Shown here in pieces: positions 1-64,000 of a DNA stretch of 64,000 nucleotides. The notes beneath the pieces were generated by a model that was given only the letters and a program-made list of their open reading frames with translations, did not search any database and was not told the DNA's origin. The position numbers and the translations under genes are program-made. Each line of letters opens with the position of its first letter. Position 1 is the first letter of the stretch. Source of the DNA: Chrysaora quinquecirrha (Eukaryota; Cnidaria; Scyphozoa; Semaeostomeae; Pelagiidae); assembly GCA_014526335.1 (NCBI GenBank), contig JACTAT010000144.1, forward strand, positions 20,357-84,356, in the 5' to 3' direction.

Positions 1-2929
1 TGATTTCATGAACTTTGGTCAGCTTCAAACCCAATTCCAAACACTGCTTCAAATTTCTTTCATGCATGAGGTATTCTTCTTTGTTGAATAGATTTGGTAT
101 TAGCTTTGGTGTTGACTTAAACTTTTTTCCATCGAAAAGTTCTTCGTGAGCGTTCCTTTGATAACCAGATAACATTGCTTCTCGAACTTGTAATCTTTGC
201 GGCGCCAATGGTAGATCTGCATGATGATCGTGTAATTCGGCTGGATATTCCAAATCGACTTTGAGAATATAACCAACATCTTCATTCGATCTTGTCAGCA
301 AAGCGTGGATGTCTGTATTTCTGATTTCTTCTTGTGTAAACTGCTTGAAACCACCATACGGCATTGGTTGCGACATTGCCCATCCATAGAGATTGTTTGC
401 ATCCAGATACATCAGCGTGTTGTTTTCTGTTGATTTAGCATGCCGTTTCACTGCTATCGAGACACCACCACGAATGCCATCTTCAATCATCAGTAGAATG
501 TCCTTCTTTTCTTCAGATAACAATTCCAGCTTCACACCGGTCATCTTCAGCATCGCATCCCAGGCCAGCGAAGGAGCAGTTAAATAATGTGCAGGATCGA
601 GTCCGTAGAATTCCAGACTTTGGGCTCTGAACGATTCGAATATATCAGCCAACAGCAACACATCAGTTTTCAAGTACAGTTCATGATAATCTTGAAAAGT
701 CTGGCAGTTGAAGAATTGCCAAACCTGCTGAGCATGTTCATAATCTTCATTGCCGATGTCAGAATCACAGAGTTTGTTGTAAAATGCTTCTTTCGGTGGT
801 AGAGATGTTTCTTCCATTTTCTCTGCACTATCCACCCAATCGTAGGGATAAACACCTTTTCTTGTCAGCAACTTAAATGCTCTCTCAACTTCTTCAGCTT
901 CAGCATCTGTCAAATCTCTCCTTGATGGTATTTTCCAACTTCTATAATCTAGAACATCTTCATCTTTTAGCGGGTTTTTACATGCTACACCAGGCTCAAA
1001 CATTCCTTGACGTTCTCTTTTCAATTCTGCAACTCTTTCCTGTTCATTTCTCGGTACACTAGGGTACTGCTGTTGAGTAATCTCATCATGTAGGTGACCT
1101 TTGATAGAGACAAATTGTTCTTTCGGTAGGTTGCCTGCTAGTGTTGCCAAACTTGTACTCAGAAATGCAAAGGAGTCAATGTATTTGATCCCATTGACAT
1201 TTCTTTCCTTACCATCTTCATTCACATCAGTATGAGAACCAATCTGTGCAGTCATGATCTTTTCTTTCGAATTGGCAATGATCTTTGTATTTCTACCTTT
1301 CAAATTCTTCAGAACATGATGCATGTCATACCCTTTGAGATTGTGGAAGACGATCGGGATCGTGTGAGTGTTTGCTATTATATCTAGATGATTAAAGTTG
1401 CAATACTTGCAAGCTGGTCCTCTGTATTTCCCAGTAATGTGACAATGATCTTTGACTTTTCTTCTATTGCTACCATCAAATAGCTGCTTGCAGCAATAGC
1501 AGTGTGTAGCCATATCGTGTCTTGCATTTTCTTCGGGTGTTAATCTAATCATCGGCATGGTTTTCTTGAACACTGCTCGGATTTCCTCATTCAATTCATC
1601 TAGGCGATTCATCAACACCTCCATGCAGTCTTCACCAGTATAGCATTCCAACGGTTGTTGCCATCTATCATCGATTGATTTGACATAAATGCAATAACTG
1701 ATCGGCTTGTGTTCTTGATAAGCAGCTCTTTTGTTTGAGCTTTCCAGAATGGATTCAGTATCTGCATAGATGATAAATGGTAGCAAGCTCTGATGTTTGA
1801 AATGTTCAAACTTTAATTCTGTATCTTGAGGATATTCAACAGCTTGAGGAGCCTTACATAACTTTTCATGCTTTTCCAAATTTTCTTGAGTTTTACATCC
1901 TGATAAGCATAGAGGACAGTAAAAACGCTTTCCATGATACTTGTGACCATCTCGACCTGCTAAAAGACGACTCAAGTCCTTTATCCAGCAATTGTGGCTC
2001 TCACCATCGTCATTGAATACCAATAGCAAATGCACATGTTTTTCACGTTTATTTTCAGTTATTCTTACTGGTACAATTTCGCCATCTTCATCCATATAGA
2101 TATTGATTGAAATGTTGTTGTTTATTTCAAATGTATCAATCATCTTTTTATCAGATGCCTTTACTGGATATGTCAATCCTTCACAGTTAAGTACATCTAA
2201 GTATCGCCGGTACGGTGCGGCTCTCTCTGGTTTCTGCGATCGTGGACGTGGATGTAGACGGGATAGAATTGCCCAGATGAAACATTTATCGTCACTGTTC
2301 TGTATATTGAGAACAGCCTTCTTGTTTTTGATGTATGTTGGCAGTTGCAAATACTTTCCACCACGAATTGCATCATAATCAAACATCTTCACTTGTAGAT
2401 GGGTAAACTTTGTAAATATCCAACCACTTCCATTCTCCAAGAATTCATCAATCTTATCTCGCAGTGTGTTGATAGCTTCAACTACCTGATCTTCAGCAAC
2501 GTCATACTCTGTCCTTAACAACGCCTGCACGGTGGTTCTGAATGTGGGTGGTGGTTCTGTAACGATAAGCGTATCACCATACTTTTTAAATTTGGCATCG
2601 ATAGTGACATAATACTTCATCCCCTGCTTGTGGTTTGGCAATTCTTCTTTAATTTCTCGAATAGTATGCTGTGTGATTCTTGCCCAGTCTTTGATATCTT
2701 CTTCTTCGGTATATATTCTAAATGCTTTCTTATCCATCTTGTTCATGTTCTTACCTTCACCAACCAATTTCTTTTGTTCTGCTGCTGATGGGTGTATATC
2801 ATGTGCTGTTCGCTTATGTGATGCGAGATTTAACATTCTGTCAAACAATTTCCCACATACGTCACAAGCGATTTTTCTTCGCTTACTATTATTAGCAGCT
2901 GAGCTCTCTTCTTCGTGTGACCTCTTCAT
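1..2929 (-). CDS. Protein-primed family-B DNA polymerase (Polinton/adintovirus type), 5' part
   Basis: An uninterrupted reading frame starts at the ATG at 2929-2927 and runs off the window edge (976 codons present). It would replicate the DNA of a Polinton/Maverick or adintovirus-like integrated element. Visible in order: a C2H2 finger (CDVCGKLF.., about residues 22-43); a segment with DDKCFIWAIL; a second CPLC..H..C finger near 340; exonuclease motif I (YADTES, Asp about 390); a Cys/His cluster (DHCHITGKYRG, then CKYC) resembling the endonuclease VII zinc motif; exonuclease II (FHNLKGYD, about 530); exonuclease III (YLKTDVLLLADIF, about 756); and polymerase motif A (LDANNLYGWAMSQP, about 843). 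Motifs B and C would lie beyond the edge. All motifs lie in one frame, so this part is not broken. The KCFIWAI segment could be an OTU-like box; that is a guess. No other Polinton genes (capsid, integrase, protease) are in the window. Confidence 0.88.
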   Translation of the reverse strand, partial: MKRSHEEESSAANNSKRRKIACDVCGKLFDRMLNLASHKRTAHDIHPSAAEQKKLVGEGKNMNKMDKKAFRIYTEEEDIKDWARITQHTIREIKEELPNHKQGMKYYVTIDAKFKKYGDTLIVTEPPPTFRTTVQALLRTEYDVAEDQVVEAINTLRDKIDEFLENGSGWIFTKFTHLQVKMFDYDAIRGGKYLQLPTYIKNKKAVLNIQNSDDKCFIWAILSRLHPRPRSQKPERAAPYRRYLDVLNCEGLTYPVKASDKKMIDTFEINNNISINIYMDEDGEIVPVRITENKREKHVHLLLVFNDDGESHNCWIKDLSRLLAGRDGHKYHGKRFYCPLCLSGCKTQENLEKHEKLCKAPQAVEYPQDTELKFEHFKHQSLLPFIIYADTESILESSNKRAAYQEHKPISYCIYVKSIDDRWQQPLECYTGEDCMEVLMNRLDELNEEIRAVFKKTMPMIRLTPEENARHDMATHCYCCKQLFDGSNRRKVKDHCHITGKYRGPACKYCNFNHLDIIANTHTIPIVFHNLKGYDMHHVLKNLKGRNTKIIANSKEKIMTAQIGSHTDVNEDGKERNVNGIKYIDSFAFLSTSLATLAGNLPKEQFVSIKGHLHDEITQQQYPSVPRNEQERVAELKRERQGMFEPGVACKNPLKDEDVLDYRSWKIPSRRDLTDAEAEEVERAFKLLTRKGVYPYDWVDSAEKMEETSLPPKEAFYNKLCDSDIGNEDYEHAQQVWQFFNCQTFQDYHELYLKTDVLLLADIFESFRAQSLEFYGLDPAHYLTAPSLAWDAMLKMTGVKLELLSEEKKDILLMIEDGIRGGVSIAVKRHAKSTENNTLMYLDANNLYGWAMSQPMPYGGFKQFTQEEIRNTDIHALLTRSNEDVGYILKVDLEYPAELHDHHADLPLAPQRLQVREAMLSGYQRNAHEELFDGKKFKSTPKLIPNLFNKEEYLMHERNLKQCLELGLKLTKVHEI

Positions 2930-3485
2930 GATTAATTTCTAACTGAACTGATTTCGTCTTACGCATCGATTTTATAGATCGATCGATCGAAAGTCGCGTT
3001 CGAATTATTAACCAATCAGATTGCAGGATTTCTCGTTTCTAGAATCTTGTGGAACTTTCTGGAAACTTCTGGAAAATTCCAACCAATCAGATTGCAGGAT
3101 TATTACGTCATTTTTTCTGGAAATAAACGATTCGAACGTCGCGTTCGAATTATTATTACGCCATCATAATTAATCAGATTGTAGGATTTCTGGAAACTTC
3201 TGGAAAGTTCTAGCTAATCAGATTGCAGGATTCTTAGAGATGTTCTGGAACATTCTGGAAACTTCTAGATTGTTAAATCGGAAACGAGGCTAGCGGTTTC
3301 TGTAAAACCGTCGCACTATAGCGCGACATGATGACGTCACTGATAGTAGGAGCGGCGTGCGCTAGGACCTGGGACTCTTGAAAACGAGGTTGGAGAAAGT
3401 TAAAACCGGTTAGCGCGAAAACCGTCGCACTATAGCGCGACCTAAGTTTTTACTTGATGACGTCATTGATGACGTCACTTGAAAT
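2930..3485. repeat. Short direct repeats upstream of the polymerase ORF
   Basis: No gene seen. The stretch holds four variants of a CAATCAGATTGCAGGATT block, interleaved with TTCTGGAAACTTCTGGAA blocks, and two copies of a CGTCGCACTATAGCGCGAC block (about 3309 and 3423). TGACGTCA palindromes are also present. It lies directly before the polymerase start and directly before the satellite, so it may be the promoter or terminal-repeat side of the same element. That link is inference. Confidence 0.6.
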
Positions 3486-6467
3486 GATAGATAACTAATT
3501 CGGGTTTCATCCTAAGTTTTTAGATCGGCTTAGATCGGGTTTTATCCTAAGTTTTTACTTGAAATCTACCGGATCGAGATAACTAATTCGGGTTTCATCC
3601 TAAGTTCTTAGATCGGGTTTTATCCTAAGTTTTTACTTGAAATCAACCGGATCGAGATAACTAATTCGGGTTTCATCCTAAGTTTTTAGATCGGGTTTTA
3701 TCCTAAGTTTTTACTTGAAATCAACCGGATCGAGATAACTAATTCGGGTTTCATCCCAAGTTTTTAGATCGGGTTTTATCCTATGTTTTTACTTGAAATC
3801 AACCGGATCGAGATAACTAATTCGGGTTTCATCCTAAGTTTTTAGATCGGCTTTTATCCTAAGTTTTTACTTGAAATCAAACGGATCGAGATAACTAATT
3901 CGGGTTTCATCCTAACTTTTTAGATCGCGTTTTATCCTAAGTTTTTATTTGAAACCAAATGGATCGAGATAACTAATTCGGGTTTCATCCTAAGTTTTTA
4001 GATCGGGTTTTATCCTAAGTTTTACTTGAAATCAACCGGATCGAGATAACTAATTCGGGTTTCATCCTAAGTTCTTAGATCGGGTCTTATCCTAAGTTTT
4101 TATTTGAAACCAAATGGATCGAGATAACTAATTCGGGTTTCATCCTAAGTTCTTAGATCGGGTTTTATCCTAAGTTTTTACTTGAAATCAAATGGATCGA
4201 GATAACTAATTCAGGTTTCATCCTAAGTTCTTAGATCGGGTTTTATCCTAAGTTTTTACTTTAAATCAACCGGATCGAGATAACTAATTCGGGTTTCATC
4301 CTAAGTTTTTAGATCGGGTTTTATCCTAAGTTTTTACTTGAAATCAACCGGATCGAGATAACTAATTCGGGTTTCATCCTAAGTTCTTAGATCGGGTTTT
4401 ATCCTAAGTTTTTATTTGAAACCAAATGGATCGAGATAACTAATTCGGGTTTCATCCTAAGTTCTTAGATCGGGTTTTATCCTAAGTTTTTACTTGAAAT
4501 CAAATGGATCGAGATAACTAATTCAGGTTTCATCCTAAGTTTTTAGATCGGGTTTTATCCTAAGTTTTTACTTGAAATCAAACGGATCGAGATAACTAAT
4601 TCGGGTTTCATCCTAACTTTTTAGATCGGGTTTTATCCTAAGTTTTTATTTGAAACCAAATGGATCGAGATAACTAATTCGGGTTTCATCCTAAGTTTTT
4701 AGATCGGGTTTTAACCTAAGTTTTTACTTGAAATCAAATGGATCGAGATAACTAATTCGGGTTTCATCCTAAGTTTTTAGATCGGGTTTTATCCTAAGTT
4801 TTCACTTGAAATCAAACGGATCGAGATAACTAATTCGGGTTTCATCCTAACTTTTTAGATCGGGTTTTAACCTAAGTTTTTACTTGAAATCAAATTGATC
4901 GAGATAACTAATTCGGGTTTCATCCTAACTTTTTAGATCGGGTTTTATCCTAAGTTTTTACTTGAAATCTACCGGATCGAGATAACTAATTCGGGTTTCA
5001 TCCTAAGTTCTTAGATCGGGTTTTATCCTAAGTTTTTACTTGAAATCAACCGGATCGAGATAACTAATTCGGGTTTCATCCTAAGTTTTTAGATCGGGTT
5101 TTATCCTAAGTTTTTACTTGAAATCAACCGGATCGAGATAACTAATTCGGGTTTCATCCCAAGTTTTTAGATCGGGTTTTATCCTATGTTTTTACTTGAA
5201 ATCAACCGGATCGAGATAACTAATTCGGGTTTCATCCTAAGTTTTTAGATCGGCTTTTATCCTAAGTTTTTACTTGAAATCAAACGGATCGAGATAACTA
5301 ATTCGGGTTTCATCCTAACTTTTTAGATCGCGTTTTATCCTAAGTTTTTATTTGAAACCAAATGGATCGAGATAACTAATTCGGGTTTCATCCTAAGTTT
5401 TTAGATCGGGTTTTATCCTAAGTTTTTACTTGAAATCAACCGGATCGAGATAACTAATTCGGGTTTCATCCTAAGTTCTTAGATCGGGTCTTATCCTAAG
5501 TTTTTATTTGAAACCAAATGGATCGAGATAACTAATTCGGGTTTCATCCTAAGTTCTTAGATCGGGTTTTATCCTAAGTTTTTACTTGAAATCAAATGGA
5601 TCGAGATAACTAATTCAGGTTTCATCCTAAGTTCTTAGATCGGGTTTTATCCTAAGTTTTTACTTTAAATCAACCGGATCGAGATAACTAATTCGGGTTT
5701 CATCCTAAGTTTTTAGATCGGGTTTTATCCTAAGTTTTTACTTGAAATCAACCGGATCGAGATAACTAATTCGGGTTTCATCCTAAGTTCTTAGATCGGG
5801 TTTTATCCTAAGTTTTTATTTGAAACCAAATGGATCGAGATAACTAATTCGGGTTTCATCCTAAGTTCTTAGATCGGGTTTTATCCTAAGTTTTTACTTG
5901 AAATCAAATGGATCGAGATAACTAATTCAGGTTTCATCCTAAGTTTTTAGATCGGGTTTTATCCTAAGTTTTTACTTGAAATCAAACGGATCGAGATAAC
6001 TAATTCGGGTTTCATCCTAACTTTTAGATCGGGTTTTATCCTAAGTTTTTATTTGAAACCAAATGGATCGAGATAACTAATTCGGGTTTCATCCTAAGTT
6101 TTTAGATCGGGTTTTAACCTAAGTTTTTTCTTGAAATCAAATGGATCGAGATAACTAATTCGGGTTTCATCCTAAGTTTTTAGATCGGGTTTTATCCTAA
6201 GTTTTCACTTGAAATCAAACGGATCGAGATAACTAATTCGGGTTTCATCCTAACTTTTTAGATCGGGTTTTAACCTAAGTTTTTACTTGAAATCAAATTG
6301 ATCGAGATAACTAATTCGGGTTTCATCCAAAGTTTTTAGATCGGGTTTTATCCTAAGTTTTTACTTGAAATCAAATGAATCGAGATAACTAATTCGGGTT
6401 TCATCCTAAGTTTTTAGATCGGGTTTTAACCTAAGTTTTTACTTGAAATCAAATGGATCGAAATAAT
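3486..6467. repeat. Satellite array, about 78-bp monomer, about 38 copies
   Basis: Near-perfect tandem repeat. Each 78-bp monomer contains two related halves, one with TCGGGTTTTATCCTAAG and one with TCGGGTTTCATCCTAAG, joined by CTTGAAATCAACCGGATCG and GATAACTAA. Monomer variants recur in the same order at an offset of about 1403 bp (18 monomers). For example, the rare ATCTACC variant is at 3564 and 4967, TCATCCCAAG at 3751 and 5154, and CAAATTG at 4891 and 6294. The array is therefore about two copies of an 18-mer block. No open frame of note. Spacing is too uniform and spacer-free for a CRISPR. Confidence 0.95.
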
Positions 6468-6600
6468 TAGGCCTACGCACGTCTGAATGTACACAGAATA
6501 GAGAGAAACTAACTTCCTAAAGAAGTAATCTCGAAAAACTATTTGTCTTTTTGATTTTTCTTATCCTTATATTGATAACAATACCGCCTAACTAACTAAC
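6468..6600. other. Unannotated flank of the satellite
   Basis: Unique-looking AT-rich DNA between the satellite and the TGGCCGAA minisatellite. Nothing recognised. Confidence 0.5.
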
Positions 6601-6627
6601 CTTAGGCCATCATTAAAGTACTTGGCC

Positions 6628-6756
6628 GAATCGACCATAGACATTGGCCGAATCGACCATCAACATTGGCCGAACAGTCCACTGAGGCTGGCCGAAACGT
6701 CCAACAAGGTTGGCCGAAATGGTTGTTGGCCGAAACGGAGGTTGGCCGAAACGTCT
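6628..6756. repeat. TGGCCGAA minisatellite
   Basis: Seven copies of TGGCCGAA spaced 14-24 bp apart, several extended to TTGGCCGAAACGTCCA or TTGGCCGAATCGACCA. The repeat opens short frames on both strands that look like artefacts. From its end to about 7280 nothing else is recognised. Confidence 0.8.
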
Positions 6757-7280
6757 CGAAAACTTCAACTTCAGGGCGCTTTATCGACCGATCTTCAGAG
6801 GTTAAAAAGCGGACAGAACTTTCGGCTTCTAGCAGAACTGAAGTCACGTAATTGAAGCACTCAAATTGATTTAAAAACATTAAAGTCGCAAGTCTCAAAC
6901 ATTTTTGTTTTTATTTTTTGTTTTTTTATTGTTTTCTTTGTTGTTTGAGTGTACAAAATCAAGCATGATATGCCTAGGCCCCTCATTGTATATAGGCTAT
7001 TTATGTGGATGTAAATGAAAAATTTGTCATGTGTCAGAATCGCACACGATAAAAGTCAAACTACAAACAAAGCAAGAGAATGCAAAAGAGAATTAATCAA
7101 AATATTTGAACCCTGCCAGGGCTTGCTCCTGGAATTCTCTGGTCCGAAATTATAGACCTTATGAAACAAAGTCGATTGACCAAGTCTTAGATGACGTTCA
7201 ACTTTCACACTGCATAAAAATGTGCCGGAACAATTTGAAAACGGTTCATTTTGAAAACGGAACCATCGTCGGCACAATTT

Positions 7281-7359
7281 GAGAAGGGTGGTGTGAACAC
7301 CATTTCACATTTACCTTCACCGAATCTAGAGATTGCAGGTTCAAGTCCTGCCAGGGTCG
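7281..7359 (+). pseudogene. Truncated tRNA-Arg unit 0 (3' half only)
   Basis: The 3' half of the tRNA (variable loop, T arm and acceptor, about 7328-7359) is followed by the same spacer as the intact units and ends exactly 138 bp before unit 1 ends. The 5' half is missing. In its place is AACACCATTTCAC..ACCTTCACC, which matches the 3' end of the SINE family seen at 13299, 20042 and 31939, so a SINE tail appears to have replaced it. Confidence 0.75.
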
Positions 7360-7424
7360 AAATAAAGTTATTGCAATGTGTTATACTTTCCAACAGTTTC
7401 TTTGATAATATAGATACAGCAACC

Positions 7425-7497
7425 GGCCTTGTGGCCTAATGGATAAGGCGCCTGACTTCGGATCAGGAGATTGCAGGTTCAAGTCCTGCCAGGGTCG
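7425..7497 (+). tRNA. tRNA-Arg(UCG), array unit 1
   Basis: 73-nt cloverleaf. Acceptor GGCCTTG pairs with CAGGGTC (two G-U pairs) with discriminator G. The D arm contains the A box TGGCCTAATGG. Anticodon stem CCTGA/TCAGG has loop CTTCGGA, giving anticodon TCG. The T arm is GCAGG TTCAAGT CCTGC (B box GGTTCAAGTCC). No intron and no encoded CCA. Confidence 0.95.
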
Positions 7498-7562
7498 AAA
7501 TAAATTTATTGCAATGTGTTATACTTTCCAACAGTTTCTTTGATAATATAGATATAGCAACC

Positions 7563-7635
7563 GGCCTTGTGGCCTAATGGATAAGGCGCCTGACTTCGGA
7601 TCAGGAGATTGCAGGTTCAAGTCCTGCCAGGGTCG
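7563..7635 (+). tRNA. tRNA-Arg(UCG), array unit 2
   Basis: Identical in sequence to unit 1 and placed exactly 138 bp further on, with a nearly identical spacer. All stems are intact and the anticodon is TCG with G at position 37. Confidence 0.95.
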
Positions 7636-7700
7636 AAATAAATTTATTGCAATGTGTTATACTTTCCAACAGTTTCTTTGATAATATAGATACAGCAACC

Positions 7701-7773
7701 GGCCTTGTGGCCTAATGGATAAGGCGCCTGACTTCGAATCAGGAGATTGCAGGTTCAAGTCCTGCCAGGGTCG
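7701..7773 (+). tRNA. tRNA-Arg(UCG), array unit 3
   Basis: Same cloverleaf as units 1 and 2, 138 bp further on. It differs only in the anticodon loop (CTTCGAA, A at position 37). The stems are intact. Confidence 0.94.
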
Positions 7774-7839
7774 AAATAAATTTATTGCAATGTGTAATAC
7801 TTTCCAACGATTCCTTTGATAATATAAGATACAGCAACT

Positions 7840-7912
7840 TGCCTTTTGGCCTAATGGATAAGGCGCCTGACTTCGAATCAGGAGATTGCAGGTTCAAGTC
7901 CGGCCAGGGTAG
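7840..7912 (+). tRNA. tRNA-Arg(UCG), array unit 4, degenerate
   Basis: Same family, 139 bp after unit 3. The acceptor starts TGCCTTT, with a mismatch at pair 7-66. The T stem has CCGGC opposite GCAGG, giving one mismatch. The D arm and anticodon stem-loop are intact. It is probably decaying or a pseudogene. The first TTTT run after it in this region (about 7972-7975) is the first plausible Pol III terminator of the array. Confidence 0.7.
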
Positions 7913-8225
7913 AGCTAAATTTATTGCAATTTGTAATACTTTCCAATGGCTCCGTCGATCATTTGAGACTTTGCATTTTGCCTTTGTTTATTAGTTGAAG
8001 TGCTTCACTTCGGACTATTGTATTCCAGGGCCGACTCGAATCTGGTCAAAATAATTTGAAAGTAATGTGTTTTATTTTTCTTTCGTTCAGATAATCTATA
8101 TCAATGGTCCTTGTACACTATCGAATACTGCACTCAACTTTGCATGAGGTAATAGCAGACACAATTAGCGATGATAAAAAAAAACCCGACTTCGCATAAG
8201 TAGATTGCAGGTTTAAGCCAGGTAA
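7913..8225 (+). pseudogene. Decayed remnants of the tRNA array
   Basis: Fragments of the array unit continue. Spacer-like TAATACTTTCCAA lies at about 7936, a CTTCGGACTATTG..CCAGG fragment at about 8008, and CCCGACTTCGCATAAG..GATTGCAGGTTTAAG at about 8187. None can fold as a whole tRNA. Confidence 0.55.
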
Positions 8226-10546
8226 AAATTTGTCATCAATTTGTTTCGTTTTGCATTCTTCGTGCTGATGATATGAAATCCATGAGCATGCTCTTTTGTA
8301 CCAGTTTACTTGAACCGTGTACTGCCATTTTTGCAGGGTAAGGGCTTCATTTGTTTATTCTCATCCATTCAGAAGAGCTTGAACAGCTCCCGTAGCAATT
8401 AAAATGTCGTTTCTCTGAGGAAGTAACCATATTCTTCAGAGTCATTTCAAGCAGACTTGATTTTGACTTGATCTCCCTAAGCATTAATGCTGTAATATTT
8501 CCATCCTTAAAAAGAAAAAGTCCTTGCTTTTGTGAAGTTCAACATCAAGTCCATTTATTTCCTTAAATTCTAAAGCCTATGATATGTGAAATCTTTCAAA
8601 TTAGAAAGACCTTATTTCTTCGCAATTTTAGAACTCAGTTTGCCATATCTAATAGCCCCTTGAGCGTGAACTTTAGCGTCACGGAAGAAGTTTTTCAAGG
8701 GTCATTCAAGCTGCTTATTTAACTTTTTTAAGTTCTGCAACAGTTCGATTCAACACTGACAAATTCCTTCCGATGCCTAATCATTGAGTAAATTATCCCC
8801 AATTCTCTCCCGATATAACAATCGATTACAACTAAAACGTTGCCTTGTGACAGGTAATGACTGGCACAAAATGTAATATCACCGATGTGATGCTAACTAA
8901 ATTGCACGAGTTCTTGCTTAGTAAATTGTATACTCTAGATGAAAGGTAATTGAAATCAAACTAACAAACTTCAGACTTTGACAAACTCTCGACACAAATT
9001 TCAAAACCTTAAGTGATGAAAAAACCATCTTTATGTCAACGTTTTTCCAGTATTTATTATTAGAAGGTGGATCCTATTGTGTGTTACCCTAGTAAAAGAG
9101 CCAATAAAAGGTATTTTGAAATAACTGATAGATGACTGAGACTGACTTATAGAGGATTGAATAACTCCATCTCCTGTACTGTACATCAATAGAACCTCTT
9201 TATCATGACGTCATTATTACGTCACTAATAAAATGGGAGCAGCTTCTAGAACGCGCAAACTATACTTAGAAAGATAACAGCTACTTAGAACCAAAGCAGA
9301 AATGTTTAGAATAGAATATTGTAATAATTTGCAAAAGTAACAAAAATTGTCAAAAATAAAATACACCAACGTACTTGAAAATCAAAATTACATCAAAGCA
9401 AATCAAAACAACATTTTACAGTACGCAATTATTGTAATCAACCCTTTTTTGCCTAGTAACAAGTGAAAAATGTGACAAATTAGTCCCACTAGTCCATCGT
9501 TTTTCGATTTAGCTGTATTCTAAGTAATTCTAAAGACTTGTGGAATTTGTTTTCTCAGCTTCTGATCTTGTTACATTGGTTTGCTCGACTTCATTGCTTG
9601 CTAAAGGCATATTCCTTGAACGGCAATACGTAATAAAAAAGTAAAGTATTGAGTCAAAGAGTGGATTGCAAGAGAAAACCAGAAGGCTGATTTTGAGGCC
9701 CATTTGCCCATTTTGAGGCCCCTTGTATCGATGTCTAATTAGGAACTAGGAAGCTGAAATAGGAAATAAGGACTAAGAAATAAGGACCAAGAACTAGGAA
9801 ATAAGGATTAGGAAACTGCAAGTATATCCTTGAGGGTTCGTGTTTCTGTTGCATTTTGTACCAACATGTCAGTAATTTTCGTCTCTCAGATTCCACTCTG
9901 TCAAAAACTATGAAACTAAATAAAAAAACACCTATGATACTTATAGAAGGCAACAGGCAAAGATCTGAACTAAGTTTGTCTTGCTGAATGTCTATCCTCG
10001 TTGTCTCTGTGTTCTAATCAAAAAGTACTGCAAAACTGACATGTCTTTCTTGGCTTGCTGCTGATCTCAAATAGGTGTTATTCTAATCAAGTTTCAGTTC
10101 AGGAAAATATCTTTCGGGCGGCTGAAACAACTACTGGAATCATTACACAGATTATGGTAAATTAAAAACCTAATGTAATGATAAGCTTATTGCTCTAAAG
10201 CATCAACTTTGCAATATCAATAACTTACTCTCTTGTAGGCAGTTTTTCATGTAAGAAAACACGCATATTTCATCAAGACAGATCATTTCATAATGATATA
10301 ATTCTAACAGGTTGGGGCCCCTTTGAGTTTCAAATTGGCGGGGGCCCTTAGTGGTGAGCCCTAAAGATAGCCACCGTCGGCTACGCCACTAGATAGATCC
10401 AAATTATTGAAAAAGGCCAGGGGCCCCATGGCAAAATTTGTTTTACGGTATTTTAGCAGGAGGCCAGCTTGCATTTGGCAAAGTAGGATGAACTTTCGAG
10501 CTTTTCACAACTCGACGTAACATATGCATTGTTATTTGTAATATAG
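8226..10546. other. Intergenic, no gene recognised
   Basis: AT-rich DNA without convincing coding potential. Small features only: a degenerate AAGGACTAAGAAAT-type tandem repeat at about 9738-9820, TGACGTCA-like sites near 9207, and a GGGGCCCC-bounded inverted segment at about 10313-10432 that may be a MITE remnant. Confidence 0.5.
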
Positions 10547-11098
10547 ATGGCAGACGGAAAACAAGAGAAAGAAGTTGTCTCCTTGTGCGAGAATCTGACC
10601 TCCCTTCCTGTGAATATGAGATTGTTTTCATTGAGCATGAGAAGCCTCTACACTGACAAAGCTGTTGGCACACAAAGCTCTGCTGCACAAAAATTCCGAC
10701 AACTACGAGATGCAACGAGAAATGATGCTGTCGCTTACCTGAAAAATGTCCTTCCGATGGTAACAACTTGCGTGTCAGACATTCAGGACTACTTCGATTA
10801 TTATGATGCTTTATCTATGGATGAATGGTGGGAAAGTCTTGAAGACGTAATAGAAGAAACAAAAGCTCACAAAGAAACGTGCGATGTGCTTGTCAAGATT
10901 CACGAAGAAATGTTGGTCACTCTGAAACAGAGGCAAGACACAGCAAAAGTTCTTGTCTTTGAAATGAAAGATTTGGCTGCAGAATATGAAAAGAAAGTCG
11001 AACAGCTGGAATCATCTGCCTCAGATAAATATGCCTGGGCAATTGGTCTTGCATTTGTTCCTTTCGTGAATAAATTTTATGTCCGAAGGACATATTAA
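10547..11098 (+). CDS. Helical protein of unknown function, probably truncated
   Basis: Single-exon frame of 183 codons from the ATG at 10547. Composition and lack of repeats support real coding. It is all-alpha in character: an N-terminal helical half with conserved-looking SLYTDKAVGTQSSAAQKFRQ, an acidic DIQDYFDYYDALSMDEWWES segment, then a charged amphipathic stretch (about residues 100-165, with EETKAHKE and EYEKKVEQLESS) that could form a coiled coil. The end, WAIGLAFVPFVN, looks like the start of a hydrophobic hairpin and then stops abruptly, so the copy may have lost its C-terminal part or continue in an exon not seen. I believe similar proteins occur in cnidarian families but cannot verify it. 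No function is assigned. Confidence 0.55.
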   Translation: MADGKQEKEVVSLCENLTSLPVNMRLFSLSMRSLYTDKAVGTQSSAAQKFRQLRDATRNDAVAYLKNVLPMVTTCVSDIQDYFDYYDALSMDEWWESLEDVIEETKAHKETCDVLVKIHEEMLVTLKQRQDTAKVLVFEMKDLAAEYEKKVEQLESSASDKYAWAIGLAFVPFVNKFYVRRTY

Positions 11099-11294
11099 GA
11101 GGGTGTCGTGGAACGCATGTATAAATAGGTAGGTAGGCATATAGACGCTTTTTCCTGCCAAACCGCGTAACAAAAGATAAACCACAAATGATAGGAATTA
11201 AACTTTGAAATCGCCGTTAAGTGTTGTCGTTAGTGGGCATAATTAACAAATTGCAATTGCTTGCCAAAAACATCAATTAGTATGAACTGTTATT

Positions 11295-12190
11295 GTAGCG
11301 CAGTGGAATAATGCGCTTGTTTGCTGCGCTAAGGGTTGCGAGCTCGATCCACGATGCAGGAAACTAAAAATTTGACACCAAGATTTTCTCGCAAAAAAGC
11401 TGGCTCGGTCGGGCTTCAAAAAGAGGTTTGACTACAATTTGCAAAATGTTGCTCAAATCTAATTTGATTTTATTTTTCATTTTGAAATATTTTTATACAA
11501 TTTTGGATTGGGTTGTTATTCTGAGAGGTTTCTAGAAGTCCTCTTACATGTAAGATATTTTCGTGTGAAGAGAGGAGGAGATTGTGGCGCAGTAGAAATT
11601 GTTGCCAAGTTAGACAGAAGAAATTTTTTCAAAATAGTTTGCGGCTTCGAGAATCATCTGAAAATAAATGGTTCAAAGTTGGCAATCAACTCTTCAAAGT
11701 GCTACTAATTATCGAATATAGTCATATGCATAGTATGCGAATTCTTATGATAGCTTTTGGAGATTCTAGAATTAAATTCATCATTTGAAGCGAAGATTAC
11801 AGGTTTCGGTGCACTGAAGGGAGTTATTTGTCACACAGTTTAACCTATGAGTTCAAATTTATTAGTACATATACGTTACTAGAGGTTTTCTATTTTCGAT
11901 TCAAAGTTTTGGGATTCTTCCAGGAAAGATTCATCTGATCACATTGTCAACAATCAAAACATCATCATAATGGATCATTATCATCAACACCATCATCATC
12001 AAAATCACCAATCATTGTGAAGAAGATGATGATCATGTTGAAGACGATGATGATCATTTTCGTCTTCAACGTGATCATCATCATCGTTGTCGTCGTCGTC
12101 GAGCATTATATTCATCATCATGATCGTCTTTAGCATGATCATTATGGTCATTATCATCCTTTTCAAAGTCATCATCATCATCATCTTCAT
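11295..12190 (+). repeat. Tandem duplication, unit 1 (tRNA-like head and ATC tail)
   Basis: About 700 bp of this unit reappears in the next unit at an offset of 896 bp (CGCAGTGGAATAATGCGCTT at 11299 and 12195). The head has a Pol III A-box-like GTAGCGCAGTGG and a B-box-like GGGTTGCGAGCTCGATCC, so it may be a SINE. The unit ends in an imperfect ATC/GAT microsatellite (about 11940-12190). Short frames within it, including poly-His and poly-Asp runs, are artefacts of the repeat. Confidence 0.7.
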
Positions 12191-13215
12191 CTTGCGCAGT
12201 GGAATAATGCGCTTGATTTTTGGGCTAAGGGTTGTGAGTTCGATCCACTATGCAGGAACATTCTAACATCAAGATTTTCGAAACTAAAAATTTGACACCA
12301 TGATTTTCTCGCAAAAAAGCCGGCTCGGTCGAGCTTAGAAAAAAAGGTTTGACTACAATATTGCAAAATGTTGCTCGAATCTAATTTGATTTGATTTTTT
12401 GTTTTGAAATATTTTCATACAATTTGATTGGGTTGTTATTGTCAGAAGTTTCTAGAAGTCGTCTCAGGTATAAGATATTTTCGTGCTGAAGAGAGGAGGA
12501 GATTGTGACGCAGTAGAAATTGTGGCCAAGTTAAACAGAAGAATTTTTTGCAAAACAGTTTGCGGCTTCGAGAATCATCTGAAAATGAATGACTCAAAGT
12601 TGGCAATCAATTCTTCTAAGTGCTACTAATGATCGAATATAGTCATCTGCATAGTATGCGAATTCTTATGATAGCTTTTGAAGGTTCTAGAATTTAATTC
12701 ATCATTTGAAACGAAGATTACAGGCTTCGGTGCACTGAACGGACTCATTTGTTACATACACAGTTTAACCGATGAGTTCGAATTGATTAGTACAGTATAC
12801 GTAACTACAGAATTTCGATTTTCGATTCAAAGTTTTGGGATTCTTCCAGGAAAGGTTCATCTGATCATCAATGTCATCATTCGCATTATCATCATTATGG
12901 ATCACCATCATCATCATCATCATCATCATCATCACCATCACCAGTCATCGTCTTCAAAATGATCATCATTGTTTAAGAAGATGATGATCGTGTTGAAGAC
13001 GATGATGATCATGTTGAAGACGGTGATCATCATTGTCCTCTTCAACATGACCACGTATCATCATCATCATTATCATCATCATCATTATCATCATCATCAT
13101 CATCATCGTCATAGCCATGAACATAATCATCATTCTTATCATTTTGTCTTCTTCGTCATCTTCGTCATTATTATCATCATCTTCATCGTTATTATCATCA
13201 TCATCAGCGTCCTTC
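12191..13215 (+). repeat. Tandem duplication, unit 2, with long ATC microsatellite
   Basis: Second copy of the unit above, followed by a longer ATC/GAT tract (about 12895-13205) with internal inverted stretches. The tract ends at GTCCTTCGGAC, an 11-bp near-palindrome that also flanks the ATC tract at 56.5 kb. Confidence 0.7.
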
Positions 13216-13298
13216 GGACATTGCTACAGCGTTGCTATTTTTCTTTCCTGTTTTAAAGTTTCGATAGGGAAATGAAAAAATTGAAAATAAGCAAAGAC

Positions 13299-13442
13299 GT
13301 GCAGTGGCGTCGGTCCTGGTGTAATCCAGCTGACTCGTGGTGTCATGAGCTCAGTATGGCCTGATTGGAGCCCAGCCACAGTAGTATCACAGCCAACTTA
13401 GCGACTGGCGCTAAAACACCATTTCACCTTCACCCTTCACCC
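13299..13442 (+). mobile_element. tRNA-derived SINE, family S1, copy a
   Basis: Shares with the copies at 20042 and 31939 the core GTGTAATCCAGCTGACTCG, then GTGTCA.GAGCTCAG, GGAGCCCAGC (decayed B box), GTATCACAGCCA, GCGACTGGCGCTAAAACACC and an ACCTTCACC tail. It lacks the middle GTCTTAAATAGTTAACC segment found in copy b. Confidence 0.72.
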
Positions 13443-13480
13443 GTCAATTATTACTAATTACGGGGTACCTTCATAGTCAG

Positions 13481-14233
13481 CAGGGCCGTCCCTACATTGG
13501 GGGTGTTGGGGGTGCGACACCCCCCTGGAAAAAAGGGCCAGTCGGCAAATCGGTAGTTTTGGTCGGCGAAATCAATCTTTTATGCATTGATGACTCATTT
13601 ATACAGAGTAAAGGCTTAGGAAAAACAATGGGAAATACAACAGAACTGGTGCAAAAGCATGGAGCGTCTTTGCTTGTCAAGGGAGGGCCGATCAACGAAG
13701 TTCTACAATCAAAATTTTCCCGAATATGTCATTTTTTTTTCATTTTCGACGTTTCATCGACCACGATGAACTAGAGCAACAAATCTATAGATGTATTCAT
13801 TGTACTGCAATGTAGTATCAATTAGACTCTATAACAAGCAATCATAGTTTAGAATTCAGATGTTCAAAGATGTTTCTGTTTTTTACTACAATTTTGAAGT
13901 TTTGTGCCACTCAAAGACCATAAAAATTCCGTACGAATTCCACGATAGAGTTTCAAGAAAATTGCATTTTAAGAGTTCCGAAAAGGCCGTTAGAGCGATT
14001 CTAGCTTCAGGTTTTACCAAAATTTTCGAGGGAGCATGCCTCCGTACCCCCCTAATGGCGTGCGCCTTCGGCGCATGTTCTACCACAATGCCGGTTTTAC
14101 TCGCGCCCATCAAAATTTAAGCACCCTCGTAAGCCGATTTGATGACGCCTAGAAAGATTTTTTCAGTTCGACTCTAGTCGGCAAATCGAGACGGTCACAC
14201 CCACCCTTGAAAACTTTTGTCGGGACGGCCCTG
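13481..14233. mobile_element. Non-autonomous hAT-type element with 8-bp target duplication
   Basis: Terminal inverted repeats CAGGGCCGTCCC and GGGACGGCCCTG are flanked by the perfect 8-bp direct repeat ATAGTCAG (13473-13480 and 14234-14241). Both are hallmarks of hAT elements. Length is 753 bp. Short frames inside show no recognisable transposase. Confidence 0.88.
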
Positions 14234-14256
14234 ATAGTCAGTCTGCGCATTTCTAG

Positions 14257-14664
14257 CCTGGGGGGGGGGTACTTCCATTGCTCGTTATACTAGACGTGCC
14301 GCCCAAATGGGTAACTTTTTCAGCGCCAATTTCCCTACATATGGGTTGATTTTTCGTAAAGAATCCCTACACACGGGTAGTAAAATATATATAACATTTT
14401 AGACATGCATTGCTTTGAAAAGCCTGATAAAAAGTGCGTTTTAGTTTTCAGTGCAAATGACTTTTCGACGCATTTAGAGTTGCTTTAGGCGTTAAATTGG
14501 GTTTAAACATTTGAGATATTGGTAAAATGGGTAAAAAATTTCGTTGTCTTTTCTGTACATGGGTACCACGAGAAACAGAATTTATCGGTAGACATGGGTG
14601 GGTTTGGAAAAACTAGGCGGGACGTCTAGTCATTTGAACAACGAAGTACCCCCCCCCCCCGGGG
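14257..14664. mobile_element. G-tract MITE with 7-8 bp target duplication
   Basis: The left end CCTGGGGGGGGGGTACTTC is the inverted complement of the right end GAAGTACCCCC...GGGG. Further in, GACGTGCCGCC pairs with GGCGGGACGTC. TTTCTAG flanks both sides (14250-14256, 14665-14671). 408 bp. It resembles a hAT MITE, but the family is not certain. Confidence 0.75.
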
Positions 14665-14899
14665 TTTCTAGTAAAGATTGTTACGCAAATCCTGGACTTC
14701 TGTTAACGTTCATGATTAAGAATTTTTTTTGGAAAAGCATATATCAAGCAAGAAAAAAGTGAAAACTATGAATTTGGTTTAGGTTTTAAGAGACAAACAT
14801 AAGGCAAGAAAGGATTTTTAACATCTTTACTTATGTATTGAAATGAATATCAACATAGCTAACAGTTGCAATAGTTTTTTTGGGGAAAAGGCCGCTGCT

Positions 14900-17528
14900 T
14901 CACTTTTTGTTTCTTGGTTTGAGTTCGTCCGAACAACTTCTTAGATAAATCACAGGTTTAACTTGTGGATTAAAATATTCGTGTCCTTTTGACCAATCAT
15001 AGCCAACTGCATATGCAAATATATCCCCAGTGGAGTTAAAACAACAACACGTAATAGGTTGTTGACATTGTTCAGAAGTCTTAAGCTTGGTTCTTGCATC
15101 TTTATCCCAAAAACTGAATTTGCCATCAGAACCTACAGTCGCCAGAGTTCCATGTTGAGGATGAAAGGCGATATCATTAACTGCAAATATTTCCTGAACT
15201 TGAGATGAGTTTGCAACATCAGAACGATGACACTTGAATGTGAAGTTGTCTCGTGGATTCTGTGGGTTTATGTATTGTATAGCCACTCTTCCTTCTACTG
15301 ATCCTAAGGAAAATCCAGCAGGAACGTTTTTCTTGTCTTTAAAAATTGAAATACACCGATGCTGGTATTTCAATGGTGACTCAATTCTTTTGAATTCCGA
15401 TGGGGTATTTTCAAGTTGATAGACAATGATACCTCTCTGTGCAGTGGTAACAACTGCCATGGGGTATACCACATCCGCTGCATAACAGCGCTCCTTGAGA
15501 TCCAATGTGAGAACTGGAGTTTGCTGACGAAGATCCCATAATCGGAGAGATTTGTCCCAGCTTGCTGTCATGAGGCACTGATAATTAGGTGCTTGTACCC
15601 AATGGCAGCTTTTTATTGGAGCATCATGCTGTGCGACCTGTGCAAAGAAATTTACTCTGTCAAACAGTATTCCTCTTACTGGTGCAATGCAAAGCCAGTG
15701 ACTCCATCTCATCTTTTGGAGTCTCTGCTGTAACATGGCAAGGATTTTTGAAATTTTTGCTGGCACATTCTTCAATTTGTGCAAAAATAAAGGGTGTACA
15801 GGGACGCTGGAGCAATGGTACGGCAAGGGGGCAACCGGGAATGTAAGGGCAATTGGGATAAAAAATTAGGGGGTTTGGTGGTACTCCCCCAGGAAATTTT
15901 TTGTGTCCACCCCCTTTAGATTGGCTTTAAAATGCAACAAAAGTTTTTCAACGAGTATTAATCACGTTTTTATACGACAACTTTTGGCTATGTCTCCACA
16001 TGTCCGCATTTCGAATGGCATAATAATGGCGAGACATTGTATTTAACGTTGTCAAAGTCAATTATTGTTTTGCATTGAAAGGGCACTTTTGCCCCCCTTA
16101 AGAAAAGTCAGGAGGGGCACTTTCCCCCCCTTCCCCTCTCGGGCATTCCTGAGGATGTATTTTCAAAAATTGCATGAAACTGTAAAATTTAGAATTGTGC
16201 AAAACTCATTTAAAGTATATTTTTTTTAAACAATGTTCGATCATTAGGCAAGGCTGAAGTGAACAACTATATAAATTGGTTACTTCAAAGATAGAGTTGA
16301 CTATTCAGAAAAATGAAAGTTAGCCAAATTAATAAACTAGAATGCTGCTTACTTGAGTTGCTTGATTCGATTGCAAGTCCCACATTTTGGCCATATTGTC
16401 TGCTCCAGCTGTAAACACCTTTGTTCCATCATCATGCCAGCAACAAGAAAGAACTGGTTTTGTGTGATTTTGCATTGCTTTCGGGACTGCATTACCACTT
16501 TGCTGTATCTCCCAACATTTCACATTGTTGTCCCAAGATGATGCAATAAGCAAGTTTGCTTTTGGACTAAATTTCAGGCAGCTGATTGTGTCATCCCCAG
16601 ACTGGGTGATTTCAAAGTCTTTATTTGGATTGTTACTTGCTACAAAAACAGACATTGTCAAATCAGGTTACCTGAACATGCTTTAATATAAACTGACAGT
16701 TGGTAATTACCTTGTTTCTTTTACACAATTTTTCCTATTGATCATTTTGGTAGAAAACAATTTTTCGAAATCGCAAGATATCAATTTTTCGATGTGAAAA
16801 TTGTATAAAGCACCCAAAAATTAGTCTAGGTGCGAAGTTTTACTATCTCAGCACTTGTATAATTGATTTTACGAGCATTCAAAGTTCAAGACTTTATAAG
16901 GGCTTTGACCATGTGGGGTAAGAAGTTACACCAAGTTCATTTTGTGCTGTCAAAGCCTTAATGAAATCGGGAACTTTGAATGCTCATAAAATTTAGAACA
17001 CAAGCACTAGGACAGTGAAACTTTGTTCCTAGACCAAGTTTTGGCTGCTTTAAAAGATTTTCATAACGAAACTCGATATCATGTGATTTCGAAAAATTCT
17101 AATGCTGTCTGACCTCATGCCGAAATGATCTATAAGAACACTTGGCTTCGATTTCAGCCTGCCTATTTCTTACTACGCTCGGAGGGAGAGACAAAGTTTA
17201 GCAGTCTGCTTGGGTTAGCTTTCAAAATAACACACCTAGAGAGGTGGGTCGTTGGTTTTTAACACAGGGTGAACATGGGTTTAGTTGCACTTACACGAGG
17301 AAAAACCAACCCAGGTTGAGTTAACCCAGGGCGAACCCGGGTTAGTTTGGGTAGAGTTATTAGGGCTTTATTAAATAGTTTTTCCATTATAGATAGAAAA
17401 ACAAGGGAAAGTTTTAAGCAAGAGAAATAGATAGGTTTACCCGTTGTTGATGTTGTTGTTGTTGACCCAAAGAGGCCTGTCCCTGCTGAGGACGTCGAAC
17501 CGAAAGCTCCAGTTGTGCTTCCAAACAT
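14900..17528 (-). CDS. RAE1: mRNA export factor RAE1 (GLE2), WD-repeat protein
   Basis: Three exons: 17528-17441, 16639-16353, 15637-14900 (88+287+738 nt, 370 aa; human RAE1 is 368). Splice sites are GT-AG with phases 1 and 0. RAE1 is a seven-bladed beta-propeller that binds NUP98 at the nuclear pore and acts in mRNA export and spindle assembly. Exon 1 encodes a Gly/Ser/Thr/Phe-rich tail ([16 protein letters not shown]). Later diagnostic stretches are [26 protein letters not shown] blades, [67 protein letters not shown] and the C-terminal ELKPRNKK, nearly identical to the animal family. The start is the ATG giving MFGST. Intron 1 holds a palindromic MITE. It is head-to-head with RPL10A, 299 bp between start codons. 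Intact; no oddities. Confidence 0.97.
15840..16160. other. Intronic G/C-tract sequence in RAE1 intron 2
   Basis: AGGGCAATTGGG near the left side and GGAGGGGCACTTTCCCCC..GGGCATTCCTGAGG near the right suggest a degraded MITE. Ends and target duplication could not be fixed. Confidence 0.3.
16739..17128. mobile_element. Palindromic MITE, family P, copy 1 (RAE1 intron 1)
   Basis: Long imperfect inverted repeat. GATCATTTTGG...TTTTTCGAAATCGCAAGATATC on the left mirrors GATATCATGTGATTTCGAAAAATT...CCGAAATGATC on the right. Closer to the centre, GAGCATTCAAAGTTC mirrors GAACTTTGAATGCTC. Two other copies (18.2-19.2 kb and 42.4-45.3 kb) are each interrupted by a different insertion. Confidence 0.8.
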
Positions 17529-17827
17529 CTTCTTCAATTCCGTGCAGCTAAGATCATCAAATAAGATGGTTTCAAAAGTCAGCTCTACCGAGTTTACTTA
17601 ACTTTGGACAGAGAAGGCCTTTTCCTCTATTCGTGTGAAGAAGCCCGCGAGTCAGTGGATATGCAAATGAGTTCACGGAAGGAGCCTCGACTCCAAAAAT
17701 ATCCCATGTGACAAGAGTGATAACGAGGCAAAGAGCCGCTGTCCAAATGATCCGTTTGTCACATTTCGTTCTTTCCTGCCATCTTTCTTTCCCGTTCTGT
17801 AGTAGTGGCTCAAGAACGTAAAACAAG
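17529..17827. promoter_or_regulatory. Divergent promoter between RAE1 and RPL10A
   Basis: 299 bp separate the two start codons on opposite strands. On the plus strand a pyrimidine run CTTTCTTTCCCG (17783-17794) could be the 5' TOP start that ribosomal protein mRNAs carry, 45 bp before the RPL10A ATG. An open frame on the minus strand across this stretch has no recognisable product and is probably 5' leader. Confidence 0.55.
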
Positions 17828-20800
17828 ATGAGGTAAAATTTCTTGCTGCATCGCCTAACTCCCATCCTAATCGTTAATAAATTTAGACGAATTAAAATCT
17901 ATTAAATGTCTAAGATCTCTCAAAGCATTTATTTTTGGTAAAGCGCTTCAAATCGTTGTTCATTTCATTATCAAAATGAAAGACGTGAGGTCAGGAGGAA
18001 CTCCCTCGAGTATGAAATAGGCCTATATTTACGATCACTTATTCTCTGTCGGCAATTTCTACGTTTCCCTTCCTCCATTAGTCATAAGTGTTTTGGCTCG
18101 CCCCTGGTCTGCTCTTTGATTTTTGGATTGTTTTTTGGTATGGGTGATTCAACTGCCAAAATCGCAACATTTTATGAGTCAGGGGGTTCTTAAAAAAATT
18201 GGTATCTAAGCAGAAGAGCATTGAATGAATTTAAGAATTTTGGCAAAAAGTCTGCAGTATTGAAATTTTTTCAAAATCTTGAGGTATGTGAGTTTTGATG
18301 CTTTAAATCTTTTTGGGCATTCAAAGTTCAGCTAGGGATATAAACCCGATCCGGAGGAAAGTAGCTCGATCGGGATGAAAGAAGCCCGATCGGGATGAAA
18401 ACAGAAAAATTCTTCTGCAAATTTTCCTCCCGATCGGGACGAAAATGCCAGGAATGTCTATTTACTTATTCCGGGGGATATTTTAGATGTCATTTTGGAA
18501 ATCTATGCCCCAGAAAACCCTTTTATGTGTAAAAAAATTTGGGGTTCCCCGTGTGGATTTTCCAGAAATTGCGACTTTGTTAAAATGACGTCATTTCCAT
18601 TGTTCTACAGGCAGTTTATTGGAAATTTTGCGCCAAATTGCGTGGAGCACGAAAAAATGATGATAATTTTCACAAAAATTAGTTAATTTAGAAAGAAAGT
18701 TCCAAAACATTAGGCCAGGTCAACGGAAAACACGCAAGAAGGGTGCAGAACAATGGAAATGACGTCATTTTTAACAAAATCGCAATTTCTGGAAAATCCA
18801 CACGGGGAACCCCAACATTTTTTTACACATAACAGGGTTTTCTGGGGCGTAGATTCCGAAAATGGCATTTAAAATATCCCCCGGAATACGTAAATAGACA
18901 TTCCTTGCATTTTCCTCCCGATCGGGAGTAAAATTTGCAAAAGCATTTTTCTGTTTTCATCCCGATCGGGCTTCTTTCATCCCGATCGAGCTACTTTCCT
19001 CCCGATCGGGTTTATTTCCCTAGCTGAAGTTGTAGTTCCATAATTAATGGCTTTGACGACAATGAAAACTGTTGGGTGTTGGTAAAACTTTTCAGCCGGG
19101 TCAAAGCCTTTATAGAATTACTCATGAAATTGAAAAAGCAAGCGCTAAAATAGACATTTGACATTTTTTCTCTAGTTTCAAAGTCACCCGTGACACACTG
19201 TATGAATGTGTAAAGGCAGTCCTTGATGGCTCAGCTGAAAAGAAAAGAAATTTCACCGAAACTGTTGAATTGCAAATTGCTTTGAAGAACTATGATCCCC
19301 AGAAAGACAAGCGTTTCAATACACTTTTTTTTCAATAAGCAACTTGACTTTCGTCCAGCCCTCAAGAGTTGCTTAACATATCTAGGGTTTCAGCCGCCAC
19401 AGAATGCCTGGTACCCCCTAAAACCTCTTATTTTGGCTCTTTTCTGGCTTCTCAACGTAACTGACAAGTTTGCAAGGATGTACAGTATAAAGAAAGCTAT
19501 TTCACCAGAAATTTTAGCACAATCTCAGCCCTGGTTGCTTATTGAACGGTTGCTTATTAAAAAAAAAAGTGTATTGAGTGTTTGCAGCAAGAGTCTTATA
19601 AAAATATAGAATACACGCTTTTTTTTTTATAAGGAACCACTTTATAAGGAACCTACATGTAGAAGGCCCGAAAATTTAAAGAACTTATACTACTAAAGAG
19701 AAAATCATTAAGGAACTTTTGAATGTTGAATACTTTTATCACTGCTAATAATCAAGAATTAGAAAGCCAGTTCCATTCATTTGCAGTAGAAAATCACATA
19801 AATTGCACGTTAAGCATGTATCCAATGTTTCTTTGAGTAGTCTCGAGCTTTGCTTACATGCAAATGTCTCTCTTTTATTGTTAAGACCACTGTATGTGCA
19901 CTTAAAATTAAGGAACTATTAAGGAACTTTTGGAACTACAATTGACTCAAAAGAGGCCCAAAAATAAGGAACTTTAAGAACTAGGCCTTGAGGTAGGTTC
20001 CTTATAAAAAAAAGCGTGTATGGACCATGTACATATTTTGAGGGTGCTGTGGCGTCATGGTGTAGTCCAGCTGACTCATGGTGTCAGGAGCTCAGTGTGG
20101 TTGATGTCCAAACCCAACCATGGTAGTGTCACAGCCAGGTTGAGGTCTTAAATAGTTAACCTACTACTGAAATCCTAGTGACTGATGCTAAAACACCAAT
20201 TTAACCTTCACCTTCAATTTGACTTTCCTTGTGCGTGTGCTATTGAAGCATTCAGAATTCCCAACTCTATAAGGGCTTTAGTCACTGGCAGTGCAAGCTT
20301 TCGGCATACCTGGAGTAAACTGTTAAGAAATTTTAAACTTTGAATTCATGATCTTTTACAATTATAGTGCATGCATTGTTAGTAAATTCTACCTTTTACA
20401 CCCTCCAGTCCACTCTGTCAAATAAAGGTTAACTAAGTGCTGAAAACAGGCAAGAGTACTCTAGAGGATGAAGATAATAATCTATTTTGGTATGCCACTT
20501 GTGGAAAAATCTAGAGGATGAAGATAACACTTTCATTGTCAGGAAGTAGTGTTTCAGCTTCAACCTTGGCAATCCTCAGCGAGAGATGCCAGTTGAGCGG
20601 GGAATTCACCTGAAATAGGTTTCTTAGCTTGTAGGTAAAATTGGATTCATTTATTACATTTTCCTAACAGGCTAAAGAACATTCCAAGAAGAAACCTGAA
20701 AGTTTGTGTGCTTGGAGATGAATCACATTGCGATGAAGCCAGAGCCAATAATCTTCCATGCATGGATGTTGAAGCCTTGAAGAAATTAAACAAGGATAAA

Positions 20801-23691
20801 AAACTTGTCAAGAAGCTTGGTAAGATGTTCTGTTATTGATTCTGTGATGTAAGATACTTTTGTGGTGTGTTGCAAAAAGGTCTTACACGCTTTTTTTTAT
20901 AAGGAACCTACCTCAAGGCCTAGTTCTTAAAGTTCCTTATTTTTGGGCCTCTTTTGAGGCAATTGTAGTTCCAAAAGTTCCTTGATAGTTCCTTAATTTT
21001 AACTGCACATACAGTGGTCTTAACAATAAAAGAGAGACATTTGCATGTGAGCAAAGCTCGGAACTACTCAAAGAAACATTGCATAAATGCTTGACGTACA
21101 ATTTATGTGATTTTCGACTGCAAATGAATGGAACTGGCTTTCTAATTCTTGATTTTTTCTAGTGATAATAATATTAAACATTGAAAAGTTCCTTAATGAT
21201 TTTCTCTTTAGTAGTACAAGTTCTTTAAATTTTCGGGTCTTCTGCATGTAGGTTCCTTATAAAGTGGTTCTTTATAAAAAAGGGTGTAATCTGTTTTTCA
21301 ATTTCAGTGTATTATTTTAAAACATTGGCTATTTTATTCAGATGTGATTTTGAAATCTCAGGTAGTATTCAACTAGAGCGTATATGGCTTAAGTACTCTC
21401 CCCCCTCTTGATTTCCTTGGACATTTTGAAGAGCAGAATTGTATTGACTTTGGAGCTTCAAAAAGCAGAGTTTGTTGCTCTTTTGGTCTTCTATTACCTC
21501 TGAGAATTTTTGTAATAGTCAGTTACCAAAAAGATAATTTTGGTAGAAATTTTTTAAAAACTGTTAGGGATAAAGCCCATTTCATATAATCAGTAAATCA
21601 TGAAAGGTCTTGTAGTGAATTTCTAGATGTGTTATTGATTCTGCAGGAACGTAAATGTACATCAACAAAGCAAGTAATCTTTATTTGTTAACCCAGGTCG
21701 GGGTTTCTGGCAGCTGTCTAGCTGTTGTGGACCTGCAGCTAATGCTTCCAAACTGACATTCTAGAAAGAAAATATCACAGGTTCTCATTTATCAACCTTG
21801 GAAGGATGGACATCTGAGCTGACTGTAGGCTTGTGGAAAGTGGTCCCAATGAGATTCAAACCCACAACCTAACAATTGAGCAAAACATCTTGACCACTCA
21901 GCCCAGAACCTCCTTAGGAAATAGAAATGTTGATGGGAGGCCTGAGCCAATTTTGAGTCTGATATAACTTAAATTTGTCTGTTTTCATTTTTAGCCAAGA
22001 AATACAATGCTTTTGTTGCTTCTGACACCATCATCAAGCAAATTCCTCGTCTCCTTGGACCTGGTTTGAACAAAGCTGGCAAATTTCCCACCATGGTAAC
22101 ACATAATGAAAATTTGGTGCAGAAGGTCGATGAAATCAAATCAACCATTAAATTTCAGATGAAAAAGGTAACTTTGACCAGAATCTTGGCACACATCAAA
22201 AGTATTGTAATGCATGCTGACTCCTTTTCAAGTCTTTATTAACATGTAACAGTATCTACATGTCATTTGGGTTTGAAAAGGTTGATCATTACATGACACT
22301 TTCTTTTGTTGTGGTAAGGCCTTGAGAACTGGGAGGCTATGGATTAGCCGGACTTTCACCCAGAGTCTTAAAACAAATGGGCAGACCTTTTTGGTCAAAA
22401 TTTTTTATTTTATTTTTCCTATTCTGGTTTTGATCTATTTATGTTGTAATTGGTGATGTTTTTGGGCTGTACAAGTGATATTTAAAAGTGTTTGATGCCC
22501 TTTGTTTTCCACGAGCTTTGGGTACATTTAGTCTTAAAAATTTCAGACAAAAAATGTTTTTGATATTTTGTTTTCCAACGATTGATTTTGGATGATAAAT
22601 TTTGGACAAAGTAAAATGATATGATAAAAATGTATTCTCCAACAAAATTGTCGAAAAAAATCAGTCTTTCTCTTCATTTTTTCATTCAAAGATCAGTAAC
22701 AAAAAATATTCATTATTCTTAATCAAAGTACAATTGTTTTTGTTAAGTTAATTGCCATCATAATTGGTATAGAGGTCTATAAATAATGCATCTTTCTCCA
22801 AATCGCTGTTGAGAGCCTCCAAAATACCTGTCACTGCAAGGTAGCATTTCACAAGTAGCATTAAAAAAGCATAAACTGAGAGAGACTGCCAACGTTATTA
22901 TTCTCTTATTCATTGTATTGCAGTAAAATTTATGGACAGGTAATTTCAGATGATAAAAAAATTTCCAGATCCCAAATTGGTCTCAAAATTTGACCACCTG
23001 AAATCTTTGTGGAATGAATGTAACTATATGATGAGTGCTTGGACAAAGAGTTGGGTTTTAAAGATATTGCAGATATTTAGGGCATATTTTTTGGTCACAT
23101 TCTGTTTTCACCAGACGCCCCCTTTTTTGGTAGACGTTTTTTGGTAACGTCTTCTGAAAACGGCAGGTTTCGCAGGCCTCCAAAACCTTCTGTCCCCGAA
23201 GGGGGAAGGTTTTGCAGACATTGGAAGGAATCTTGTTTGCCCTTTAAAATGTATGGTTTAGTTTGATTTTGTTCTGATCACCCTAGCGTTTTCGGCAGCT
23301 GTGTTTTTTGGTGCAGGAAACCTTTTCCTGCTAAGTCTACTGTTTTTGAAATTCGGAGAGTTTGCCAAAAACAGAAGGTTAGCAAAAAATAATCCCTTAG
23401 AAAAGAGATAGTCATTATACTGGTTTGTGAAAAGGCTGGTCATGTTAATTTTTTGCATACTGGCATATTCAATTTGCTGCACCTTTGGTCATGAGATATT
23501 ATTTTGTTAACATTTTTCAGGTTTTATGTCTTGCTGTTGCTGTTGGCCATGTTGAGATGTCTGAAGATGAATTGGCACAAAATGTTTTTCTGGCAATCAA
23601 CTTCCTTGTTTCCCTTCTCAAGAAAAACTGGCAGAATGTACGCTCTTTGAACATCAAGAGCACAATGGGAAAATGCCAGAGGCTGTATTAG
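17828..23691 (+). CDS. RPL10A: 60S ribosomal protein L10a (uL1)
   Basis: uL1 of the large ribosomal subunit (L1 stalk). Exons: 17828-17832 (ATGAG, then GTAAAA donor), 19176-19320, 20671-20819, 21995-22167, 23521-23691. Joined reading gives [15 protein letters not shown].., later [44 protein letters not shown] and the end [13 protein letters not shown], all near-identical to the animal family. Acceptors are AG and donors GT, except that exon 2 runs directly into a MITE at 19322 with no GT and meets an in-frame TAA at 19336. The readable exons sum to 643 nt, 11 short of the 654 needed for the usual 217 residues. The missing 11 nt correspond to the GTV-K/R stretch after KRF. Either this allele is disrupted or the assembly is wrong there. 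ATTAAA at 23719 is the likely poly(A) signal. Confidence 0.93.
18150..19172. mobile_element. Palindromic MITE, family P, copy 3, interrupted
   Basis: GGGCATTCAAAGTT (to 18328) and AAGTTGTAGTTCCATAATTAATGGCTTTGAC (from 19027) are the two sides of the family-P core also seen at 16.9 kb, split by the element at 18329-19026. Outer boundaries are approximate. Lies in RPL10A intron 1. Confidence 0.5.
18329..19026. mobile_element. 698-bp near-perfect palindromic element with CCCGATCGGG arms
   Basis: Ends CAGCTAGGGATATAAACC and GGTTTATTTCCCTAGCTG are inverted, and complementarity continues nearly to the centre, so the element could fold into one long hairpin. Arms carry several CCCGATCGGGATGAAA units. 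Flanking direct repeat AAGTT (18324-18328, 19027-19031) suggests a 5-bp target duplication. No transposase. Sits inside an older family-P MITE. Confidence 0.82.
19322..19571 (+). mobile_element. AAGCAAC MITE, short family D, copy D1 (in RPL10A exon 2)
   Basis: TA|CACTTTTTTTTC..ATAAGCAACTTGACTTTCGTCC at the left and GGTTGCTTATTAAAAAA..AGTG|TA at the right, with TA duplication. 250 bp against about 380 for D3, so internally deleted. It begins immediately after an RPL10A exon-2 codon. Confidence 0.85.
19614..20018 (+). mobile_element. AAGGAAC MITE, family G, copy G1
   Basis: Full-length reference copy, 405 bp. Ends CACGCTTTTTT and AAAAAAGCGTG with TA on both sides. AAGGAAC occurs in the left end twice, in the interior at least four times (one pair as TTAAGGAACTATTAAGGAAC) and inverted in the right end. 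Confidence 0.93.
20042..20216 (+). mobile_element. tRNA-derived SINE, family S1, copy b
   Basis: GGTGCTGTGGCGTCATGG, GTAGTCCAGCTGACTC, GTGTCAGGAGCTCAGTGTGG, GGTAGTGTCACAGCCAGG, then TTAACCTA and GCTAAAACACCAATTTAACCTTCACC. It lies two dozen bases after G1, in RPL10A intron 2. Confidence 0.8.
20886..21286 (-). mobile_element. AAGGAAC MITE, family G, copy G2
   Basis: 401 bp in the reverse orientation (left end reads ATAAGGAACCTACCTCAAGGCC). TA flanks both ends. The right terminus is GGGTG instead of GCGTG. Lies in RPL10A intron 3. Confidence 0.92.
21680..21912 (-). mobile_element. tRNA-derived SINE, family S3 (RPL10A intron 3)
   Basis: Read on the minus strand the head gives GGGCTGAGTGGTCAAGATG (A box of a Ser/Leu-type tRNA) and, 30 bp on, GGTTGTGGGTTTGAATCTC (B box), followed by a tRNA-unrelated body. 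A single copy in this window; the 3' boundary is approximate. Confidence 0.68.
23090..23396. mobile_element. Inverted-repeat element with TTTTTTGGTCACATTCTG ends, copy 1
   Basis: Shared with 41290-41894: ATTTTTTGGTCACATTCTG, CCTGAAAACGGCAGG-like core, GGTTTCGCAGGCCTCCAAAA, GGCAGCTGTGTTTTTTGG, then AGAAGGTTAGCAAAAAATAA at the other end. The ends are imperfect inverted repeats (GGNNTATTTTTTNGG). Lies in RPL10A intron 4. Confidence 0.65.
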
Positions 23692-24796
23692 AATATTATT
23701 GCAATCATCTGAAAGCCAATTAAATTTTGTGTTTTTATTCGCTTCATTCCTGACATTGCATTTGCATTTTTTTGTGGATCTGTGTGCAATGCTGTAGTCA
23801 ATCTGGTGACCAGTAACTAGTGGGTTTGCGCATTTCACGTTTGTTGTTGTTCGTTTGGCAGTTCAACTTGATTTCAGTCAGGCAGCAAAAAGCGTAGCAT
23901 CCAGTGTGCATTTAATGAATCGTTTCTTCCTTTTGAATGCTGAAAGATTCCAACTTCCTTTAGGTTAATGACAGTATCGTGGACATATCTAGAATATACT
24001 ACAGACTTAATGTTGAGCCAAAAAGTTTGCCCTTGTGAAATCTAAGATATTGACCAGCGCTAGTTTCAAGGGACTGCCTAATGCTGCGCCACCCCGTTAA
24101 CCAAAGACTTGTTAAATTTAGTGCGTGGGTTCTCTGCCAAAATTTGCGAGGTTAGAGGTTAATGCAAACGCATTTCTGCGTCTCCTAAAGGTTATTTCTA
24201 GACTTATTACACGAGTCCTAGTTATCGCTAACGGCTGACTACCGAACTCAAAACCGCTCAAACTCTTTGTGCAACAGCTGTTTTGTAGTTGTTGTTGTTG
24301 CTGTTTGCGAAGAGAGGGACTCGTGGAATAAGTCTAGGTTATTTCCCCTATTTCATCTGGAGTTCAAAAGGAATTTGTTTTGGCCAAGCACAGCATAGTT
24401 TAGGAATCCTGCAAGAATGTCAATTCAGATAAAAATTAGACTGCAAAGGGAATAAAGGGGTGTTAAAAAAATTACCCCTTTTCCGGAAAATTGTGGGCTT
24501 TGTGTGGCTTTGCCCTCGCTCTCTTAGCCCCTCTCAAAACAGGGAGCGTCTTCCCGAGTGTTAACACCCGTTTTCACACGCGAAGAAACGCGGGAAGTGC
24601 GTGACGAGAAGCTGTTGCAAAGGCACCTGGGAATTTCGTTTCAATTTGAAGTGTATTTATGATATGAATACAGTGGAGGAAGCAAGAGAAACCAAAGAAG
24701 TGAAAACAGCGACATTTTGGTTTCCAGGCATAAAGTAATCATCTTAGTTTCAAGAAGCCTACATCCACTGTTTTCAGCTTTTCATCAATTTGAAGA
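23692..24796. other. RPL10A 3' UTR and tubby-like gene promoter region
   Basis: Intergenic between RPL10A stop and the tubby-like start codon. Contains the ATTAAA signal at 23719 and the 138-bp MITE at 24199. No other gene recognised. Confidence 0.5.
24199..24336. mobile_element. 138-bp MITE with 9-bp target duplication, copy 1
   Basis: Ends TAGACTTATTACACGAGTCC and GGACTCGTGGAATAAGTCTA are inverted, flanked by perfect GGTTATTTC (24190-24198, 24337-24345). The copy at 52343 has the same ends and the same length with its own 9-bp duplication. A 9-bp duplication points to Mutator-like or related transposases. Confidence 0.88.
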
Positions 24797-27700
24797 ATGT
24801 ATTACGACCACGAAGAAAATGGGTAAGAAAATCGCTTTCGCTCACTGAGCATCTCTTTGTTGAGTTAACACAACAGAATCATCTTTCGAAAAATTTCGAC
24901 CTGTCAGCGCCCTAATTTGTCAATACGAAGTAAAACCCAATATAAATGTAAGAAAACAAAAGAGTAATGCATTGATGCAAAGTTTAAACAAAAAACAGGC
25001 TCTCTACTTGAAAGAAATACCATGATATCTCGTCTCGGCGTTGAGAAAGAAGAGAATATTTCATATTTTAACGACAGATAGAGATTTTGGCCTTGGCCCT
25101 TGGAAACGAAATTTAGTGTTGTCAATAAATTAACCCACGTTCTGCACATGATTTTTTGCAATCCTGCTGCATCATTCATCAAGAAAGAGATTGAAATAAT
25201 GATTTAAGTAGAATAATAATATCGTTTTAGTGAAAGCAAAGAAATTCTTCTGCAATCTCAAAAGTAGGAAGTCAAAATAGAGAAGAAATATGCACGCCAT
25301 AACAACAGATCAAATAAGCCTATATTTGATACATTAATTTGCCCTTGTCTTATCTGCTTTATGAGATGCAGTAATGATTTTGTTTACAAAATAAAAAATA
25401 TCAACTTAACTAAAATGAGGACAAAGCTGATAAACTTAAAACTTTATCATTGCTGCATGATGCTGACCATAAAGTTGTTGATGTAATTGAAATTGCTGGT
25501 CAAAAATTCTCCCTTAGTCTCGTTTAATCTCTTAGCAAATCATGTGCTAACATTCACCTTCCCAAGGCTATGCTCAGGCTATCACTGATCATGTTATCAA
25601 TTATATCAATTATATTATCTCTGAAAAAGAATCACAAGACAGAATTATAAATATCAATTATATCACTGATCAAGAATCACAAGACAGAATTTGCTAAGGA
25701 AGAAAGGAAATCCCCAGAAATCCAGAAGGTGGAAAAAACTATAAAAATTCCCAAAATCTCTCGAAAATTCTAAATTATTTACAGCCCTTATCCCTAGCAT
25801 TTTGAAAATGATTCACTTTTTTTGAATTTATGGTTTAAAATTTAAAGTAAGTCGGGTTTCTTAATGTAGGCATTGCAGAAGTTTTTTGTACCTAATTTCT
25901 TAATTTTCTGAAAATGAAACTTTTTTTATTTGCTTAACCTAACAGAGTTGTCCTGAATGTCCCAAATGTGACAGTTTTGGTCAAGAGAATGAATTAATGA
26001 AGATATTTTTTAGGAAAAGTATTATTTGCTCAAAAAGATTGAAAACCACATAGAAATAATGAAAAATGGAGTATGAAATGGAAATATTGTGCAGTATTTT
26101 CTTATATTCTGTATAATGTGGACCACTATCTGCAACAGTATTTATAGGAAAAATGGCTTCTAAAAAGTGGTTTCTTATTCCTTGGTCCTTCAGGTTTTCA
26201 TTTTCTTTAAACAATGGTAAATAATAATTTTAATGTTCAATCTACTCCCGGTAGGCAATTTCAAAATTTTAAACATGCTACTTGTGTTGACACTGCTGAC
26301 GATGTCATACAGCAATTTTCCCTTGCATTAAATAACCAAATTTTATTAAATGATTCAGAAATCTCTTTTCCACAATATTTTCTTATATACTGTCAAATAC
26401 ATTGTTTCACCTTCCCTGAAACATGCTTTTGTAAACATGGATATGGTTCATGTTTTTACAATTCTGAGTTTAAAAACATTTTCTCATAAACCATGAATAT
26501 TAATAAGAGATAATGGGTTCAAAATATTTACTCCTAAAAATCATTAATATTAATGTTTATGTTACTGAGTAAACAAAACTGACTGATGATGCTTTTATTG
26601 CCTTGTATTTGTGTAAGCATGTGTCTTCAGCATATGCAAGCCATCTTTCAAATATGCTTACCTTACATTACTCTAGCTACATCAAACTATGAATACTTAT
26701 TTTGCATCTAGTATGTAAAACAGGGATCTTATTTTTTCAACTGGAGTTTAAAATAATAACACAGAGCATAAATGAGGCCCCATTAGGGTATCAGGGATGT
26801 GTAATGTTTCCAGAAAATTCTGGGATAAAAATTAGAAAACATACAGGACAAGGGGTATGTTTAGAAAAATGGTAGGGGGTATCAAATATTCAGACCCTCC
26901 CTTTACACGCAATTTTTTATAAGCAACTTTGCTCGGCCCTAGTTAAAAAAGTTGCTTATTTTTGGACCTTTTATGGCCACCTTTTAGTAGTAAAAGTTGC
27001 TCAGTAGTTGCTTAATTCTGACTGTATCTTTTTGCCCTAAGAATAGTATAGAGGCTAGAAAAACAGCAAAATATAACATTGCTGACTTGAGTCATTTCTC
27101 CTTGCTGATATTGTTACCATTAGAGACTTTGTATTAAAAGTTAAATGGAAACCCCTCAATGAAATGCCTCACTTAACAAGAAACACTCAGTTAATATGCG
27201 GGTTTTGATGACAAATGAATGGAAATAGCAAAAAAGTTAGGTTTATTTCCTTTAGTACTATACGTTGCTTAAACTTTTAGGTTGTCTACATCTTGGTTGC
27301 TTATAAGCGGTTGCTTATAAAAAAACTGCGTGTATTGGGCCTAAAAAATGTTTTGTTATCATTATTCTTCCCAAAGAAAGTTTCAAATCCAATTTTTGTT
27401 AAATGACAATGAAGACATTTCAAAACTGCTAGAATGTTTGCTACTGTGATTTTGTGTCTTGAGCTGGAGGGGAGGGGGGGGGGGGGGTCAATTTTGAGTT
27501 TCTTATTTATTGGCAAGCAACTTTATATGTGTTTAAAGTGAAAGGTCCCATGTAGGAAAGTCTGCTTAGTCCCATAAAAAGGCTATTTCCTGTGGATTTA
27601 CGTTTATTGGTAGTTGGTTTTACACTGTGTTCGAATATGGAACCTGCTTACTATACATAACAATCCATTCTGAAGACCACAGGCAAGAAATGTTTATTCT

Positions 27701-30700
27701 CTAAAGGTCACATCTTCACACAAAACATTACTCAATACAAGGAATATAAATATTACAAAATATTATTTTCTAGAAAATCTTTCGAATCATTTTTGATTAT
27801 GCCCTTTGAACCACGTGACATTATTTTCAAAAATTCCTGGCTGTTTGCTTGGCCATCTCATTAATGCGTGTTCAACTTGCAGAAATACAAGGTGTGCTTT
27901 CCCCTTTTGAAGCATGCGGGATCTTGAAGATGAAAATACTCTCTTCATTCTGCTGAAGACTCTCTTGCAATGGACACTCGTCAGCGGTGTTACTGCAGAA
28001 ATCTCGAAGAGGATCATTGCTTGAGGAAGCCCATCTTCCAGATCTGTACTGCCTATCACTGTCAGGAAATCTTGCAGAGAATTACAGTAGCTTGCCAACA
28101 TCCTGTTTTTTTTTAACATCTGTTGTTTGCAAAAGTCTTTGTACCACTAATATCTGAAATTTCAGTTATTGTTTTATTGAATTTATTAATAAATTTTTCA
28201 TAATTTTTGTATTTTTATTATTAATTATTAATAGAATTTTAAGTAATTGTTTTATTGTATATTTAAGTAAATGCTTCAAAATGTGTTCATTTTTTTCAGG
28301 CAATTTGCATCTGGACCACCTGGGAGGTTTGTAAAATTAAATTTATCAAAATCTTAATTTTTGCTGTTTCTGAGTATGTAATAAATCTGCACACTTTGAT
28401 GTTTGCTTAGTAAACTTTGCCAAGAATGCACAAAACTTGCTGAGTAGATTCAAAAGAGACCTTGTTTGTTAAATTTGAGCTCAGGTAGCCGGAGTTATTG
28501 AGCAGTGAACTTTGAGTGCTCCCCTGCAAGCGAGTAATAAATGGTACTTGCAGGGGGGCACTCAGAGTTTTCCAATTGATAACTCGTGAGTTGATTGACT
28601 TGATTTCAAAAATGCTTAGCGGCCCCAAGGCAATCTGAAGCAATCAATGAACCTAGACTAATCAAGATACCTGGTTAATATGTTGCTAGACATTGCCTAT
28701 CGACTGGTAATAATATTAAGACAGAGGAAGCTCTTTCTGACAGTAGTTTTCGATTTTTCATGCACGGATTTTAAATTTGTGCCATTTTGCAAGGTTCCAA
28801 GTTTATTGGTCATCTACAAGCCTCTGTGCTTATTTTAAGCAAATTTTTGCATTGCCCACAAATAGTGCATGCTGCATTTACCATAGCGACCTGACTAGTA
28901 GCAAGAGTTTCTGAATATCCACCAAATATGATAGCCATTTGCGAGCTTCCCGTCGTAAACGCTCGTGCCGTAGATGATCGATTGAGCGCCGCTACTCGAT
29001 TAAGCACCGCAGTTGAATAAGCGCCGCACGAGAAATACAATTTAATAAGTGCCGCAGTCGAATAAGCGACCCGGGAAATATTTGATTATTTACTTTTAGT
29101 ACGCTAGGAACGATGTTTGAACGAATTTTGAAGTGTCACGTTTCAGAAATGGAGTTGTTTCTTTCCCTCAAAAATGAGAAGAATAACCTTGGTAAAAACA
29201 AATATCCTGGCGGTAAATTTGGTTAAAGTAAGAGTTGTAACAATCAATTTAAAACATTATTTACCCCTAGTTGTTTAAGCGCTCTTAATAATCGTTGAAA
29301 TATGCGCGGCAGTCAATTAACCGCTGCAGTCGAAAAAGTGCCGCGCCAAAAATCTGAGAACTTTAATAAGCGCCGCGGCGCTCAATCGATCATTTGCGAT
29401 ATCTGCCCTCTGATAACTTATATTAAACCTGTTTCATTGATTTTTCTGCTAAAAAACCTGCAGTGCTCAAATCTCGGACTATCAGCTGCTAATACATTTC
29501 TCTTTTAATATATTCTGTAGAAAAATTCGCTGAGTGTTGTTTTTTAGACATTTCTGCCCTAAAAGCAGCTGCTTTTCTCTGTAAAATCTTTTGTTCTCGC
29601 AGAAAAAGTGAGGTTTCTGTGCGTGGGTTGTTATGCATATGCTGCATTTGTAATGAATTTTGATTTATCCTGACAGATGTTTTGAATGATTGTGAACGCA
29701 AAGCGCGAGTTTTTCATGGACGTTGCTAAGCGTTTTGTATCCAGAATTTCTTTTTGTTGTTTCAAGCCTTTGAAATTTCGGTCAATATTTTCAGTCGCTT
29801 CTTTGATTTGAAATTGTTAGTATAGTAGAACCTCCGTACATCGGACACACGTGGGACCAATTGTAGAGAGTTGTCCGCTGTATGGAGGTTACTTTTTTAC
29901 AAAGTGATTAAATTTTATTTTAGAAATGTTTGTCCGTTATAAAGAGGTGTCCTTTGTAAAGAGGTGTCCGTTAATAGAGGTCCTGTAGTTTTCTATGAAA
30001 TATTTCTACACAAGTCTGTGTAGTATTTATTCAATTCAGTGTGAACGAACATTAAGGGCTTGTGTGACAAGTATAGGAACAACAATAAATTAACTAAGTT
30101 AGTTAATTTAGTCAGTTTTTGAAAAGTCGGCTCAGGCTCAGTCACGGACAAATTTGAATGCTCAGTATTACTTAGCAATGCCTTAACTTCCTAGCGATGT
30201 CAGGTTGATAGTCTCGTATAATGGAAGTAACTTCCACTTCAATTCGTCGGTGATATGAAAACCTGGTATACACGCTTTTTTTATAAAGAACCACTTTATA
30301 AGGAACCTACATGTAGAAAGCCCGAAATTTTAAAGAACTTGTACTACTAAAGAGAAAATCATTAAGGAACTTTTGAATGTTGAATACTTTTATCACTGCA
30401 AATAATCAAGAATTAGAAAGCCGGTTATATTCATTTGCAGTCGAAAATCACATAAATTGTTCTTTAAGCATGTATCCAATGTTTCTTTGAGTAGTTTCGA
30501 GCTTTGTTCACATGCAAATGTCTCAGTTAAAATTAAGGAACTATTAAGGAACTTTAAGAACTAGGCCTTGGGGTAGGCTCCTTATAAAAAAAGCGTGTAG
30601 TGTTAATGGGTCTATCCGAAATTTTTTTTCAATCAAACTTTAGACACGATACTCTTTCAGGAAGTGAAAATACAATCGCAGTAAATCATGTAGCTAATAC

Positions 30701-33700
30701 ATATAAATCCTAACTAGTTAAACCTAGCAGTAGTGCTGTTCTTCAAAGGGGTCGTGTTTGGTTACCATTTGTTCAGAAGGAATTTTTTGAGACCTTGTTT
30801 GAAGCCAGTTAAGGAAACACTTGTTCTAATACTGACTGGGATCTCATTCCAAACCTTAGCAGCAGAAAAATGAAAACTGCCTTTCGTATATTCAAGCCTA
30901 GCTCTCGGGATTTGAAGGTCGTGGTAGTTTCTTGTTGATCTCTGGAGACCATTGATGTTCGGGTGAATTATGATTTTATAAGTCAAAGAACAAGATGTCT
31001 CGTATCGAGACCCATTAAGGAGCCAAGCATCTTTGTATTTGGCGGACTGAATAATGTTTTTAGCTTGTATTTGAAGACATTGTAAACGTTCTAATTTTGC
31101 TTGTGCCAGGTTTTCCCATAAAACACTGCCATAGCGGGTGGCTGTCGAGAAGTGCTTTGTACACTCGCTCGTGCTTATTTTGTGGAAGGTTTTTTTGAAG
31201 TTTTCTTAGCGAAGCTAAGCCCCCTACCACTTTGTTCTTGGTGGCTGTATTTCAATTCAATCTGAGCGAAGGTTAGGGACTGGGAACAAGCCTAGGGTGT
31301 ACGGTGACGACTTTTTTCTAAGGATTAACACAACTACTATAATTCTCGCTGTAAATTTCTGCAGTGTGGATGATCCAGTAGATGCTGTCTTTGTCCTATA
31401 ACAGAATCATGTTTAGTCTTACAGGCTGACATTTATTCGATAAGATTTTCAGAAAAATATATTGTCAGAATCAATACACCAGGTTATTGTAGCTCCGGGG
31501 GCTCTTTGTCCACCAGTTGTTTGGTAGATTTTATGTTTCTGTCGAATAAAGTTGTGATTATCTGATGTCTATTGACACGTCATTTCTGTATTCTTAGCAT
31601 TATCGACCATGATGATATGCGCAACTCAAGTCCTTCTGGCAACCAACGAGATGCCAAACTGGCAGAAATGGTAAGGTATACTTCAATGATATGGTTTAAC
31701 ATTGTTTAATGACGCCATCGCATCCTCTTCTCTTACGATGTAATTGGAGCCTTCATTTGATATGCAAACATGTCTTTTGATAAGTCGACGGTTTTGTTAG
31801 ATACGATGTTCCCATAGCTATTATCGCTACGCGCTGAAGTCAATTACTACTTGAAGATTTTCTTGTGCTCCAGTCTTCCTAGTCGGTTACGATTATATTG
31901 GAATATGAACATCGCCTTCACTACGGGGACATTACTGAAGGTGCTGTGGCATCGCGGTCTTATCAAGCTGGTTCGTGGAGTCAGAAGCTCAGCGTGGTCG
32001 GGGTTTGAGCCCCAGCTATGGTAGCGTCACAGCCAGGGTCAAGGTCTCGATTGTTAACCTAGTACTGAGATCCTAGCGACTGGCGCTTGTACACAATTTT
32101 ACCTTCACCTCATTACGAGTTCTTGTTGCTATGGAAACTAGGCTTCACCAGTGAAGATCACAAAGATCGAAACATTTGCGAAACGTACTTCTGTATTTTC
32201 AAGTTCCTCGTTTTTTAATTTATATAGCTTTACCTATGTTACATAATTGACTATGCAGAATCGTAGGGAGGATAATTGTACTTTGGGGGCTGAATTGTTC
32301 GTAAAACAATTGAAACAATAGGCAATGGTACCAACAATACAATTAAACAATTCATTTCATAACTTTCCACTAGATGATTTTCAGGAAGATCGTCAGTAAA
32401 CTTCGCAATGACACATGTGAAGTTTAGAATTTTTGATCGTGCATGGAAAAAAAATCGCAAGACGGAATAGTTCCTTTTCGTATGAGGATTTTGTTCGCTA
32501 AGCAAGCAGTTCACCCAATGACATAACATAATTCGCATATCTAATTCCCATCTATATTCAATTTTAAGCCGCATTTTCACGATTCTATTTCCCTTTACTT
32601 TCGTCTGTGTTGTCAACTCTCTTTATCCCATTTCGTTAATGCAGAACAGCCATAAACACTACTTGCATTATATTTATAACCATTTTATCATTTCAGAAAA
32701 AACGAACTGATGAACGCCTGCGGTATAAAAGACAGTTGCCAGGTGAGCAAATTAACTTACATCTTCACTTATGGCATCGAACTAGAAGCCTTGTAGTTGC
32801 TTTGTCATGCTTACAAAGAAATACAGTAGTTAGGAATCTGTCGATGCAATCGTTTCATATCGTTGAAGGAGGTTATAACTCCTATAGAGGTCTAGGAGGA
32901 TAGAGTGGTCTCTGTGGCCCATTAGGGTGCAGGACTCAGAACGAAATTGTTGTGGCTTCAAGCTACGGTCACTGGTTCTAAGAGATGTACAAGCAAACAT
33001 AAACATGCATCTTAGGGATGGTTGGAACTCAACGAAAAGCCAGGGAAATTTCAATGTAGGAATTTGGTAGGAACAAGCCTGTTTGCATTTGCTTATAAAA
33101 TGGTAATATATGCTTATATTACCGTGGAAGGGTTGGTTGTATGGTTAGGATTGACTGTTAAACTAATTTCGATTGGCTGATAAAAGAAGAAATTCGTCAG
33201 AGGCAGAAGCCAACTTCGTCTCAAGGGTGAATAGGCCACCATGTTAAACTTCGCTGTCCATATTCGACCCTGGTATCAGCCTTGTCTTTTCGCCATTTGA
33301 TTGGCTGTTTAAACAATAGAATCAATGAAGTGACGGCACAGTTTCTTCGAAACATCACACCAAAATAGACCGATAAACTAAGCGAGCACTTGTATATAAG
33401 TAAAAAATGATGCTACATACGGTAGTATGTATTTCCTTAGAGTTATCAATGATATTCTTTGCATTTCCTTGCTAAGAACATCTGCTTTCAGAGTCTGCAT
33501 TATGTTTTGATGCCTAGGCCACAATTAAATTTCAAATATATTCGTAGATTTTGTGGCTGCTACCAGGGCTTAAAGCGATTTGACGGTTGAGATTCGTGGA
33601 AATTCGATTGGGGTATTTGAACAAAATGGCTTCAGAAAAATGTCTACTCTTTTGCAGGAAGTTTCCTTGATAGGAATCGTGTATTTTTCCTTGCCTTGCC

Positions 33701-36700
33701 TTCATGGATGAAGGCTTTTCTGTTTGACTAAGAACACAAGCTGTTTCATTATTGCTATTGAATATCCGTACGTATCCTACCCTTCTCTCATGCTTGTAAT
33801 AGAAGGCTCAGGCATCTCCATTTTCTTGTCAAAGCGAGCCGGCGTTCTTTGGTGCTCTAGGAGCTGCGCACTTGGCTAGGATCTTTAAGACGATCTGTTG
33901 TAGTTTTGTCATATCTAAGTTTTCATCCTAGCTATTACGGAGTCCTGGGAAAATAAGGAGGAGCTCCTCTTCCAATCTTTTTCAAGACAATAACAATAGG
34001 GTCATATGAGCAGTTTCCATGCAAAATTTTGTACCAGAATAAGAATTTTTTTACGACGATGACGTCATCGTGATGACGTCATGATTTATTTGGCTAAAGT
34101 TTAGTAAAATCAAACTCATTGTATCATTCGAAAGCTCTAGCTCAGGAGAATCTATATTTGCACTTATCGACCTTCTTGGATGCACTAGTAGAGAGATATT
34201 GCAGTCAAAGAGCAAAAATGGCTCTCTGATGACGTCATCGAAAAGTCCAACTTTCGTTCAAAGTTTCACAGAACCCATCTCGGATTTGGAATCAGCGCCA
34301 TCGCTTTACCCAGAATGTGCAATAAAATTAAAAGTTAGGTTGAAAGTCAGATTGTTATGGAAAATTTCCTGCCTATTATATTTTAAATCACGGTCGAAAA
34401 TATTTTTACTTTCCAGTCCTGTCTTTTGCTGCAAATTGTCTTCGTTATTGAGGTTATCTATTAATTTTGTATGAGTATGAAACATGCTTTCTTGAAAACT
34501 GTAGTTTAGCAGTTATGTTTAGGAAAAACATGCGTTGAAGTATGCTCTCACAGAAAGGTTGCTATTTCACCAAGTCGAAATAAAAAACTTAAAAGCAAAA
34601 CAAAACGCTTTGTTATCCCCCAAGTTAATGCCAATATATGTCGCTCCATTTCTGACGTTTATAGTGTGCTAATCTTGTTGACTCAGAAACTATTGCAATA
34701 ATAATTGATGTTGCTGTTTTTTGTTGTTGTTGTTATTGCTGATGTTGTGGTGTCAGCAATAGTAAAAAAAAAAACATCTCCCGTTGCTCGCTCTGTGTCT
34801 TCTGTATCACAAATACGCCACAGAATCATACACAAGGTCATCATTAGTACATACAGCAAACTTTCAAAACTTTCTTAAGCAGGTGTCTTGGAAAGCTGTT
34901 AGGACTTAACTTGTTTTTATTCGACTGCATATAACAGATGACATTTTTGTGTGAATGAAGACATCTTTTCCTGTTAAATTTCTTTGCCATGCTTTTTTTT
35001 TACGTAATCTTGGCAATCGGCTCACAGTCTGTTCTAAATTATGTACTTGATTCAATGTTTATGTGTGAGTTTTTGCCAGTTGTCGCCAAAGTTCATTGTT
35101 TTCTTTTTCTTGATTGACATCTGATTGGCAATCCTGTGGCTTAGATTTCTTTATACTCTGAAGACACTCGAATCTAAGAGCTAATTCGTTTTCTGTCATC
35201 TCGTAAGTCGCTTGTTTCAGTTTGTGTATACAGTATAGTTCTTGCTGTCGTGAAATGAATTTTGGAAATGCAACAAATTATTCAACATCGACACCTTATA
35301 TCAATTCATCAATTCCACTCAATGGCAGCGACCCAAGCAGTTTTTCACCAGTATGTGCTTTCGTTTTAACGTTTATTCGAAGAAACTGGAGTATTCAATT
35401 TCAGAAGCAATCGTATGGTTTGTTCTTGCTGCACTATCAATCTTACTTAATGGCGTTGCTGCTTATTATTTCATTTATGTTAAATCTGGCAATCAACTGC
35501 AAGATACTCTCAATGCAAACATGTTTCTTTCCAATCTTGTCTTTGGCCCTGCTGTACAAATAAATTTTGGCATCATCTACCTTAAAGAGCAGTGTATCAG
35601 TCGAACTATATGTCAACTAGGCACTATTTTGATGACTATGTGTTCATTGGCTACTCTGATTTTGGTTGCTTGGCGTCAATTAAAAAAGCTCACGAAAGTT
35701 GCTACCTTAGTAGATGTCATTCAAGTGTCGTTTTTGAAGAAATTCCTCAATATTGCGATAGTTTGGGGTTGCTGTTTGATGGTACTTACAACAAAGTTTC
35801 TCAACCCGTCTACTGTCGCTCCAAGTTTGATAATATTCATTCTCTCTGTGCTTCTCTTCGTGTTGTATCTGGCTACTTCAAAAGCACTAACGAAAGCTCG
35901 CCGTCAATTTTCAGCCTTAGCGTCAGGTGAAGACAAAAACAGAAGGATGGCGTGTGTTGCTTCATGTAATGAAGCGTTGAAAATTCTTGTTGCCTTGCAG
36001 ATTTCTACTCTGATCACCTGGTTGCCAGCTAGCTTGATTACTCTTCTTACCCGAATCGGAGTAAGTGGGTCGGCAACAGCTACAGTTTCCTTCGTATTTC
36101 TTAGGGTTCTGTTTCTTCCTTCGATTATTGATCCATTATTCTTATTTTGGTCAAGTGCAAGATTGAGACGCAAGAAAAAAGCGTATTTGCAATGCTTCTG
36201 CTAAATGACTTTCTTTATTACTTGTTGAGACAATTTAATGACTACAAAAATTGTTGTGTGTAAATGGTTATGTGTTCGCAAACAGGGACAATTCATTAAT
36301 GATCAAGATAGCTGCTTGCTTTAAATGTTATTTAATAATTGATTATTAATTGTTGTTAATCAGCCCCCTTTTCCTCCCTCGAAGAGGTGCGACAGAGAAA
36401 AACACAATGTGCAGATTGGCAACAGATAATCAAATAACGTCATTCTACATGTACAGATTCATACTGCGTCTACATTACTATACATTAAATACGGTACTAC
36501 ATTCATTTTAAATACGGTACTACATTCATTCTAAATACTATATGTGGGCATTGGAAGTGCGAAGTGGCAAGGTGGACGCGTAAGGTTGGACAAATTACCG
36601 CCGTGGGTAGCTGAAGTACCCATGTGGGCAGGCAATGCCAAACCTTGGGAACATTTGTTGTGTGCTTGACGATAGCGTAGCGATACAGAGTGCCGGGTCT

Positions 36701-39700
36701 CTGTCGACTACGAGTGAGGTCCAGCAATCCAGAGAGGGGTGCACGGATGTAGAGAGGGGGCCGGGTCCCCATTGCAAGCATCCATGTCCAACTCTGGTGT
36801 GAAACGTTCAATAGTGGTTTAATTGCAGGGCAGTTTAAGCTGTAGTTTGTAACATTTCTGAGTCTTTTCTGGGGAGAGTGCAGTTATATTGCACTTCTTG
36901 CCACAAATCGCACTTCTTTATTACAAATACTGTATCATTTAACACACGGGCAACAGGGATAGTTAATGAATAACATGAAGTATTGAATAGGTGGTGCTCT
37001 GAGTGCCTAATAAGTATAAACCCATCTATATTACAACTGACCCAGGCCTTACAGAGTGATGAACTTGACAGGGGTGGGAAGGGAGGGTTTTCGTTGGACC
37101 GAGGACTGTCCAGTATGATGCGTAAAGAAAAGAGGCCTTCCATAGGATATGCCTGGTTTTTAGGTGGATTTTAGGGTGTAACCTGTTGGTTTGTCATTGG
37201 CTAGGGGTAGATCACGCCCTTCATTGTTTAGCATAGTTAGGTCAGTTCGGCACATATGATTGGTTAAATACCTTATGATACCACTCACTGTGAACCATGG
37301 CAAAGTAAGGTATCCAGGCTACAACTACTGCGGCATCTGTGGCATTTTGGATGGCGTAAGGTTGCAGGCAGCATGGAAAAAGGGGGCAAATTAACTACAG
37401 TTCAGCCTACGTCAGAATTTTCAATATTCATTTTCAGAAGCAATGGTATGGTTTGTGCTTGCTGCACTATCAATCTTACTTAATGGTGTTGCTGCTTTTT
37501 ATTTCATTTATGTTAAATCTGGCAATCAACTGCAAGATACTCTCAACGCAAACATGTTCATCTCTCATCTTGTTTTTGGCACAGCTGTACAAATTAATGC
37601 CGGTATCACCTTCCTTAAAGAACAGTGTATCAGTCGAACTATATGTCTACTAGGCACTATTTTGATGACTATATGTTCACTGGCTACTTTGATTTTGGTT
37701 GCTTGGCGTCAACTGAAAAAGCTCACAAAAGTTGCCACACTAGCAGATGTGATTCAAGTGTCGTTTTTGAAAAAATTCCTCAATATCGCAATAGTTTGGA
37801 GTTGCTGTTTGATGGTACTAACAACAAAGCTTCTGAATCCGTCTACTGTTGCTCCAGTTATGATAATGTTCATCCTTTCTGTGCTTCTCTTCGCGTTGTA
37901 TCTGGCTACTTCAAAGGCACTAACGAAAGCTCGCCGTCAATTTTCAGCCTTAGCATCAGGTGAAGACAAAAACAAAAGGATGGCGTGTGTTGCTTCATGT
38001 AATGAAGCGTTGAAAATTCTTGTTGCCTTGCAGATTTCTACTCTGATCACCTGGTTGCCAGCTAGCTTGATTACTCTTCTTACCCGAATCGGAGTAAGTG
38101 GGTCGGCAACAGCTACAGTTTCCTTCGTATTTGTTAGGGTTCTGTTTCTTCCTTCGATTATTGATCCATTATTATTGTTTTGGTCAAGTGCTAGATTGAG
38201 ACGCAAGGTGAAATCATATTTACAAGGATTTCTCAATAACGTTTGAATTCATTATTGAGACAATTCAGTATCTAACAATGAATATTGTGAATAAATGATA
38301 ATGTGTTCGCTAATAGGGAAAATTTATTTATGATCGTAAGATATAGCTAACGCTAATGTATATATCATTACCCTGGAGTTTTATTAATTTGTGCTGGTGA
38401 ATTTATAGAAGCTCCATCTCCCTGGTCTGTACGAAAACTTCTCTGCTATTTGTAACTTTTTGTTGTATTATAAGATCGAGCTTTCGGAGTTAAAACTTAG
38501 AAAGTACCTCCATCCATCGTTTCTTCGGATTTTTCTGTAGTTTTTCTTCTCAGTTTTTCTTCCTTTTCGATAAAATTATTGACAATAAACCTGGCCTTTA
38601 TCCCCGAATTCAGATAATTTCTTTTTGCGATGGTCACGTTGTATTATTTCGTATATCGACTGATTGAGAGGAAACTGTACTTCTAAAAATCTTGTAGCTT
38701 GATTCAGGTCCAGACGTTCTTTGGGCTGCCCTGACTGGTTGATGATTTTTCCCCGACAGAGGTGCTATAGTTCATCGGCTTATGATCTGGTCCCCCAATG
38801 GGCACTTCTCCTGCTTCTTGGCAATGAAGTGCAACGATGCTGACTTTGCATCTTGTTTTAGTATCGACATTCTTTCATGCAACACATCACTACATTTTCT
38901 TCCTCGTTAACACACTTTCGTTCTTTCAATTCTTATTTTGGCTATAATGGCGGTATCTTCTTTGGAAACTAGAAACTAAAAAAGAACTGCCAATGAAATT
39001 CGTTATCTTTGCTACAGCTGATAGTGAGCTCACATTGCATCAGTAAAATCGCTTTTTCCTATTGCCTGTAATGCATCTGTTGGCTAGGTTGGTGGATAAT
39101 ATCTACGGTAGAAGGGTGAAAAATATGGAGAATAAGTCGCGTTAAACATTTTAATTCATTAATGCCATAGTTGTTAGTCAGGAAAGAACACGTCATCAAA
39201 TGGATAAGCACTACTGTGTTGGGCTATTTTGCTTAATGTGGTGGATTTTGTGGCTTTTTCTTGCTTGATCGAAGGGTTGGCCAGTCCCTCAACCATATGT
39301 TGGATACCCAATCGCTTGAGCAGTCAAGGCGTTTGTCAGGCCGCTCTACACCACACCCCCCCCCCCGTATTTATCACTCGACATTTGGAGAGTCTTTTAG
39401 CATAGAGAAAAATGGAGATAGTTTGACCACTTTTCTGTTCACACGCTTTTTTATAAAGAACCTCTTTATAAGGAACCTACATGTAGAAGGCCCGAATATT
39501 TAAAGAACTTATACTACTAGAGAGAAAATAACTAAAGAACTTTTTATTGTTGAATAGTTTTATCACTGCAAACAATCAAGAATTACAATGCCGGTTCCTT
39601 TCATTTGCAGTCGAAAATCACATAAATTGTACGTTACGCATGTATCAAATGTTTCCGTGAGTAGTCTCGAGCTTTGCTCACATCTAAGTGTCTCTGTATA

Positions 39701-42700
39701 GTAGTCATGAAACTGAACATGCAGTTAAAATTAAGGAACTATTAAGGAACTTTTGGAACTACAATCGTCTCAAAAGAAGTCCAAAATAAGGAACTTTAAG
39801 AACTAGGCCTTGAGCTAGGTTCTTTATAAAAAAAGCGTGTAGCCAGTGTTGGTTGATATCTTGGACAAGGCGGTCGCACGTGCAACATTCAATGCAACAA
39901 ACAAAATTTTTTTACCTTCATTGACGTTCATCTGACAATCATTTTGACGTCTGATGACCCAACAAGTGTGCCAAAACCAATTCAAGCATCCAACATGTCA
40001 TCGAACTTTGGTGCTGGATCTGTTTGACCAGGGCTGTAAAAGATATTTTGCCCGCCTTCAGTAAGCCAACTATGTACTGTCGTAGGGGCCGCCCATGTCC
40101 AAGAACTATTGATTTGCCAAGCTTGTTTTGTAAAACCCGTTCAACTTCTCGCTCGTTTTCGTTTCTGAGCACAGTAGTCCAGTTGCGTAGCGAAGGGGTA
40201 TGGGGGTCAGTCGGTCCTCCAACCATCGCCAAGATTTGTTTTGTTTTTAGGCTAAGCCTGCTTTAAAAATGGCCTAGGATTCGTTTTCTCTTAAACCCAA
40301 GCCTTAGTTTTCTTTTTTCACGCCCTTCTGTCCTTCCTGTTTTAGATGTGTAGTAGTTAAAATTTTCACGGTTTCGTGATCGAAAACTTCTCATCCTAAA
40401 GATATTTTCGTATGTAATGTTGTTTGTTCTATGTATTTTTTCGGTCTGATTCTAACGTTTATACTGTGAGAAGTTTGAGTCGAAAAAAGCTTTGAACTTT
40501 GCCGGATGACGTTTCGGCTTTTCGTCGCATTTTTCAAGTTCTATACAACTCAACTGACGGAAAATCATGTTTCCTTGGATTAATCATTGCTTACATTGAT
40601 CATTTAATTCAGATGCGAGCAGTGATAGGACGAGGAATCGAGGACCGTTTACTGATCATATGTTCAAGCTGTTGTTTTTCGTATTAATCCTCCGAAATTC
40701 TCTTTATTTCATTGGCCACGAAGTTCGTAACTTATAAGAATATTCATCATATGAAAATTCCTACGTTCCTGCAGCTGCTTTTAGTTGAAAACAGCGTTTT
40801 GTATTGCTGTTTTCCTTCATGATATCAAAATTGCACAACTTTGGCCTCCTTCTTATCATCAGGGTTTTTTTAAGAAAAATTTAGAACTGCACACTATCAT
40901 TATATCCTACAGGTGTAGAAAGTTGAATTTACGAAGTTTGACGCAAATATAACTCAATGCACTCAGTTATGGGGTATAGACATGCTCTGCAAAAAAATTT
41001 TTAAGTTTTTATGTCAGGAATCGCTCTGACGGTCATTTCGTGATTGGAATTTGCAAAATCTAACAATGAGACCAGGCCATTTGCTGACTAAAGAAAAACA
41101 TATACTGTTGATTATTTTGGTATAGGGCAATAAGTACTTCAAATAATTTTAAATATGTTTTATGCATATTTCTCAACTGCACAATTTATCTTTTAGAACT
41201 GCACACAAATTTTTAGAACTGCACATTTTGTGTAGAACTGCACGTTAAAAATCGACCTTGACTAAAATTCGAAATCTTGCTTGAATTAAGGGCGTATTTT
41301 TTTGGTCACATTCTGTTTTCAGCAGACGCCTGCTGTTTTCGGTAGATGTCGAAACGTATTTTTTTGGTACCGTCTCCTGAAAACGGCAGGTTTCGCAGGC
41401 CTCCAAAACCTTCTGCCCCCGAAGCTGGAAGGTTTTGCAGACATCGCAAGCAATCTCGTTCTGAATGTTGAATAGTAATTTCATAGTTAATTTTAAACCT
41501 TTAGAGATGATGTAATCTTGTAAAAAAGCTGTCCAAGTTGAAAATAATGCTGCATAAGGTAATTTAGACCGAAATGTTCACTCAATTTGTCTATCGGTCT
41601 ATCTGCTCCTCTCTGTGTCACAGTTCACAACAAAGAAAGCGCTCACTATCACGTTTGAAATGTTTTTAAATTTCGCGGGCAACCCTTTAGAAATCATCGG
41701 CATCCCTTAAGAACGGCGCATGCTCAAACAAGTTTTCTTAAGTGTGGCAACCAAGGAAACTGACGCCTTTTTCGATCTGCCTACGATTTTCGGCAGCTGT
41801 GTTTTTTGGTAGATGAAGATTTTTCCTGTTCAGTCTACAGTTTTCAAAATTCGGAGAATCTGCGAAAAACGGAAGGTTACAAAAAAATACGTCCTAAATT
41901 TGACACAACCTAAAAACGGCCTGATAAAATAACCGTACCTTACTTTCCCGTAAGTCGGAGCTTTTAGACTTACGGGAAAGTAAGGTACGGAGAGGGCAAC
42001 AGGACTATTTTTGAAAATCTCTGAATTTGTAATAAGATTTGGGTACGTTTGTCTAACAACCATTTTGGGATACAGGAAGCCTAGCAGTACCCTCCCTGAT
42101 TCGTAAAAAAATGTGAGCTTATCTACTGTTAGACTTTCTACAGATCTGGAAAATCCCCGGTTAAAGTCAATAAGGAAAAGCAGGGCCCTATCTTTGAATG
42201 GGCTTATTTACCGCCGGTCTTAAATACAACTGTTTAGTTTAGTGAATCAACAGAGCCAAGCAAGGGTGTGCATTTTATAAGTAGCCTATTCAATTGCTTT
42301 GAATTTGAATGGAATGCTTAGTCACTGCAATGATTTTTCCTCCTGCACAACAAAGCACTTTTTTGTCATTACCAAGACATTATAGTCTATGTACTTGTAC
42401 TGTGTACTATTTACTATGTACAATAGATCACTTCGGTAAAATTGAAATTTTTCGAAATCACAAGATATCAAGTTTTCAATGCAGAAAACGTATACAGCAT
42501 TCTTCTAGGTGCAAGAATTCGTCTAGGTGCAACGTTTTACTATGTCAGCGCTTGTATTATCGATTTATGAGCGTTTAAAGTTTGGCTATATTTAAAACAC
42601 GGAATACGGAATGACGGAATACGGAATGACGGAATACGGAATGACGGAATACGGAATGACGGAATTCGGAATGACGGAATACGGAATACGGAATGACGGA

Positions 42701-43364
42701 ATACGGAATGACGGAATACGGAATGACGGAACGACGGAATGCCGGAATAAAAAAAGTTTCTATTTGAGTTACGAATAAAAAGACATCCAAAATGCAAAAA
42801 TAATGTAAAAATAAGAGTTGCGTTTCACACTTCCAATAGGTGGACGACATGTCAGCTAAAACAATAGGATTTCTAAGGGATTTTCGTGAAAACAGTAGGG
42901 TTTTCCAGCAAGGGTGTACGAGATTTTGAAGGAGTGAATCGCCCCTTGAAAAAATAAAACTATTAAGAAGAATTTTCACTTTATTGTGTGTCGATTTTGT
43001 TTCACGTTGTTTATAGCGCATTTTTTCTTATTAATTATTATAAATTCGTATAAATATTCATTTTAAATTTAGAATTTTGAAATAAACTGAAACAGAGCAA
43101 CATAAATTCAATTTCTGAAACTGTATTTATCCTATTATTATTATCATTATTAGTTATTGACTTGTTGAATAAAACTAAGTTTACTCTATACCAACACCTA
43201 TTATACATCCACCCTTCGAGGGGCATTTCACTTCTCCGAAAGGCGTAAGAGATTCCCATTTGATACAAAGGGATTTTTCATAGATTTCTACGGAGTACGG
43301 AATGACGGAATGACGGAATACGGAATGACGGAATACAAAATGACGGAATGATGAAAAGGTGTTA

Positions 43365-43397
<33 letters not shown>

Positions 43398-46300
43398 CAT
43401 TTAATCATTTGCTTTGCAGCGATATCTGATCTCTAAATTGGTAAAATTGCATTCACTAATTGATATAGCGAAAATTCTTTTTCATTTCAAAGCTTACAGA
43501 AGTCTTGTGCAATTTGTGATATTTAATCTAATTGAGCCATTCATACCTTGTTTTTATCTATTTCAAAAACTTTGGAAACCAAACCAAACCATGCTCGCTT
43601 CATTGTGTAGCATTCCTAGCTCGCGCTCACGTAAATGTAGCTTTAATCAACATGTCAACAACCAGTAATGACAATAATAGTATCAGAACGTTACAGAAAT
43701 AGAAAAAGACAAGAGAAATGTTAATAGAAAATACAATAGAATCTCCAGTTTATACCTATGAAATGTTTTAAACAGAGTTTACTTTGCAATTCGACCTTCA
43801 AAACGAACTAAAAACGCTCTAAATTACGTGAAATCAAAGTAATATGAAATAAAGTGGTCATTTTAACAATAGAACTCAATAAAAATTTTCAATGGTTGTG
43901 CATATATATTTCATTTGTATTCGAAACTCCAATTGTCAATTATGATGTTCATTGTAAATATTATGGTTTTGCTGTATTAGGATATGTATATAAGTTGTTT
44001 TTTATTAGCCCACTCTCTTGAGAGTACGAGCTATTAGTGGTTTCTTTGCCAACTGTAAATGAGAAGTTTATCATTTATCATCATTACTATTGTTATTATT
44101 ATTATTACTTAACACCTTTTCATCATTCCGTCATTCCGTCATTCCGTCATTCCGTATTCCGTCATTCCGTATTCCGTCATTCCGTATTCCGTCATTCCGT
44201 ATTCCGTCATTCCGTATTCCGTCATTCCGTATTCCGTCATTCCGTATTCCGTCATTCCGTCATTCCGTATTCCGTGTTTTAAAGATAGCCAATGAAACAT
44301 ACCTATCATTCTCTGTTATCTCAAGTCTTATTGAAGTACACTGCAATGCATGGTCTAATTGGCCTATTCATAACTTCTTTCTATATATTTCAAGAACCAC
44401 ACAAAACAAGTGTCAGTTCATTTGCAGCATTCCTAGCAGGGTATTTTTTTATAGTGCCCCATGTTGGTACAAACCTGGTTTTATTTAACTAGTCAATAGA
44501 TAATATTAATAATGGTAATAATAATAAGATAAATTCAGTTTCCGATATTGAATTTCTGTTGTTCTATTTCAGTTTATTTCAAAATTCTAAATTAAAAATG
44601 AATGTTTATATGAATTTATAATAATTAATAAGAAAAAATGCGCTATAAACAACGTGAAGCAAAATAGACAGACAATAAAGTGAATAGTCTTCTTAATGGT
44701 TTTATTTTTTCGGGGGGCGATTCATTCCTTCAAAATCTCGTACACCCTTGCTGGAAAACCCTACTGTTTTCACGAAAATCCCTTAGAAATCCTATTGTTT
44801 TAGCTGAAATGTCGTCCACCTATTGGAAGTGTGAAACGCCACTCTTATTTTTACATTCTTTTTGCATTTTGGATGTCTTTTTATTCGTAACTCAAATAGA
44901 ACCTTTTTTTTATTCCGTCATTCCGTATTCCGTCATTCCGTATTCCGTCATTCCGTATTCCGTCATTCCGTCATTCCGTATTCCGTCATTCCATCATTCC
45001 ATCATTCCGTATTCCGTATTCCGTCATTCCGTATTCTGTCATTCCGTATTCCGTCATTCCGTATTCCGTGTTTTAAAGATAGCCTTTAAAGTTTACGGTT
45101 TGAATGGCTTAGACCGATTAAGGTAAAAAGCTTCACTAAGTTAATTTTTTGTGGTCAAAGCCTTTATGAAATCAGGAACTTTGATTGCTCGTAAAATGTT
45201 GGATACAAGTCCTAGGATAGTGAAAATTTGTGCCTAGACTAAGTTTTGGATGCTTTATTAAATTTTCCTATCAAAAACTCTGTGTGATTTTATATATCCG
45301 TAGATTTGCTTTTATAGCTCATTCTCAACAAACTAATTATTGACTTTTTTCTAGATACACCTGGTGCATCTGTTAATGTTGCATTCGATCCTGATGCACC
45401 TGTGGCGCCCACTGTCCTCACCGTTGAGCCTGAAGAATCAAACCCACCAGCATATGACGCTCTCTACACAACAAAGGTAGCTTGTAGACTTAGGCCCCAT
45501 TTTCACTATACACGTTTTTTTTATAAGAAACCTAGATCGGGGCCTAGTTCTAAAAGTTTCTTAATTTTTGACCCAATTTTATTCTAAAAGTTTCTCAGCA
45601 GTTTCTTAATTTTTTGAAATAAATTGCAGTAAAAACGACAAAAAACCTTCTGTGGGATACACGGGATACAGTATTACTTACAGATGCGAGAAATCGCACG
45701 AAATTAGCCACGCTGGTGCGAGAAATCGCATGGAAATGCTTGAGAACTAATTACTACTTCCACAAATGTGAATCAGTATGTTGGAAATCAGACGCAAAAA
45801 TGTCTACAGTTTCTCTTCCTCGTAGTTCTAAAAGTTTCTTAACTTTTTGAGTGTCTAGTTCTAGGTTTCTTAAAAAATGATTCCGCTATTCATCGCAATT
45901 TTGAAGTTTTGTAAAACTCAAAAACTATTTAGACTTCTCTTTCTCTTTTTGTTTAGCTTCGTATGTTTGTTGTGTGAACATGGTTTATATCCTAACAATG
46001 AAACTGAAACTGGGCATAATATTTTTGATGGAATTTTTCCATGCTGACACTTTTTACATGTTTTTCTTTTTTGTTATAGCTGAGCGATACAGAACGCAAG
46101 CTTCGTGATCGAGGTATTCCTCCTAAAGTGGAGTCATCTGATGAAGACGATTTAGAGTCATCCCCCCTGCCATCTCCAACACCAACAAGAGCTCGCACAG
46201 ATGCATCATCACCCGCTGTTCACACTGATGCTGCTCCAACGGGGGTAATGAACAATCCTCCTGTAAGTGACAGCATACAAACCATTTTCAATAATTCATT

Positions 46301-49300
46301 AGTGAATCTATTGGGTGGGCCGAAAAAGTAGCCACCCAAATTAAAAAATTAATATAAAATATTTCCTGTGGCGAAAGTCTTACCAAACTTTAACCAGGTA
46401 GCCTTTAACCTAATAAGCATCTCTTGTAGAAAAATTAAAGTCATAACAGTTTTTTTCTGAGAGCAATGAAACTCGAGACTATGTAGTCAGAAATATGGGT
46501 GTAACGAAACTAGAAAGGTTACTGCATCAGCAGTATCCTACTAAACGTGAGCTCAAAGAAACTAATCAACAAAGAAAATTATTATGACTTACACGCTTTT
46601 TTTTTATAAGGAACCTACCTCAAGGCCTAGTTCTTAAAGTTCCTTATTTTTGGACCTCTTTTGAGGCAATTGTAGTTCAAAAAGTTCCTTAATAGTTCCT
46701 TAATTTTAATAGTTCCTTAGTGGTCTTAACAATAAAAGAGAGACACTTGCATGTGAGAAAAGCTCGAGACTACTCAAGGAAACATTTGATACATGCTTAA
46801 CGTACAATTTATGTGATTTTCGACTGCAAATGAATGGAACCGGCTTTCTAATTCTTGATTATTTGCAGTGATAAAACTATTCAACAATGAAAAGTTCTTT
46901 AGTTATTTTCTCTCTAGTAGTATAGGTTCTTTAAATTTTCGGGCCTTCTACATGTAGGTTCCTTATAAAGTGGTTCCTTATAAAAAAAAAGCGTGTATCA
47001 TGACTTCGTTGTGATTGCGAAGAGACCAGTGGCCAGAAGATTGCCCTGACTAAAATCTTTTGGACAACTCGGGCTGGCTATCATAAATTACGAAGGGCTG
47101 GTCCATTCGTCTGTAAGTAACATTCGACATGTTCAGTCTTTGCGTAACGCGACTGACGTGGAGTTCTTGAATCCGTTTTAGCATATACAACCTTGCAGTT
47201 TATCTATAGAAGGTGTTATTTCCCCATACAGGGCAAAGACCGTGCTATTCCTAGTTACAATTTGGATGTCGAAGACCTGGATTCATTTGCTTACATGTGA
47301 GTAATAACTAACGTCTGCATCATTTTTATTTGCTTGCGTTGTACTTTGTCGTAAAGGGATGGAAGGGATGTTTTCAGAGAGGGGTATCCTATGAGAATGA
47401 ACGCTTGTTGATACTGACCAGTTATTAAAGAAATCGTTTTATTACAGAATGGATCCGAATATCGACTACACGCAGTTTTTTTTCTAAGCAACTTCGCTCC
47501 GGCCTAGTTAAAAAAGATGCTTATTTTTGGACCTCTTATGGCCGTCTTTTAGTAGAAAAAGTTGCTTAGTAGTTGCTTAATTTCAACTGTATATTTCCCC
47601 CCGAGAATAGTTTAGAGGCTAGAAAAACAGCAAAATCTAACATTGCACATAGATTGACTGGAATCATTTCTGCCTGCTGATATTATTACTCCTGTTACCA
47701 TATACAGACTTTATATGGAAAGTTAAACGAAAAGCCTCCAATGTAATGCTTCACATAATGAGCAACATTACATTCACATGCTAGTTTTGTCGGCAAGTGA
47801 ATGCAAATAGCTTCGTGATATAAATTATCAAATATTTATGTTGCTTAGGTTCTTTTCCTGTGGTACTATACGTTGCTTAAAATTTTAGGCCTTCTACATC
47901 TTGGTTGCTTATAAGTTGTTGCTTATAAAAAAACTGCGTGTAACTAAGTTGACTGAGCCTGGTAAACTATTTGAAACAAGACTGTTTAACCCTAATTGTA
48001 GTTGGGTGTTTTCAACAGACTGTACGGGGGAGGGATATTCCGCCCTCCTAGATGTCTCAGAAACGATATCTATGGAAATAAATAAGGTTATGAAAACCGT
48101 GCGTCAAGGGTCACTAGTTAAAGAAGGTTCGTTCGGATTACAAACCCACCTTTCTTGTCTAGCTTTTCTAGCCTCTGGGCATGTTATACCGATGATGTAA
48201 TCGTATGTTGAAATTCTTAGAATCTAATTTGGTGAGCTCCTCAATTTTTTTAAGAACATCAGGATAAGGTTATGTAATCAAGTAACAAAAGCTTTGATCA
48301 TTCCCCCGCTTTCCCTTGACTATAAAAATCTCGGGAGCGCATTGATCAGCCTCTTGCGATCAGTGGTTTTTGTCAGTGGTACAGCTGGTTAAGAGATCAT
48401 ATTGATCAGCCAAGAAGGTTTGTTGTTTGCTTTACGCGCTGTTTTTTTCTATAAGCAACCGCTTATAAGCAACCAAGATGTAGAAGGCCTAAAAGTTTAA
48501 GCAACGTATACCACGCTAGCGAATCTATAATCACTACTGTGGTGGATAATCACTACTGTGGTGGTGCTATTTGCATACTGTGGTGGTAGTTTCTGCGTAC
48601 TGTGGTGGATAATCACTACTTGTGGTTGGCTATTATGCTTGCGGTGGTGGCAGTTTTGGAGTACTGTGGTGGATAATCACTACTGTGGTGGTACTATTTG
48701 CGTACTGTGGTGGAAGTTTTTGCGTACTGTGGTGGATAATCACTACTTGTGGTGGTTATAATGCTTTATGTGGTGTTACTCATCAAGTGAAGCATTTCAT
48801 TGAGGGGTTTCCATTTAACTTTCATGCAAAGTCAACAGGGAGAAATGATTCCAGTCATTTTCTGTGCAATGTTTGATTTTGCTGTTTTTCTAGCCTCTAT
48901 ACCATTGTTAGGGCAAAAAGATACAGTTAAAATTAAGCAACTATTGAGCAACTTTTGCTGCTAAAATGTGGCCATAAAAGGTCCAAAAATAAGCAACTTT
49001 TTGAACTAGGGCCGAGCGAAGATGCTTATAAAAAGACTTCGTGTATTTTAGGATATTGCTTGCCTATGTATATCTTTTTGTACATTTATTACTTTATATA
49101 CATTTGTTTGTCCAAGGGTCTCTAAATCTAAAGATCAATATTCACTTCAAGTCGCAAATTAAAGCATTGCTAGACCACATCACATCCGTTCAGGCCAGAG
49201 AATACTGTACTATGTATTACTATTAGTCACTACTATGTATTAATGTTATGTGTATATTATTATATGTATTAATAAGCAACTGGACTTTTGTCCAGCCGTC

Positions 49301-52300
49301 AAAGTTGCTTAAAATTTTAGACATTTCAGCCCTCAAAGTTGCTTAACATTTTTTGTACCTACAACCAGCCCGACTTCGCGGGTCAAAATCGTCAACCGTT
49401 AAGTCTACAACACGACTTTTGGGAGACAGTAAGTGGAAAAACGTTACCTAACGAACTTAATGCAGAACAAAAGAACAAACAATTTCCTAACAACAAGAAA
49501 GCGTATAAGCTTGGTTGTTTGACTTCATAGTTGTTTACAGTAATTCAATTGAACCCTCAAGTTGCGTAATGTTAAGGTCACTTCAGCCCTAGTTTCTTAT
49601 TGAGCGTTTTCTTATTAAAAAAAATATGTATTTGCAAACCAGATGAGCAAAAGAACACGCTTCAATCAGCTATACACCCAACTCGCAACTTCCGACTTCG
49701 AACTCTCATACATATTAAATTCCCAGTTGATCTCGTAACTCGCATATTAGATGCGACTCGCACCTCGCACAATAAGTTCAACTCGCAACATGTTTAAAAT
49801 GGGTTTCCGGGTAAGGGCTTTACGCTGGTGAACTTTGCTTGCGCGTATCTCAAATAGCTTCGGTAAGATGACAAAAAAGTTTGACCCAAATATCAGCCTG
49901 GTGTTTCTTATAAAGGGCGAAAAATACCCGTATTTTTTTTTTATAAGAAATCCTTTATAAGAAACCCAGACTCTCGAATTGCCATAAATTTAAGAAACGT
50001 CAGTATACGTATAGGAAACTTTTCACTTGAGACAGCGAAAAATTTCATTTTATTTCCCATGTTTCGTCTGCAATAAAGCATTTCTGTGACAAGCAGACAA
50101 ACAGGAAGCCCCATATGCATTCAAATATCATCGATAAATGGGTTTGAAACATCATTCAAATAGAATAACTATGTTGCAAATATGGATATTCAAGAAACTC
50201 TTAAAAAACTTTCAGTACTCGAAATTTGACAATTTTAAGAAACTTTCAGTACTGGATCAATTTTTCAGTTTCTTATAAAAAAATACGTGTACTCCTAGTA
50301 AAAGTAGAGTCACTCCGATCTGACATAGTGGCCCTGAACGACTGTAAAAAGATTGATGGGAAATCGCAGACTTGGTCTTTCTTGAGAAATTTGTCGCGCA
50401 GAAGTGATCTTTACTTTTTTTGACTTTGTTCACATTATTTTATTTGCTTTGTTTTCTTACAGGCCTGCACCTCAAGGAACTACTGTAAAATGTAGAATCA
50501 CTAGAGATAAGAAAGGAGTTGACAGAAATCTCTTTCCAACTTACTTTTTGCATATGGAAAAGGATGATGGCAAAAAGGTATTTTTCAAATGCATATTGTC
50601 ACTCTCTATTTCCACGGATTGTCTTGTATCCCTTTCCATATCTTATCCAAAGCTTGTCTGTGCTTAAGTTCTTCGCATTTTTCTCTTCAAAGCTGAAAGA
50701 TACTGCATGCTCTTTTATAAGGAACCACTTTATAAGGTACCTACATGTAGAAGGCCCGAATATTTAAAGAACTTATACTACTAAAGAGAAAATCATTCGG
50801 GAACTTTTCGATGTTGAATACTTTTATCACTGCAAATAATCAAGAACTAGAAAGCCGATTCCATTCATTTGCAGTCGAATATCACATAAATTGTACGTTA
50901 AGCATGTATCAAATGTTTCCTTGAGTAGTCTCGAGCTTTGCTCACATCTAAGTGTCCCTGTATGGTTGTCATGAAACTGAGCATGCGGTTAAAATTAAGG
51001 AACTATTAAGGAATTTTGGAGCTACAATCATCTCAAAAGAAGCCCAAAATTAGGAAACTTTAAGAACTAGGCCTTGAGCTAGGTTCTTTATAAAAAAGTG
51101 TGTATTTATGATTTCCTGAGAAGTCTAAAATCTTGGACAAAATATGTTGAAATGGCCTAAATAGTTTAGCTTTTATCTATGGATTTCCTCTTCTCCCCCG
51201 TTATAATGTTGTTTCGAACAAAAGTTTTTTTGCTAGTTTTTATCAGGATTAAGACGCAACAACATCTTCTGTCAAAGTTCTTCGTGTAGTCACGGTTTTT
51301 GTCTTGAAAGTTATTTTTCGTGTTTCTTGGTTGCAAACTTCGTAATCAATGATAATCTTCTTTTTAGATATTTTTGTTGGCTGGACGAAAGCGAAAGAAG
51401 AGCAAAACCTCAAACTATCTTATATCAACTGACCCTACTGATATGTCACGTGGTGGAGACAGTTTTACTGGGAAATTAAGGTAGCCATAGTCAATTGGAT
51501 ATCGGTATTTTTGTGAGAGAGACTTAAGACGTTTTTCTCTTGTGAATGCCCTTGTGTATGGTACTAGCTGAAGGAATTTCATTCAGGACGAAGGAGTTCA
51601 TTACACACAGATTAAAAACCCAACATTTCATGAGATACACGCTTTTTTTATAAGGAACCACTTTATAAGGAACCTACATGTAGAAGGCCCAAAAATTTAA
51701 AGAACTTATACTACTTAAGAGAAAATCATTAAGGAACTTTTGAATGTTGAATACTTTTATCACTGCAAATAATCAAGAATTAGAAAGCCGTTTGCATTCA
51801 TTTGCAGTCGCAAATCACTTAAATTGTACGTTAAGCATGTATCCAATGTTTCTTTGAGTAGTCTCAAGCTTTGCTCACACGCAAATGTCTCTCTTTTATT
51901 GTTAAGTTCACTGTATGTGCAGTTAAAATTAAGGAACTATTAAGGAACTTTTGGAACTACAATTGCCTCAAAAGAGGCCAAAAAATAAGGAACTTTAAGA
52001 ACTAGGCCTTGAGGTAGGTTCCTTATAGAAAAAAGCGTAAAAAGGAAGCAAACAGAGAAATAGACAAGAATATTGCATTTTCACACATACCTAGTACCAC
52101 CCCAGACATTTATTGAAAAATATAGATATCTTGGTAACCAAGGAATTATGAACAGATTAAGAACATTTCAGGCTCAAAAACGACAAAAGTTAAGAACAGC
52201 CAGCCTCGATTAAAATTTCCTGGTTCTTTTAAAAACAAAGTGTAGTTGTAACTGCTAACTTATGACAACATGTCATCATGTCGGAGCTGATAGAATCTAG

Positions 52301-55300
52301 TTGATCAGGGTGGCGATAGCATTCAGGTCAACCAGTCACTATTAGACTTATTGCTTGAGTCGTTAGTTTCCGCACCTCCACCACACCAACACCCTGCTAC
52401 AACTACCAGTTTGAGCGATCTCATTTTAGTGTTGGCCTTGGTCTCATGAGCGATAATAGGGGACTCAGGTAATAAGTCTAAGTCACTATGGCATACGGAC
52501 TGAGTCACTTGATGTACATTTGATCACTCCCACACCAACAAAATTGTGCCTTCCATACAGGTTTACATCATGTGATACTTAGAGTGGTTATTATTGACTC
52601 TTGTCAAGCAACTGACGCCAGCTTGTTGCCGGAGCACTTATGTCGACTGTGACTGTTAGGATCAGTTAGCTACTAATCGCAGAAGTAGAACATTGCCCCC
52701 TTTCTGGAGCTGTGTGCAAACTAGTTGCTGTCATCTTGGAGCTGCTTGCTAGAGTGCTCATGTTGACTAGTTAGTTGCGACAGGTCAGTTCCAAATAAAG
52801 TGTCGATCAGCAGTTGGCATCTATAGTTCTGACTGTGCACAATGTCGACATATGCGTGGCTATAATTATTCACCGTCGGCATACGCCATGCTATGAATAT
52901 TTTTCTTTTGATTTTCCAAGCTCAAACATCGCTGGAGAAGCTAGAATAGATGTTTCCGCAAAAGATGGCGGCCGTTTCTGCCAATCCTTGTTTTTCGTTA
53001 GGTTTTCCAAGGAATTATGGGAATAATTTCCTTAGTTACGAATTCAACGTCTGCAGCTATGTGAAATACGTAACTGAGGAAATTTTTCCCAGAATTCCTT
53101 TCGAAAATCCTTAATGAAAACAATAGGCAAAAACGGCCGCCATCTATTGCAGAACCCTTTATTGTTTCCGTCTATGAAGTAGATTTTGGCCAGTTGTTAA
53201 ATGTTAATATTTTTAACTTTTTAAGTGTTGCTTTTTGCGTTTTTCAATCCACCACATCTCGTTGTTGTATCCCGCCATTGCGTGTCGTACAAAATCCGGG
53301 GTTTAGTCATGAGAAGGCATGTCTATACTGCTGCTGTGTTGGGCATATTTCTAAGCTAGCAACACGAAACTAATCCAATCCTTTTCTCGTTCCAGAATCA
53401 ATACTTTTTCTAATATTTTGTCTTTCAACTGCTGATTTGCCAAAATGTCTGTTATTTTTATTGTAGAGCAAACTATGTTGGTACAAAATTTACCTGTTTT
53501 GATAATGGATCAAATCCGAAAAAGGGAGGAATAATGATGGATGGATCAAACATCAGGGAAGAACTCTGTGCTGTACTTTACGTAAGTGTTGCTAACTGTT
53601 CGTAAATATTATACCTTGCAATGTAATACAGTTGACATTCGCTATCTCGAACATTCAAATTCTCGAACGATTTTCAATTTTCCCTCGTTTTGGTATAAGG
53701 GTTTGTATAGAAAAATCATCCGCTATCTCGAACCCCGTTATCTCGAACATTCGCTGTCTCGAACCATTTTCGATTTCCCGTGGAGGAAAACCTGCTCTTT
53801 ATCTCGAACCGTGCCAAATATTTGCTGAACTGGATGAAGAGATAGGCTGAAAATATGTACAAGTTCGCTTAGCGGGAATGGCAGTAGCTAAGTGATATGC
53901 TGCCCATGTATACAATAGATGAAGCTCAGAAACGTCGATGGATTGCCAGTATGAGAGTCTTACCGTGCTGCTATCGAAAGAAACAGATTGATCAATGATG
54001 ATTTGTTCATAAAGAAATCGGTACAAAAGCTTGAAACAAAAGCAGGAAATTCCTTGCAGAAAGTAGCTGTTCTCTTTCAAAACTCCCTTCCCACCCAGAT
54101 GTGATGCCTGTAATATCAGCCTGTTTTTAGCGCACGGAGATGTGCTGCATCGCCATTATCTCAATTTCACCGATAGTAGGGATGAAAGTGGATGAGCTTT
54201 GACTTCTATGTAAAAAATACCTGACATGTTTGATGAAATTTGGGATCAGTAACCCTGCATGTTAATCGGGGTTCCTTTTCTGACTTAACAACTATAAATT
54301 TCTATATTTATATAGGGCATCCGTTATTTAGAACATTCGCTATCTCGAACAAATTCCAGTTTCCCTTGAGAGTTCGAGATAGCGGATGTCAACTGTATGT
54401 TCTTCCAAAAAGGACTTGTAGCCTATCTGCTCTCTTTAGAACCACAAGGAACAGTTCTGTTTTATCTTTGTAATTTTTGTCGTTTTCTGTAGGAAACAAA
54501 TGTACTTGGTTTCAAAGGCCCAAGAAAAATGTCTGTGATTATTCCAGGCATGGGACTAGATCACCAAAGGGTTCCTCTTCGACCAAGAAATGTGAGTGGT
54601 TTAAAGTGCTTATGCAGCCAAATTTGCAATTTTTATGTTTTTGAGAAATTTCAGTCTTTCCTGATCACTTTGGTGGTACTTTAACTTCTTTCTGATAAAT
54701 ACAAGTGATTTTATTACAGTTGGAAAATTGATCCTTCTTGCGAAAACTGCCGTTTGGCTCTGTCGTCATGTTGATAGCACGCGGTCTTTTACCATACAGA
54801 AAGTCAATGGAAAAGCGCTAGTGCGCATATTTAAAAAACGTACCACAAAGAAGATCTATGGCCTCTCCAGTAAAATGTTTGGATTCCTTATATTGTAATT
54901 CAAAAGGAATTGTCATAAATTCCATATACTGTACTCAGAATGAGTTTTGAAAACTTTGGAATGAAAAATGGGATTTTGATGTTTGATCTTGATCATTAGG
55001 TATGATAACAATCATAGAGACAACAATGTAATAACCACAGCTATTATCATGAATTCTAACAACACAATGACCAGTTATTCCACTGGACACATAAACTTTG
55101 CTCCTCATCCCATAGACTTCACTCCGTACTGCATATTTCGTGTCTCAAACCTAATGATATGTGAACCATAATGTAGAAGGACTATAGTATAAATTGTTTT
55201 GCTAGCGTGGTCACTAGACATAAAGGGAGCTACCTGTTTGTCCTTATCTGAATATGTGTCTTTGCATGCTCAAGTAAGTATTTAAAACGCTTTAACTCTT

Positions 55301-58300
55301 TAGGAGCATGAATCATTACTTGAAAGATATCGTACTGGAAATATGGAAAACCTAATAGAGCTACATAACAAAACACCAGTTTGGAATGATGGTGAGTATG
55401 AGACTTCTTATTATCCTGTATGTTAATGAATTGTTATTATCATATAGTATCTTTTCCTTCTCTGATTTATTGGAATATAAAATGTACGGAGTAAATCTAC
55501 ACATGACTAGGCGGATACTAGAAGAAATCTATAATGCTGCGGCTACACGTGCAAGTTTTTGCTTGAGATGGTGGCAGATCATGTTCAAAAAAGGTTCTGC
55601 AACCTTAGGAAATACGCTTATATGCTTTTGCTTATCACCAGTAATGTCGCAGCGTGTAACCGGTGTTTCGAATTGGCAATGCAACAACGCAACACACTGC
55701 ATTGTTTTCGTGCCTTTTCCTGGAAATTTTCTAGTGCCCATTCTTGTTATCACGCAAGTTGATTGTCGCAGAACGTCTTGCGCAGCATTTTTGTCGCAGC
55801 GTGTAGCCACCTTGGGATTTTTCATGACGGGACATTCTAAAGTGGGACGTGTCACCATTTTAAGCAATTAGTTGCACGTGTTGGGCTTAACACTAAGGCC
55901 CAGGCCAAACGATCCGTTGCTTGCCAAGCAAAATTTTTTACCGTTTTGCCACGTCCAAATTCATTGCTCCTCCAACATTTATTGCTTGCGTCAAACAAAA
56001 CTGTTTTTGAGCGTTTTCAAAAACATCACGCCACAAATTTGCTTATTTTTGCTTGTAAGCAATGCTTGATCAACTGGCCACCTTTCCAGCATTGCTTGTC
56101 AAACATCTCTTTTGTTATTGTCAAACATCAACAGCACCGAGTAACTTTTCTTAACAACAATGTGCCCGTGATCGCCCATTAGCAATATCTTCGTTGTTCC
56201 GAAATGTTGGACAGCAATGTTTTATGACGTAGCCAAACGGTCAAACATTTGTTATAGAGGAAATTTCAAATGTTTTATGTTTGAACGTTTGGCCAGGGTC
56301 TAAAGAAGATTCAATAGCCAAAACATGAGTGGGAATTAGATGAGATTATATCACAGAGATATGAAAGACTTCAGCATTAAGCTCATTTCTTCAGTTCCGT
56401 CATATTGTGGTATATACCATTCATGGAAGATACATTTCTATGATCATCAAAACATTATTACAGAGTGAAACATAGCCGCGCTATCGCAATGTCCGAAGGA
56501 CAATAATCACCATCACAATCGTCATCGAATGGTTATCATCGTCAAAATTTTTATTGTTATCATTATCATCATCATCATCATCCTTGTCATCATCATCATA
56601 AGCATCATCATCATCACCATTGTCATCGTCATCATCAACATCATCAGCATAATCAACATCATTATCATCATCATCATCATGACCAACCAAACAATCATCA
56701 TTTTGCCATTCTTATCATTATCATCGAAATCGTCATCATCATCATCAATGTTATTATTATTATTATCATCATCATCATAATCATGGTTCATAACCGTTAC
56801 GGTATTAGCAACCTATAACTGAGTCACGTCTTAGTAAAATGTCTCAGAAAACATTTCCATGACGCAGTTGATAACTCTAATCTCTTTCGGGATTTCCCCA
56901 CTAAATATCTTGTTATAAAATAAGAAAATCGAGAATATTCTGAAAACGACTAAAATTTTGCAACCATATCCAGAACGCAACAGAAGATTCGAATCTAGTC
57001 GTATTACGCAAATGAGAACTTTCAGAATTTTCTGATTGGATAAAAAATCAAATTATCTACAGTAAATAAGAACTTCGACAACTTCTGCCAAATACTTGGC
57101 ACCATGAATCATCTGCGTGTTTACAAATTCCGTTGTCAAATAGTTGGTTTTCATGATGACCAATTACGGCGACTTCAAAGTTTACTTCCTCGTATTTGTG
57201 GTTTATCTATTGTTACATTTTGGCAGAAAAAGCGTCTGTGTGTCTATGGATGGATATATACATACATGTATACATACCTACATGCGTTCCACAAACACCC
57301 TCTCATTATGTCCTTCGGACATAAAAACCTGCAAACAAGAACCACAAAATAGCGATTAGGCCACAAAATCGACTACATGGCAACAGAAGACCTTTTGCCA
57401 CGACTTAATCCCCTTTGTATGCATGACACAGGAAATCGCTTGAGTGAACCTTCTAGTTAATTCCCTACACGCTTTTTTTATAAGGAACCTACCACAAGGC
57501 CTAGTTCTTAAAGTTCCTTATTTTTGGACCTTTTTTGAGGCAATCCTAGTTCAAAAAGTTCCTTAATAGTTCCTTAATTTTAACCGAGGGGCAAATCACT
57601 CCCTAAAAAGTGTACGTGATTTTTAATCAGGGGTTATTTTTGTGTGATTAATGTGATTAATTTGTGATTAATGTGATTTTTCGTGATTAATATGATTTTT
57701 TTATGATTAATCTTGAAAGTGTATGTGATTTTATTTTGATTATTTTATGATTTATTTGGTTATTTTTTTATTTATTTGATTATTTTGTGATTATTTGATA
57801 ATTTGTGATTATTTTGATTATTCGTGATTAATTTGATTTTTTGTGATTTATTTTGATTATTTGTGATTAATTTGATTTTTTGTGATTAATTTGATTGTTT
57901 TATGATAAATTTGATTATTTGTGATTAATTTGATTGTTTTTGCGATTAACCTGGAAAGTGTGCGTGATTTTGATTTGATTATTTTGTGATTAATTTGATT
58001 ATTTTGTGATTAATTTGATTAATTTGTGATTAATTTGATTATTTTGTGATTAATTTGATTATTTGTGATTAATTTGATTATTTTGTGATTAATTTGATTA
58101 ATTTGTGATTAATCTTGAAAGTGTACGTGATTTTAATCAGTGATTTGCCCCTCGATTTTAACTGCACATACAGTGGTCATAACAATAATAGAGAAACACT
58201 TGCATGGGAGCAAACCTCGGGACTACTCAAGGAAACATTTGATACATGCTTAACATACAATTTATGTGGTTTTCGACTGCAAATGAATGGAACCGGCTTT

Positions 58301-61300
58301 CTAATTCTTGATTATTTGCAGTGATAAAACTATTCAAGAATAAAAAGTTCTTTAGTTATTTTCTCTCTAGTAGTATAAGTTCTTTAAATTTTCGGGCCTT
58401 CTACATGTAGGTTCCTTATAAAAAAAAGCGTGTATTCTGTGTAAGAACCAAACATTGTGAGCCAGTCTCTCAGTGGTTCTAATTAAATATTAATGTTACG
58501 AGTAATACTTAGGCCAAAAGGTGGACAAGCATGATAAATGAAAGGAAGGTAAAAAGAAAAAGCACCTCATCAGACCTGCGGAATTCCAAGGAGTTCTTGC
58601 TTTGAAACAAGGCAAGACGGTACAAAGGAAAAGTTAGATTTTATTCTCATTGGCCCTGAAGAAGTCCTGTATGACGGGCGAAACGAAACATTGGCAACAA
58701 ATGTTAATTACACTTTTTTTAATAAGCAACTTGACTTTCGTCCAGCCCTCAAAGTTGCTTAAAATTTTAGACATTTCAGTCCTCAAAGTTGCTTAAACTT
58801 TGCTTAACAGTTTTTATCTACTAACCACCCCTGACTTCGCGGGTCAAAGTCGTCATCTGTTAGGCCTACAACATGACTTTTGGGAGACAGTAAGTGCAAA
58901 AACGTTAGCGAACGAACTTCAACATGCAAAACATAAGAACGAAGAACAATTTCCTAACACAAGAAAGAGAATAAGCTTGGTTGTTTGTTCTTAGTTGCTT
59001 GCAGTAATTCAATTGAGCCCTCAAGTTGCTTAATGGTAAGGTCAGTTCAGCCCTAGTTGCTTATTGAGCGGTTGCTTATTTAAAAAAAAGTGTATGCAAA
59101 GTTTTTTTTCTTTGGTGCCGCCTTGCCTTCTTTCTTTCCACAAATGATAATGAACATGCAGGAAGTAATTCCAGTAATCTCCTAGTGTTTTGAAGGGGAA
59201 AGCCCCCCTTTAAGATTAGCCTTGTTTAACGGCATCATTCGTTATAAACATGAGCTGAAAATTTGAATTAGAGTGAGACAATCTGTGTATGAGTGGTTTC
59301 TTATTGCATTTTCGTGTACGAGGTAAAACCATCGAATGTTTACTAAGTGTCAGTAATGTAATTGTGTAACTGATGAAGTAAAATGCTTAGTCTTTGCTAG
59401 TTATAGATTGCTAGTTAGAGATTGGAGGATATTAATATATGCCACTGAAGGGCGTGCTACCGACGCAAAACCGCAAATTGCGAGGTTAAGGGTCCAATCA
59501 CTTCATCTTGCTGTTTGCCACACATGAAGTAGATTGGCGAAAATAATTGGTTCTGCCTGTAGTACACGCAGTTTTTTTTATAAGCAACCGCTTATAAGCA
59601 ACCCAGATGTAGAAGGCCTAAAAATTTAAGCAACCTATAGTACTACAGGGGCAAAACCTAAGCAACATTTTAAATTTTAGATAATTTAAATCACTGCAAG
59701 CAATCGAGGATTGATCAACATAGAAGCTATTTCGATTCATTTTTCGTCAAAACTCGCATATCAAGAGTACTATACCTCATCGACATGATTTTCACGAAGT
59801 TTAGGGTCTTGTTTGAAGACGGAAGTGAGGACTACATTGTGTCAGAAGACATCAATGGTATAGACATCGTACTTCTTGACTAAACTGATGTAATTTATAG
59901 AATTTCTTTGATATATATTCGGTGTTTTTAGCGTTATGTTTTATAAAAATCCTAAAAAAGCTACAGCAGAACTCCAATTTCTAGCCTCTATGCTATTCTT
60001 AGGGCAAAAATATGCAGTTAAAATTAAGCAACTATTAAGCAACTTTTGCTACTAAAAAGTGGCAAAAAGAGGTCCAAAATAAGCTTTTAGAACTAGGCCC
60101 AAGCGAAGTTGCTTATAAAAAAAATTGCGTGTATGGTATGTGAAATGTTAAACAATGTCTTATTTTCTTGTGTTTCTCACCAGATACTCAGTCATACGTC
60201 CTTAATTTTCATGGAAGAGTCACGCAAGCATCGGTTAAAAACTTTCAAGTCATACATGAAAATGATCGTAAGTGCTTTTTTGCGCCCTTTGCCGTAATTT
60301 TTTCTTGTCTGTGGTATATTATACAAAGATAATCGATACTGGGTTCCTTTGTAGAGTTGTTGAGTTCCGATTTTGTCTGTATGTGATTGTGATCTACAGA
60401 GTTTTCAGTCGTCAGAGATGTTCCACCGTCTTGAGACAATTATAAATATGCTTCCAAGCTTTTATATATCAGTCAAAATTAAAGAACTGTGAAAACTCCC
60501 TAATCTGATTGGTTGCTGCAAATTTACCGGCATAATTTTCCTAGTTGTATCTACCACAACTTCCTCATGTTGGAAACCAGGCTGCGGGCTTTCTTGCATC
60601 AAAAGACACATTTGCAAATCAAGAAAATGGGAAGTTTCGGGGGGGGGGGTCTTTCGCGCTTCACAGCACGAACAGTATGTTTTATGGGAGTAAACTCCAG
60701 GAATTTGACTTTTTTAATGGGAACTCTGACAATATTTTTTTTCAAGACTCCCGAAATCACCTTGTAAAGCCTTCAACTGTGCGAAGATTATGGCAATTAT
60801 TTTTGTCCGTGATTAACATTCTTGAATCTCTTGTTAAAAGCATTTTCCAGGGATTAACTTTCGCGAATATTGAATATTGACTTTCTCGACCAAAAACGTG
60901 AAAAACGCGATAGGTTCTTCCCGCGAAAGTTTCTTCTCTCCTAGAATTTCACAAATGCTATCTCAGGCTTAATTCAGTCCTCGTACCAGAGGTCGGTAGT
61001 AGTACAATGTCTTAATCAATCAGTGATTTGTAATTTGCAAAAGGCGTATTAACAATGGGGGCACGGAGGTCGGTCGCCAAGATTGAGATATCGCCAAGAT
61101 CAGTTTTGCTTATGGCCTAAATATTACGACAAAATGTCATAAGATACCTTTCAGCTATGCTTACCATGTGTAAGCACGACGCCCTGATTTTCTTTGACCA
61201 CGCCCTTTTACCCGTCTGTAGTTGGACCTTTGACTACGTCACTGCATATCAGTAGTTGTATTTGTTGAAATATTACCAAATAACATCAAACTTTCTTTGC

Positions 61301-61441
61301 ATTTTAGCTGATTATATCGTAATGCAATTCGGACGTGTAGCTGATGACGTTTTCACGATGGATTTCAACTACCCCTTGTGTGCACTGCAAGCATTCTCCA
61401 TCGCTTTGAGCAGCTTTGATGGCAAATTAGCCTGTGAATAA
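24797..61441 (+). CDS. TULP3: Tubby-like protein (TUB/TULP3 type), 13 exons, 420 aa
   Basis: Exons: 24797-24822, 31598-31670, 32697-32742, 45355-45476, 46080-46262, 47232-47296, 50463-50577, 51368-51480, 53467-53581, 54493-54591, 55304-55391, 60184-60267, 61308-61441. Total 1263 nt, all GT-AG, all phases agree. The family carries membrane cargo into cilia by linking PI(4,5)P2 to IFT-A. Residues 1-170 are an acidic, Pro/Ser-rich disordered region after a short charged helix ([19 protein letters not shown]), where vertebrate TULP3 binds IFT-A. The tubby domain is 172-420 with PAPQG.., [13 protein letters not shown] (phosphoinositide-binding basic cluster, about 217-229), [37 protein letters not shown] and the invariant end [10 protein letters not shown]. 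Exon 1 was chosen because ATG..AATGG|GTAAGA gives the right phase and a continuous N-terminus; it is the least certain exon. Exon 5 could end at 46244 instead. The call as TULP3 rather than TUB is tentative. Confidence 0.95.
25620..25695. repeat. Short tandem duplication
   Basis: AAGAATCACAAGACAGAAT occurs twice, about 46 bp apart, with intervening AATATCAATTATATCACTGA. The rest of tubby intron 1 up to 26905 is AT-rich with nothing recognised. Confidence 0.5.
26906..27332 (-). mobile_element. AAGCAAC MITE, family C, copy C1
   Basis: 427 bp. Ends CACGCAATTTTTTATAAGCAAC and GTTGCTTATAAAAAAACTGCGTG with TA duplications. GTTGCTT recurs at the interior positions where family G has GTTCCTT. Lies in tubby intron 1. 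Confidence 0.9.
27787..28119 (-). pseudogene. hAT transposase C-terminal (dimerisation) fragment
   Basis: 110-codon frame with [40 protein letters not shown] and ALMRW, matching the hAT C-terminal dimerisation region (the LTSV..ERVFS motif). No DDE catalytic core or zinc finger is seen upstream and no terminal repeats were found, so this is a remnant, not a working transposase. Confidence 0.8.
28509..28571. repeat. Short hairpin
   Basis: ACTTTGAGTGCTCCCCTGCAAG and CTTGCAGGGGGGCACTCAGAGT are inverted with about a 17-nt loop. Possibly the centre of a small MITE. Confidence 0.5.
28971..29395. mobile_element. MITE with repeated AATAAGCGCCGC motifs
   Basis: Ends ATGATCGATTGAGCGCCGC and GCGGCGCTCAATCGATCAT are perfect 19-bp inverted repeats. 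Sub-terminal (G/A)AATAAGYGCCGC units are repeated on both arms. No clear target duplication. Confidence 0.75.
29823..29988. mobile_element. Small pogo-like MITE
   Basis: Left TA|TAGTAGAACCTCC..CGGACAC mirrors right GTGTCCGTTAATAGAGGTCCTG|TA. The interior repeats GTCCGTTATAAAGAGGTGTCC. TA duplication and ends resemble pogo/Tigger derivatives. Confidence 0.6.
30271..30597 (+). mobile_element. AAGGAAC MITE, family G, copy G3
   Basis: 327 bp with both ends intact and TA flanks. Shortened by two internal deletions, one removing the TATTGTTAAG segment and one removing an internal AAGGAAC block. Confidence 0.9.
30762..31235 (-). mobile_element. LINE (CR1/RTE-like) 3' end fragment
   Basis: Minus-strand coding shows the C-terminal part of a non-LTR reverse-transcriptase protein: [18 protein letters not shown], then [33 protein letters not shown] and [12 protein letters not shown] frame break lies near 31135. 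5'-truncated and dead. In tubby intron 1. Confidence 0.78.
31939..32110 (+). mobile_element. tRNA-derived SINE, family S1, copy c
   Basis: Best-preserved copy. It has GGTGCTGTGGCATCGCGG (A-box region) and GGGGTTTGAGCCCCAGC (B box), then GTAGCGTCACAGCCAGGG and an ACCTTCACC tail. Class II tRNA-like head. In tubby intron 2. Confidence 0.82.
32743..35221. other. 5' part of tubby intron 3, no gene recognised
   Basis: Contains TGACGTCA-type palindromes at about 34060-34240 and a TTG microsatellite near 34718. No coding exon recognised. Confidence 0.45.
35353..36204 (+). CDS. Class A GPCR-like receptor, copy 1 (nested in tubby intron 3)
   Basis: 283 codons from the ATG at 35353 with seven hydrophobic segments. 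TM1 has [11 protein letters not shown]3 ends [10 protein letters not shown] (DRY-type position altered); TM6 has TWLPASLI (CWLP-type); TM7 has [11 protein letters not shown] (NPxxY-type, altered). Rhodopsin-like with short loops, as in many cnidarian receptors; the ligand is unknown. A second ATG at 35255 opens an N-glycosylation-rich leader (NAT, NYS, NSS, NGS), but in a different frame, so the true N-terminus may be broken by a small indel, or the receptor simply starts at 35353. Same strand as its host gene. Confidence 0.75.
   Translation: MCFRFNVYSKKLEYSISEAIVWFVLAALSILLNGVAAYYFIYVKSGNQLQDTLNANMFLSNLVFGPAVQINFGIIYLKEQCISRTICQLGTILMTMCSLATLILVAWRQLKKLTKVATLVDVIQVSFLKKFLNIAIVWGCCLMVLTTKFLNPSTVAPSLIIFILSVLLFVLYLATSKALTKARRQFSALASGEDKNRRMACVASCNEALKILVALQISTLITWLPASLITLLTRIGVSGSATATVSFVFLRVLFLPSIIDPLFLFWSSARLRRKKKAYLQCFC
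36490..36536. repeat. Tandem TACGGTACTACATTCATT repeat
   Basis: Two to three copies of a 22-bp unit (AAATACGGTACTACATTCATT). The rest of 36205-37430 shows no recognisable gene. Confidence 0.6.
37443..38246 (+). CDS. Class A GPCR-like receptor, copy 2 (nested in tubby intron 3)
   Basis: 267 codons from the ATG at 37443, about 90% identical in protein to the copy 2.1 kb upstream, with the same seven hydrophobic segments and motifs ([29 protein letters not shown]). The similarity continues a few codons upstream of the ATG (SEAMVWF against SEAIVWF) up to an in-frame TAA at about 37392. Start choice is therefore uncertain, and TM1 lies right at the start, with no extracellular leader. A 5' exon using the TTTCAG just before it is possible but not shown. 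Confidence 0.72.
   Translation: MVWFVLAALSILLNGVAAFYFIYVKSGNQLQDTLNANMFISHLVFGTAVQINAGITFLKEQCISRTICLLGTILMTICSLATLILVAWRQLKKLTKVATLADVIQVSFLKKFLNIAIVWSCCLMVLTTKLLNPSTVAPVMIMFILSVLLFALYLATSKALTKARRQFSALASGEDKNKRMACVASCNEALKILVALQISTLITWLPASLITLLTRIGVSGSATATVSFVFVRVLFLPSIIDPLLLFWSSARLRRKVKSYLQGFLNNV
38247..39441. other. Tubby intron 3, no gene recognised
   Basis: AT-rich sequence; nothing recognised apart from a short C-run at about 39354. Confidence 0.45.
39442..39839 (+). mobile_element. AAGGAAC MITE, family G, copy G4
   Basis: 398 bp, both ends intact. The left target base pair reads CA instead of TA; the right is TA. Contains a GTAGTCATGAAACTG segment in place of the TATTGTTAAG segment of G1, a sub-variant shared with G6. 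Confidence 0.9.
41290..41894. mobile_element. Inverted-repeat element with TTTTTTGGTCACATTCTG ends, copy 2
   Basis: GGCGTATTTTTTTGGTCACA at the left mirrors AACGGAAGGTTACAAAAAAATACGTCC at the right. The interior matches 23090-23396, with a 270-bp central stretch absent there. A second short inverted pair (ACTTTCCCGTAAGTC / GACTTACGGGAAAGT, about 41943-41989) lies just outside. Confidence 0.7.
42597..42750 (-). repeat. ATTCCGT minisatellite, outer left arm
   Basis: Alternating 7- and 8-bp units GGAATAC/GGAATGAC, about 20 in all. Gives spurious FRHSV-type frames. Confidence 0.9.
43293..43353 (-). repeat. ATTCCGT minisatellite, inner left arm
   Basis: About eight units of GGAATAC/GGAATGAC next to an AAT microsatellite (43365-43397). 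Confidence 0.85.
44122..44276 (+). repeat. ATTCCGT minisatellite, inner right arm
   Basis: About 20 ATTCCGT/ATTCCGTC units, inverted relative to the left-arm tracts, ending in GTGTTTTAAAGATAGCC like the outer end. Confidence 0.9.
44913..45070 (+). repeat. ATTCCGT minisatellite, outer right arm
   Basis: About 20 ATTCCGT/ATTCCGTC units running to the right terminus of the foldback element. Confidence 0.9.
45511..45878 (-). mobile_element. AAGAAAC MITE, family A, copy A1
   Basis: TA|CACGTTTTTTTTATAAGAAACC left end; the interior has AAGTTTCTTAATTTTTGACC and GCAGTTTCTTAATTTTT at the positions of GTTCCTT in family G. The right end is eroded (GGTTTCTTAAAAAATGATT). In tubby intron 4. Confidence 0.78.
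46592..46995 (-). mobile_element. AAGGAAC MITE, family G, copy G5
   Basis: 404 bp, intact ends with 9-bp A/T runs, TA on both sides. In tubby intron 5. Confidence 0.93.
47469..47940 (-). mobile_element. AAGCAAC MITE, family C, copy C2
   Basis: 472 bp, CACGCAGTTTTTTTTCTAAGCAAC to GTTGCTTATAAAAAAACTGCGTG, TA duplications. In tubby intron 6. Confidence 0.9.
48435..49043 (+). mobile_element. AAGCAAC MITE, family C, copy C3, with internal minisatellite
   Basis: Left end TA|CGCGCTGTTTTTTTCTATAAGC, right end GATGCTTATAAAAAGACTTCGTG|TA, both slightly eroded. The left third is expanded by a GGTGGATAATCACTACTGT minisatellite. Confidence 0.85.
48527..48780 (+). repeat. GGATAATCACTACTGTGGTG minisatellite
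   Basis: About five copies of a TACTGTGGTGGATAATCACT block interspersed with GTGGTGGTAGTTTTTGCG variants, wholly inside MITE C3. Confidence 0.8.
49262..49628 (+). mobile_element. AAGCAAC MITE, short family D, copy D2
   Basis: Matches D3 along its length (AATAAGCAACT.GACTTT.GTCCAGCC, CCCGACTTCGCGGGTCAAA, ACTTTTGGGAGACAGTAAG). The left terminal repeat is eroded; the right end has GTTTCTTATTGAGCGTTTTCTT, one site changed from GTTGCTT. Confidence 0.75.
49927..50289 (+). mobile_element. AAGAAAC MITE, family A, copy A2
   Basis: TA|CCCGTATTTTTTTTTTATAAG left, CAGTTTCTTATAAAAAAATACGTG|TA right. AAGAAAC at the second left site, after AAATTT, in the interior (CAAGAAACTC, TTTTAAGAAACTTTC) and inverted in the right end. 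In tubby intron 6. Confidence 0.83.
50703..51102 (+). mobile_element. AAGGAAC MITE, family G, copy G6
   Basis: About 400 bp; the left end is eroded (TACTGCATGCTCTTTTATAAGG), the right end is AAAAAAGTGTG|TA. Same sub-variant as G4. In tubby intron 7. Confidence 0.88.
51638..52037 (+). mobile_element. AAGGAAC MITE, family G, copy G7
   Basis: 400 bp; left TA|CACGC, right AAAAAAGCG then TAA, so the last two bases of the terminus are lost. Very close to G1. In tubby intron 8. Confidence 0.92.
52343..52480. mobile_element. 138-bp MITE with 9-bp target duplication, copy 2
   Basis: TAGACTTATTGCTTGAGTCG and GACTCAGGTAATAAGTCTA ends, flanked by perfect AGTCACTAT (52334-52342, 52481-52489). Opposite orientation to the copy at 24199, the same length, a diverged interior. 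In tubby intron 8. Confidence 0.88.
53629..54395. mobile_element. pogo/Tigger-like non-autonomous element
   Basis: TA|CAGTTGACATTCGCTATCTC at the left and GAGATAGCGGATGTCAACTG|TA at the right are inverted. TCGCTATCTCGAAC motifs repeat at both ends. 767 bp; TA duplication and CAGT ends fit pogo/Tigger. No transposase. In tubby intron 9. Confidence 0.87.
55542..55885. mobile_element. Probable MITE with ACACGTGCAA ends
   Basis: ACACGTGCAAGTTTTTGCTTGAGATGGTG at the left is an imperfect inverted match to the right side (GTCACCATTTTAAGCAATTAGTTGCACGTGTT). Frames of up to 161 codons across it on both strands look like artefacts of the repeat. Tubby intron 11. Confidence 0.55.
55894..56301. mobile_element. 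MITE with AGGCCCAGGCCAAACG ends
   Basis: AGGCCCAGGCCAAACGATC mirrors GAACGTTTGGCCAGGGTCT. Interior TTGCTTG/CAAACA motifs recur. 0.4 kb, no clear target duplication. Confidence 0.65.
56505..56792. repeat. ATC/GAT microsatellite
   Basis: Imperfect ATC repeats with interspersed GTC and TTATTA. ATGTCCGAAGGACA (about 56490) lies at its left edge, as at the end of the ATC tract at 13.2 kb. Encodes spurious poly-Asp and poly-Ile frames. Confidence 0.85.
57468..58432 (-). mobile_element. AAGGAAC MITE, family G, copy G8, carrying a nested hAT MITE
   Basis: Intact ends with TA flanks. The element is 965 bp because a 570-bp element and its 8-bp duplication interrupt it at TTAATTTTAAC; without them it is 387 bp. 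Tubby intron 11. Confidence 0.93.
57585..58154. mobile_element. Nested hAT-type MITE filled with TGATTAATT repeats
   Basis: Perfect 16-bp ends CGAGGGGCAAATCACT and AGTGATTTGCCCCTCG; perfect 8-bp duplication ATTTTAAC (57577-57584, 58155-58162), which is single in the other family-G copies. The inside is almost wholly TTGTGATTAATTTGATTATT-type minisatellite, with AAAGTGTACGTGATTTTAATCA at each side. Confidence 0.93.
58711..59092 (+). mobile_element. AAGCAAC MITE, short family D, copy D3
   Basis: Best family-D copy, 382 bp. TA|CACTTTTTTTAATAAGCAAC to GGTTGCTTATTTAAAAAAAAGTG|TA. GTTGCTTA recurs six times inside. Tubby intron 11. Confidence 0.9.
59565..60131 (+). mobile_element. AAGCAAC MITE, family C, copy C4
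   Basis: Longest well-preserved family-C copy, 567 bp. CACGCAGTTTTTTTTATAAGC to TTGCTTATAAAAAAAATTGCGTG with TA flanks. AAGCAAC sits at the same left, interior (TTAAGCAACTATTAAGCAAC) and right positions as AAGGAAC in G1. It ends 52 bp before a tubby exon. Confidence 0.92.
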
Positions 61442-61723
61442 ATAGGTATATAATTTTCTCTTTAACATACATTTAATATCGTATACAATATTAACGAGTT
61501 TGTTGGCTGCAAGAAGTATATTATAATAGTTTCAAGCTATTAATGTGACACTGGGTAAGCTGAAATCTTATGTAATTTGGTTTCTAGTTGTAAAAATTCG
61601 GGTTTAGTTGTTAATATTTCCTTTGAAATTTGAGAAAAACGATTAGAAAGGCAGGAATTTGTTTTAAGGCTAAAACCGGCTACTAAGAAGTGACTGCTGA
61701 AAAAATTGTATAAAACGCCGCTA

Positions 61724-61956
61724 AAGGCCCATTTCCACTTCGTTCGCATTCGCTGTTCGCTAGCGAATTTGCAGTTCGCCGCTCGCTTGCGAACAGAGTA
61801 CAGCCTTCGTAATCAATTTTAGGCGCTAAAAAGGTAAAATTTTTGCGAAAACTTTAGCTTTACTGGCAGCGGAAATCAAAATCGCTTCGTGTTCGCCATG
61901 TTTTGATGGCTAGCGAGCAGCGAACAGCAAGTGCGAACGAAGTTGAAATGGGCCTT
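61724..61956. mobile_element. MITE with AAGGCCCATTTCCACTTCG ends
   Basis: AAGGCCCATTTCCACTTCGT and its inverted partner ACGAAGTTGAAATGGGCCTT; further in, GTTCGCTAGCGAA and AGCGAGCAGCGAACAGC also pair. 0.23 kb, hairpin-forming. 0.3 kb after the tubby stop. Confidence 0.78.
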
Positions 61957-62500
61957 ACGAAATGTCAGAGCACAAAGTTTGTTAGCTCTTTATCGATATA
62001 GCGGCCTGGTTAATTTTTTTGTTTCCGTGGAATATGCATTAATATGCCCAGCAGTATGCGAAATAGCCAAAACTGTCAAGAAACCAGAAAGCCTGATTTT
62101 CAAAAACAGATTTCTCAGTGTGGAGGATACCTATACCATGACTGTTTATAAATTATGACTACTATAGCTGCTGAAACCGTTTATTTATCAATTTTTCTCC
62201 TTTGCCTTTCCCATCTGCTGGCAGATTTTAACCTCTGGTAAGCAGGCATAGTTACCGGTACTGGTAGGTCTCTTTCCCTTGTAATTGCCCTCTCTGAGAC
62301 CCTCTTTATACAAGTGAAACTATGGGTCGGTTCTGTCATTTCTGGTTCTTTTGCAATATGTTATGGAAACTTCTCCATTTTATCACACTCTAAAGCAGAA
62401 AATCTAATTGCTGCTCGAAACATAACTTGTTTCTTAGCCTTTGTTCAGTTTGTGCCATGTCTTGTATCCCATCCAGTCCATGACGTTAACACTGGATATA

Positions 62501-62712
62501 CACGCTTTTTTTATAAAGAACTTACCTCAAGGCCTAGTTCTTAAAGTTCCTTATTTTTGGGCCTCTTTTGAGGCAATTGTAGCTCCAAAAGTTGTCTTAA
62601 CAGTGGTCTTAACAATAAAAGAGAGACATTTGCATGTGAGCAAAGCTCGAGACTTTCGGGCCTTCTACATTTATGTTCCTTATAAAGTGGTTCTTTATAA
62701 AGAAAAAGCGTG
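62501..62712 (-). mobile_element. AAGGAAC MITE, family G, copy G9, internally deleted
   Basis: Both ends and TA flanks are present, but the middle (from CTCGAGAC to TTTCGGGCC) is gone, leaving 212 bp. Confidence 0.9.
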
Positions 62713-63164
62713 TAAAAAGAGTCGGAGACGAGCTGGCTATACTTCGGTTGGATCCATGAATTGTACAGATCTAAGAGATTCTGTATAAACTGAACGGCCT
62801 TTTCGAGCCAAAACTTGCCCTGGAATGAACCAAGATCGATCCGGTTTCTCTCGTGTAAACGGCAATTCCTCCTGCTTTTGATGAGGCAACAGTTCAAGAA
62901 AGTAGAACTTCTGCCTCCAAAATCGGCTTTGCTCTTGACTGACACTGTCATTAAGTCACTTCTAATAACCCCCCCCCCCTGACTACTCCAGCCCCACGTG
63001 GTTGTAGACCAGAGAGTATGGTTCTTTTCTTGAGACATTCAAGGCATTGTGCTTTGGGATTAGCTATTTAAATTTGCATTAATGGCTTTTATTTAGTTTT
63101 AGCTCCACCGTTTGGAGCTTTTCCCTGAAATAGTCAACACTTAGCATTATCTTTTTGCTGTATG

Positions 63165-63377
63165 CAGTGGCGTGATGGGCTGAGGTTCGGTTTGAGTGAT
63201 TCCTTAACTGCTGGGTTTCTAAATAAGTATTTTTGACCCTAACTCTGCTATAGTTGCTTAGAGAGTCTACAATTTCTGGCGAAATGTTCCTGTTCCCAAA
63301 GCTCGAGCAGCTGCAGAGCTCCTAATATGTTTTGACGGAAATAGGGGACCTCAGAGCGCAGCCCCGTTACGCCACTG
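63165..63377. mobile_element. Probable hAT-like MITE with CAGTGGCGT ends
   Basis: CAGTGGCGTGATGGGCTGAGG mirrors CAGCCCCGTTACGCCACTG. CAGTGGCGTA ends are common in hAT-like MITEs, but no 8-bp duplication is visible, so the assignment is tentative. Confidence 0.6.
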
Positions 63378-64000
63378 GTCATTATCTGTTGCCACTGGAA
63401 ATGTCAAGAATGGTAAATAGTTGTGTTATCTATTTAACAAAGCAAAATCGTTCAACTATCGTTAGGCTTGCCTAATGCGAAAGTGTTATTCTGCCCTTTC
63501 TAATCCTCCGATGTAGATAACATCAAATTGTCAGAGGGAGCTATTTGCTGGTTTTCTTCGCACCGTGTTTATAACTTTAAGTCACATTTCTAGTGGCAAT
63601 GGATCTTTAGACGAGGTTAATAATGGTAGTTCCTTATTGTAAAAGCGCTCACAGCGCCCATTGGCTGATCCTAATATTATTTAAATAGTAACTGAAGGGA
63701 TTTTTCGAATATTCAACTTGCAACAAGGTTTTGATTAAGGATGAGAAGTGTTGTCTCATAACAGAGCATGTGAGGCATTTAAACTGATGAAAAATGATTG
63801 GCATCGCCAAGTTCAATAGTCGAAAAATTCTACAAAACGTGTCCTGGGTATGTAAGAGTAAGACAAGAAGAGATTTAAAATTGTAATTTAATTGCCTTGT
63901 GAAGCAGACGTCAGCGAATTCTGCAAATTTTGGTGCCCGATCTTTACGCTGTCAAATTTGCTTAACTGGCTGTGCTGGGGTGTGGTGGGCTTTTTAACTT

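Follow-up and report, generated by a model that had tools for sequence, protein, structure and literature searches.

A heptamer that changes in concert among TA-flanked miniature elements of Chrysaora quinquecirrha, and its probable link to pogo-type transposases

What could cause a single base of a short repeated word to change together at many dispersed places of a transposable element, while the sequence around those places diverges independently? The question is raised by a stretch of 64,000 nt from the scyphozoan Chrysaora quinquecirrha (assembly GCA_014526335.1, contig JACTAT010000144.1, positions 20,357-84,356, forward strand), here called the window. The first-pass annotation of the window described a group of TA-flanked miniature inverted-repeat elements (MITEs) in which the word AAGNAAC recurs with a family-specific middle base, and proposed that each copy is the binding site of one protein whose specificity had switched. 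Counted on both strands of the window, AAGGAAC occurs 53 times, AAGCAAC 52, AAGAAAC 48 and AAGTAAC eight. With the window exons, which we take to be those of RPL10A and RAE1, domain searches gave WD40/beta-propeller matches only.

The elements and their heptamer sites

All 18 elements (G1-G9, C1-C4, A1-A2 and D1-D3) were located at the places claimed for them (Table 1). TA flanks, said to be common to all, are intact on both sides of 13 of the 18, but an end is degenerate or missing in G4, G6, G7, A1 and D2. The architecture described as common to the entire group is indeed shared by the G, C and A elements, which align with each other, but D1-D3 align with them only at the heptamers and over short stretches; what they share with C is limited to the heptamer and the type of ends. 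The D elements were excluded from all statistics, and the remaining 15 elements (nine G, four C and two A) were aligned with MAFFT after the insertion in G8 had been taken out.

Table 1. Elements, heptamer sites and coding remnant in the window (positions are those of the window)
Feature	Positions	Strand	Description
G1	19613..20019	+	AAGGAAC element; ends TA-CACGC...GCGTG-TA
G1 sites	S1 19631, S2 19646, S4 19710, S5 19910, S6 19921, S7 19966, S8 19997		S8 inverted
G2	20885..21286	-	AAGGAAC element
G3	30271..30598	+	AAGGAAC element without the S6 block
G4	39442..39840	+	AAGGAAC element; left flank CA, not TA
G5	46591..46996	-	AAGGAAC element
G6	50706..51103	+	AAGGAAC element; left end degenerate; S7 is AGGAAAC
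G7	51638..52034	+	AAGGAAC element; right end degenerate
G8	57467..58430	-	AAGGAAC element; single left heptamer; split by an unrelated insertion of ~570 bp
G9	62501..62712	-	AAGGAAC element with internal deletion
C1	26905..27332	-	AAGCAAC element
C2	47468..47941	-	AAGCAAC element
C3	48434..49044	+	AAGCAAC element; minisatellite TACTGTGGTGG inside
C4	59565..60132	+	AAGCAAC element
C4 sites	S1 59582, S2 59596, S3 59628, S4 59660, S5 60026, S6 60037, S8 60108		S8 inverted
Transposase tail in C4	59782..59883	+	Last 33 codons and stop; pogo-type DD35D, predicted Tudor-like C-terminal end
A1	45511..45890	-	AAGAAAC element; left terminus lost
A2	49926..50289	+	AAGAAAC element; ~0.45 diverged from A1
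D1	19322..19571	+	AAGCAAC element, CACTT ends; aligns with C at the heptamers only
D2	49270..49636	+	Degenerate; mixed, with AAGCAAC at the left sites and AAGAAA(C/A) at both right-terminal sites
D3	58710..59090	+	AAGCAAC element, CACTT ends; seven heptamers in both orientations

The alignment contains eight sites (S1-S8; 120 site cells) that are homologous between families, as had been asserted. S1 and S2 lie in the left end, S3 follows AAATTT and is succeeded by S4, S5 and S6 form a pair eleven bases apart, S7 precedes an AGGCC block, and S8 is inverted within the right end. The number of exact heptamers at these sites is two to seven per G, C or A element, lower than the six to nine claimed. 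The assignment of AAGGAAC to the G family is correct at most sites, but S3 reads AAAGAAC in each of the eight G copies with this site; the same word is found in G copies at S1 (four copies), S4 (three) and S8 (three), and position 3 is thus variable too. The A elements did not prove to be one sequence family. With heptamers left out, A1 and A2 are separated by a distance of 0.45 per aligned base, while that between A1 and G is about 0.30; given that A1 is nearer to G than to A2, AAGAAAC is common to both sides of a deep split. An additional AAGAAAC lies outside the array in C1 and, once each, in G1, G2, G3 and G7 (four of the nine G copies).

The central observation, that the middle base changes in concert while the flanks diverge independently, was borne out. 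After seven gapped and four degenerate cells had been dropped and up to two mismatches outside the middle base allowed, 109 of the 120 cells remained, in which the middle base was G in 64, A in one and C in one for the G elements, C in 29 and A in one for the C elements, and A in all 13 for the A elements. The three odd cells are S7 of G6 (AGGAAAC), S6 of G9 and S7 of C4, the latter two of which adjoin deletions. For pairwise comparison, a stricter cut with at most one mismatch elsewhere in the word left 106 site instances, each with 20 flanking bases. At the same site in different families, the middle base was equal in 0.5% of 389 pairs while the flanks were 67% identical; at different sites within the same family, it was equal in 97.5% of 2,226 pairs with flanks only 35% identical. 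The remaining six positions of the heptamer were 92-95% identical in all classes of pairs. When per-site states were redealt among lineages, the observed concordance was not reached once in 200,000 trials. In background columns of the two end blocks, the family consensuses differ at 29-35% of positions and all three are distinct at 7.7%, while at S2, S3, S5, S6, S7 and S8 the middle base is distinct in all three families and always G, C and A, respectively.

The pattern extends well beyond the window. A search of the 328-Mb assembly (740 contigs) for the exact S5-S6 pattern, with G or C permitted at both middle bases, gave 2,093 matches genome-wide and none with the backwards control. These comprise 2,012 GG pairs, 71 CC pairs and, by subtraction, 10 mixed pairs, compared to an arithmetic estimate of approximately 146 mixed pairs for independent sites. 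Mixed elements, named by the first-pass annotation as evidence that would count against it, do exist (D2 in the window, and L044, C225 and C264 elsewhere), but they are rare, at 10 of the 2,093 pairs; L044 combines AAGGAAC with AAGCAAC at 1146-1251, its ends not being visible. Scanning eight MITE loci for exact heptamers around the pattern match revealed G arrays in six (L003-L007 and L009), a C array in L008 and only the pair itself exact in L002; AAGAAAC words off the array positions were present in six of the eight. In total, thousands of small MITE copies carry the motif, with G by far its commonest version. A scan of viral contigs with the pattern gave a single match, in a phage-like contig with AAGAAAC and AAGCAAC mixed, which was taken as chance.

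Ancestry and full-size relatives

A clue to the origin of the elements lies within C4, where the last 33 residues of an open frame reach a stop codon at 59881-59883. A search with this tail against the full database returned one protein, P0004, among four candidates; its E value was only 0.29, and 24 of 28 residues were identical at the very C-terminus of P0004. Searching with P0004 gave 34 relatives, itself included. The DDE_1 domain (PF03184) was precomputed for 23 of the 34, and all 10 of those scanned matched it at E<=0.001, with P0009 falling slightly below the curated cut-off. Near-invariant D363 and D399 of P0007 provide the DD35D spacing. The N-terminal domain of the relatives matches the CENP-B structure 1hlv (E=1.1e-5), and CENP-B_N or BrkDBD was detected in eight of 10 relatives at E<=0.01, CENP-B_N exceeding its curated cut-off in three. 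The predicted structure of P0020 (mean pLDDT 74.6, pTM 0.59) was closest to chains of the Mos1 transpososome, although with low TM-scores (0.18/0.32), and the modeled tail is predicted to resemble the Tudor domain 7de9 (E 4e-3, TM 0.77 by target length).

In the reverse direction, tblastn of the 34 transposases on the window gave matches with 15, all solely at the C4 tail, and a profile of 29 relatives found the C4 frame at E=4.5e-7, the next among 2,785 fragments being at E=2.9. No transposase relatives were found in scans of viral and prokaryote contigs. DDE_1, the 35-residue spacing between aspartates, a CENP-B-like helix-turn-helix (HTH) and a TA target, features by which pogo membership is recognized, are thus all present, and the G, C and A elements appear from their sequences to derive from pogo-type DD35D transposons of the Tc1/mariner group. 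Two other origins were rejected: that from ISL2EU (PHIS), as the flanks are TA and not AT, the ISL2EU target being A-AT-T in the available text of its description (PMC4482050), and that from piggyBac elements of the CMITE kind, as TA flanks do not agree with a TTAA target.

Autonomous relatives with CAC...GTG ends had been suggested as the place to look for matching DNA-binding domains, and decayed full-size relatives of this kind, with the array in their own version, were indeed found. P0007 gave at least 64 matches in the genome at E<=1e-10 (80 of 108 candidates scored). The loci read comprised 22 merged from thirty and 12 further stretches, those not named here being scanned for exact motif words only. 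L010 is a 2.8-kb element with ends TA-CAC...GTG-TA and the array at both ends: AAGAAAC occupies four left sites and, on the right, S6, S7 and S8, and S5 is AAGAATC. Its transposase gene is broken, the longest open frame being 505 aa. L011 has AAGCAAC at S5-S8 of its right end and a transposase 99% identical to P0004 over 182 residues, from which the source of P0004 is probably this or a very close species. Nucleotides 236-568 of C4 match the right end of this full-size C-type element over 333 bases with 89.6% identity, and A1 is 84-88% identical to the full-size A-type L012 and L014; on these alignments, C4 and A1 are descendants of full-size pogo elements.

Further relatives carry further versions. 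AAGAAAC predominates at either end of C332 and C331, which are A1-like, some sites reading AGGAAAC or AAGAATC instead; two copies at C179, 98% identical to each other, have AAGAAAC at four of four right sites. C89 and C213, 95% identical, have AAGAAAG at four of four and three of four left sites, respectively, and C301_391124 and two copies at the genomic locus C2 read AAGAATA at four sites of the right end. C102 is a degenerate copy of the AAGAAAC version, C483 is mixed or degenerate, and the ends differ from each other in C225 (left AAGAAAC, right AAGGTAT/AAGGAAT) and C264 (left AAGAAAG, right AAGAATG). Only the right end was found in C256, C179, C301_391124 and C2, and only the left in C89 and C213. 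Hence, five versions of the motif (AAGGAAC, AAGCAAC, AAGAAAC, AAGAAAG and AAGAATA) are present in one genome, and most full-size relatives with ends read carry an array of their own version, at both ends in L010 and C332. No undamaged full-size copy was found among the loci read, and no full-size copy of G type among the 22 merged loci and 12 stretches, six matched places (C279, C320, C319, C217, C196 and C424; identity 29-43%) being outside this reading.

The DNA-binding domains were then compared between versions, as had been recommended, and the first HTH (HTH1) was found to differ in its recognition helix. The CENP-B-like region was read in L010, C256, C89, C213, C179 and C301_391124, but the C332/C331 copies yielded no HTH1. 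The helix is GIDKSMVTKW (L010) or EIHKSLVSKW (two C179 copies) with AAGAAAC, GICKSLVTRW with AAGCAAC, GIDESLVSKW/GINESLLSKW with AAGAAAG (C89 and C213, whose cores are 95% identical) and GVNQSLISKL with AAGAATA. Readable HTH1 sequences thus cover five lineages with a clear motif, together with C225, in which the motif is unclear; AAGAAAC pairs with two rather different helices. On a catalytic-core tree (midpoint root, some weak nodes, and C102 left out as too short), AAGCAAC, AAGAAAG and AAGAATA occupy one place each and AAGAAAC two, as would be expected if AAGAAAC were the ancestral version and the others derived switches.

Explanations for the concerted change

Given the confinement of the change to the motif, the pogo and CENP-B-like ancestry, and the own-version arrays accompanied by differing helices, the proposal that the heptamer is the site of a single element-encoded protein with switched specificity is supported at the level of sequence. 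We consider it likely that the elements are non-autonomous deletion derivatives of pogo transposons and that the motifs are transposase-binding sites which followed a change in specificity. Wherever ends were found, they follow a common layout: the target is TA, the element begins and finishes with CAC-T(n), the left side has four direct motifs, and the right side has three direct motifs and an inverted one that sits in the right terminal repeat. Every copy of the motif would be bound by the CENP-B-like HTH domain of the transposase of its own lineage; once the recognition helix of an autonomous lineage had changed, the sites of that lineage would come under selection to follow, and short derivatives amplified afterwards would record the version of their founder. 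As a transposase needs its own sites, selection on all of them after a helix change would be the simplest cause of concert, although both binding of the motif by the transposase and selection for binding as the cause of the change are inferred. Across thousands of copies, the near-whole-array change of the word between families most likely reflects the need of each family to fit the DNA-binding part of its own transposase. The main weakness of this explanation is that the most numerous family, G, has no full-size partner in the loci read.

A bolder extension, which we rate as less likely than not, is that at least five insulated versions of pogo mobilization exist, produced by repeated switches of whole arrays and written in a few residues of HTH1. 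From the few lineages available, one may hypothesize that motif positions 6-7 read ...AC where the helix has K, ...AG where it has E and ...TA where it has Q, and that, for motif position 4, D or H together with TK or SK goes with A, and C together with TR with C. Lysine, glutamate and glutamine residues commonly favor contacts with G, C and A, respectively. Counter to such a code, the C225 helix, NVSESMISRW, has E in place of K and yet AAGAAAC on the left end (the right having another word), and it breaks the simple rule of K with AC. If true, these elements would offer a natural recognition code for CENP-B-type domains, and motif switching would represent the escape of new families from titration by older MITEs.

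Other causes of the concert have been considered. A different protein of the element or the host, with an anti-silencing or accessory role, could bind the heptamers and have switched while the transposase reads the terminal repeat only. Tc1/mariner transposases are not known to need as many as seven or eight sites, and the Tudor-like C-terminus predicted for these transposases hints at chromatin. The available text on VANDAL elements describes a non-transposase protein that binds short motifs differing by one or a few bases between related families (PMC5735166). Nevertheless, both terminal repeats, where the transposase must act, contain the motif (S1/S2 and S8), the helix and motif vary together in most lineages read, and the frames of 505, 182 and 93 aa in L010 can each be assigned to the broken transposase gene or to the start of that gene, with no other frame in that element above 97 aa. 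On balance, a separate reader appears unlikely.

Neutral homogenization by gene conversion, slippage or a founder effect, with no function in binding, could draw on the close tandem arrangement of S1/S2 and S5/S6 and on founders that may have been few per family. However, the flanks of different sites are scarcely more alike within families (35%) than between them (34%), compared to 67% for one site across families; it is implausible that conversion would affect one base alone at eight dispersed sites, the remaining heptamer positions are alike in every class of pairs, and A1 and A2 hold the same version despite their divergence. We therefore regard homogenization as very improbable. Least credible of all is that the co-change maintains hairpin or cruciform pairing of direct with inverted copies: S7 and S8 have opposite orientations and could pair, with middle bases that covary in G, C and A, but S1-S7 are co-oriented and only S8 is inverted, so that at most one of the seven could be paired at a time and concert among S1-S7 is left unexplained. 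Mutation bias was rejected, as the alteration affects a single position within a single word, where the base is G, C or A. Binding by the transposase of each lineage remains the explanation that we prefer.

Comparison with known systems

Short subterminal arrays of sites bound by an element protein are a feature of Ac/hAT and En/Spm (CACTA) transposons, which belong to other superfamilies and generate other target duplications. The present elements resemble the pogo superfamily, as described in the available text of two accounts, in DDE_1 with DD35D, a CENP-B-like HTH at the N-terminus, TA targets and short terminal repeats (PMC7386202, PMC7325037), but differ from it in the predicted Tudor-like C-terminal domain, the subterminal array of eight motifs and the concerted change of the motif between lineages; the term 'subterminal' is absent from the main text of both papers. 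The CMITE elements of corals likewise form animal families with common internal sequence and differing terminal repeats, but these are of piggyBac type with TTAA targets, and a heptamer array is not mentioned in the available text (PMC2872659). Among the titles and starts of abstracts surveyed in the open-licence literature, none describes this group of elements or in-place concerted change of a motif. With motif and DNA-binding domain varying inside one genome, the question can be tested with five DNA probes and a small number of domains, and the version of the motif may allow orphan MITEs to be assigned to their transposases.

The closest parallel to motif arrays that co-evolve, judged from the available text, is the VANC/VANDAL anti-silencing system of Arabidopsis, in which many short noncoding motifs are likewise recognized by an element-encoded reader and exist in versions one or a few bases apart (PMC5735166). 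There, the motifs are turned over by the formation of tandem repeats and the reader is a protein other than the transposase (PMC5735166); in C. quinquecirrha, an animal, tandem-repeat turnover is not seen, the flanks are not homogenized, change takes place in situ at dispersed sites that are homologous by position, and the motif is probably read by the pogo transposase itself.

Mixed heptamer versions

Within D2, a degenerate AAGCAAC-type MITE, AAGCAAC was retained at the left sites, whereas both right-terminal sites were each changed alike to AAGAAA(C/A); the element is possibly half-switched or chimeric. With L040 (C225), a decayed full-size relative found elsewhere in the genome, the left end (122-208) was observed to carry AAGAAAC and the right end (3300-3418) AAGGTAT/AAGGAAT, and the variable position in the first recognition helix of its CENP-B-like DNA-binding domain is E. 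Judged by its sequence, this relative would be chimeric, or else belong to a lineage midway between heptamer versions. A mixture of AAGGAAC and AAGCAAC, spaced like the close site pair S5-S6 of the heptamer array, was also identified in another genomic stretch (L044, 1146-1251); terminal repeats were not seen around it.

Other repeats and duplications in the window

The AAGGAAC-type MITE G8 is interrupted by an insertion of approximately 570 bp with inverted ends GAGGGGCAAATCACT, a duplication of GTTAAAAT, and an interior of approximately 20-bp repeats resembling TGATTAATTTGATTATTT; by these features, it is a separate kind of mobile element nested in the MITE. The remaining repeats and duplicates are listed below. 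The tandem intronless frames, which we take to resemble a seven-helix receptor, gave no Pfam match at 0.001.

Window coordinates of the features described
Feature	Position	Details
78-bp repeat array	3397 to ~6600	~38 periods, mostly 93-96% alike
hAT dimerisation match	27787-28146 (-)	fragment; sub-threshold, E=5e-4
Tandem intronless frames	35392-36310, 37425-38343	89.5% DNA identity
Inverted duplicate	42584-43182, 44471-45084	91% identity; adjoined by 15-bp CGGAATACGGAATGA arrays
D2 right end	49592-49636	two right-terminal sites
Insertion in G8	57584-58155
Tudor-like transposase end (in C4, an AAGCAAC-type MITE)	59782-59883

DDE_1 frames and the transposase tail

Three further genomic stretches (L020, L021, and L023) hold similar DDE_1 frames (open frames of 483-605 aa with 1-2 stops; 34-36% identity to the pogo-type transposase P0007), with additional pieces in L038 and L039. 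No heptamer array was found within 1.5 kb of the three frames, which, from sequence, may either form a younger branch of pogo elements or belong to a family of host genes. The pogo transposases end C-terminally in a Tudor-like domain (residues 635-702 of P0020), and the related P0022 is assigned PF21743 in precomputed domain annotation. This tail might serve in insertion steering or chromatin reading; structure comparison of the P0020 model matched it to 7de9.
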